From the NCBI GenBank assembly GCA_020686985.1, contig JAJEPU010000032.1, forward strand, positions 1-36,390: a stretch of DNA of 36,390 nt, written 5' to 3'. The notes beneath the pieces are model-generated. The model had not been told where the DNA came from. It saw only the letters and a list, made by a program, of their open reading frames with translations, and did no database searches. Origin of the DNA: Brotaphodocola catenula. GTDB lineage: Bacteria; Bacillota; Clostridia; Lachnospirales; Lachnospiraceae. Both the position numbers and the translations under genes were made by a program. This document shows positions 1 through 36,390 of the stretch, in pieces. Each line of letters starts with the position of its first letter. Position 1 is the stretch's first letter.

Positions 1-1
1 A

Positions 2-457
2 GCGAATCGCAAAGACTGGCTTGCTTTTATCTGTACAGATACGACTCTTTCTGAGGAAGAGATCATCCGCATTTATGAAAAACGCTGGCAGATTGAGGTT
101 TTCTTCAAAGCCTGCAAATCTATGCTGAACCTGATTGGGGAATGCCATAGTTTATCCTATGATGCACTGACAGCCCATGTAGCGATCGTGTTTACCCGAT
201 ATATGTTGCTTGTAACAGAACAACGTCAAAATGAAGATCAACGAACTCTTGGAGAATTGTTCTTCTTCCTTGTTGATGAAATGGTAGACATTACTTTCAG
301 CCGATCACTTGGTATCCTGATGGATGCCTTAATGGCAAGCCTTCAGGAAATCTTAAAGCTCAGCGATGAACAACTGGTTGCTTTTACTGCTGATTTTAAA
401 GCAAGACTGCCAGAATATCTGCGAAATGCGCTCCATCCCAAGGCTGCAGTGGCATAA
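2..457 (+). CDS. IS4-type transposase, C-terminal part (runs off left edge)
   Basis: This is the C-terminal end of a DDE transposase that would cut and join its insertion sequence. The reading frame is open from base 2, before the first ATG at 122. It carries the YREK-like signature of IS4-type transposases: Tyr-Glu-Lys-Arg-Trp-Gln-Ile-Glu-Val-Phe-Phe-Lys at about bases 77-112, which holds the last catalytic Glu. After it comes a helical tail typical of the family. The first two catalytic Asp residues lie outside the window, so intactness cannot be judged. A short hairpin (TCCCAT/ATGGGA, about 503-520) lies downstream and may be near the right end of the element, but the other terminal repeat is not visible. 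Confidence 0.85.
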   Translation, partial: ANRKDWLAFICTDTTLSEEEIIRIYEKRWQIEVFFKACKSMLNLIGECHSLSYDALTAHVAIVFTRYMLLVTEQRQNEDQRTLGELFFFLVDEMVDITFSRSLGILMDALMASLQEILKLSDEQLVAFTADFKARLPEYLRNALHPKAAVA

Positions 458-556
458 ATCACTATTTTGTTAGCTGAAATATTGAATTTTCAAGGTGCGA
501 ATCCCATTTTAGGTATGGGAAGTCTTAGTTAATTATTTTTTATTTGCTATATTGTA

Positions 557-1267
557 TCATATATAGTCCGCAACCTGATCCAAATAATCGATCACAAAGT
601 CAATTCTTCCCATCTTCTGATCCGGCATTGCTCTCTCAGAGTTTCTCCGATAATAGCAGGTCTTCATTCCATATTGCAATCCACCTGCCATATCGGAAGT
701 CAAAGAATCCCCGATAATCATAGTCTCCGCCGGAGAGATTTTCTCGGTTCTGTTTTCATTTAATTGCTCAAATGCCGTCTCAAAAAATTCTCGCGCCGGT
801 TTTGATACTCCAATCTTTTCTGAGACAAACACATAATCAAAATATTTTCCCATATCGGCAAGCTCTAACCGGTGCACCTGCTGTTCATACGGTCCGTTGC
901 TTGCAACACATAAAAGGTATTTTGATTTCAGATATGCCAGCATCTCCCGTGCTCCAGGCTCCTCAATTGCACTCTCATGAAGCGCTTTTCGGAAATATTT
1001 TTCAAACACCGGACCATCAAAAGAAATCTCTAATTTTTCAAATACAAGATTCCATCGAACTTTCTGTAACTGCGGAAACGTCAATGTCCCCTGCTCAATC
1101 TTTTGCCAGAGCGCATTATTTTCCTTTTCAAAAACATCATACATATATGGTTCATACGGCTTCAAGCCAAAATGTTCAAATCCACTTTTCATTGTCTGTC
1201 TGACATACTCATCAAAACTCAGAAGAGTATTATCAATGTCGACAAAGACTGCTTTTAAATTCATCAT
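557..1267 (-). CDS. HAD superfamily hydrolase, YjjG-like noncanonical nucleotidase/phosphatase
   Basis: This is a cytosolic HAD-fold phosphatase of about 236 residues, the normal length for the YjjG/HAD-IA group. Motif I is Asp-Ile-Asp-Asn-Thr near the N-terminus (nucleophile and acid/base Asp). Motif II is the Ser in VASNG, motif III the Lys in VSKPAREFF, and motif IV is GDSLTSDMAGG. The helical cap follows motif I. YjjG-type enzymes remove phosphate from noncanonical nucleotides, but the substrate here is not shown by the sequence. I chose the ATG at 1267 (or the next ATG at 1264) because a GGAG lies upstream of it. The ATG at 1297 has no ribosome site. It is monocistronic, next to the IS end. 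Confidence 0.85.
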   Translation of the reverse strand: MMNLKAVFVDIDNTLLSFDEYVRQTMKSGFEHFGLKPYEPYMYDVFEKENNALWQKIEQGTLTFPQLQKVRWNLVFEKLEISFDGPVFEKYFRKALHESAIEEPGAREMLAYLKSKYLLCVASNGPYEQQVHRLELADMGKYFDYVFVSEKIGVSKPAREFFETAFEQLNENRTEKISPAETMIIGDSLTSDMAGGLQYGMKTCYYRRNSERAMPDQKMGRIDFVIDYLDQVADYI

Positions 1268-1335
1268 AATTATTCTGTTGCTCCGTTTCTGTCGCATTCT
1301 TAATAAGTCATTTTTTATGATTAATCCCTTTATGA

Positions 1336-1449
1336 TTAATCTGTTGAATCAAATAAAACCATCCGAAACGCAAATGTAAATAAATACAGGATAACGCCAA
1401 AGATCAGCGTAACCCATATTCCACTTGCTGAAAGTTGCACACTTTGCAT
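1336..1449 (-). CDS. Small single-span membrane protein, 37 residues
   Basis: This short gene is not recognised as any family. Its ATG at 1449 is preceded by a perfect AGGAGG seven bases away, which is the strongest ribosome site in this part of the window. The peptide begins MQSVQLSASG, then has one hydrophobic segment (about residues 11-32, rich in Ile, Leu, Phe and Val) and ends FDSTD. The longer open frame upstream to 1674 runs through the MATE terminator and a promoter, so it is not likely coding. The gene has its own promoter (1545-1572) overlapped by an inverted repeat (1513-1549). It could be a membrane-inserted regulatory peptide or a type I toxin-like peptide, but that is inference only. 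Confidence 0.6.
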   Translation of the reverse strand: MQSVQLSASGIWVTLIFGVILYLFTFAFRMVLFDSTD

Positions 1450-1512
1450 TCCTCGTCCTCCTGTATAAAAATCCATTTTCTTTCCCATCCGAATTCCTGC
1501 ACATCCAAGCGC

Positions 1513-1549
1513 ATCATTCAGAAGGTGGGATATTCCTCTCCTGAATGAT
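1513..1549. promoter_or_regulatory. Inverted repeat, operator or leader hairpin
   Basis: Nine-base arms ATCATTCAG (1513-1521) and CTGAATGAT (1541-1549) are perfect inverted copies separated by 19 bases. One arm overlaps the -10 box of the promoter for the 37-residue peptide gene. It could be a repressor site, or a hairpin at the start of the transcript. Confidence 0.5.
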
Positions 1550-1572
1550 ACACTATTTTTCACGATTTTCAA
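1545..1572 (-). promoter_or_regulatory. Promoter of the 37-residue peptide gene
   Basis: On the minus strand TTGAAA (1572-1567) and TATCAT (1550-1545) are separated by 16 bases. The predicted transcript has a leader of about 90 bases before the ATG at 1449. It lies just downstream of the MATE terminator, so the small gene is an independent unit. Confidence 0.5.
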
Positions 1573-1596
1573 ATTCCTATATAACCAAAAAAGAAG

Positions 1597-1657
1597 AAAA
1601 AAATCTGACCTCCAAAAGCCAGACACGAATGATCTTCCATTCTGACTCTTGAAGGTC
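1597..1657 (-). terminator. Rho-independent terminator of the MarR-MATE operon
   Basis: Arms at 1641-1657 and 1607-1624 form a stem of about 17 pairs including three G-U pairs. On the minus strand the stem is followed by seven T residues (1603-1597). It starts 45 bases after the MATE stop codon. Confidence 0.85.
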
Positions 1658-1701
1658 GGCACAAAACTCCGCATGGATGCGCAGTTTCAATTTATTTTGG
1701 C

Positions 1702-3051
1702 TTACGCCGTCTTTTTCTTTTCCATTGCTTTATTCATATGGATGAAATATCCCGTACTCAGAATGACTCCGACAATCGTGGAGATCGGCGCGGCAAGACC
1801 GATCTTTGTCAGGCTTGCATTCGGCTGAATACTCATAAAGTACGCTAACGGAAGTCGAATCAGAAGGGTCTGAATCAATCCCTGTACCATTACCCAGACC
1901 GTCTTGTTGTTTCCGTTGAAATATCCGATCATACTGAACAGAATTGCGGTCGCAATCGTCTCGAGTGCGAATCCCTTCAGATACTCGTACGCTCTCGCAA
2001 CAACTGCCTCATCCGTCGTGAAGAATCCAGAAAGCACATCACCCTTGAACATCACGAGCAGAAAGACCAGACAACCCACAGTCAAACCCACACCGATTCC
2101 GGTAAACAGAGACTGTTTTGCACGCTTCATCTTGCCTGCACCGACATTCTGTGATACAAAGGACGCCATCGACTGCATCAGGGAACTCGGAATCAGCATC
2201 GCAAAGTTTACGATCTTGCAGGCCACTCCGTAACCGGAGGAGGCATCCAGACCGAGGCGATTGACAAACGCGCACAGTGCGAGGAACGAAAGCTGGGTCA
2301 GCATCTCCTGAAGTGCCAGTGGAAATCCAATCTCAAGGAATTTCGGACACTGTTCATTCCATCTGAAATCGCTCTTTTTAATCTCAAACGACATTTTCTT
2401 CTTGATCAGAAGAATCACGGCAAAGACAACACTGCATGCCTGAGCCATTACCGTTGCAATCGCTGCACCCGCTGCATCCATATGAAAACCGGCAACCAGA
2501 ACGAGATCTCCAATCACATTGATGATGCAGGCAACAAAGACAAAGAGAAGCGGAGAATTGCTGTCTCCGAGTCCTCTAAAGATTGCAGATAACAGATTAT
2601 ATGCCACGATGAAGAAAATACCGCTTCCGCAAATGCGCACATATGTCGAGGTCAGATCAACTGCCTCAACCGGAGCCTGCATCAGCACGGAAATTCCGCG
2701 CGCAAATCCTACCATGACAACAAACAAGATCACTGCAAATACGGTAAATACAATGCCTGCACCGCCAATCACAGAACCGATCTTCTCTGCACGCTTTTCA
2801 CCTAAATAGCGGGCAATCAGAACGGTAACGCCCATTGCAAGCTGAGTCACAACAAAGGTGACAAAATTAAGCACCTGGCTTCCGGTTGAAACCGCAGAAA
2901 GACCGGATGTCGATCCAAATCTTCCGACCACAAGCAGATCCACCGCACCGTAGGCCGCCTGCAAAATCAGCGCGCCAAGAATCGGTATCATAAATGCGAT
3001 CAGCTTCTTTAAAATACTTCCTTGTGTAAAATCTGCCTTATCATTTGTCAT
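1702..3051 (-). CDS. MATE family multidrug efflux transporter
   Basis: This is an inner-membrane cation-coupled drug exporter of about 449 residues, the usual MATE length, with twelve predicted membrane spans. Family hallmarks are the N-terminal GSILKKLIAFMIP...GAVDLLVVGRFGS stretch, FFIVAYNLLSAIFRGLGDS in the middle, and the matching second half (SFVSQNVGAGKMKRAK, IGYFNGNNKT). I chose ATG 3051 because GAGGGGG lies nine bases upstream. The ATG at 3057 is only three bases from it. The start overlaps the end of the marR-type gene by 11 bases, so the two are translationally coupled and share one promoter. The exported compound is probably the ligand that releases the repressor. Confidence 0.93.
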   Translation of the reverse strand: MTNDKADFTQGSILKKLIAFMIPILGALILQAAYGAVDLLVVGRFGSTSGLSAVSTGSQVLNFVTFVVTQLAMGVTVLIARYLGEKRAEKIGSVIGGAGIVFTVFAVILFVVMVGFARGISVLMQAPVEAVDLTSTYVRICGSGIFFIVAYNLLSAIFRGLGDSNSPLLFVFVACIINVIGDLVLVAGFHMDAAGAAIATVMAQACSVVFAVILLIKKKMSFEIKKSDFRWNEQCPKFLEIGFPLALQEMLTQLSFLALCAFVNRLGLDASSGYGVACKIVNFAMLIPSSLMQSMASFVSQNVGAGKMKRAKQSLFTGIGVGLTVGCLVFLLVMFKGDVLSGFFTTDEAVVARAYEYLKGFALETIATAILFSMIGYFNGNNKTVWVMVQGLIQTLLIRLPLAYFMSIQPNASLTKIGLAAPISTIVGVILSTGYFIHMNKAMEKKKTA

Positions 3052-3502
3052 ATCCATGATCCCCCTCTTTTCTCTCACACATGATCTGATAAAACTTTTC
3101 TATCGTCTGGATCATGCAGTTTGCTTCCTCCTCCGAAATCTCCTCCATATAGGGGGACAACGCATCAAAATACTGTTGATCATACTTCCTTGAGAGTTCT
3201 TTTCCTACCTCTGTCAGTGAAATATAGACCACGCGCCCATCTTCCGGTGAGGCGAACTTGTGAAGATATCCCTTCATCTCCATCTCTTTGATTGTTCTGG
3301 TAACACCGGGTCGCGGAAGATTCATGGCATCGCTGACATCGGACACTCTCACTTGATGATGTTCTGCTTCCATCGCCTGAATCACATCCAGATATTGAAT
3401 ATAAGATGGCATGACTCCCTTCGGCAGTGCCGGAAGCATCTCTCGAGTCCGTTTTGCGAGATAACATGCATCAAACATCCTCTTGATCGTCTTGTTATTC
3501 AT
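3041..3502 (-). CDS. MarR family transcriptional repressor
   Basis: This is a 153-residue winged-helix regulator of the MarR group, which bind DNA as dimers and release it on binding small aromatic or drug ligands. The wHTH lies at about residues 50-105: VSDVSDAMNLPRPGVTRTIKEMEMKGYL is the helix-turn-helix, and the wing is ASPEDGRVVYISLTEVGK with the family-typical Asp-Gly-Arg. It is first in the operon ahead of the MATE pump. A palindrome over its own -10 box (3537-3559) indicates autorepression. A GAGAAG ribosome site is near the ATG. Confidence 0.93.
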   Translation of the reverse strand: MNNKTIKRMFDACYLAKRTREMLPALPKGVMPSYIQYLDVIQAMEAEHHQVRVSDVSDAMNLPRPGVTRTIKEMEMKGYLHKFASPEDGRVVYISLTEVGKELSRKYDQQYFDALSPYMEEISEEEANCMIQTIEKFYQIMCERKEGDHGYDK

Positions 3503-3536
3503 GTTTTCTTCTCATTTTTCTCCTCAGAACCATCAA

Positions 3537-3559
3537 TATAATTACCATTGGTAATTATA
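3537..3559. promoter_or_regulatory. Palindromic operator of the MarR regulator
   Basis: Eleven-base arms, TATAATTACCA and its complement, flank one central base without a mismatch. The palindrome covers the -10 hexamer, so bound repressor would block RNA polymerase. Size and position fit MarR operators. Confidence 0.85.
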
Positions 3560-3581
3560 ACAAGATTTTTCATTTTGTCAA
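3554..3581 (-). promoter_or_regulatory. Consensus sigma-70 promoter of the MarR-MATE operon
   Basis: TTGACA (3581-3576) and TATAAT (3559-3554) are both perfect hexamers with a 16-base spacer. The leader to the ATG at 3502 is about 45 bases. Such a strong promoter fits a gene pair kept off by its repressor. Confidence 0.9.
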
Positions 3582-3769
3582 TTCCAAAATTTCCAGTCCG
3601 CAGATGATTGACATAGCGCCCCTTTTTCCAAGATTATCCTCTCACCAACGTCAACGTTTCGCCTTCATAAAACAAACAAATAAACTTCAAAAACTTCAAA
3701 AGCCTCAAAAATCTTACATCACAAAGCGAGCAAAATAAATGAAACAAACGAATCGAACGAAACTCGCCC

Positions 3770-5515
3770 TTACAAAAGCAAACTCTCTAGCTTCTTCTTC
3801 ATCAATTCTCTTCGTTTCTGCAAAAACTGCTCAAAATTCGGATAAGTATATGCCAGATCCGGGAGATAGTGAAGATTCCGGTAAGCAATCTTCTCGTCAT
3901 CGGTCGGATAAGTCTCGGCAAACCACAGATCAAAATCCCTGTTCTGCTTCTCGATGTTCGGAATTGCAGGCAAAAGCTGAAGATTGCTCAAATCATTGAC
4001 ATGAGCGATGTACGCTTCCGCCTTCTGATCCGAAACACCGTTCTTCTCAAGCATCTTCTTCGTAAACTTGCTCTTCGGATACATGTGATCAATATGAAAC
4101 TTGTTGTTGAAATCGAGCGATGGATACAGAAGCATCAGCACGTTAAGCGTCTCCGCTTTTCCGTACTGATGCTCGAGAAGGCTCTCGATGTCGTCACTCG
4201 TGAAGACCATCGTCTTGCTCGTTCCACGCAGTTTGCTTATGATCTCATCGAACGGAAATTCCTTTGTCCCGTTGTTCTTGATGATCTCACGCATAAAGCG
4301 AAGCAGATTGTCGGGCTGTCCGCTGAAAATCCGCTTAAACAGGGACATAATCAGCCACTTCTTAATCTTTGCACGGTTCCCCTTCTGAAGCGTGGAGACC
4401 TCAAAATTTTCCGGATTTCCGATTGTCATCAGATAATAAGCGATCGGAATCACTGCATTGTTTGATTTTAAACTCTCCCGCGAAAATCCAAAACTTGCGA
4501 CAAGCACAAATGCCTGATACAGGGACTTCTTGATCTTCTGCCAGTTTGCCTCAATCTTCAGCATATTCGGCTTATTGAAATTGTCCACCTTGAATGCAAT
4601 GTTTTTAAAATCGCTCAGGACAAGCGAAGCCTTCAAGACAAAATCCTTGTTTACGCGGAATCCTCCTCCAATCCTATTTAAGAGATCTACAAAGTCCGTG
4701 ATCTCCTCCCTTGCGTCTAAACTCTCCCACTGTGCGGTGGCAATCGAGAGAAGCAGATCCGAATAGCTTAAAATCGTTCCCCCGCTGTTAACTCGGATGA
4801 AGATATTGAGCACCCGGTCAAGCTCCTCTGACTTGACTTTGTAATAGCTGATAATCGGCTGAACGTGGATCACCTTGTGCAACTGGGCGAGACAATCCAT
4901 CGCAAAATCGCCCTGATCCTCGTCATATCGATCATCCTTATAAATCTGGCGATTGATGAATTTCGTGACATCCCCGATATTTTTCATATCAAGAATCTGC
5001 CCGACCTCAAACCAGTAGTGATCGTCGTCATTGACACACTCCGTCTCCGTCAGAAAGGCAAACTCGTACCGGTCATTCTCCTCCTTCGCCGGTTCGACGA
5101 GATTTAAGTAGAGTTTTCTCTTGGGAAATGCCTCGTCATTCTTCCACTGCTTCCACGGCATCTTATACGCATAAGACCCCTTCAAGCCGATAAAAAGAGA
5201 ACTCAACCTCTGCTGACCGTCGAGAACCGCAACCGCATTGTCACTTCCACTTAAGTTGATCTTTGTGTTATGCCGTGCCTTCTTCTCGTGATAATTTTGA
5301 AAAAAGCCGTAAAAATCGTACAACGTATTCTGACCGTCTGCAAGCTCCCAAAACAGAAATGCTCCAATCGGATATTCCTGCATCACCGAATCAAACAGTC
5401 TCTCAATCTGTGTCGTGCTCCAGACAAACTCCCTCTGAATCGACGGTAGAACATACCGATTCTCCGAAATATCTCCGATTACATCCGCGATTGTCAATGG
5501 TGATTCATATGCCAT
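3770..5515 (-). CDS. DUF262 and DUF1524 (HNH) protein, GmrSD-type nuclease
   Basis: This is a 581-residue protein of the GmrSD/type IV restriction family, which hydrolyse nucleotides with the DUF262 domain and cut modified DNA with an HNH domain. The N-terminal DUF262 domain shows LPSIQREFVW (about 23-32) and the catalytic-type DGQQR (99-103). The C-terminal DUF1524 nuclease shows HIDHMYP (474-480) and NDLSNLQLLPAIPNIEKQN, the spaced His and Asn of the HNH fold. Both domains are in one chain and no key residue looks lost. GGGAGGGAG lies close before the ATG. It stands last in the leftward island, after a terminator (5607-5642), so it probably has its own promoter. The target modification is unknown. 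Confidence 0.9.
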   Translation of the reverse strand: MAYESPLTIADVIGDISENRYVLPSIQREFVWSTTQIERLFDSVMQEYPIGAFLFWELADGQNTLYDFYGFFQNYHEKKARHNTKINLSGSDNAVAVLDGQQRLSSLFIGLKGSYAYKMPWKQWKNDEAFPKRKLYLNLVEPAKEENDRYEFAFLTETECVNDDDHYWFEVGQILDMKNIGDVTKFINRQIYKDDRYDEDQGDFAMDCLAQLHKVIHVQPIISYYKVKSEELDRVLNIFIRVNSGGTILSYSDLLLSIATAQWESLDAREEITDFVDLLNRIGGGFRVNKDFVLKASLVLSDFKNIAFKVDNFNKPNMLKIEANWQKIKKSLYQAFVLVASFGFSRESLKSNNAVIPIAYYLMTIGNPENFEVSTLQKGNRAKIKKWLIMSLFKRIFSGQPDNLLRFMREIIKNNGTKEFPFDEIISKLRGTSKTMVFTSDDIESLLEHQYGKAETLNVLMLLYPSLDFNNKFHIDHMYPKSKFTKKMLEKNGVSDQKAEAYIAHVNDLSNLQLLPAIPNIEKQNRDFDLWFAETYPTDDEKIAYRNLHYLPDLAYTYPNFEQFLQKRRELMKKKLESLLL

Positions 5516-5606
5516 CTTCTTCTCCCTCCCCGTTTTTCCATTATTATTTTTTGTGTTATCTATCTTTTTCGTTCTCTACGTTTGTCGCTTGCTTCCCTCT
5601 CATTGA

Positions 5607-5642
5607 AAAATGGAGGATTCCGAAACAGAATTCCTCCATTTT
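5607..5642 (-). terminator. Rho-independent terminator of the ter gene cluster
   Basis: Arms AAAATGGAGGA (5607-5617) and TCCTCCATTTT (5632-5642) are perfect complements with a 14-base loop. On the minus strand a T-run continues past the stem. It lies 163 bases after the last TerD stop. The structure is nearly symmetric and could also work rightwards. Confidence 0.8.
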
Positions 5643-5664
5643 CCATTCATGCTATCATCTACTT

Positions 5665-5691
5665 ATTCAAGTCGACGCAAGCATCGACTTG
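5665..5691. repeat. Short hairpin carrying a motif shared with 22632-22645
   Basis: CAAGTCGA (5668-5675) and TCGACTTG (5684-5691) form an eight-pair hairpin. Bases 5665-5678 (ATTCAAGTCGACGC) recur exactly at 22632-22645 beside another terminator. The 5516-5804 gap holds this, the terminator above, and otherwise no gene that I can see. Confidence 0.4.
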
Positions 5692-5804
5692 GCGCGATTC
5701 TGGCAGGCTTTGCTGACATCTTCCTATCAGAATCACGGCTCACATTTCTATGGACTTTGGTTCTTTACTGCATCTTGAGCTTTGCAAATCACCCATCTTG
5801 CCTC

Positions 5805-6398
5805 TTACAGATAGCGTTTTGCAAACTCTCCGATCGAGCCATCCGCGGTTCCCTGCCCGACTGCGTTGAACTTCCACTCGCCGTTGTGGCGATATACCTC
5901 GCCAAACAACATTGCGGTCTGGTTGAAATAATTATCCGTCAGATTGTAAATGCACATCTCCTTGTTGTTTCTTGCGTCCACGAGGCGGATAAATGCATTT
6001 CGGATCATTCCAAAATGCTGATGACGCTTGTATGCCTCATAAATATTGACCGCAAGCACAATCCGGTCATACTGCGCCGGAACGCGATTCAAATCAATGA
6101 CAATCTGCTCATCATCTCCCTCGCCCGCTCCGGTGAGGTTATCCCCCATATGCTGTACCGATCCGCTCATATGAGTCAGATTGTGGAAATAGACAATATC
6201 TTTATTGTCTACGAGCTTTCCATTCTGGAGCATCAGCGCAAACGCATCACAGTCGATCGCCTGCGGACTCGAGAGAAATGAAAAGAATCCTCCCGGCTGT
6301 TTCACCTCATCCCAGCCAAGTCCCACAATAATTTTTGATAATCCTGCATTTTCCTTTGACAGACTGACTTTCTGTCCCTTTTGAAGTTTTACAGACAT
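5805..6398 (-). CDS. TerD family protein, divergent paralogue
   Basis: This is a 197-residue TerD-domain protein of the tellurium/stress-resistance family. TerD domains bind calcium and act in the cytoplasm near the membrane in stress and phage-related responses. It opens with the family start LQKGQKVSLSKENAGLSKIIVGLGWD and keeps [15 protein letters not shown] (85-99) and [14 protein letters not shown] (168-181). Compared with its neighbour, the DFDLDASAF site is replaced by AIDCDAFAL (about 47-55) and IYDADKR by IYEAYKR (119-125). The GTG at 6410 overlaps the ribosome site itself, so I chose ATG 6398, eleven bases after AGGAGG. It is the last gene of the ter cluster. Confidence 0.92.
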   Translation of the reverse strand: MSVKLQKGQKVSLSKENAGLSKIIVGLGWDEVKQPGGFFSFLSSPQAIDCDAFALMLQNGKLVDNKDIVYFHNLTHMSGSVQHMGDNLTGAGEGDDEQIVIDLNRVPAQYDRIVLAVNIYEAYKRHQHFGMIRNAFIRLVDARNNKEMCIYNLTDNYFNQTAMLFGEVYRHNGEWKFNAVGQGTADGSIGEFAKRYL

Positions 6399-6460
6399 CT
6401 CCTCTGTCACCTCCTAAACGATTGGAACAACTTTCCGTAATAAATAATTGACTTAAATCA

Positions 6461-7042
6461 TTACTCTGCATCAATTCCATAATGTGCGCAGAGTGCGGCA
6501 AGACCACCTTGGAATCCACTTCCAATCGCATTGAACTTCCACTCGCCATTGTGCTTATAGAGTTCTCCGACTACCAGTGCTGTCTCGATCGAGAAATCTT
6601 CTCCGAGATCAAAGTGAACGATCTCCTCGCCGGTCGCCTCATCCACAATTCGACAATAGGAATTCGATACCTGACCGAAATTCTGGCGTCTCTTATCTGC
6701 ATCATAAATCGTGACCGTGAACGCAATTCTCTCAATATTTGCAGGAACAAGGCTTAAATCCACCTCGATCTGCTCATCGTCGCCCTCGCCTGCTCCGGTA
6801 CGGTTGTCTCCCATATGCGCCACAGCACCGCTCTGATGCTCCAAATTTCCATAGAAAATAAATTCCTGATCGGTCGGGCATTTTCCATTTGCTCCGGTGA
6901 GGAATGCAGACGCATCGAGATCAAAATCTGCTCCGGAGTCAAATGCATTGACATCCCATCCAAGTCCCACCATAATTTTTTTGAGTCCCGGATTCTCCTT
7001 TGTAAGGCTGACTTTTTGTCCTTTTGATAAATTGATAGGCAT
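6461..7042 (-). CDS. TerD family protein, canonical calcium-binding type
   Basis: This is a 193-residue TerD-domain protein. It has the full set of family features: [26 protein letters not shown] at the start, [11 protein letters not shown] (37-47) with alternating Asp residues that in TerD structures help hold calcium, [15 protein letters not shown] (78-92), IYDADKR (112-118) and [15 protein letters not shown] near the end. An AAGGAGG site lies nine to ten bases before the ATG. It stands between telA and the second TerD with gaps of about 120 and 60 bases, and probably shares their transcript. A role in calcium-linked membrane or stress signalling is inferred from the family. Confidence 0.94.
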
Positions 7043-7165
7043 AATCGCTTCCTCCTTGTCATTTCTTTTTTATTTTTATGGGTGGTCAAAAAAACCATCC
7101 ATTTTTATCTTTCCTGTACCACAGTCCACACACGAATTGTCTCGGTCATCCTACTTTTTCTCTCT

Positions 7166-8302
7166 TTACCTCTTGCTTGGCATATGATACTTCTGGTTGA
7201 ACTCCTGCTTGATCGCCTCAAGACGCTTTGCATCCTCGACTCTCTGTCTGCGCGCATTGTCCTGAATTGCTCTCGTCTCATCAATTCCATTCACGATCGT
7301 TCTCCACGTCGTCTCAAGCGTCTCAATCTTGATTGAACTTCCCGATGCCAGTTTCGAGGTCAGCTTCGCCTGTTCCACCGTGTTTCGCGCATTCTTGACG
7401 AGAAGCTCATTCGTCTTTGCATCGAGTGCCGCCATCGATTCTGCCTGAATCTTCTGGCGTTTAAGCATCATCGCCTGTGCTAGTGACTGCTTAAAGACCG
7501 GAAGCGTGATGATAAATGCCGAATTGATCTTTCTGACAAGATTCATGTTGCTGAATTCCATCGTCTTCAGCATCGGAATCGACTGGATCGCAACGCTCTC
7601 CGCCGTTCTCAAATCCTGAGTTCTCTGCTCTAAAAGCATCAGACACTGATTTAAGTTTGTGAGTTCAAACTGAATCGACTGATCCCCGGTCGCCTCCATA
7701 TCCGCCTGTCTCTGTGCGATATAGTTCTCGATCTCTCTGCATCCCTGCTCTCCGGCAAGAATATATTTGACAAGCTCATGATAGTAGTTGACATTCGCCT
7801 CAAAAATCTGGTCGAGCTTCCGGTTGGACTGCTTGATCTCCGACTCGTACTGTTTGAGCTGAACATAGATCTTGTCGACTTCCCCGCCCATCGTGTGATA
7901 TTTGTCGAGAATCTGGTCGAGCTTCTTTCTCATATTTCCGAACAGTTTATCGAAAAATCCCTTGCTCTCCTTGATCTCCTCAATATCGAATTTGTCCATG
8001 ATCTTTGCAAGTGCGCCGAGCATCTGACTCGACTCGTCGAGCTGTGCCAGATTCATGCTGTTTAACACGACATCCGACACCTTTGAGATCTCCTCCGCCG
8101 CATGCGCACCAAACGTGACGATGGTCTCCATATTGTCAATCTCAATCGTGCTGACAAGCGCATCGACCTCCGCAGAATTTGTCCATTCATGATTCATCTG
8201 CTGACGATCTGCCACAATATCATACTGCTGAACAACCAGTTCATCCTTCGGCTCCTCCTGTGGTTCCGGTGCCTTTGATGATTTGCTGAAATCAAGCCCC
8301 AT
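7166..8302 (-). CDS. telA: Toxic anion resistance protein, TelA/KlaA (YceH) family
   Basis: This is a 378-residue mostly helical cytosolic protein of the TelA family, found with TerD proteins in tellurite- and stress-resistance operons. Its biochemical role is not established. After an acidic, Pro-rich start (SKAPEPQEEPKDEL) come long coiled helices, for example KSKGFFDKLFGN-type stretch at about 105-125, LEQRTQDLRTAESVAIQSIPMLK, and the conserved region MNLVRKINSAFIITLPVFKQSLAQAMMLKRQ. The open frame reaches further upstream, but ATG 8302 has AGGAGG ten bases before it and gives the family start. It begins four bases after the YceG-like stop, so the two are coupled. This matches the yceG-yceH order of Bacillus subtilis. 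Confidence 0.92.
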   Translation of the reverse strand: MGLDFSKSSKAPEPQEEPKDELVVQQYDIVADRQQMNHEWTNSAEVDALVSTIEIDNMETIVTFGAHAAEEISKVSDVVLNSMNLAQLDESSQMLGALAKIMDKFDIEEIKESKGFFDKLFGNMRKKLDQILDKYHTMGGEVDKIYVQLKQYESEIKQSNRKLDQIFEANVNYYHELVKYILAGEQGCREIENYIAQRQADMEATGDQSIQFELTNLNQCLMLLEQRTQDLRTAESVAIQSIPMLKTMEFSNMNLVRKINSAFIITLPVFKQSLAQAMMLKRQKIQAESMAALDAKTNELLVKNARNTVEQAKLTSKLASGSSIKIETLETTWRTIVNGIDETRAIQDNARRQRVEDAKRLEAIKQEFNQKYHMPSKR

Positions 8303-8306
8303 ATCG

Positions 8307-10646
8307 CTATATCCTCCTCTTAAAGTTAAAGATTTTCTCACACCACCCAGGGCGCTGTGTATGCAGGGAAAGCCGATCGAAATCGGGCACCTGCTGTTCA
8401 TACCGGTATGTGCCAATCTGATGTTCCTCAAAAATTCTCTCACGGAAAAACCGCTCCACACACTGATATCCGGTCGGAACAAACATCAAAATATCAAACC
8501 CGACCAGATTCAGAAATGCCATCTGAATCGAATCCTCAAGAGACATCATCTCCTCCCCGGTTATAAGATAAATCAGCTTTGGATTCTTCTTTGTAAAATC
8601 AAATCTCTGGATCATTCGCAGCAGAGATTTATCCAGATTCAAAGCTATCGACACAATCGTAAATTCCGTTCCATTTTCCCCGGTTCCGCGAATCGTCTTC
8701 CGGTCAATCAAGAGCTGAATCTTGTCAAGCAGGTAATCCTGCATCGGCTCCCGCAAAAATCCATACGGATAGGCGCGATGCTGTCGGATTTTTTCTCGCT
8801 GAAGACGACCGTTTCTGAAAAATTCCACGGCAAACGGCTTGATCGGATTCTCTGAGGCAGAAGTCAGGTTCGGAATTTTGCTGATCACCGTTACATTTTC
8901 TGTGTCTGCTGTGATCAGCTCCTTGATCGATTGCCAGTAGATCCCCATGATCCCATCTTTCACACCGGAAATCTTAGAGAAGATCACCGGTATATTGACG
9001 GTATCCGAAAATGTGCTGAAATTCGGGCGGTACTTCAACTCCTGATTCCACAGGATCGGAATCTCCTCATACATTGTCTGCAAGGTGATCGTATTCGCCT
9101 TCGCATACTGCTGTTCCCGGTAAATCCCGCTGTCCTGATACATCAGCGTGTCAAGCTCCCGCTCCGCATGGTAGGCAACCGTCCCGACTCTGAGTCCTGC
9201 GCTCGCCTCCGGATAGGACGAGAGCGAGAGCGAAAACGGATAATTCACCTCATACAGGGACGAATCTGTCAGAGCACAGGTCTCATTGAGATCCGGCTGA
9301 AAAATCACGACATCGACAGGAAGTCTCGCAATCAACCTGCAAAATATCGCCTCTTTCTCATTCTTACAACCACCAAGATAAAAGAAACCGGAAATCTCAG
9401 GCTTCTTCCATCTATGAAAGAGATCCCGCTGATAGCGCTTCAGCCAACAGATCAGGTAAACCGCCGTATTTATCAGTCGATTTAAGGAATTTGAATTTGG
9501 ACTGTTTTCCCGTCGTCCTTCCTCCGCCATAACCTCCACAAAGGCTTTTCTCATCATCGGTTGAAGCTCAAAATTTTCTGAACAGACGAGATTTCGCGAT
9601 AAATCTTCCAAAACCTGATTTAAATTCGGATAACTGTTTTTTCGCTTTACCTCTTGAGTCTCCTCGACTGTCGGCGGAGAAATCCGCTGATTGACAATTA
9701 CAAGTCTTCGCCCGCTCCCTCGAATCGCCTGTCCGAGCTGATAGAGTTCATTTTCATAAGTAAGTTTGTCCGAAACGCCACGAATCCGGCAAAAACAATT
9801 ATAAAAAAATCGTGTATCATTCCCACGCTCTCCCGCAGACTCTTTGATTTGCTCAATCAGATCGATTTTTGCGGAAAGCCAGACATTTGTCGCAGGAATC
9901 AGAGAGGACACTCCCGAAAATCCCCCGCCGTACAAGCGTTCTTGGCTCTGCTCAGTCTCGAGCTCCTCGCGAATCTGCTTTAAATCAAAGGAGTCCGGAA
10001 AATTCTGTGCCCCGCCCGCTCCAAATGCTGACACCGGTATCTCCTCCGAGATCTCCGATTGCGGGTCCACACTCCGGTAAGCGTCATCCCCGTGATACTC
10101 TAAGATCACCAGATCACAGCCTGCCTGCGTGAGTACCCGCATCAACAGCAGTTCGTAAATGCTGATCTCCCCCTCATAGAGAATCTTTGGAAGTTTCTCC
10201 TCTCCGAGATGGTTGACGATCCGCTCAAATCGGTAATAGAGCCAGCACATGAACTTGATATATGCATTTTTCAGCATATTGTCATTTTTCCCACTCTCAC
10301 GCAGGTGAAGCAGTGTTGCATAGATCGCGCCGGATACATTTGCCCTCTGCCTCTCATTCATCCGCGGAAGCCATTTTTTGAGTCTCTGCGAGAAAAAGTT
10401 CTGGTCAATCTCAAACGCGGTCCCCATCATCTCCTGATAATAATCGAGCTGGCGCTGATCGGGATTCTTTAATTTTCCCTCCACAATCACTCCGGACAGG
10501 CGCGCCGTCTCGTAATATTTTCGGATAAATGCATGAACCTGTGAATTATATTCATGGATTCGACAGGCGTAAATCCCCCTGCGATTCCGTTTTCCCAGTT
10601 CCAGGAAATAATCATCGGGATTTTGCAGTGAAACACGCTCTAGCAT
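8307..10646 (-). CDS. YceG-like protein of Ter stress systems
   Basis: This 779-residue protein resembles the YceG family (a proposed component of a biosynthetic module linked to Ter genes), judged from its gene position and from segments such as YCRIHEYNSQ-like N-terminal sequence, YIKFMCWLYYRFE and LPKILYEGEISIYELLLMRVL (about 150-185). A second, similar block appears in the C-terminal half (TAVYLICWLKRYQRDLFHRW, PVDVVIFQPDLN), so the protein may hold two related domains. It has no membrane span. Bacillus YceG is shorter, at about 540 residues as I recall. AAAGGAG lies nine bases before the ATG. TelA starts four bases after the stop and a rhomboid gene ends 21 bases before the start. Its reaction is unknown. 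Confidence 0.8.
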   Translation of the reverse strand: MLERVSLQNPDDYFLELGKRNRRGIYACRIHEYNSQVHAFIRKYYETARLSGVIVEGKLKNPDQRQLDYYQEMMGTAFEIDQNFFSQRLKKWLPRMNERQRANVSGAIYATLLHLRESGKNDNMLKNAYIKFMCWLYYRFERIVNHLGEEKLPKILYEGEISIYELLLMRVLTQAGCDLVILEYHGDDAYRSVDPQSEISEEIPVSAFGAGGAQNFPDSFDLKQIREELETEQSQERLYGGGFSGVSSLIPATNVWLSAKIDLIEQIKESAGERGNDTRFFYNCFCRIRGVSDKLTYENELYQLGQAIRGSGRRLVIVNQRISPPTVEETQEVKRKNSYPNLNQVLEDLSRNLVCSENFELQPMMRKAFVEVMAEEGRRENSPNSNSLNRLINTAVYLICWLKRYQRDLFHRWKKPEISGFFYLGGCKNEKEAIFCRLIARLPVDVVIFQPDLNETCALTDSSLYEVNYPFSLSLSSYPEASAGLRVGTVAYHAERELDTLMYQDSGIYREQQYAKANTITLQTMYEEIPILWNQELKYRPNFSTFSDTVNIPVIFSKISGVKDGIMGIYWQSIKELITADTENVTVISKIPNLTSASENPIKPFAVEFFRNGRLQREKIRQHRAYPYGFLREPMQDYLLDKIQLLIDRKTIRGTGENGTEFTIVSIALNLDKSLLRMIQRFDFTKKNPKLIYLITGEEMMSLEDSIQMAFLNLVGFDILMFVPTGYQCVERFFRERIFEEHQIGTYRYEQQVPDFDRLSLHTQRPGWCEKIFNFKRRI

Positions 10647-10667
10647 GATGACTCTCTCCTTTCCGGT

Positions 10668-11342
10668 CTACCTACTCATCAAAAAAAATCCAAACCAAGC
10701 CCCGACAACTCCACCGAGAATATGCGTAAAGTTGGAGATGTTGCTCGGCACGAAAATTCCTTCATAGATCTGCCCGCCCAGATAAAAGATTGCGACGAGA
10801 AGAAACGTCAGCGGTATGTAGTGTTCCCGGATACTCGTAAATGAGGAGAGCAGAATAAAGGCGGATACCACCCCGCTCGCCCCCAAAAGCTGAGTATGTG
10901 GAAACAGAAGGAAACTTGCAATTCCCGTCACAAACGCCGTGATCAATATGACAACCAATAGATTCAGAGAACCGTATTTTTCTTCCAACATTGGTCCGAT
11001 AATCAGAAGAAGCGTCATATTTCCAAGCAGATGATCGAGACTGGCATGTCCAAAGACATGACCGATCAGCCGAACATAGGTAAACGGACTCGACAGCGAA
11101 GCTCGATATACGCTGAAAAACATGGTTGTAGTTCTTCCTCCACTGAGCCACCCCATCAGCCATGCGACCAGACAGATCAGCGCAAAGCAAAGCACAACCG
11201 GAGAATTAAAAGAAATGCTCCATCCTCTACTGTTTTTCAATCGTTTTCCCCTTCTCATCCGTCCTGGCGCCCTTTCTTTCCGACCTCCAACAGAATCTCC
11301 GTTATCTTTCCCATTGACAGACTGCGATTTTCTTTTTTGCAT
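10668..11342 (-). CDS. Rhomboid family intramembrane serine protease
   Basis: This is a 224-residue membrane protease that cuts helices inside the membrane. A basic cytosolic N-terminus (about 1-45, rich in Arg and Lys) is followed by six or so spans. The rhomboid signatures are all present: HASLDHLLGNM (99-109), catalytic Ser156 in GASG, and catalytic His207 in NFTHILGGVVGAWFG. ATG 11342 has AAGGAG five bases upstream. The open frame reaches 11474, but that part overlaps a large hairpin and has no ribosome site. It lies 21 bases ahead of the YceG-like gene, so it appears to lead the ter transcript. A rhomboid here is not part of the textbook ter operon. Confidence 0.9.
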   Translation of the reverse strand: MQKRKSQSVNGKDNGDSVGGRKERAPGRMRRGKRLKNSRGWSISFNSPVVLCFALICLVAWLMGWLSGGRTTTMFFSVYRASLSSPFTYVRLIGHVFGHASLDHLLGNMTLLLIIGPMLEEKYGSLNLLVVILITAFVTGIASFLLFPHTQLLGASGVVSAFILLSSFTSIREHYIPLTFLLVAIFYLGGQIYEGIFVPSNISNFTHILGGVVGAWFGFFLMSR

Positions 11343-11371
11343 CCCCGCTCCTTCTATAATGAAACGAAAAC

Positions 11372-11424
11372 TGGCGAAAGCATACGGACAGAACTCAATC
11401 TGTTCTCTCCAGACGCTTTCGCCA
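11372..11424 (-). terminator. Long stem-loop between the Ca2+-ATPase and rhomboid genes
   Basis: Arms TGGCGAAAGC (11372-11381) and GCTTTCGCCA (11415-11424) are perfect complements, and the interior ACAGA...TCTGT pairs again. On the minus strand a T-rich stretch (GTTTTCGTTTC) follows, so it may end ATPase transcription, fully or partly. It could instead be an attenuator of the ter cluster, because the rhomboid ATG is only 30 bases further on. Confidence 0.55.
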
Positions 11425-11501
11425 AACTCATCAAAATCTCCTGCGACTGAAGCCGGGAGAATCTCCGCTATCATCCAAAAACTGCTATAACTTCGTACAT
11501 G

Positions 11502-11566
11502 AACTTAACCTCGTACTTAATTCCTACTTGATTTTCTACTTAACCTTCCACCTCACGTCCTACTTG
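11502..11566 (-). repeat. Degenerate 12-base tandem repeats after the ATPase stop
   Basis: On the plus strand TACTT-type cores start at 11502, 11514, 11525, 11537 and 11561, a spacing of 11-12 bases or twice that. On the minus strand each reads AAGTA(G/C), and the ATPase stop codon TAG sits in the first copy. This looks like slippage within the 3' untranslated region. Confidence 0.45.
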
Positions 11567-14157
11567 TGTGCAGTCAGTAACTTTCTTACCGCATCGATCG
11601 GAATGACCATAAATGCCAGAACCAGGCAGATCAGCCAGGACTTCAGGCTCAGGCTCTCAACACTGAGCATCTCTCCGCCGAAGGTGACAAACACAAACTG
11701 CATCACAAAGATCGACAGCATAACGAGAAGGAAATTCTTATTTCTCATCAGGTTCTCAAACGGATTGATGTGAGCGGTTCTCGCATTGAATCCGTTGAAT
11801 GTGATCGCCATCATAAACGTCGCAAACAGTGCCGATTTGAGGTAGGTCATATCGACATCTCCGAACAGGTTTCTGATCGGTGCAAAGAAGAGAATCGACA
11901 GACAGATAACGGTAATATAAAGTGCACTGATAATTACCTCAATCAGCATATCTTTCGTGACAATGCTCTCATTTCTCGGAACCGGTTTGTCTTTCATATA
12001 CTCTCGAAGTGCCGGCTCACTTCCGAAGGCGATCGCCGCAAGCGTATCCATTGCAAGGTTGATCAACAGAAGCTGAATAACCGTCAAGATTACATTTTCA
12101 CCCAAAAGCGGTCCAATAAAGCAGGACAGAACCGCCGACACATTTACCGTCAGCTGGAAGATCAGGAACTTGCGGATGCTCTTAAACATTGTACGTCCGT
12201 ACAGGATTGCCTTCTCAATCGAGGAGAAGTTGTCGTCGAGAATCGTGATGTCTCCCGCCTCCTTTGCAACCTCCGTACCGCTTCCCATTGCAAATCCAAC
12301 ATCCGCTTTTTTCAGAGCCGGGGAATCGTTGACACCGTCTCCTGTCATTCCGACTACCTCCTCGAGCTCCTGTGCCAGTCTCACGAGACGGCTCTTGTCC
12401 GTCGGAAGTGCTCTTGCGACAACTCTCAGATGCGGAAGAATCTTCTTCATCTCCTCGTCGCTCTTCTCTGCCATCTCCGCAGAAGTCAGAGCGACATCTT
12501 CCGGATTCACAAGCAGACCTGCCTCTTTTGCGATTGCGACAGCGGTCTCTTTTCGGTCACCGGTTACCATGACAACCTGAATTCCCGCATTCTGTACCTC
12601 ATGGATCGCATCAGCTGCCTCCTTGCGGACGTTATCACGGATACTGATCACACACACGAGAGTCAGATCGCCCTCATCAGACTCGCCCTCTCTCTTTGCA
12701 ACTGCAAGAAGTCTCATCGAACGTCCTGCCTGTGCATCCATATGCGCGATCAGGTAATTCTTCTCAACGAGTTCTTTCGTCTCACCGTTCTCATCAATGT
12801 AATGCGTACATCTCTCAATGATTCGCTCCGGCGCACCTTTGATGTAAGTCATGCTCTTGCCATCGCGCTGAACGGTTACGCTGGAAAATTTCTTTGCGGA
12901 ATCAAACGCGTTAAAGTTTCTCGCCTCTTCCTTCGCAATCGAATTTACAACCTTTGAGTCAATCAGGTATGCCATCAGTGCACGGTCGGTGCTGTTTCCA
13001 CCGATGATCGAGCCATTTGAGGCAACTGCACTGTTGTTGATTCCGGTTCCGATGATCACATCCTCTGCAAGATTGGACGGCATCTTGGAAAGCTCCTTAA
13101 ATGGAACAACATTTCCTGTCACAAGCTCTACAACAGACAGGCGACCCTCGGTGATCGTACCGGTCTTATCGCTGAAGAGAATGCTCAAACTTCCTGCGGT
13201 CTCAAGACCGTTGATCTTTCTGACGAGGACGTTGTCCTTTGCCATTCTAAGGCTCTGAAACGACAGCAGAATCGAGGTCAGCATCGGCAGACCCTCCGGC
13301 ACTGCACAGACAATGACCGTGATTGCGACGGTAATTGCATCGAGAAGCAGGCGAATCCATCCATAAATTCCAGTCGGAAGCGCGCCCGTTATAAACGTCT
13401 TTGCAAGAATTCCTACAACGATTGCACCTGCGCCGATATAGCCAAACTTGGAAATCTGCTGAGCGAGAACGCCGAGCTTTACCTGAAGCGGAGTCTGTCT
13501 CGTCTCCTCCTGCACCTCAAGCGCAAGCTCTCCGAACAGCGTCTTGTCTCCGACTACCCTGATCTCTATATAGCCTTCTCCGCCACAAACGACGGTTCCG
13601 CGATATGCATAATGCTTATTGAGCAAATCTTTCACATCATACGAAGTCTTCTCATCCGGACACGGAATCTTCGTTGCCTCCTCAGTCTCACCGTTGAGTG
13701 CTGCCTGATCGACCTTGAGAGCACCTTCCACGACAACTCCATCTGCCGAAATCTTGTCGCCCGCCTGAAGATACACGAGATCTCCAACCACAACCTCACT
13801 CACATGAATCTCGAGAAGTTTTCCGTCTCGAATGACTTTTGCGATCTCCTTTGCCTCTTCCTCTTCCTTGAGGGCAGACGCCTTGTTTTCCTGTTTGTTC
13901 TCACTGATCGATGCAACTCCATTTGCAATCACAATCGCAATCAGAATTCCTACCGGCTCAAACCATTCCGCCTGTCCGAGCAGAAAAAGTCCGATCTGAA
14001 CAACCAGTGCGACCAGCAAAATTATAATCATCGGATCCTTGAAACCTTCAAGAATCTTTTTCCACAACGGGTCCGCCGGAATCTGCGTCAGCTCATTCGA
14101 GCCATGCTGTTTGCGACTCTCTTCTACCTGTTTTGATGACAGTCCCTGCAACTTCAT
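11560..14157 (-). CDS. P-type calcium-transporting ATPase (PMCA/LMCA1-like)
   Basis: This is an 865-residue P-type cation pump of the Ca2+-exporting group, in the inner membrane. The first span pair is at about 41-82, the actuator loop has ALNGETEEATK (153-163), span 4 has the ion-site motif VPEGLP (286-291), and the phosphorylation site is Asp330 in SDKTGTITEG. The hinge has MTGDGVNDSPALKKADVGFAMG, followed by six C-terminal spans. Length and motifs fit LMCA1-type pumps. AGGAG lies close before the ATG. A promoter (14310-14338) separates it from mcrC. Its place beside calcium-binding TerD genes suggests calcium as the shared theme. Manganese or sodium/potassium transport cannot be excluded from sequence alone. 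Confidence 0.93.
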   Translation of the reverse strand: MKLQGLSSKQVEESRKQHGSNELTQIPADPLWKKILEGFKDPMIIILLVALVVQIGLFLLGQAEWFEPVGILIAIVIANGVASISENKQENKASALKEEEEAKEIAKVIRDGKLLEIHVSEVVVGDLVYLQAGDKISADGVVVEGALKVDQAALNGETEEATKIPCPDEKTSYDVKDLLNKHYAYRGTVVCGGEGYIEIRVVGDKTLFGELALEVQEETRQTPLQVKLGVLAQQISKFGYIGAGAIVVGILAKTFITGALPTGIYGWIRLLLDAITVAITVIVCAVPEGLPMLTSILLSFQSLRMAKDNVLVRKINGLETAGSLSILFSDKTGTITEGRLSVVELVTGNVVPFKELSKMPSNLAEDVIIGTGINNSAVASNGSIIGGNSTDRALMAYLIDSKVVNSIAKEEARNFNAFDSAKKFSSVTVQRDGKSMTYIKGAPERIIERCTHYIDENGETKELVEKNYLIAHMDAQAGRSMRLLAVAKREGESDEGDLTLVCVISIRDNVRKEAADAIHEVQNAGIQVVMVTGDRKETAVAIAKEAGLLVNPEDVALTSAEMAEKSDEEMKKILPHLRVVARALPTDKSRLVRLAQELEEVVGMTGDGVNDSPALKKADVGFAMGSGTEVAKEAGDITILDDNFSSIEKAILYGRTMFKSIRKFLIFQLTVNVSAVLSCFIGPLLGENVILTVIQLLLINLAMDTLAAIAFGSEPALREYMKDKPVPRNESIVTKDMLIEVIISALYITVICLSILFFAPIRNLFGDVDMTYLKSALFATFMMAITFNGFNARTAHINPFENLMRNKNFLLVMLSIFVMQFVFVTFGGEMLSVESLSLKSWLICLVLAFMVIPIDAVRKLLTAHK

Positions 14158-14176
14158 TTTTTTCTCCTATTTTCTC

Positions 14177-14338
14177 CTATCTTTTCCCTAATCCGGAACC
14201 AAAGTCTGAATTAAATTCCAAATCGCATTCTGGATCAAATTTTGAATCAACTTCTGGGTCCATATTGAGAATTTTTTCGGCAATCTCGTCAAGAAATTGT
14301 CTAAACAATATTTTATAAAATATCTCGTTTTTTGTCAA
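14177..14338 (-). other. Possible small ORF or relic of a duplicated mcrC end
   Basis: One frame is open across the mcrC-ATPase gap and ends with TAG at 14177. It has a TTG at 14338 and an ATG at 14263, neither with a ribosome site. Its product would be acidic, with an eight-residue degenerate repeat (DPEVDSKF, then DPECDLEF). Its upstream part resembles the McrC C-terminus: RQFLDEIAEKIL here against RQLDEIVKTNLL there. The promoter above lies inside it, so it may well be noncoding. Confidence 0.2.
14310..14338 (-). promoter_or_regulatory. Promoter of the Ca2+-ATPase gene
   Basis: TTGACA (14338-14333) and TAAAAT (14315-14310) have a 17-base spacer, and the leader to the ATG is about 150 bases. 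I looked for a yybP-ykoY manganese riboswitch in this leader and did not see one. Confidence 0.65.
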
Positions 14339-14381
14339 TACATGCTTGGTGTGAATACAAAAAACCTTTGCGCTTCCATTC

Positions 14382-15446
14382 CTATCCGTGTCCAGTAAGA
14401 AGATTTGTTTTCACAATCTCATCGAGCTGTCTCGCAATCCCTGAGAACTTTTGGTTCAAGTCCAGTGTCTTCACGCTGATCCGATTTCCACCGATCACAA
14501 ACTCGCAGTCCGGCGTGATCTCCTCCTCCGTCTTCGCATACAAAAGAAGTCCCGATACCTTCCCGCTCCCCATGACATCCTGATTTTTTACATAGGTAAA
14601 GATCTGATAAAGGTTTCCAGAGTGAATCGTCTCCTTCTCATAATGGCTCTGCATCGTGTGACCGTAATATTTTGCGTCAATAATCAAAATCTCATCACCC
14701 AATCGCAAAAAAATATCCGTCTGCATCACCGGAAGGAAATGAATCATCCGAGACTGTGGTCTTTCCGTCAAATTCCACTTCACCTGCGCTGACCGCACCT
14801 CATTGAGTTCCGGGTGATGACACCTGATATACTCCAGAATAAACTTCTCGTAGAGCCGGTGCATCGATTCTTCCGAAAATGTCATCATCCGGTATCCACC
14901 TGCCTCCTCCGTCTGGATCATCCCCTCGTCAACGAAATAGCAGAGATTGAGAAGCATCTCATAATTCGCGTTTCCGCGCTCGTAGCGAAGCGACTCCCAG
15001 CAGATCTTGGAAACGTCCACGGAATCCACCTCATGAAAGAAGGAAATCAGTTTTTTGAGCCTTGCCCGCCTTGCCCTCTTCACCTGTGAATCCCGAATCA
15101 GAGTTTCCATCGTTGCCTTTAAAATCTGATTGAACAGGTTGTTTACCGACATCTCCTCACACTCGCACTGCATCTGTCGTTTTCTCTGAATCTGATTGCG
15201 GATGGTTCCTGCAATCAGCAACTTTCCGCGCACAGTCGACAAATCTTCCTCACGACTCACATACGTCCGATAAAGTCCCTGTTTTAACTGACGGGAAATT
15301 CCGCGAAACAAAATCTCCGCAAAGAGATCCGAGATCTCCTCAAACTCCTCCGCAACCACATCCTCATAAGAGTTCTGGCGTAGCACCTGAAATGCATACG
15401 CCAACATGTAATAAACATTTTTGATGAAAATTCCTTTGTCCTTCAT
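14382..15446 (-). CDS. mcrC: McrC family subunit of a McrBC-type restriction system
   Basis: This is a 354-residue partner of McrB that supplies the DNA-cutting domain in type IV restriction of methylated or otherwise modified DNA. The N-terminal half is the McrC beta-rich and helical region beginning IFIKNVYYMLAYAFQVL. The C-terminal PD-(D/E)xK nuclease core is seen as Asp244 in MQTDIFLRLGDE and Asp257/Lys259 in LIIDAKYYG, with a following Gln in LYQIFTYV. It starts 40 bases after mcrB. Sequence and length match the McrC group that often accompanies McrB in Clostridia. The recognised DNA modification cannot be predicted. Confidence 0.92.
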   Translation of the reverse strand: MKDKGIFIKNVYYMLAYAFQVLRQNSYEDVVAEEFEEISDLFAEILFRGISRQLKQGLYRTYVSREEDLSTVRGKLLIAGTIRNQIQRKRQMQCECEEMSVNNLFNQILKATMETLIRDSQVKRARRARLKKLISFFHEVDSVDVSKICWESLRYERGNANYEMLLNLCYFVDEGMIQTEEAGGYRMMTFSEESMHRLYEKFILEYIRCHHPELNEVRSAQVKWNLTERPQSRMIHFLPVMQTDIFLRLGDEILIIDAKYYGHTMQSHYEKETIHSGNLYQIFTYVKNQDVMGSGKVSGLLLYAKTEEEITPDCEFVIGGNRISVKTLDLNQKFSGIARQLDEIVKTNLLTGHG

Positions 15447-15486
15447 AAATTTTTACTTTAATAAGTCCATAAATCTTCGATAAATC

Positions 15487-17283
15487 CTACATAAATTGTC
15501 TATCAAATTTTTGTCGTTTATTCACGACCCGGTCTTCCCGATTTACTTTATTTTTCCCTATTTTTGTCTCCAACACGCCTTTCAGCCGTCTCTCCCATCC
15601 TGCCAGTCGTTCTCTCTCGTCAAACCAGTACTCACGAAGCATCGGGAGAATGTCGTAATTCACAACCATCTTCATCCACTCCAATGTACAGGTTTCCCGA
15701 TTTTGTCCGCAAAAATAACTGTGACCGATGCAAAATCCATCTCCAAGAGAGTCATCCTCCCAAATCTCCCGATTTAAGTCCACGATCTGTTCAATCAGCC
15801 GGTCAAACACTTCATTTTGCAGGGATTTCTGATAATTTTGAAAGCCCTCAGATGAGAATCCAGGCTCCATCTCAAAGAAACTGAACCGCCTGCGCAGAGC
15901 ATAGTCGATCATCGCAAGACTTCGATCCGCCGTGTTCATCATACCAATCAAATAGAGATTTTCCGGCACTGAAAACAGTGTCTGGCTGTACGCCAGCGTC
16001 GCCGGTGTTCTTCGATACTCCTTTTCAATCAGCATCAGAAGTTCACCAAAAATTCGACTCAAGTTTCCACGATTGATCTCATCAATCAGAAAGAAATATT
16101 CATGGTCAGGATCTTTCTCTGCCTGTTTGCAGGCGCGATAAAAGATTCCCTCTCTGAGCTTAAATCCCTCTCTGACCGGCTTGTAACCCATAATAAAATC
16201 TTCATACGAATAACTCTGGTGAAACTGGATCAGACGAATTCTTGACTCATCCTTTTTTTCCATCATCGCATACGCGAGGCGCCTTGCCGTAAACGTCTTT
16301 CCGACTCCCGGGGCTCCCTGCAAGATCAGATTCTTCTTATTTCTTAGCAGAGCCACAAGCGTGTTAAAATCCTCTTCCCCGATATACACTTCGCTCAGAA
16401 AATCCTCTTTTGTATAAGATTCCGATTCAGATTGATCGCACGGAGAAAGTTCGCAATTCGATTCCCCGCTGTTATTCCAACTCGCGATCGGTTCTCGACT
16501 TCTGTCTCGATATCGTGCTTCCCCTGACTCTCGATCTCTGTTGTGACCTCTATCTTGCCCTTTATCCCGATTTCCATCTCGATCGTGATCCTTCTTGCCC
16601 CGATTTCCATAAAAACGACTCACAAAAAATGCGAGATCAGTCGTCATCGTGATCTTCTCCGGATCAGGATAACAAGACTCATCTGCCAAATCCCGAAACA
16701 TCTGGTCTAGCTCCGAATCCCTGCGGATCACATCCCGAATCTCCTCATAAAGCTGGTACGTTCCTCTGACATTCAGAATTGCATCTCCGCGAATCGGCAA
16801 AAAATCTGACTCCACCGCCTGCGCAAGCGCAAGTGCATCCGAATATTTATACACATAATACTGATCTGGATTTTTCAGCCACAGATACGTTGTGATTGCA
16901 TTTGCCATCTGATAGTGATGATTCCACGTTCCATCATCGTACTTCATCCGAAGCCAGTCCGCCGAAGCCTGAAACTGACCAATTCTTAACGCAAGATCCT
17001 CCGACTCATCAAACAGACTGCAAAACATACTCCGAACCGCCTCTGCGTCAGCACTCGCAAACTGACCAATCATCCTGCGCGGATAATTACTCCGGTTTGC
17101 AAGCAGATTTGCCGTCTTTTCTGTTGCCTTCATAAACATCTGCCGAAAATCATCCGCCTCAAGATCCCAGTATCTCTGAAAATGCAGGATTGCTCTCCAT
17201 TTATAGCGTTCCCTGTTCCAGTGTTCCGGGAAATACTTCTTGTAGGCAGAAAGAATCTCTGCCAGATTTTCTGGATGAAACAT
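15487..17283 (-). CDS. mcrB: McrB family AAA+ GTPase of a McrBC-type restriction system
   Basis: This is the 598-residue motor and DNA-recognition subunit that assembles with McrC on modified DNA. The N-terminal part (1-220) is an unassigned recognition region found in clostridial McrB proteins. Then follows a low-complexity Arg/Asp-rich linker (about 227-262), and the AAA+ core: Walker A GAPGVGKT (323-330), FHQSYSYEDF (354-363), Walker B FFLIDEINRGN (397-407) and the McrB hallmark MNTADRS (449-455), as in GTP-hydrolysing McrB. AGGAG directly abuts the ATG at 17283, which is unusually close. An AAGG further back may be the true site. No in-frame upstream ATG was found. Confidence 0.92.
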   Translation of the reverse strand: MFHPENLAEILSAYKKYFPEHWNRERYKWRAILHFQRYWDLEADDFRQMFMKATEKTANLLANRSNYPRRMIGQFASADAEAVRSMFCSLFDESEDLALRIGQFQASADWLRMKYDDGTWNHHYQMANAITTYLWLKNPDQYYVYKYSDALALAQAVESDFLPIRGDAILNVRGTYQLYEEIRDVIRRDSELDQMFRDLADESCYPDPEKITMTTDLAFFVSRFYGNRGKKDHDRDGNRDKGQDRGHNRDRESGEARYRDRSREPIASWNNSGESNCELSPCDQSESESYTKEDFLSEVYIGEEDFNTLVALLRNKKNLILQGAPGVGKTFTARRLAYAMMEKKDESRIRLIQFHQSYSYEDFIMGYKPVREGFKLREGIFYRACKQAEKDPDHEYFFLIDEINRGNLSRIFGELLMLIEKEYRRTPATLAYSQTLFSVPENLYLIGMMNTADRSLAMIDYALRRRFSFFEMEPGFSSEGFQNYQKSLQNEVFDRLIEQIVDLNREIWEDDSLGDGFCIGHSYFCGQNRETCTLEWMKMVVNYDILPMLREYWFDERERLAGWERRLKGVLETKIGKNKVNREDRVVNKRQKFDRQFM

Positions 17284-17373
17284 CTCCTCATTCCGCCCTT
17301 CTCTATTTATTCTATCCTTTTCAATCCACTTTTCTCGGTTTGCACTTTTATTTTCTCATAATATTAAAAACTT

Positions 17374-19191
17374 TTAAAATATAAGTCCATATTTTTTTAT
17401 TAAAAACTGGTCGACATCTACCTGATCACGCTCTTTCACATACTCAATTTCTGCCTTTGTAAAAACAGGTAAAGAAAATTTCTCTATATATTTTTTTTGA
17501 TAACAGTAATATCCACCTTCTATGCTGTAACTGGTGTTTTGAACATAATAATCCATAATTGCTGAATTTAAAACTTTAATCAAAAAGCCAAGCTCATATT
17601 TATCATTTTCAAATACTGCATATCCATTGCAGAACAAAGTGTCCTTATTTTCCACATAATAGAATTTCGGTTTTTGTGAAAATGTCGGAAACAACAATTT
17701 CTTTCCATATTTGTTTAATCCCTGTGTTCTTCCATATGCATACCAACCCTGTTTGTTTTTCTTTCCTTTATCTCGAGAATCTAGGATCTCCTTTTGTGTC
17801 AGTAAATACTTATACGTCCTAAAATAACGTTTTTTTAAAACATCTTCAGGTATAATTGTATATCCCTGATCTGCATGTACATATGGAAAAATAATATAAC
17901 GCTGCGCTTTTAAAAGAGTCTCACATTTTTTTAATTCTGGAATTTTATAAATTGGTTTTATGAGCTCAGAATCTAACTCATACCGTTCTTCCCCTGCTGT
18001 CACAAAAAAGCCATCTTGATCTTTCTGTGCAAAATAAACCTGATCTTTTAATGTTGCAATTCCTGTTCTAACAAAATCTTTAATTAAGGTACCCTGATTT
18101 TCAATTCTATGCAAATTTTCCCATGTTTGCCGATTTACCAACTTCCAGCCTTCTTGATCTAACTGGCAAATTGGCATTTTGCAAAATCTAATATCTTTAA
18201 GTTCTTTTTCAATACACTCTGCTCGATCCATAACCGCATACTCAAACTCTTCCTGTTTTTTTCTTGAAAGAAATAAAATGCAATTATAAGTACGAACTGG
18301 CTTAAATACCATATTTTCTCCAAAGTCTAGAATTCTTCTCAAGAAAGCATGTTCTTTCAAATATTTTCTTAACTCTAAAGCAGATTTAATTGTCAAGAAA
18401 TTATTTGGAACAATAAATCCTAATCTTCCATCTTCTGAGAGTTGATCCATAGCATGTTCAATGAATGCATAAAAAATATTAAAAGTACCATTTACCGTCG
18501 TTTCAAAAGTATTTTTCAAAAATTCTATGGTATCTTTACTCAAATCGTGTGGATTCACATATGGAGGATTTCCAATCACATACGAAAAGCCAATTCTCTG
18601 ATTTAAATGAAAAGTATCTTTCCATCTCTCTTTCAGACTATTTTTGCATACGATATGAGGAATTTCACTTATTTCCTCCCCATACTCTTTGGTCAAAAGT
18701 CTCATAACCAATTTGCATCTTCGCACATTATCCTTGTTGATATCTATTCCAAAAATATGATCCCTCAGCAACTTTTTAATGGAAATCTGAAACCTTTCAT
18801 GAATATATTCGATTGCAGAAACTAAAAAAATTCCACAACCACAACCAGGATCTATAATCGTAATCGTATCATCCCACACCATCAAGTCAGAAAACAAATT
18901 TTGAACAATGTAATCTGCAATATATTTGGGAGTAAAAACAATTCCATTTTCCGTTGTCTCCTGATTTTCCAGCAAAAACTCAAATAGCTCTATCACCGAT
19001 TCGATTGTTCCTGAAAAACCACTTGTTGACAACTCATATGCTACTTGTTCTGCTTTCTCAGAACCTATTAAAAAATTTTGTTCTGGATGTAATGCATATT
19101 CAAAAATTCCATTTTCAATTTCATCCATCTCAAATTTTTCTAATTTCTGTATAATAGAACGATAGTCTTTTATACGGTTACTCTTTTCCAT
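17374..19191 (-). CDS. N6-adenine DNA methyltransferase, Eco57I/TaqI type
   Basis: This is a 605-residue restriction-modification methyltransferase. SAM-binding motif I is DPGCGCGIF (114-122), preceded by GIVFTPKYIADYIV (83-96). The catalytic motif is NPPY (208-211), which marks methylation of adenine N6. The C-terminal 250 residues are a target-recognition region with YGRTQGLNKYGKKLLFPTF and end in a coiled tail. It starts 28 bases after the neighbouring putative endonuclease and the two form one unit. A fused nuclease domain is not seen, which fits a separate type II enzyme. Both genes are clearly more AT-rich than their neighbours, a sign of transfer. Target sequence unknown. Confidence 0.92.
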   Translation of the reverse strand: MEKSNRIKDYRSIIQKLEKFEMDEIENGIFEYALHPEQNFLIGSEKAEQVAYELSTSGFSGTIESVIELFEFLLENQETTENGIVFTPKYIADYIVQNLFSDLMVWDDTITIIDPGCGCGIFLVSAIEYIHERFQISIKKLLRDHIFGIDINKDNVRRCKLVMRLLTKEYGEEISEIPHIVCKNSLKERWKDTFHLNQRIGFSYVIGNPPYVNPHDLSKDTIEFLKNTFETTVNGTFNIFYAFIEHAMDQLSEDGRLGFIVPNNFLTIKSALELRKYLKEHAFLRRILDFGENMVFKPVRTYNCILFLSRKKQEEFEYAVMDRAECIEKELKDIRFCKMPICQLDQEGWKLVNRQTWENLHRIENQGTLIKDFVRTGIATLKDQVYFAQKDQDGFFVTAGEERYELDSELIKPIYKIPELKKCETLLKAQRYIIFPYVHADQGYTIIPEDVLKKRYFRTYKYLLTQKEILDSRDKGKKNKQGWYAYGRTQGLNKYGKKLLFPTFSQKPKFYYVENKDTLFCNGYAVFENDKYELGFLIKVLNSAIMDYYVQNTSYSIEGGYYCYQKKYIEKFSLPVFTKAEIEYVKERDQVDVDQFLIKKYGLIF

Positions 19192-19219
19192 TTAAGTTTC
19201 TTTCTCCAATTATCTTATC

Positions 19220-20041
19220 TTACACCAACAAATTTTGTATCTGGTAACGCTCTGAATAAATCTCCAGAATCTCTTTTACAAAATTTTGAAAGTTCAATTC
19301 CTCATACTCTATGTTAAAATCTTCTGAAATCAGTCCTGCTTCTTTCAACTGATTGCTATTCGAGAACAAAAGAGGTTGCTCTTTATCAAAATCAACAATC
19401 AATAGAGCACATCTTTCATAACTATAATCTGGACCTCCAATTTCTCTACGATTGATTCCACTGAAAAAGCTAATATATTTTTCAAGATCCGTCTGTTTCT
19501 TTTTAAATCCAACCACCTTCTGTTTTACCAATTGATCATCATATTCATGAGTTGGAATCAGATAAACTTCTCCTAAAACAATATTGGAATAACGCATATG
19601 AAGATTTTGCGCCTCTGCAAAAGTTCTCTCAAAAAGAGTGTCCGCATTCTTTGCTAGACTACTCATCTGACTTCTCACATTTACAATCAGTGTATTCTCT
19701 GAATATTCTTCCCCATAAAGATCCACTTTTCTCAAAAATGCCAATGGTCCCCAACTAATTAACGTTGGGATCGGTTCTATGTTAGAAGGAACAATGCAGA
19801 TGTCCTGATCTTTTTGCTTTAAAAAACCTGCTATTTTTAATTCTGGTTTTGTTTCATAAAGATGAGGATAAATATTATCAGGGCATACTCCTGCTTCTAT
19901 GAATTCCTGTTTTACACCGTCATGGATAAGATTAATCAGGCTAGAGGATCGAATCACTGATTCTTTTCCTCTAGCACCATCCTCAAGAATCGCTTCTTCT
20001 ATTAGTTTCTTAAACTTATACAACTGTTTATCCATAAACAT
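19220..20041 (-). CDS. Probable type II restriction endonuclease, family not recognised
   Basis: I do not recognise the family of this 273-residue protein. It precedes the methyltransferase by 28 bases, so its likely role is the cutting partner. It is soluble and rich in Glu and Lys. A possible PD-(D/E)xK-like patch is PELKIAGFLKQKDQDICIVPS (about 66-86), and SQMSSLAKNADTLFERTFAEA looks like a conserved helix. The catalytic residues cannot be fixed. ATG 20041 has GGGAGGG ten bases upstream, and a TATAAT (20072-20067) sits nearby as a -10 box with no clear -35. Base use is AT-rich, like the methyltransferase. An unrelated hypothetical gene remains possible. Confidence 0.65.
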   Translation of the reverse strand: MFMDKQLYKFKKLIEEAILEDGARGKESVIRSSSLINLIHDGVKQEFIEAGVCPDNIYPHLYETKPELKIAGFLKQKDQDICIVPSNIEPIPTLISWGPLAFLRKVDLYGEEYSENTLIVNVRSQMSSLAKNADTLFERTFAEAQNLHMRYSNIVLGEVYLIPTHEYDDQLVKQKVVGFKKKQTDLEKYISFFSGINRREIGGPDYSYERCALLIVDFDKEQPLLFSNSNQLKEAGLISEDFNIEYEELNFQNFVKEILEIYSERYQIQNLLV

Positions 20042-20104
20042 ACGATCCGTCCCTCCCCTTTTTCTTATTATACCTTAAGAAATTCTACTAATCGTGAACT
20101 CCCC

Positions 20105-20120
20105 CGACTTAAAGAAGTCG
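20105..20120. repeat. Small hairpin, possible IS200/IS605 end remnant
   Basis: CGACTT and AAGTCG enclose a four-base loop, preceded by GAACTCCC. From memory this resembles the end hairpins of IS200/IS605 elements in Firmicutes. No transposase or second end is present. Confidence 0.25.
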
Positions 20121-20159
20121 AAACTTCCTGATTAAAAATATCTTGCTAAGTGTTCCTAA

Positions 20160-21089
20160 TTATATCATATTTTTATTTTTCGTCCAATAAACGAATGCAA
20201 TTATACACAGAATAAGCTGTACGGTCGAGGATGCCGGTGTGCCAAGGTCAATCTCAAACAGCGTCGCTCCTGCCATCTTGCTCACTGCATAGGCAATCGG
20301 AATTCTCACTCCAAATGCGCCGATCAATCCCTGGATCATCACAAACAAGGTCTTCTCGCATCCGTTGAAATATCCGATGAAACAGAACAAAAACGGAGTC
20401 AGGAAACAGTCGATGCCGTATGCTTTTAAATAGCTATGAGAAGCGACAATCATATCCAGATCCTTTGAGAACAGACTACTCAGGATATCTCCATGAATGT
20501 ACGCAAGGAATCCCATAAACGCACCTGCAAGGAATGCCGTAACCATTCCCGATTTCAGCGCCGATTTTGCGCGCTCCGGCTTTCCCGCTCCACGGTTCTG
20601 TGCCGTAAATGCCGACATCGACTGCATAAACGCCGAGGTGACAAGCATCATAAATACGCAAACTTTCTCTGCAACGCCAACCCCGGCAGATGCCGTCACA
20701 CCAAAGGTATTGACGATCATCTGAAGAACCAGAAATGAGGTTCCCACTAGAAATTCCTGAAGAGCGACCGGTGTTCCAAGTCTCAGTTCTTTTCCGATCA
20801 CCCTGCCGTGAAAACGCACATCCTCCCGCTTTAAAACAAACGGAAGTTGCTTTCTTCTGACAATGCCAAAAGACACCAGCACACTCACTGCCTGGGCAAG
20901 CACCGTCGCAAGACCTGCTCCCAGCGCACCTAAATGGAAGCCTGCGACAAGAACAAGGTCCCCCACAATATTGACCACACACGCAATGCAGACTGTCACA
21001 AGCGGAGTCTGGGAATCTCCGATTCCTCGAAAGACCGCACTGAGCACGTTGTAAGCGACAATAAAAAAGCTGGACAAGACGCAGATATT
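20160..21089 (-). pseudogene. MATE transporter, 5'-truncated by an internal deletion
   Basis: The frame encodes about 309 residues, matching only the C-terminal two thirds of a MATE pump. Homology begins abruptly at NICVLSSFFIVAYNVLSAVFRGIGDS, equivalent to about residue 150 of the MATE at 1702. The expected first four or five membrane spans are missing. An in-frame TGA (21092) precedes this point, and just before it KLDKAVD still resembles MATE sequence. A perfect promoter (21156-21183) and a GGAGGG lie upstream, so the promoter and 5' end survived while the middle was lost. The only in-frame start, TTG 21077, has no ribosome site. Expression as a half-pump is unlikely. Confidence 0.8.
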
Positions 21090-21155
21090 TCAATCTACCG
21101 CCTTATCCAGCTTATCATTTCTTCTGAATGATTCACCCTCCGAACGAACACCTGT

Positions 21156-21183
21156 ATTATAGCAAATTATAAAAAAATGTCAA
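21156..21183 (-). promoter_or_regulatory. Consensus promoter in front of the broken MATE gene
   Basis: TTGACA (21183-21178) and TATAAT (21161-21156) are perfect hexamers with a 16-base spacer. It still points into the pseudogene, and lies back to back with the promoter of the intact MATE. Confidence 0.85.
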
Positions 21184-21196
21184 GCTCCGATTAGCC

Positions 21197-21226
21197 TTGA
21201 CGAATCCCCTGGAAATACGTTATGCT
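21197..21226 (+). promoter_or_regulatory. Promoter of the intact MATE gene
   Basis: TTGACG (21197-21202) and TATGCT (21221-21226) with an 18-base spacer. It overlaps the ATG at 21222, which supports the later start at 21270. Confidence 0.55.
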
Positions 21227-21269
21227 GAAGATGCACTCACGAGTTTACAGAAAGGATTTTTTATTTGCT

Positions 21270-22613
21270 ATGAGTTCTTCAATCAACCAGCATTTCACTC
21301 CGTGGAAGCTCTTGCAGTTTGCCACTCCGTCGATCATCATGATGATGTTCATGTCACTCTACACGATTGTGGATGGAATTTTTATCTCCCGTTTTGTCGG
21401 AAGCAATGCACTTTCATCTTTAAATATTGTCTTTCCCGTCCTCAACGTCGTGATCGCGGTTGCGACAATGTTCGGAACGGGCGGAAATGCAATCATCAGC
21501 CGTTATCTCGGGGAACAGAAACCGCAGGAAGCCAGAGAATGCCTGACCCAGTTCGTCGTTGTCAGCCTGATTTTCAACATCGTGATTCTGATCCTGACTC
21601 AGTTTTTCCTGACTCCGATCTCCCTGTTTTTAGGTTCCAATGAGGTGCTTCTTGACGACTGTCGAATCTATCTGTCGATCGCAGTCAGTTTTGCCCCGGC
21701 ATGCACGCTCCAGTCCCTGTTTCAGTCCTATCTGGTGACTGCCGGTCATCCGGGATTCGGTCTGTTTCTGACAATCGGAGCCGGCATCCTAAATGCCGTC
21801 CTCGACTACGTTCTGATTGTCCTCTGCAATCTTGGAATCGGCGGTGCCGCACTTGCGACGGGAATCGGTCAGTCCGTCCCCGCGATCGCCGGAGTCTGTT
21901 TCTTTCTTTTTTCCAAGAGAGAACTGCACTTTACCCGGTTTCATCTGCGTCCGAAGGAGCTTCTTCTTGCCTGCTACAACGGCTCTTCCGAGATGGTTAC
22001 CCAGCTTTCTAATGCAGTCGTGACCTTTCTCTTCAACATTGTGCTGATGAATCTCGCAGGTGAGCACGGAGTCGCAGCGATCACAATCCTGCTCTACGGA
22101 CAGTTTCTGTTCAATGCATTCTATCTGGGATTTTCAATCGGCATCAGCCCGATTGTCGGCTTTCAGTATGGCGCACGTAACAAAAAGGAGCTTGAGAACG
22201 TTTATCGGATCTCCTTCGTCTTTGTCGGAGCTTCGTCGATCGCTCTTCTGTTTATCGCGATCTCGCTCTCACGCCCGCTTGTGACCGTGTTTACACAGGA
22301 CCCGAAGACGCTCTCGCTTGCAGTGACCGGATTCCCGATTTTTGCGTTCAACTTCCTGTTCAGCGGACTCAACATCACCTCATCCGGATTTTTCACGGCA
22401 CTCTCAAACGGAAAAATCTCCGCGATTCTCTCATTCAGCCGGACCCTTGTTTTCACCGTGATCTCCCTGCTCGTGCTTCCGCCGATCCTCGGAATCAACG
22501 GTGCCTGGGTTGCAATTCCAACTGCCGAATTTTTCACACTTCTGCTGTCAATCGCAATGCACTTAAAATATTTCCTTCATCCGGGTCCGAAGAACTATTT
22601 TTCTACGAAATAA
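21270..22613 (+). CDS. MATE family efflux transporter (MepA-like)
   Basis: This is a 447-residue multidrug or toxin exporter with twelve predicted spans. It opens SSSINQHFTPWKLLQFATPSI and shows SLYTIVDGIFISRFVGSNALSSLNIVFP, a MepA-like N-lobe, then GGNAIISRYLGE and, in the second half, SPIVGFQYGARNKKE. It differs from the other MATE genes here and belongs to another subgroup. An AAAGGA stands 13 bases before ATG 21270. The earlier ATG at 21222 sits in the promoter. It is a single gene, followed by a terminator. The substrate is unknown. Confidence 0.92.
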   Translation: MSSSINQHFTPWKLLQFATPSIIMMMFMSLYTIVDGIFISRFVGSNALSSLNIVFPVLNVVIAVATMFGTGGNAIISRYLGEQKPQEARECLTQFVVVSLIFNIVILILTQFFLTPISLFLGSNEVLLDDCRIYLSIAVSFAPACTLQSLFQSYLVTAGHPGFGLFLTIGAGILNAVLDYVLIVLCNLGIGGAALATGIGQSVPAIAGVCFFLFSKRELHFTRFHLRPKELLLACYNGSSEMVTQLSNAVVTFLFNIVLMNLAGEHGVAAITILLYGQFLFNAFYLGFSIGISPIVGFQYGARNKKELENVYRISFVFVGASSIALLFIAISLSRPLVTVFTQDPKTLSLAVTGFPIFAFNFLFSGLNITSSGFFTALSNGKISAILSFSRTLVFTVISLLVLPPILGINGAWVAIPTAEFFTLLLSIAMHLKYFLHPGPKNYFSTK

Positions 22614-22631
22614 ATGATAAACACTTATTAA

Positions 22632-22645
22632 ATTCAAGTCGACGC
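22632..22645. repeat. Second copy of the 14-base motif of 5665-5678
   Basis: ATTCAAGTCGACGC is identical in the two places, each time next to a terminator in a gap between genes. Only two copies were seen. Confidence 0.4.
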
Positions 22646-22647
22646 TC

Positions 22648-22679
22648 GCAGGGCGCAATCACGCCCTGCTCTTTACATT
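22648..22679 (+). terminator. Rho-independent terminator of the MATE gene
   Basis: GCAGGGCG (22648-22655) and CGCCCTGC (22662-22669) are perfect complements with a six-base loop, followed by TCTTTACATTT. It lies 34 bases after the stop and just beyond the converging hydroxylase operon, which may use it too. Confidence 0.8.
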
Positions 22680-22684
22680 TCCAA

Positions 22685-25042
22685 TCACTCAATCACCGCT
22701 GTTGCAATCTGCTCCGGTGTGATCGGAAGCTCATAGAAACGCTTTCCGACCGCCCGGCAGACTGCGTCTGCGATCGCCGGGAGCGGGGTATTGATCACAA
22801 CCTCGCCGATCGACTTTGCTCCAAACGGTCCCTCACTTTCATAACTGCTCTCAAATGCAACCCGAATCCGTCCGATGTCAGCACGCGTCGGAATCTTGTA
22901 CTGCATCAGAGAATTTTCCAGAACCTGTCCTCGCTTTGTATAAGTGATATTCTCCGTCAGCGCCATTCCGATTCCCTGAAGGATTCCACCTTCTGCCTGC
23001 ACTCTCGCAAGGTTCGGATTGATCGGCGTTCCACAGTCGACAACACCCACGTAGTCGATAACTTCGACCTCTCCGGTCTCAAGATCCACCTCGACCTCCG
23101 CCGCACCGACCATGAACGGTGGCGGAGAGAGCTGGGAACTATTCGTCACCGTCGCCTCGAGTGCAATGTCATTTCCACACATCGAGGCAGTCGCAAGATC
23201 TACAAGAGAAACCTTGCGCACCATATCTTCTGCAGCTCTGGCAGATTTTTCCTCTGTGTCCGCTGTTGTTTCTGCACCCTCGTCCTCATTCTCCACATAA
23301 ACCCATTTTCCATCGAAGCTCACATCCTCGGGCGCACATCCAAGTTTCTTTGCTCCGAGTTTACAGATCTGATCGCGAATTTGCAGAGCGCACTTTTCGA
23401 CTGCCTTTCCGGTTATATACGTTGTGCTTGATGCATAGGAGCCGGAATCATAAGGGGAGAAATCCGTGTCCGCTCCGCAGACTGTGATGTCATCGATCGG
23501 GCACTCAAGCACCTCCGCCGCAATCTGCGCAAGAATCGTGTCACACCCGGTTCCCATATCCGCCGCACCGATCGCAAGCGTGTAGAATCCATCGTCATTG
23601 ACCTTGATTGTCGCACTTCCGACATCGACTGAGCCGATTCCGGAGCCCTGCATCGCCATACCAATTCCAACTGCACGGACTTTTCCATTTCCCATATCGC
23701 GAACCATCTTTTTGTGATCCCAGTCCACCATCTCGCGGACTTTTTTCAGACAGCGGTCAAGCGCACAGCTTGTATTGACCTGACCGTAGTAGGCAGGCAT
23801 CACATCGCCCTCTTTTACGATATTCTTCTCGCGGATCTCAAATGGGTCCATGTTGAGACGCTGTGCAAGCTCATTGACTGCCGACTCAACTGCAAAAAGT
23901 CCCTGCGTCGCTCCATATCCGCGGTAGGCGCCCGACGACATGCGGTTTGTATACACCACATCATTGACAAATCGGAAGGCTTCCACTTTTCCGTAAAGCG
24001 GGATCGATTTGTGACCGGAAAGTCCAACGGTTGTCGGTCCATGCTCCCCGTAAGCGCCCGTGTTCGACAGTGTGTAGAGGTCAATTCCCCGCACAATTCC
24101 ATCCTTCGTCGCCCCAAGGCGCACATGCATCTCCATCTCGTGACGCGGGGTCGATGCCGTCATACTCTCCTGGCGTGTGTAAATGATCTTCGACGGTTTT
24201 TTCGTCATCCAGGTCACAAATGCTGGATAAACCTCACAGACCGAGGTCTGTTTTGCCCCGAATCCGCCTCCGATTCTCGGCTTGCTGACGCGAATCTTTG
24301 ACTTGGGAATGTGGAGCGCATTTGCGAGAATGCGACGGCAGTGGAAGACGATCTGTGTCGAGCTGAACACATTCAATCGCCCATAAGGGTCAATCGAACA
24401 GTAGGTGCGAAACGTCTCCATCATCGTCTGCTGGCACGCTTTCGTGTGATAGACACGATCAATCACAATGTCACAATCCGCCAAAACCGCGTCAATATCA
24501 CCGTCCGAAGATTCTGCATGGGCGCAGAGATTGCGCTTGTTGTCCGCTCCGACCGGACAAAGGCTCTCCCAATTCTCCTCCGGATGGACAAGGACCGGAT
24601 TGTCCTTTGCAGTGTGAAAATCGAGAACCGGCTCAAGCACCTCATACTTTACTTTTATCATCCGAAGTGCCTTGTCAACACACGCCTCATCCTTTCCGGC
24701 AACAATCGCAACGACATCCCCGATAAAGCGCACATGGCGATCAATGATCAGGCGATCATACGGGCTTGCCTCCGGGTAAGTCTGTCCCGCCTGTGTGTAA
24801 CGTCTTCCATTCTGGTCAATATCCCTCCAAGTATAAATCACTTCGATTCCCGGCACCCGCATTGCAGAAGTCGTGTTTACCTCCTGCACTATCGCATTGG
24901 CATACGGGGAGCGCAACAATTTGACTATCAGGCAGTTCTGAGGAGCCAGATCATCCATGTAGACCGGCTGTCCCGTCACAAGCTGCATCGCGTCTTTCTT
25001 TCGCACAGCATGATTTACAATAAGATTTCCTTCGCGTTTCAT
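22685..25042 (-). CDS. Molybdenum hydroxylase large subunit (xanthine dehydrogenase family)
   Basis: This is the 785-residue molybdopterin-binding subunit of a xanthine dehydrogenase-type enzyme that hydroxylates purines or related heterocycles. The N-terminal domain has TGQPVYMDDL and RFIGDVVAIVAG. The cofactor domain has RIGGGFGAKQ, AYRGYGATQG, MGTGCDTILAQIAAE and, near the C-terminus, GPFGAKSIGE with the catalytic Glu747. It overlaps the FeS subunit by ATGA, so the two are coupled. The MGTGCDT form resembles selenium-dependent clostridial hydroxylases, but no selenium genes are in the window. A xanthine permease gene nearby favours a purine substrate. An acidic Glu/Ala-rich insert (about 570-600) is unusual. 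Confidence 0.93.
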   Translation of the reverse strand: MKREGNLIVNHAVRKKDAMQLVTGQPVYMDDLAPQNCLIVKLLRSPYANAIVQEVNTTSAMRVPGIEVIYTWRDIDQNGRRYTQAGQTYPEASPYDRLIIDRHVRFIGDVVAIVAGKDEACVDKALRMIKVKYEVLEPVLDFHTAKDNPVLVHPEENWESLCPVGADNKRNLCAHAESSDGDIDAVLADCDIVIDRVYHTKACQQTMMETFRTYCSIDPYGRLNVFSSTQIVFHCRRILANALHIPKSKIRVSKPRIGGGFGAKQTSVCEVYPAFVTWMTKKPSKIIYTRQESMTASTPRHEMEMHVRLGATKDGIVRGIDLYTLSNTGAYGEHGPTTVGLSGHKSIPLYGKVEAFRFVNDVVYTNRMSSGAYRGYGATQGLFAVESAVNELAQRLNMDPFEIREKNIVKEGDVMPAYYGQVNTSCALDRCLKKVREMVDWDHKKMVRDMGNGKVRAVGIGMAMQGSGIGSVDVGSATIKVNDDGFYTLAIGAADMGTGCDTILAQIAAEVLECPIDDITVCGADTDFSPYDSGSYASSTTYITGKAVEKCALQIRDQICKLGAKKLGCAPEDVSFDGKWVYVENEDEGAETTADTEEKSARAAEDMVRKVSLVDLATASMCGNDIALEATVTNSSQLSPPPFMVGAAEVEVDLETGEVEVIDYVGVVDCGTPINPNLARVQAEGGILQGIGMALTENITYTKRGQVLENSLMQYKIPTRADIGRIRVAFESSYESEGPFGAKSIGEVVINTPLPAIADAVCRAVGKRFYELPITPEQIATAVIE

Positions 25043-25542
25043 TTTTTCCTCTTCTCCTCTCCCTGCACAGGCTTTTTCTCCTGCTGTTTGTTCTTTTTCC
25101 AGTCCAGAAATGCGAGAATTCCACGAAGCTGTCCCTCATATCCGGAACAACGGCAGAGATTCCCGGCAAGGTACTCCTTGATCTCCTCCTCGCTCGGGAA
25201 TTCGTTTTCCCGAAACAGTGCAAGCGCATTCATGATAAATCCCGGATTGCAAAATCCACACTGCTCGGCGCCCTGATCGGCAATAAAAGCTCCAAACTCC
25301 TCTGCCTCCTCCTGAAGCCCCTCTAATGTTGTTACTGTTCTTCCATCTACGCGCACTGCCAGAACAGAGCAGGACAACACCGGTTTTTCATCCAGAAAGA
25401 CCGTGCAGAGACCGCAATTTGAAGTCTCACATCCTCTCTTTACACTGTAACAGCCCATCCTTCTGACCAGATCAATCAGAAGCATATCCGGCTCGATCTC
25501 CTCGCTCACCTTTCTTCCATTTAGTACAAATGTAATCTGCAT
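25039..25542 (-). CDS. Molybdenum hydroxylase 2Fe-2S subunit
   Basis: This is the 167-residue electron-transfer subunit carrying two [2Fe-2S] clusters. The plant-ferredoxin-like cluster is held by Cys38, Cys43, Cys46 and Cys58 (CETSNCGLCTV), the helical-domain cluster by Cys95, Cys98, Cys130 and Cys132 (CGFCNPG and CRCSGY). All eight are present. The tail (155-167) is Lys/Glu-rich and extends a little past the usual end. It lies 94 bases after the FAD subunit gene and overlaps the large-subunit start by four bases. It passes electrons from the molybdenum site to FAD. Confidence 0.95.
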   Translation of the reverse strand: MQITFVLNGRKVSEEIEPDMLLIDLVRRMGCYSVKRGCETSNCGLCTVFLDEKPVLSCSVLAVRVDGRTVTTLEGLQEEAEEFGAFIADQGAEQCGFCNPGFIMNALALFRENEFPSEEEIKEYLAGNLCRCSGYEGQLRGILAFLDWKKNKQQEKKPVQGEEKRKK

Positions 25543-25636
25543 CGACTGTCTTCCCTTCTCTCAACTCCACAAAATTTCACCATTTTCATTTTTATCTTTC
25601 TTGGCGATTCGCACGATTCGCAAATCATTTCTCACA

Positions 25637-26428
25637 TCATTCAAGTCGCTCGACTGCACGTCTCACAAGAACTCCCGCCAAGTGTCTGCGGTACTGCGCA
25701 CTTCCACGCAAATTGCTGTCTGTCACAATCTCCGCTCTCACCTTTTCAGAAATTGCCTGCGCCAGGTCTGCATTCTGCTTCTGCAACTCCTCCACAAACT
25801 GCGCCGACACGCTCATCAGGACTGCTCTTGCCGGGCGAGCGCCAATCGCAATGCGGTAGCTTCCATCCTCCTCCCTTGCCGTCGCACATGTCAGAACCGG
25901 AAAATCCGTCTTCGTGTTCCGGACGGACTGATAGCACAAATCTGCATTTTCTTTATGTACAATCACTTTGACGAGGATGTCTCTTCCCGCTCCCTCGCGC
26001 GCAAACGTCTCAAGCGGGACGATTCCGCCCTTGTATAGCTCGACTTCCGTCTTCATCGCCAAAAACATCGTCAAGACATCGGAAAATCCAAATCTTCCAA
26101 AAATGCTTCCGCCGACAGTTGCCAGATTGCGAAACTGCACACCAACAATGTGGCGCACTGACTCCCGAACCGCTCCATCTGTGTAGGCTTCAAGTCCCGC
26201 ATGAAGCTCCAAATCGCGCAGAGTCACCATCGCGCCAATCTCAAAGCGATCCTCCTTCTCCTCAATCTGATTTAAACCAAGTCCGGACAGATCAATCGCC
26301 GTTCCGACTCTGCCATGTCCCATTTTCAGCCAGAGCATTCCTCCTATTACCCGATTTGGCTTTTTCTGATTCAGCTCCCAGGCTTCCTCAAGGCTCTCCA
26401 CCCGCCTGTACTCCCGGATTGTCATCAT
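25637..26428 (-). CDS. Molybdenum hydroxylase FAD-binding subunit
   Basis: This is a 263-residue FAD-binding subunit of the xanthine dehydrogenase-type enzyme. It shows RVIGGMLWLKM (26-36) for FAD contact and RNLATVGGSIFGRFGFSDV (100-118), the family signature. It is first of the three subunit genes. Two ATGs (26428, 26425) follow AGGAG at about nine bases, so either may start. Its C-terminal domain (VRAEIVTDSNLRGSAQYRRHLAGVLVRRA) matches CO dehydrogenase-type flavoproteins. The leader carries a 19-base tandem duplication. Confidence 0.93.
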   Translation of the reverse strand: MMTIREYRRVESLEEAWELNQKKPNRVIGGMLWLKMGHGRVGTAIDLSGLGLNQIEEKEDRFEIGAMVTLRDLELHAGLEAYTDGAVRESVRHIVGVQFRNLATVGGSIFGRFGFSDVLTMFLAMKTEVELYKGGIVPLETFAREGAGRDILVKVIVHKENADLCYQSVRNTKTDFPVLTCATAREEDGSYRIAIGARPARAVLMSVSAQFVEELQKQNADLAQAISEKVRAEIVTDSNLRGSAQYRRHLAGVLVRRAVERLE

Positions 26429-26444
26429 AATCGTGATCTCCTCT

Positions 26445-26483
26445 TATCTTTTTCTTTTATCTTTATCTTTTTCTTTTATCTTT
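26445..26483 (-). repeat. 19-base tandem duplication in the hydroxylase leader
   Basis: The block starting at 26445 repeats exactly from 26464, with period 19. On the minus strand it is purine-rich (AAGATAAAAGAAAAAGATA) and lies just before the AGGAG of the FAD subunit gene. It could tune translation or mRNA stability, or be recent slippage. Confidence 0.6.
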
Positions 26484-26532
26484 CCCACATGTTTTCTTTG
26501 TTTCTTTTCCAGAACATTCTAAACCTCACTCT

Positions 26533-26569
26533 ATTATATCTTTCATTTTAACATACTTTCTGCTATAAT
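26533..26569. promoter_or_regulatory. Divergent promoters of the hydroxylase and importer operons
   Basis: Facing right, TATAAT (26564-26569) lies 17 bases after a weak -35 TTTCAT (26541-26546). Facing left, TATAAT (26538-26533) has no clear -35. The two -10 boxes form the ends of one shared control region, a natural place for the ModE-like regulator. I did not see a clear ModE palindrome. Confidence 0.5.
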
Positions 26570-26660
26570 ACCGTTATTGTTTTATTTCTACAACGAATTT
26601 TTTTACTATTCACGCATTGCGCAAACAGTAAAAAAATCTTTTCAAAAGAGGGAGAACATT

Positions 26661-27788
26661 ATGAAAAAGAACATCAAACAGTTATCAGCGATTTTTCTGT
26701 CTATGGCACTTGCATTTGGCACGACCGCGTGCGGAGGAAATGCAGGTTCCGTTTCTTCATCTGCTGAGACTTCTTCTGAGGTAGCTTCTGAAACAGCCAC
26801 TGAGACGAGCGCTGAGAATACCGCTGAGGAAACCGCTTCGTCAGACAGCACAGACGCAACTGTCACCTATCCGCTCACCGTCACCGACCAGCTCGGACGT
26901 GAAGTCACGATCGAGAAAGAGCCGGAGTCTCTTGTGAGTGGTTACTATATCTCCACCAGCCTGATGATTGCACTCGGACTTGACGAGAAACTCGTCGGTG
27001 TAGAGGCTAAGGCTGACACCCGCAACATTTACAAGCTCAGCGCACCGGAGATTCTCGATCTTCCGAGCGTTGGAACTGCAAAGGAATTTGATTTAGAGGG
27101 ATGCGCATCCCTGAATCCGGATCTCGTGATCGTTCCGGCAAAATTAAAGGATTCGATCCCGGCAATGGAGGAGCTTGGTCTCACCGTTCTCGCTGTAAAA
27201 CCAGAGAACCAGGATCTGCTCTTTGACGCCATCGATCTGATCGATCAGGCTACGAACACGGTTTCTGAGGGTGAAAAGTTAAAATCTTACATCACCGACT
27301 CTCTTGACAACTTAACCGAGACCTTAAGCTCTGCTGAGGACACCCCGTCTGTATACCTCGGCGGAAACAGCGCTCTGCTTGAGACTGCCGGTCCGGCTAT
27401 GTATCAGTCCAGCCTGATCGAGAATGCAAAGGGTGCAAATGTTGCAGCCGAGATCAGCGATTCCTACTGGGCAGAGGTTTCCTACGAGCAGATCCTCTCC
27501 TGGAATCCGGACTACATCGTTCTGGCCTCTGATGCTTCCTACACGACCGATTCCGTCCTCACTGACAGCGCACTTGCAGATTGCAACGCAGTCAAAGAGG
27601 AACAGGTTGTAAAACTTCCTGATGAGATCGAGGCTCTCGACTCTCCGGTTCCGGCAGGCTTCCTTGGAAGCATCTACCTTGCTTCTGTTCTTCATCCGGA
27701 CCTTGTCTCCGAGGAGGACTATCAGAAAACCGCCAGTGATTTCTATGAGACCTTCTACGGTTTCACCCCGGAAGTAACTGCACAGTAA
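26661..27788 (+). CDS. Metal/oxyanion ABC importer substrate-binding lipoprotein
   Basis: This is a 375-residue extracellular binding protein anchored as a lipoprotein. The signal peptide MKKNIKQLSAIFLSMALAFG ends with TTAC, giving lipid-modified Cys24. A Ser/Thr/Glu-rich linker follows (about 27-68). The rest is the two-lobed type III binding fold (TroA/BtuF/FepB): YPLTVTDQLGREVTIEKEPESLV and WNPDYIVLASDASY are typical. ATG 26661 has GGGAG before it. The open frame reaches 26577, but there is no ribosome site there. The family binds siderophores, cobalamin or, in MolA-type members, molybdate and tungstate. Context favours an oxyanion. Confidence 0.88.
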   Translation: MKKNIKQLSAIFLSMALAFGTTACGGNAGSVSSSAETSSEVASETATETSAENTAEETASSDSTDATVTYPLTVTDQLGREVTIEKEPESLVSGYYISTSLMIALGLDEKLVGVEAKADTRNIYKLSAPEILDLPSVGTAKEFDLEGCASLNPDLVIVPAKLKDSIPAMEELGLTVLAVKPENQDLLFDAIDLIDQATNTVSEGEKLKSYITDSLDNLTETLSSAEDTPSVYLGGNSALLETAGPAMYQSSLIENAKGANVAAEISDSYWAEVSYEQILSWNPDYIVLASDASYTTDSVLTDSALADCNAVKEEQVVKLPDEIEALDSPVPAGFLGSIYLASVLHPDLVSEEDYQKTASDFYETFYGFTPEVTAQ

Positions 27789-27801
27789 ACACCGAACAAT
27801 C

Positions 27802-27837
27802 CGCATAAACAATGCAAAACGCATAAACGATGCAAAA
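27802..27837 (+). repeat. 18-base tandem repeat between binding-protein and permease genes
   Basis: Two copies (27802-27819, 27820-27837) differ by one base. The ATG at 27830 lies within the second copy, where it would be a by-product of the duplication, and it has no ribosome site. This supports the TTG start of the permease. Confidence 0.7.
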
Positions 27838-27889
27838 TTTTCACGATTTTCGCTTTCATACTTTTGACAATCATCGCAGGACATATTGC

Positions 27890-28873
27890 TTGCGATCAAA
27901 CAGAACCTCACTGCTTGCAGGGATCTCTTCCCTGCTTGTGTGTGCGTCCTTTTTTACAGCCATCCTGATCGGAAAATATCCGATCTCCCTCACTGCACTT
28001 CTAGCGGTGGACAGGATGGCTATTCGTACATTTTGGATTCTTCGTCTGCCCCGCGCACTCATGGCACTCTTCGGAGGATTTGGACTCGGCATTGCAGGAT
28101 TTGTCTATCAGACCATCTTTGGAAATCCTCTTGCCTCCCCCGACATCATCGGAGTCTCCTCAGGCGCAAGTGCCGGTGCTGCCTTTGCGATCCTCTTTGT
28201 CTCCTCAGGCATCGTCGGGACAACCGTCTTTGCCTTTGTCGGAGGACTTCTCGCTGTGTGCGTCTCTCTCGGACTCTCCGCCCTTGCTCCGGGAAAAAGT
28301 CCTTCCTCGATCGTCCTTGCCGGAATCGCCGTACATGCACTTGCGCAGACGATCCTGATGTTTCTGAAGCTGACTGCCGATCCGGAGAAAGAACTCGCGT
28401 CAATCGAGTACTGGATTATGGGAAGCCTTGGCGGGGTCACCCTCTCCAAGATTCCTTTTTCGATCGTAGTCATCTGTCTGTGCTCAGCTCTGATTTTCGC
28501 GCTTCACCGCCATCTTCTGATGCTCTCCGTACACGAGGAGGAGGCACGCATGCTCGGGATCTCGGTCGGAACGATGCGGATGGCGCTTTTGTTTCTCGCA
28601 ACGTTTGCAGTCTCCGCCGTCGTCAGCGTCACCGGTCTGATCAGCTTCGTCGGTCTCCTCGCTCCGCACACAGCAAGGATACTCTGCGGGCATAACCGGC
28701 GCTCCTGCTGTTTTTTGAGCGGTACGATCGGCAGTTTTCTTCTGCTCACCGCAGACACGCTTGCAAAAAGCATTGCCAAGACCGAACTTCCGATCAGCAT
28801 CTTCACATCTCTGCTTGGCGCTCCGTTTCTGATTTATCTGATTCTTGCAAAAAGAGAGGAGGATACCCGATGA
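27890..28873 (+). CDS. FecCD-type ABC importer permease
   Basis: This is a membrane permease of about 327 residues with eight to ten spans, in the FecCD/BtuC family. Hallmarks are RLPRALMALFGGFGLGIAGFVYQTIFGNPLASPDIIGVSSGASAGA near the N-terminus and ARMLGISVGTMRMALLFLATFAVSAVVSVTGLISFVGLLAPH, the coupling loop and the downstream helix. TTG 27890 has AGGA six bases upstream; the alternative is ATG 27830 within a duplicated block. The ATPase gene overlaps its stop by four bases. MolB-type molybdate/tungstate importers belong to this fold. Confidence 0.88.
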   Translation: MRSNRTSLLAGISSLLVCASFFTAILIGKYPISLTALLAVDRMAIRTFWILRLPRALMALFGGFGLGIAGFVYQTIFGNPLASPDIIGVSSGASAGAAFAILFVSSGIVGTTVFAFVGGLLAVCVSLGLSALAPGKSPSSIVLAGIAVHALAQTILMFLKLTADPEKELASIEYWIMGSLGGVTLSKIPFSIVVICLCSALIFALHRHLLMLSVHEEEARMLGISVGTMRMALLFLATFAVSAVVSVTGLISFVGLLAPHTARILCGHNRRSCCFLSGTIGSFLLLTADTLAKSIAKTELPISIFTSLLGAPFLIYLILAKREEDTR

Positions 28874-29757
28874 CAGGGACATTTCCACACCCATCCCACG
28901 ATCCTGCACCCTCTCTTGAATCAGTTTTTGAATCATCACCTAAATCATCCGACTCTTCTCCGGTCTTCTTCGCAGATCACCTTAGGGTCTTGCGGGGAGG
29001 TCACCCGATTCTCAACGACCTCTCGTTCTCGATCGAATCGGCAGGCACAATGACCGGACTGCTCGGCGCAAACGGATGCGGAAAGACGACACTGATTCGC
29101 ACAATCTGCCAGGATCTTCCTCACTCTGGAAGCTGTAAACTGAACGGTTCTGTCCTGGAGGGTCTGTCTGTCCGCAATCTTGCGCGTCAGATCAGCTACA
29201 TTCCTCAGCAGACGGGAATCTCAATCTCAATGTCTGTCCTCGATGTCATTCTGATGGGATTTCATCCTATGCTCAAACTGTTTGAACAGCCCTCTGCCAT
29301 GATGCGAGAACAGGCATACACCGCGCTCTGCCAAACTGGAATTGAGAATCTTGCCGATCGGGATTACCTGACACTCAGTGGCGGGCAAAAACAGCTTGCG
29401 ATTCTTGCTCGGACTCTCGTCGAGAACACATCTCTGTTGCTCCTGGATGAGCCGGACAGCTCTCTCGACTTTCCAAATCGAAGTTCGATGCTCCGCCTGA
29501 TTGCCGAGACGACAAAAAATCACAACAAGACGACTCTCGTCTGTCTTCACAGCCCCGATCTCGCCCTGCAATTCTGTGACCAGATCCTGCTCTTAAAAGA
29601 CGGGAAGGTCTCAGCATGCCTGCACCCCAAAACTGATTCGGATGAACAGATGGAGAAGGCGTTCGCCGAAATCTATGGTCCGGTTCGCCTCCTTCGAATT
29701 TCAAAAAATCAGGTGGAACCAGATACGCAGGATCGCCTTGTTCTGCTCCTGCTTTAA
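28870..29757 (+). CDS. ABC importer ATP-binding protein
   Basis: This is a 295-residue nucleotide-binding subunit of the importer. A disordered N-terminal extension (about 1-32, Ser/Pro-rich) precedes the ABC domain. Walker A is GANGCGKTT (66-74), the Q-loop has YIPQQ (110-114), the signature is LSGGQ (169-173), and Walker B is LLLLDEPD (189-196), followed by CLHS with the switch His. It is most like FepC/BtuD/MolC-type ATPases. It overlaps the permease end by ATGA. The ModE-like gene starts 16 bases after its stop. Confidence 0.92.
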   Translation: MTGTFPHPSHDPAPSLESVFESSPKSSDSSPVFFADHLRVLRGGHPILNDLSFSIESAGTMTGLLGANGCGKTTLIRTICQDLPHSGSCKLNGSVLEGLSVRNLARQISYIPQQTGISISMSVLDVILMGFHPMLKLFEQPSAMMREQAYTALCQTGIENLADRDYLTLSGGQKQLAILARTLVENTSLLLLDEPDSSLDFPNRSSMLRLIAETTKNHNKTTLVCLHSPDLALQFCDQILLLKDGKVSACLHPKTDSDEQMEKAFAEIYGPVRLLRISKNQVEPDTQDRLVLLLL

Positions 29758-29773
29758 TTATGAGGATTATTTT

Positions 29774-30112
29774 ATGAAACCTATGATTCGCATCTGCCTC
29801 TGTGATGAGGAAAATAAACGATTTTTCGGAGAGGGACCCTGCCGTCTCCTCCATGCAATCGAGGAGACCGGTTCTCTGCGCTCCGCCTCTCTCTCAATGG
29901 AAATGGCATACACAAAAGCGCTTCAACTGATCCGAAATGCCGAGCGTGAACTTGGATTTCCTCTGACTGTCAGAAAAACCGGTGGAAAAGGAGGCGGTGG
30001 AAGCTGTCTGACCCCGGAAGCAAAGGAGTTTTTGCATGAATACGAAGCCTATCGTGATGCCTGCATTCAGGCCTGCACCGAGCTCTATTCTCAGAGCTTT
30101 TCAAAACAGTAA
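29774..30112 (+). CDS. ModE-type DNA-binding domain protein without molybdate-binding domains
   Basis: This is a 112-residue winged-helix protein like the N-terminal domain of ModE. The helix-turn-helix lies in GPCRLLHAIEETGSLRSASLSMEMAYTKALQLIRNAERELGFPL, and GGKGGGGSCLTPEAKEFLHEY is the typical loop and following helix. The molybdate-binding (MOP) domains of full ModE are absent, so metal sensing may need another protein or is lost. AGGA lies close to ATG 29774. It likely regulates the importer and hydroxylase. Its last 77 bases overlap the next gene in a different frame. Confidence 0.85.
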   Translation: MKPMIRICLCDEENKRFFGEGPCRLLHAIEETGSLRSASLSMEMAYTKALQLIRNAERELGFPLTVRKTGGKGGGGSCLTPEAKEFLHEYEAYRDACIQACTELYSQSFSKQ

Positions 30113-31349
30113 AAAAAAGCATCTGCTGATCACCGGAAGCCGAGGTGTCGGGAAAACAACTCTCTTAAACAGCCTGCTTCCTCTCCTTTTTCCTCTCCTT
30201 CTTTCAGATAATTCCGATGATTCTAATGATTCTAACGCTGATACAGCTTTGAAGATTCCGGGATTTTCAACCCATGCAATCCCGAAAACCCGTGTCGAGA
30301 TCCACGATCGAATCTCCGGAGAAATCGGTATCATCGGCACATTTTCTTCGGACCTCGCCTCCCAGAGCGAAATTCCATCCAGATGCCAGATGCAACCCCA
30401 TCCGGACGGTTTTCTTGAAGTTGGAATCCCGGCGCTTCAACACGCGATCTCGATGAGCACAGAGAAGGCGCCCTGGGCAGTTCTCGATGAGATCGGCTAT
30501 CTTGAAACCTCGTGTCCACCGTTTCTCAATGCTCTCGTCACTCTCTTTGACACAAGACCTGTCATTGCTGTGATTCGCAAGCAATCTCTACCGTTTCTCG
30601 ATGAACTCAAACGTCGACCGGATGTCTTCGTGATTGATCTCGACGAACCTGTACTTCCGATCGGCTGTGTAATCATGGCTTCCGGTCTTGGCAAACGCTT
30701 CGGCTCTGACAAGCTGATGGCTTCCTTTCAGGGCAATCCCATGATTTCACAAATCCTTCAGGCAACCTCCTCTGCGCTCTTTGCGAGCCGGATCGTTGTC
30801 ACACGCTCGAGAGCCGTCCAGACTTTTTGTGAGATTGCTGACATTCCCGTCCTCTTTCACGAATTTCCAGATCGCAACGACACAGTTCGCCTCGGTTTGA
30901 CCACACTCTTGCAATCACACCCAAACCTTTCAGGCTGTCTCTTTGCGCTCGGTGACCAACCGCTGTTAAGCCGAGAGACCTTGGAGTCTATGGCAATCGC
31001 CTTCTCTCAAAATCTCGTTGCCCGATCTTGCGAAAGCGAAAAAGCAATTTCAGCAAAAAAAGGACCGGGTATCTTCCGTCTGTGTTTTGAAGAAGATCCA
31101 GATGTTACTCACCCGAATCCTTCTGTCACAGTCGGAAGCCCTGTCCTTTTTTCAAATTCTCTTTTTGAGGAGCTCCTCACCCTTCCCAAGGGAAAAGGGG
31201 GGAATTTCGTGATCCGAAATCATCCTGAAGCCGTTCATCTGATTTCTGCCCTCAGCCCCTATGAACTCATGGACGTCGACACCCCGGAAGATCTGAAGTT
31301 TCTTCTTGATCATGCAAGTTTGAATCTTCCATCACATTCATCCACGTAA
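30036..31349 (+). CDS. Fusion of THEP1-like NTPase and MocA-like cofactor nucleotidyltransferase
   Basis: This 437-residue protein has two domains. The first (about 25-205) is a P-loop NTPase like THEP1: Walker A GSRGVGKTT (34-42) and Walker B VLDEIGYLE (149-157). A low-complexity Leu/Asp/Ser insert (48-73) sits after Walker A. The second (209-430) is a MobA/MocA nucleotidyltransferase: VIMASGLGKRFGSDKLM (212-228), GDQPLL, and LMDVDTPEDL near the end, which fits attaching CMP to molybdopterin for hydroxylases. ATG 30036 has AAAGGAG eight bases before it, inside the ModE-like gene. It probably finishes the cofactor of the nearby hydroxylase. The NTPase role is unknown. Confidence 0.88.
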   Translation: MNTKPIVMPAFRPAPSSILRAFQNSKKKHLLITGSRGVGKTTLLNSLLPLLFPLLLSDNSDDSNDSNADTALKIPGFSTHAIPKTRVEIHDRISGEIGIIGTFSSDLASQSEIPSRCQMQPHPDGFLEVGIPALQHAISMSTEKAPWAVLDEIGYLETSCPPFLNALVTLFDTRPVIAVIRKQSLPFLDELKRRPDVFVIDLDEPVLPIGCVIMASGLGKRFGSDKLMASFQGNPMISQILQATSSALFASRIVVTRSRAVQTFCEIADIPVLFHEFPDRNDTVRLGLTTLLQSHPNLSGCLFALGDQPLLSRETLESMAIAFSQNLVARSCESEKAISAKKGPGIFRLCFEEDPDVTHPNPSVTVGSPVLFSNSLFEELLTLPKGKGGNFVIRNHPEAVHLISALSPYELMDVDTPEDLKFLLDHASLNLPSHSST

Positions 31350-31396
31350 GCTCTGTCCTTCGGATAATTCCAGTTTGCTCGCCCTTTCCATTCTTC

Positions 31397-32794
31397 TTAT
31401 TTTTCATCTGCCGGGAGCAGGATATTTAAGAGAATCGCTACAAATGCTGCCGGAACGATACCGGAGCCACCGAACACAAGCTGAATTGCCTCCGGCATTT
31501 TCGAGAGGATCGTCGCGTGCGCACCCATTCCGTATCCGACACCGAGTGCGACCGACACAATCGTCAAGTTGCGAGGAGTCATTTTTTCTCTCATAATCAG
31601 CTGGATTCCGCTGACCACGATCGAGGAGAACATCATCACCGCTGCTCCGCCGAGTACTGCCTGTGGCATGATCGAGACGATCGCTCCGAGTTTCGGGAAG
31701 AGACCGCAAAGCACAAGGAAAACAGCTCCGGTTGCAAGTGCCATGCGGTTGACCACCTTTGTCATCGTCACAAGACCAACGTTCTGGCTGAACGAGGTAT
31801 TCGGGAGTACGCCGAAAAGGGCTGCAAAAGTAGAACCGATGCCATCACAGATCACACCGCCTGAGAGTTCCTTGTCCGTTGCCTCGCGATCCATTCCGCC
31901 TTCCATCACACCGGAAATGTCTCCAACAGTCTCCACTGCGGTTACGATAAACATGATGAGCACCGGAAGAATCGCGCGAAGATCAAAGACGAGCTTGACT
32001 GGCATCAGCGCCGGAATGCTGAACCAGGATGCCTGAGCAACCTTATCCCAGTTTAAGACCCACGCCTTCGTGTACTCCGTTCCATCAACGGCAACGGCGG
32101 TATGCGGAAGCACGATTCCCATAATTATCGACGCGATATATCCCGCAATGATTCCGATCAGAATTGCAGATGAGCTTGCAAATCCCTTCGTGCCATGCTT
32201 AACCGCAAGAATTACAACCAGAACAAAGATCGCAAGAAACATATTTTCCGCAGATCCAAAATCCTTTGCACTGCTTCCGCCACCGAACGAGTTAATCCCG
32301 ACTGCAATCAGAGAAAGTCCGATTGAGAGCACAACGGTTCCGGTCACAACGGACGGGAAAAATTTACGAAGCGGTTTTAAGAAAAATCCGAGCACACTCT
32401 CAAACAGACCGCCGAGCACCGACGCTCCCATAATTGCGCCGTAAGCGAGAACGCCTCCACCCATCGATGCAGCAACACTGTTGAAAACACCGATGAATCC
32501 AGAACTGGTTCCCATGATGATCGGCACTTTTCCGCCAACCGGTCCAATCGCAAACAGCTGAACCAAGGTCACCAGACCTGCGACCAGCATCGCATTCTGC
32601 AAAAGCTCCACCTGAAGATAAGCCAGATCGCTTCCTCCCGTGATTCCGCAGGCTCCTGTGATAATCAGAAGTGGGGTCAGGTTTCCGACAAACATTGCCA
32701 GCACATGCTGTAAACCAAGCGGAATCGCCTGGCTCAGTGGCATTTTCGCCTCAAATTCGTATGCTGGACCTTCCAGTTTCTTTTTCTCACTCAT
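31397..32794 (-). CDS. NCS2 family xanthine/uracil permease
   Basis: This is a 465-residue cation-coupled nucleobase transporter with about fourteen predicted spans. Family marks are PLGLQHVLAMFVGNLTPLLI at the start, TAVETVGDISGVMEGGM and the NAT signature QNVGLVTMTK (in PNTSFSQNVGLVTMTKVVNR). The ETVGDI Glu and Gln of the signature bind the base. It resembles xanthine/uric acid carriers, such as PbuX or UacT. It converges on the MocA fusion gene with a 47-base gap. A promoter and a 12-base palindrome in the leader suggest local control. It probably supplies the purine for the hydroxylase. Confidence 0.93.
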   Translation of the reverse strand: MSEKKKLEGPAYEFEAKMPLSQAIPLGLQHVLAMFVGNLTPLLIITGACGITGGSDLAYLQVELLQNAMLVAGLVTLVQLFAIGPVGGKVPIIMGTSSGFIGVFNSVAASMGGGVLAYGAIMGASVLGGLFESVLGFFLKPLRKFFPSVVTGTVVLSIGLSLIAVGINSFGGGSSAKDFGSAENMFLAIFVLVVILAVKHGTKGFASSSAILIGIIAGYIASIIMGIVLPHTAVAVDGTEYTKAWVLNWDKVAQASWFSIPALMPVKLVFDLRAILPVLIMFIVTAVETVGDISGVMEGGMDREATDKELSGGVICDGIGSTFAALFGVLPNTSFSQNVGLVTMTKVVNRMALATGAVFLVLCGLFPKLGAIVSIMPQAVLGGAAVMMFSSIVVSGIQLIMREKMTPRNLTIVSVALGVGYGMGAHATILSKMPEAIQLVFGGSGIVPAAFVAILLNILLPADEK

Positions 32795-32828
32795 ATCTTC
32801 TCCTTTTTTTAATTGGAAATGCGCATAG

Positions 32829-32840
32829 CATTCCGGAATG
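32829..32840. promoter_or_regulatory. Perfect 12-base palindrome in the permease leader
   Basis: CATTCCGGAATG reads the same on both strands. It lies between the permease promoter and its ATG, where a bound regulator could block elongation. An ATGCGCAT palindrome (32819-32826) is beside it. No purine riboswitch core was seen here. Confidence 0.4.
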
Positions 32841-32865
32841 AATTATGAATTGTAAAATCGCCCCC

Positions 32866-32894
32866 ATTATACGAGATAATTTTTTTCATGTAAA
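32866..32894 (-). promoter_or_regulatory. Promoter of the NCS2 permease gene
   Basis: TTTACA (32894-32889) and TATAAT (32871-32866) with a 17-base spacer. The leader to ATG 32794 is about 65 bases. Confidence 0.8.
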
Positions 32895-32964
32895 GACTTT
32901 TTTGTCGAACAATGAGTTTTTCTGTCTGTTTTTTCATCGTATTTTTTCCACAACCGCTTTTTGA

Positions 32965-32993
32965 TTGCTTTTCCTTCTGATTTTGTTTATAAT
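32965..32993 (+). promoter_or_regulatory. Promoter of the NSS symporter gene
   Basis: TTGCTT (32965-32970) and TATAAT (32988-32993) with a 17-base spacer. It lies about 40 bases before the ATG. Confidence 0.65.
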
Positions 32994-33033
32994 ATTTTTG
33001 CTGTTATAAAACGGCTGACGAAAGGATTTATTT

Positions 33034-34356
33034 ATGAAAAAACGGGATTCGTTTCAAAGTAGCTGGGGGTTCATCCTCGCCTGTATCGGCTCTGCCGTCG
33101 GAATGGGCAATATCTGGATGTTTTCCACCCGAGTTTCTCTCTACGGGGGCGGTTCTTTCCTGATCCCCTATTTTCTTTTTATCGCACTGATCGGATTTAC
33201 CGGCGTTATCGGTGAGATGGCTTTTGGACGTGCCACAAAATCCGGTCCGATCGATGCCTTCGGTTCTGCCTGTGAGCGCCACGGCAAACGCAATATCGGC
33301 GAAGCACTCGGCATGATCCCTGTTCTGGGTTCTCTTGCAATGGCAATCGGCTATACCGTCGTCATGGGATGGATCTTAAAATACGCAATCGGCGCATTCA
33401 CCGGTTCGATCCTCGCACCAGACAACCTCGATGGATTTTCCTCCGCCTTTGGAAGCATGGCTTCCGCCTTTGGAAACAACTTCTGGCAGATTCTCGCCCT
33501 GATCTTCTGTATGCTGATCCTGATGCTCGGAATTGGCGGTGGAATCGAGAAGGCAAACAAACTGATGATGCCAATTTTCTTCTTTCTCTTCGTGATCCTT
33601 GGCATCTACGTCGCTTTTCGCCCCGGTGCAACGAAGGGATACCAGTATATTTTTCAGATTGATCCAGTCAAACTCGCCGATCCGAAAACATGGATTTTTG
33701 CACTCGGACAGGCATTTTTCTCCCTCTCCGTCGCAGGAAACGGAACTCTGATCTACGGTTCTTACCTCTCCGATCAGGAAAATATTCCATCCTCAGCAGG
33801 GCGCGTTGCCTTTTTCGATACGGTCGCAGCGATGCTTGCCTCCCTCGTCATCATTCCGGCGATGGCAGCTGCAGGAGCACAGCTCAACCAGGGTGGCCCG
33901 GGACTTCTCTTCATCTATCTCCCGCACCTGATTCAGGCAATGCCTGGAGGCCGACTGATTGCGATTGTCTTCTTCACCGCAGTCCTCTTCGCCGGTATGA
34001 CCTCTCTTCTGAATCTCTATGAGGCACCGATTGCCACTGTGCAGGAAAAGCTCCACCTCGGGCGTGTCCCTGCCTGTGCAATCATTGGAGTCATTGGCGT
34101 CGTTGTCTCCCTTCTGATTCAGGGAATCGTCTCTGACTGGATGGATATCCTCTCCATCTATATCTGTCCGCTCGGAGCCGGCCTCGCAGGAATCATGTTT
34201 TTCTGTGTCTGCGGAAAATCTTATGTGGAGACAGAAGTCAATCACGGACGCGACAAAGCCTTCACCAGCTTATTTCTTCCGGTCTGCCGTTACCTCTACA
34301 TTCCGATCTGCTTCTTTGTACTGATTCTCGGAATCGTTCTCGGCGGAATCGGATAA
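33034..34356 (+). CDS. Neurotransmitter:sodium symporter (NSS/SNF) family transporter
   Basis: This is a 440-residue Na+-coupled amino acid or related solute importer of the LeuT fold, with eleven or twelve predicted spans. The N-terminus SWGFILACIGSAVGMGNIWMF holds the substrate- and Na+-binding unwound helix 1. Helix 6 has FFSLSVAGNGTLIYGSYL. Bacterial members often use amino acids such as tryptophan or tyrosine, and no substrate can be assigned here. AGGA is close before the ATG. A hairpin at 34482-34509 may end the transcript. Confidence 0.93.
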   Translation: MKKRDSFQSSWGFILACIGSAVGMGNIWMFSTRVSLYGGGSFLIPYFLFIALIGFTGVIGEMAFGRATKSGPIDAFGSACERHGKRNIGEALGMIPVLGSLAMAIGYTVVMGWILKYAIGAFTGSILAPDNLDGFSSAFGSMASAFGNNFWQILALIFCMLILMLGIGGGIEKANKLMMPIFFFLFVILGIYVAFRPGATKGYQYIFQIDPVKLADPKTWIFALGQAFFSLSVAGNGTLIYGSYLSDQENIPSSAGRVAFFDTVAAMLASLVIIPAMAAAGAQLNQGGPGLLFIYLPHLIQAMPGGRLIAIVFFTAVLFAGMTSLLNLYEAPIATVQEKLHLGRVPACAIIGVIGVVVSLLIQGIVSDWMDILSIYICPLGAGLAGIMFFCVCGKSYVETEVNHGRDKAFTSLFLPVCRYLYIPICFFVLILGIVLGGIG

Positions 34357-34575
34357 ACTTTTGACCGGAATCTGGATCTTCATCACAAACTGTTTCGAAT
34401 CATCCGTCATTCCCTCATCAATCAACGTGATCTCTCTGGAAAATCCATTGACTTTCAGACGATGTTCCTTCAGGTAAACAAGAAGCCTCCGATCGTAGTC
34501 GGGGGCTTCTTTATGGTTTCCGCAAAAACGGACAACCGCGCAGATTCCCGCCGGAATTCTTGCAACTTCTCCGAG
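34354..34575 (-). pseudogene. Relic of a MerR-type regulator, effector-binding domain only
   Basis: Reading this strand gives about 74 residues that look like the end of a GyrI-like effector-binding domain, as in MerR regulators of Firmicutes: IPAGICAVVRFCGNHKEAP, then YDRRLLVYLKEHRLKVNG, FSREITLIDEGMTDDS and KQFVMKIQIPV. There is no start codon, and a TAA (34578-34576) cuts the upstream side, where the MATE gene ends 24 bases away. The DNA-binding part is missing. The open frame runs on into the symporter gene, so its own stop is gone as well. It points to a lost regulator, perhaps of a MATE pump. Confidence 0.7.
34482..34509 (+). terminator. Possible terminator of the symporter gene
   Basis: GAAGCCTCCGA (34482-34492) and TCGGGGGCTTC (34499-34509) pair over 11 positions with one G-U and a six-base loop, then TTTATGG. 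It lies inside the regulator relic, so it may be chance coding symmetry. It could serve the converging MATE too. Confidence 0.5.
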
Positions 34576-34601
34576 TTAAAACAGATTTCTTTCATTTATT
34601 T

Positions 34602-35951
34602 TCATTGCACCGCCTCAGTTTCCTTCTTTCTCATCCACCTGTATGCAAACAGACAGATCACAACGGAGACGAGAGAGCCGCAAGCTGTCGCCAGTCCCAT
34701 CGGAAACAGCGTTGTCGGAAACATTACCGATATCAGGTAAACACCTGGCACGCGCACAAGCGCAATCGCTGTGATATTGTGCAAAAATGAGAGCTCTGAG
34801 CGTCCGCAAGCACAGAAATATCCACTGAAACTGAAATGAATTCCCGCAAAGATACAATCCCAGATATATCCACGAATGTACTGCGCGCCCTGCGCCACGA
34901 CGGCATAATCGGATGTAAACATTCCAACCACATTTTCTGCCATAAATTGAATCCCCACAGACACACAAACTCCAAAAATCACTGCAATAAGAATCGCATC
35001 GAAGAGCGTCTGTCTCGCCCGTTTCTTCTCTCCTGCACCGATATTCTGCGCACAGAGAGCAGAAACCGTGGAAAGCATTGAGGATGGCACAAGGAAGAGG
35101 AAGCTGATGATCTTCTCCACGATTCCTACGGCTGCCGAATCAGTCAGTCCTCGCCGGTTTGCAATGATTGTGATGATGATAAAGGCAACCTGAATCAGAC
35201 CATCCTGCAAGGCAATCGGAACTCCGATCTTCAAGATCGCTCCCATCGCATTATGATTTGGCTTGAAATCTGCTCTGCTAACGGAAATTCCCGTCTTTCT
35301 CCTCATAATCACAGTCAAAGCAATCACAACACTGATCGTCTGGGAAATTGTTGTTCCAAATGCAGCTCCCGCCGATCCCATCTGAAAATATCCCATAAAG
35401 AGATAATCAAGAGCAATATTCGCTACACAGGCAACCGCAATAAAATACATCGGACTCTTAGAATCTCCGATTCCGCGGAAAATCGCACTGATGATATTGT
35501 ACGCCGTGATAAATGGAATTCCGATAAAACAGATCGTCAGATACGTCACCGTTCCGGAAACAGCCTCCTCCGGAGTGGACATCACACTGACAATCGGTCG
35601 CACAATCATCAGCAATCCTACTGTGAGTGCTACGGAAACACCCATAAACAGAATCGCCGTATTTCCCACTGCGGAAGATGCCTTTTTCTGATCTCCCGCA
35701 CCGATTGCATGACCGATACTCACCGTCGTTCCCATCGCAAGCCCCACAATCACAACCGTCAACATGTGCATAACCTGACTACCAATCGAGACTGCCGTGA
35801 TCCCCGCTACCTGATCAAACTGTCCAATGATAAAGAGATCCGCCATCCCGTAAAGTGTCTGAAGAAAATAAGATAACAAATACGGCAGAGCAAAACAGAC
35901 AATATTCCCAAGTACACTTCCCGATGTCAGCTTGTTTTCTCTTTTATTCAT
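34602..35951 (-). CDS. MATE family efflux transporter
   Basis: This is a 449-residue exporter with twelve predicted spans. It shows GSVLGNIVCFALPYLLSYFLQTLYGMADLFIIGQF at the start, FITAYNIISAIFRGIGDSKSPM in the middle and CAQNIGAGEKKRARQT in the second half. It is of the same subgroup as the MATE at 1702 and the broken copy at 20160. ATG 35951 has AAAGGAG eight bases upstream. The ATG at 35972 has none. No clear promoter is seen in the GC-rich stretch upstream. A relic of a MerR-type effector domain lies just past its end. Confidence 0.93.
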   Translation of the reverse strand: MNKRENKLTSGSVLGNIVCFALPYLLSYFLQTLYGMADLFIIGQFDQVAGITAVSIGSQVMHMLTVVIVGLAMGTTVSIGHAIGAGDQKKASSAVGNTAILFMGVSVALTVGLLMIVRPIVSVMSTPEEAVSGTVTYLTICFIGIPFITAYNIISAIFRGIGDSKSPMYFIAVACVANIALDYLFMGYFQMGSAGAAFGTTISQTISVVIALTVIMRRKTGISVSRADFKPNHNAMGAILKIGVPIALQDGLIQVAFIIITIIANRRGLTDSAAVGIVEKIISFLFLVPSSMLSTVSALCAQNIGAGEKKRARQTLFDAILIAVIFGVCVSVGIQFMAENVVGMFTSDYAVVAQGAQYIRGYIWDCIFAGIHFSFSGYFCACGRSELSFLHNITAIALVRVPGVYLISVMFPTTLFPMGLATACGSLVSVVICLFAYRWMRKKETEAVQ

Positions 35952-36010
35952 CTCATTTTCTCCTTTATCCATTTTAATTTAAAAAACAAAAAGGCGCTTG
36001 ATTCTTGGCT

Positions 36011-36140
36011 GTTGCGAGGGAGAGCGCGAGACGGCGCAGAACGTCCGGGGGACGTTCGCTTTGCGCCGACCGGAGCGGAGACCTCGAACCGTTCAAGCCC
36101 GGCCGGGCTTTGAATCTGCGGACGCGTCACTGGCGCGTCC
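36011..36140. repeat. GC-rich patch of three stem-loops
   Basis: Hairpin A (36033-36067) has GGCGCA/TGCGCC outside and AACGTCC/GGACGTT inside. Hairpin B (36092-36114) has TTCAAGCCCGG against CCGGGCTTTGAA with one bulge. Hairpin C (36120-36140) has GGACGCG against CGCGTCC. The GC content is far above its surroundings. It could be a dispersed palindromic element or a structured RNA. No ORF fits. Confidence 0.6.
36020..36034. repeat. 15-base copy of the tRNA-Gly 3' end
   Basis: GAGAGCGCGAGACGG is identical to 36205-36219, which covers the 3' end of tRNA-Gly. The copies are direct and 185 bases apart. Such repeats can mark integration sites at tRNA genes. Confidence 0.6.
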
Positions 36141-36158
36141 TTGATATGCAAAGCAACT

Positions 36159-36199
36159 AAAAAAGAGGATATCCATCAAAAACGGATACCCTCTTTTTT
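36159..36199 (-). terminator. Terminator of the rRNA/tRNA-Gly transcript
   Basis: Arms at 36165-36174 and 36184-36193 pair with one mismatch, flanked by A and T runs, so it is nearly symmetric. On the minus strand it follows tRNA-Gly by nine bases and ends in six T residues. Confidence 0.85.
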
Positions 36200-36207
36200 A
36201 CTTTGAG

Positions 36208-36280
36208 AGCGCGAGACGGGACTCGAACCCGCGACCCCGACCTTGGCAAGGTCGTGCTCCACCAACTGAGCCACTCGCGC
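36208..36280 (-). tRNA. tRNA-Gly (anticodon GCC)
   Basis: The 73-base cloverleaf is complete: acceptor GCGCGAG/CTCGCGC, D-arm GGCTCAGTTGGTGGAGC, anticodon stem CGACC/GGTCG with loop TTGCCAA, and T-arm GCGGG-TTCGAGT-CCCGT. CCA is not encoded. It follows the 23S end on the same strand. Confidence 0.95.
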
Positions 36281-36370
36281 ATATCTGAATCGCATTTCTG
36301 CAATTCATACATGTACCTTCAAAACTGCACATTGAATCATCCGTTTTCTGTATTTCTCCTAAACCGTCTT

Positions 36371-36390
36371 GGTTAAGCCCTCGACCTATT
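36371..36390 (-). rRNA. 23S rRNA, 3' end (runs off right edge)
   Basis: The minus strand reads AATAGGTCGAGGGCTTAACC, which matches the conserved 3' end of bacterial 23S rRNA. Only the last 20 or so bases are in the window. The 90 bases between it and tRNA-Gly are a spacer with no gene. Confidence 0.85.

Follow-up and report, generated by a model that had tools for sequence, protein, structure and literature searches.

The eleven leftward genes at positions 3770-20041 of the window, by which we mean the whole stretch of DNA analysed (36,390 nucleotides of a Brotaphodocola catenula contig), raise the question whether Ter proteins and restriction enzymes work together here. The first-pass annotation had read them as one composite island. 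The ORF check found all eleven open and on the minus strand, and the gene names proposed before were correct, being backed by Pfam, PADLOC and NCBIfam. The stretch very probably consists of four units that work independently, namely a Ter module, a Type II pair, an McrBC pair and a GmrSD-like enzyme.

The middle six genes (5805-14157, minus strand) code for a calcium pump, a rhomboid protease, YceG, TelA and two TerD proteins. The pump gene (11560-14157) was assigned to the PMCA-type calcium-translocating P-type ATPases with 642 bits for TIGR01517 (cut-off 507). Pfam recognised the E1-E2 ATPase domain and the N and C domains of Cation_ATPase, and the residues DKTGT, PEGLP and NLAMDT are all present; the protein is a predicted Ca2+ transporter. 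The rhomboid intramembrane serine protease (10668-11474; PF01694, 9.1e-21) has the catalytic Ser in GxSG and the His in the last helices, as its GASG and FTHILGG stretches align with the GlpG homologue 2nr9. The YceG_bac protein (8307-10646) matched PF14266 in three stretches (1.1e-116). A search of PDB sequences at E 0.1 gave no match for it, and among 14 control genomes this family was matched in Bacillus subtilis only. It is followed by TelA (7166-8317; PF05816, 4.7e-99) and by the first (6461-7042; PF02342, 1.9e-86) and the second TerD-domain protein (5805-6410; 2.3e-75). TerD proteins, TelA and YceG_bac thus stand in one cluster, as in a Ter stress module.

Restriction genes lie on both sides of this module and on the same strand. 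The gene at 3770-5515 codes for a GmrSD-like single-chain Type IV restriction protein of the HEC-05/BrxU type. The PADLOC HEC-05 model matches the whole chain (8.1e-226; 749 bits, residues 1-580 of 581), Pfam recovered, of the DUF262 and DUF1524 parts, GmrSD_N (5.8e-30) and, under its 23-bit cut-off, GmrSD_C (20.6 bits), and the stretches DGQQR and HIDHMYPKSK are found in the sequence. On the other side, the nuclease subunit McrC of Type IV (14382-15446; NF007277, 371 bits with a cut-off of 338; PDB McrC, 5.9e-36) is accompanied by a McrB-like AAA+ GTPase (15487-17283), which matched AAA_5 at residues 318-467 (8.1e-24) and the PDB McrB over residues 284-569 (1.6e-87). The first ~280 residues of this protein matched no Pfam family, and it reached 297 bits for NF008457, where the cut-off is 637. 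The last two genes encode a Type II Eco57I-type N6-adenine DNA methyltransferase (17374-19191; PF07669, 4.6e-30; PADLOC MTase_II, 1e-188) and its partner, a Type II restriction endonuclease (19220-20041; PADLOC REase_II, 1.7e-113) with no Pfam match, and appear to form a Type II restriction-modification pair. Each of the 12 endonuclease relatives has a methyltransferase relative next to it, in 11 cases without detected McrBC, and McrBC-like genes are nearby in the remaining one. The restriction genes make up separable systems.

The shared strand carries no special signal, because the four ORFs to the left of the stretch (HAD, a 112-aa ORF, MATE and MarR) are leftward as well. Judged by its sequence, the stretch need not be a single transcription unit. 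Signals resembling a promoter and a terminator flank the two ends of the Ter module and were counted in favour of separate units. The first is a sigma-70-like site matching 11 of 12 positions (14310-14338, minus strand) in the 224-nt gap upstream of the pump gene; it is weak on its own, because the scan yielded 44 such sites compared with 28.5 in shuffled sequences. The second is a terminator-like hairpin 3′ of the ter genes, between terD and the GmrSD-like gene (5604-5645, minus strand; -23.3 kcal/mol, z -3.98), with arms at 5604-5617 and 5632-5645 that are 93% complementary; it was absent from the output of a simple consensus terminator scan. The break in GC content at the methyltransferase was counted on the same side, the methyltransferase and endonuclease genes having 31-34% and the other nine genes 45-49%. 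McrBC directly abuts the Ter module in the same direction, which would allow read-through and was counted against separateness.

We compared the module with 37 ter loci carried by other Lachnospiraceae genomes. TelA is found in 36 of them, proteins of the TerD1 and TerD2 types in 34 each and a P-ATPase of the calcium type in 32; in 13, a rhomboid gene directly precedes YceG. Where a TerD follows TelA in these loci, it is 70-84% identical to the first TerD-domain protein of the window. The ATPase is missing from five loci, three of which are truncated at the end of a contig. Two genomes from beyond the family also carry the TerD-TelA-YceG set: in G533 a pump adjoins it, and in G579 a partial pump follows after about 4 kb. 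The set of calcium pump, rhomboid, YceG, TelA and TerD proteins is a real recurring module in related bacteria, and this part of the earlier interpretation, in which a calcium pump and a rhomboid protease are joined to the Ter proteins, is supported.

The two other joins that had been proposed, to nucleoside-like metabolite genes and to the restriction genes, found no support. StiP-PELOTA and PRTase_2-like proteins flank ter in 21 of the 37 related loci, a C-C bond lyase in 19 and a HAD protein in 16, but StiP, PRTase_2, the C-C bond lyase and the HAD protein of this set have no BLAST relative in the window. As for restriction, McrB, McrC, the methyltransferase, the endonuclease and the GmrSD-like protein of the window have BLAST relatives in none of the 37 ter loci. 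A protein similar to Type IV restriction enzymes (L119:1-1335) does lie at the edge of one of these loci. YceG and McrBC are both present in 14 of 397 genomes and lie near each other only in the window's own. None of the 13 others shows nearness, 11 of them having the two on different contigs of draft assemblies. Some of these 11 drafts have short contigs, and in those YceG and McrBC may still lie near each other. Full-length relatives of the GmrSD-like protein were recovered from eight other genomes of the 397, none of which has YceG, and six genomes combine weak partial matches with YceG on other contigs. As far as the data reach, the ter genes and the restriction genes of related genomes are kept in unrelated places, and the defence genes beside the Ter module look like chance neighbours.

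How the neighbours came together is a further matter. The stretch could be a chance defence-island site, where a ter module gained by acquisition accumulated together with defence systems in one integration hotspot, ter perhaps being carried as an anti-phage module. This account is compatible with four independent units, and we regard it as rather unlikely but worth weighing. It would fit the occurrence of YceG in no genome of the genus but the window's own (24 compared), the AT-rich restriction pair and the nearby signs of rearrangement, a piece of a DDE transposase (2-454) and a shortened MATE gene (20160-21077), but no empty site was found. The molybdenum-hydroxylase gene to the right of the stretch has relatives, some of them distant, in 12 of the 24 genus genomes, own included. 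Seven close loci were inspected; two end there, and no empty site is readable because the other five have no relatives of the window's MATE or ter genes beyond the molybdenum-hydroxylase gene.

The flanks of the related ter loci speak against the hotspot too. We searched all 166 ORFs of at least 200 aa, up to three per side of the 37 loci, with PADLOC at 1e-15, and in the same way the first 81 of 134 control ORFs, which came from 13 of these genomes but from other contigs. By counts alone, there is no clear excess of defence models at the ter flanks. RT-Protease_XI was matched in 15 of the 166 ORFs, probably on account of the trypsin domain in a YceG-trypsin protein; this domain was seen in one of them. 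Among the matches listed (25 of 30 families), the flanks otherwise gave mad3 in two ORFs and single matches to reverse transcriptase (DRT/AbiK), Cas12, AbiEi, SspA/DndA, Csx1, mad8/HerA and mREase_IV/PbeA. Among those listed for the control ORFs were mad3 in three and single AbiEi, typeIV_DinG, mad2 and AriA.

Regarding mobile elements, scans of viral contigs for close relatives recovered no relative of YceG or the pump, and plasmids gave two distant YceG matches (27% and 23% identity). P-type ATPases of the pump's kind are widespread, with 130 records from phages and at least 5000 from plasmids. Three phage-labelled records from human faeces contain YceG relatives; one of them (L142) and a separate pump-bearing record (L143) have ter genes with a pump. 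Both of these carry the label UNVERIFIED and could be of bacterial origin, and we do not claim phage carriage from them.

It is improbable that the calcium pump just happens to adjoin the ter module without belonging to it. Pumps are present in 32 of the 37 loci, and a pump of the window's type immediately precedes YceG in L029 (81% identical) and precedes the terD genes in L143 (72%), even though the window pump is placed upstream of the rhomboid gene, compared with a position after terD in 31 of the 32 pump-bearing relatives, and belongs to a different branch from these downstream pumps, and even though two complete ter loci (L122 and L128) have no pump at all. The window's own genome has further P-type ATPases, the nearest full-length one being 33% identical to the pump.

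TerC (PF03741), which usually serves Ter systems as metal exporter in the membrane, was detected in none of the 38 module-bearing genomes, own included, while the same model matched in nine of the 14 control genomes. The lack of TerC is not peculiar to the module, because across the family sample none of 100 exceeded the cut-off and one gave a weak match. The modest but real find is that a PMCA-like calcium pump sits in the module and TerC is undetected. The module pumps of the different loci are PMCA-like and fall on three separate branches. A bolder possibility, which we put forward tentatively and to which we give somewhat less than an even chance, is that the Ter response of the family was rebuilt around calcium on a TerC-free background. 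The PMCA-type pump would replace TerC, would have been recruited repeatedly from different ATPase lineages, and would act with Ca2+-binding TerD and the intramembrane protease as one device of Ca2+ homeostasis.

McrBC is found in 13 other YceG carriers compared with 6.9 expected, about twofold (Fisher two-sided p 0.013 across 396 other genomes, uncorrected for genome size and kinship); this excess could come from genome size or kinship, or it could hint at a loose link. A single composite defence-stress system, in which Ter proteins and the pump would act as sensors of infection or stress that license the restriction enzymes, could draw on this co-occurrence, on the adjacency of eleven genes on one strand and on the tie of the TerY-P triad, another component of Ter systems, to McrBC-derived CoCoNuT systems (PMC11090510, in excerpt), but we consider it hardly credible given the counts of none in 37 loci and none in 13 genomes, the metabolite genes without relatives in the window and the Pfam scans of window proteins, which showed no VWA domain of the TerY type.

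Our preferred reading is therefore that of four separate units. To judge from their families, the Type II pair (17374-20041), the McrBC pair (14382-17283) and the single-chain GmrSD-like enzyme (3770-5515) would each cut foreign or modified DNA on its own. For the Ter module we propose that divalent cations enter the cell under envelope or chemical stress, and that TerD, YceG and TelA may sense or buffer them on the inner side of the membrane. TerD proteins bind Ca2+, presumably also the two here. The pump would then export the cation, taking the role that the TerC exporter has among the Bacillus yce genes, and the rhomboid protease may clear or activate membrane proteins; any stress phenotype of the module is presumptive. 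For the question of what Ter proteins do, a module whose metal exporter is a pump of known ion class offers a direct way in via Ca2+ handling. The negative result is equally useful, as the "composite island" should not be recorded as a Ter-restriction defence system.

Among known systems, the window resembles Type IV McrBC in McrC, which exceeds its NCBIfam cut-off, and in the GTPase part of McrB, which matches the PDB McrB, but this McrB differs by its N-terminal part outside Pfam families and its low NF008457 score. Anantharaman, Iyer and Aravind reportedly described Ter systems with nucleoside-like metabolite genes in 2012; the likeness to these lies in the 21 related loci and not in the window itself. 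The GmrSD-like protein is close to the BrxU/HEC-05 enzymes, matching the HEC-05 model over nearly its whole length. Scans with Pfam, PADLOC and NCBIfam recovered no complete BREX system among its neighbours, and the nearby methyltransferase resembles the BREX protein PglX weakly, far under the cut-offs. HEC-05 is BrxU and functions independently, according to excerpts of PMC11411939. Jug huge phages carry TerD and calcium-translocating P-type ATPases too, but in separate operons, and the excerpts of PMC12363816 that describe them mention neither YceG nor TerC.

Among the matches listed from open-licence literature, we recognised no description of a TerD-TelA-YceG cluster with a calcium ATPase, and the novelty of this combination is unproven. 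In Bacillus subtilis, we take YceC-E to be TerD proteins and YceH to be TelA. The yceCDEmeeF operon and the Mn efflux activity of MeeF have been described (PMC10550928, in excerpt). The yceCDEF(G)(H) genes (three TerD, the TerC protein MeeF, YceG and TelA) and the window are alike in combining TerD paralogues, YceG_bac and TelA with a membrane cation exporter. They differ in that the window has, instead of TerC, a PMCA-type pump and a rhomboid protease, with the pump located upstream of YceG.

The first-pass annotation read the eleven leftward genes at 3770..20041 as one joint Ter stress and restriction system. The ORF map and profile matches confirmed its gene names and the run of eleven ORFs, all leftward. 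Along the leftward strand the order is endonuclease, methyltransferase, McrB, McrC, calcium ATPase, rhomboid, YceG, TelA, TerD, TerD and GmrSD-like protein. The ter module, from the pump to the second TerD, occupies 5805-14157 (minus strand), with a promoter-like site in the gap 14157-14382 and a terminator-like hairpin in the gap 5515-5805, the latter absent from the output of a consensus terminator scan. The window makes up one contig, number 38 of 112, of a 3.3 Mb genome.

We fetched 37 of the 40 YceG places in other genomes of the family, omitting three whose matches were short or weak (G020, G076 and G355), and compared the locus ORFs with the window proteins using blastp (>60 bits). TelA was present in 36 of the 37 loci, TerD relatives best matching TerD1 in 34 and those best matching TerD2 also in 34. 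The calcium ATPase was found in 32 loci, 31 times after terD and once (L029) before YceG, and the rhomboid in 13, always directly upstream of YceG. Five loci had no ATPase: contig ends truncate three of them (L038, L045 and L127), whereas the other two (L122 and L128) are uncut. Relatives of McrB, McrC, the methyltransferase, the endonuclease or the GmrSD-like protein were found in none of the 37 loci at the same threshold. Outside the family, eight stretches were fetched from 7 of the 9 other YceG-matching genomes (two below-cut-off matches were omitted). A TerD-TelA-YceG set was recovered in G533, with the pump adjoining, and in G579, with a partial pump ~4 kb further on; five genomes had a YceG-TelA pair with no pump detected.

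YceG_bac matched in 41 of 397 family genomes (40 above the curated cut-off) and McrBC in 69 (68 above). Both occurred together in 14 genomes, including the one holding the window, where ~4 kb separates them. The distance is 57 kb on one contig in G332 and about 275 kb or more in G185, and in 11 of the 14 the two lie on separate contigs, which in draft assemblies does not strictly exclude nearness. Some YceG contigs are short (G016, 6.8 kb; G162, 7.5 kb; G001, 10.5 kb); in G088, G111, G169, G275, G298 and G386 YceG is flanked on both sides by about 10 kb or more. No close pair was seen in the 13 other co-carrying genomes, against ~0.1 expected by chance. McrBC was commoner in YceG carriers than expected (13 vs 6.9, Fisher p 0.013, own genome excluded, genome size and kinship uncorrected). 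This excess counts against the reading as separate units, with little weight because genome size and kinship are uncorrected. A rough PADLOC comparison of ter-flanking and control ORFs gave scattered matches in both sets. Conservation of gene order was the proposed check on the joint reading: ter genes beside relatives of the restriction genes were seen in 0 of 37 related loci, and YceG and McrBC as a close pair in 0 of the 13 other genomes with both; these neighbourhood comparisons do not support one joint defence-stress system.

In GTDB-species genomes, all 12 endonuclease relatives adjoined a methyltransferase relative, in hosts including Clostridia, Bacillus, Sporosarcina, Helicobacter and Campylobacter; McrB-like and McrC-like genes were nearby in one of the 12 loci (Helicobacter canis), some loci having short flanks. 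The pair probably arrived separately, because its GC (31-34 %; GC3 26-29 %) is below the 45-49 % GC of the other nine genes. Full-length relatives of the GmrSD-like protein (31-61 % identity) occurred in 8 other genomes of the 397, none with YceG; weak or partial matches were found in a further 29, six of which hold YceG, each on a different contig. Residues ~1-280 of McrB (15487-17283), the would-be target-reading part, matched no Pfam family.

A nucleoside-like metabolite part had also been described as physically joined to the Ter and restriction parts. StiP-PELOTA and PRTase_2-like proteins flank the ter module in 21 of the 37 related loci, a YceG-trypsin-like protein in 20, a C-C bond lyase in 19 and a HAD hydrolase in 16 (Pfam was run on one to four members of each family, and the rest were counted by BLAST likeness). 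BLAST found no relatives of these five in the window, and its HAD-superfamily protein (557-1297) showed no BLAST relationship to the ter-flanking hydrolase. The window thus lacks the metabolite part, which often adjoins ter, and has the restriction part, for which no such join was found in other genomes. In 20 of the 37 loci a second protein resembles the YceG_bac-trypsin fusion seen in L043 (5879-7408), among them L030 (5147-6700).

The rest of the window starts with a DDE transposase piece (2-454, plus strand). At 3538-3581, before marR and an intact MATE gene (1702-3078), a consensus promoter (12 of 12) and the near-palindrome ATAATTACCATTGGTAATTAT overlap; the near-palindrome is probably an operator for MarR, as predicted from sequence. 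A shortened MATE efflux gene (20160-21077, minus strand) aligns with the intact one over residues 155-450 alone (45 % identity), with a 12-of-12 promoter-like site upstream at 21183. Molybdenum hydroxylase (xanthine-dehydrogenase-like) subunits, a MobA-like protein, a FecCD-type ABC transporter and a xanthine/uracil-type permease at 22685-34356 probably form a purine or Mo-enzyme cluster.

The window ATPase scored 642 bits against the PMCA-type model TIGR01517 (cut-off 507); the downstream pump of L033 scored 558, and that of L113, whose stretch end was set by hand, 461, below the cut-off. The ion of the window pump is likely Ca2+, because its DKTGT, PEGLP and NLAMDT align with plant calcium ATPase 8. 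In a tree built from 33 module pumps plus two own-genome paralogues, three branches were fully supported: window and L029, located upstream of YceG, and groups of four and 27, located downstream of terD. The joining of the first two branches was weak (88/77). With the two paralogues as its only unlinked ATPases, the tree suggests repeated recruitment. A faecal record, L143, has a window-type pump (72 %) immediately before its terD genes. L143 (MT840059.1) and L142 (MT836648.1), both with ter genes and a calcium pump, are unverified faecal records deposited as 'Bacteriophage sp.', and their phage origin is doubtful.

TerC (PF03741) was found neither in the 38 module-bearing genomes nor in seven genomes from other families that carry ter, and 0 of 100 family genomes exceeded the cut-off (one weak match); 9 of 14 control genomes matched, 8 above cut-off. 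With its calcium pump in TerC's place, the ter module is a real, recurring variant, and we found no published description of it in the open-licence literature searched.

In CoCoNuT systems, as described in PMC11090510, McrBC is linked with TerY-P triads, whereas the scans of window proteins detected no TerY-type VWA domain. According to PMC10550928, the B. subtilis yceCDEmeeF operon encodes the TerC protein MeeF, which has Mn efflux activity and aids metalation of exported enzymes, and the membrane protease FtsH turns essential without MeeF and MeeY. B. subtilis has a TerC-type exporter in its yce operon, whereas the window module has a calcium pump and no detected TerC. By analogy, the pump may stand in for TerC, and the rhomboid may act in membrane-protein quality control.
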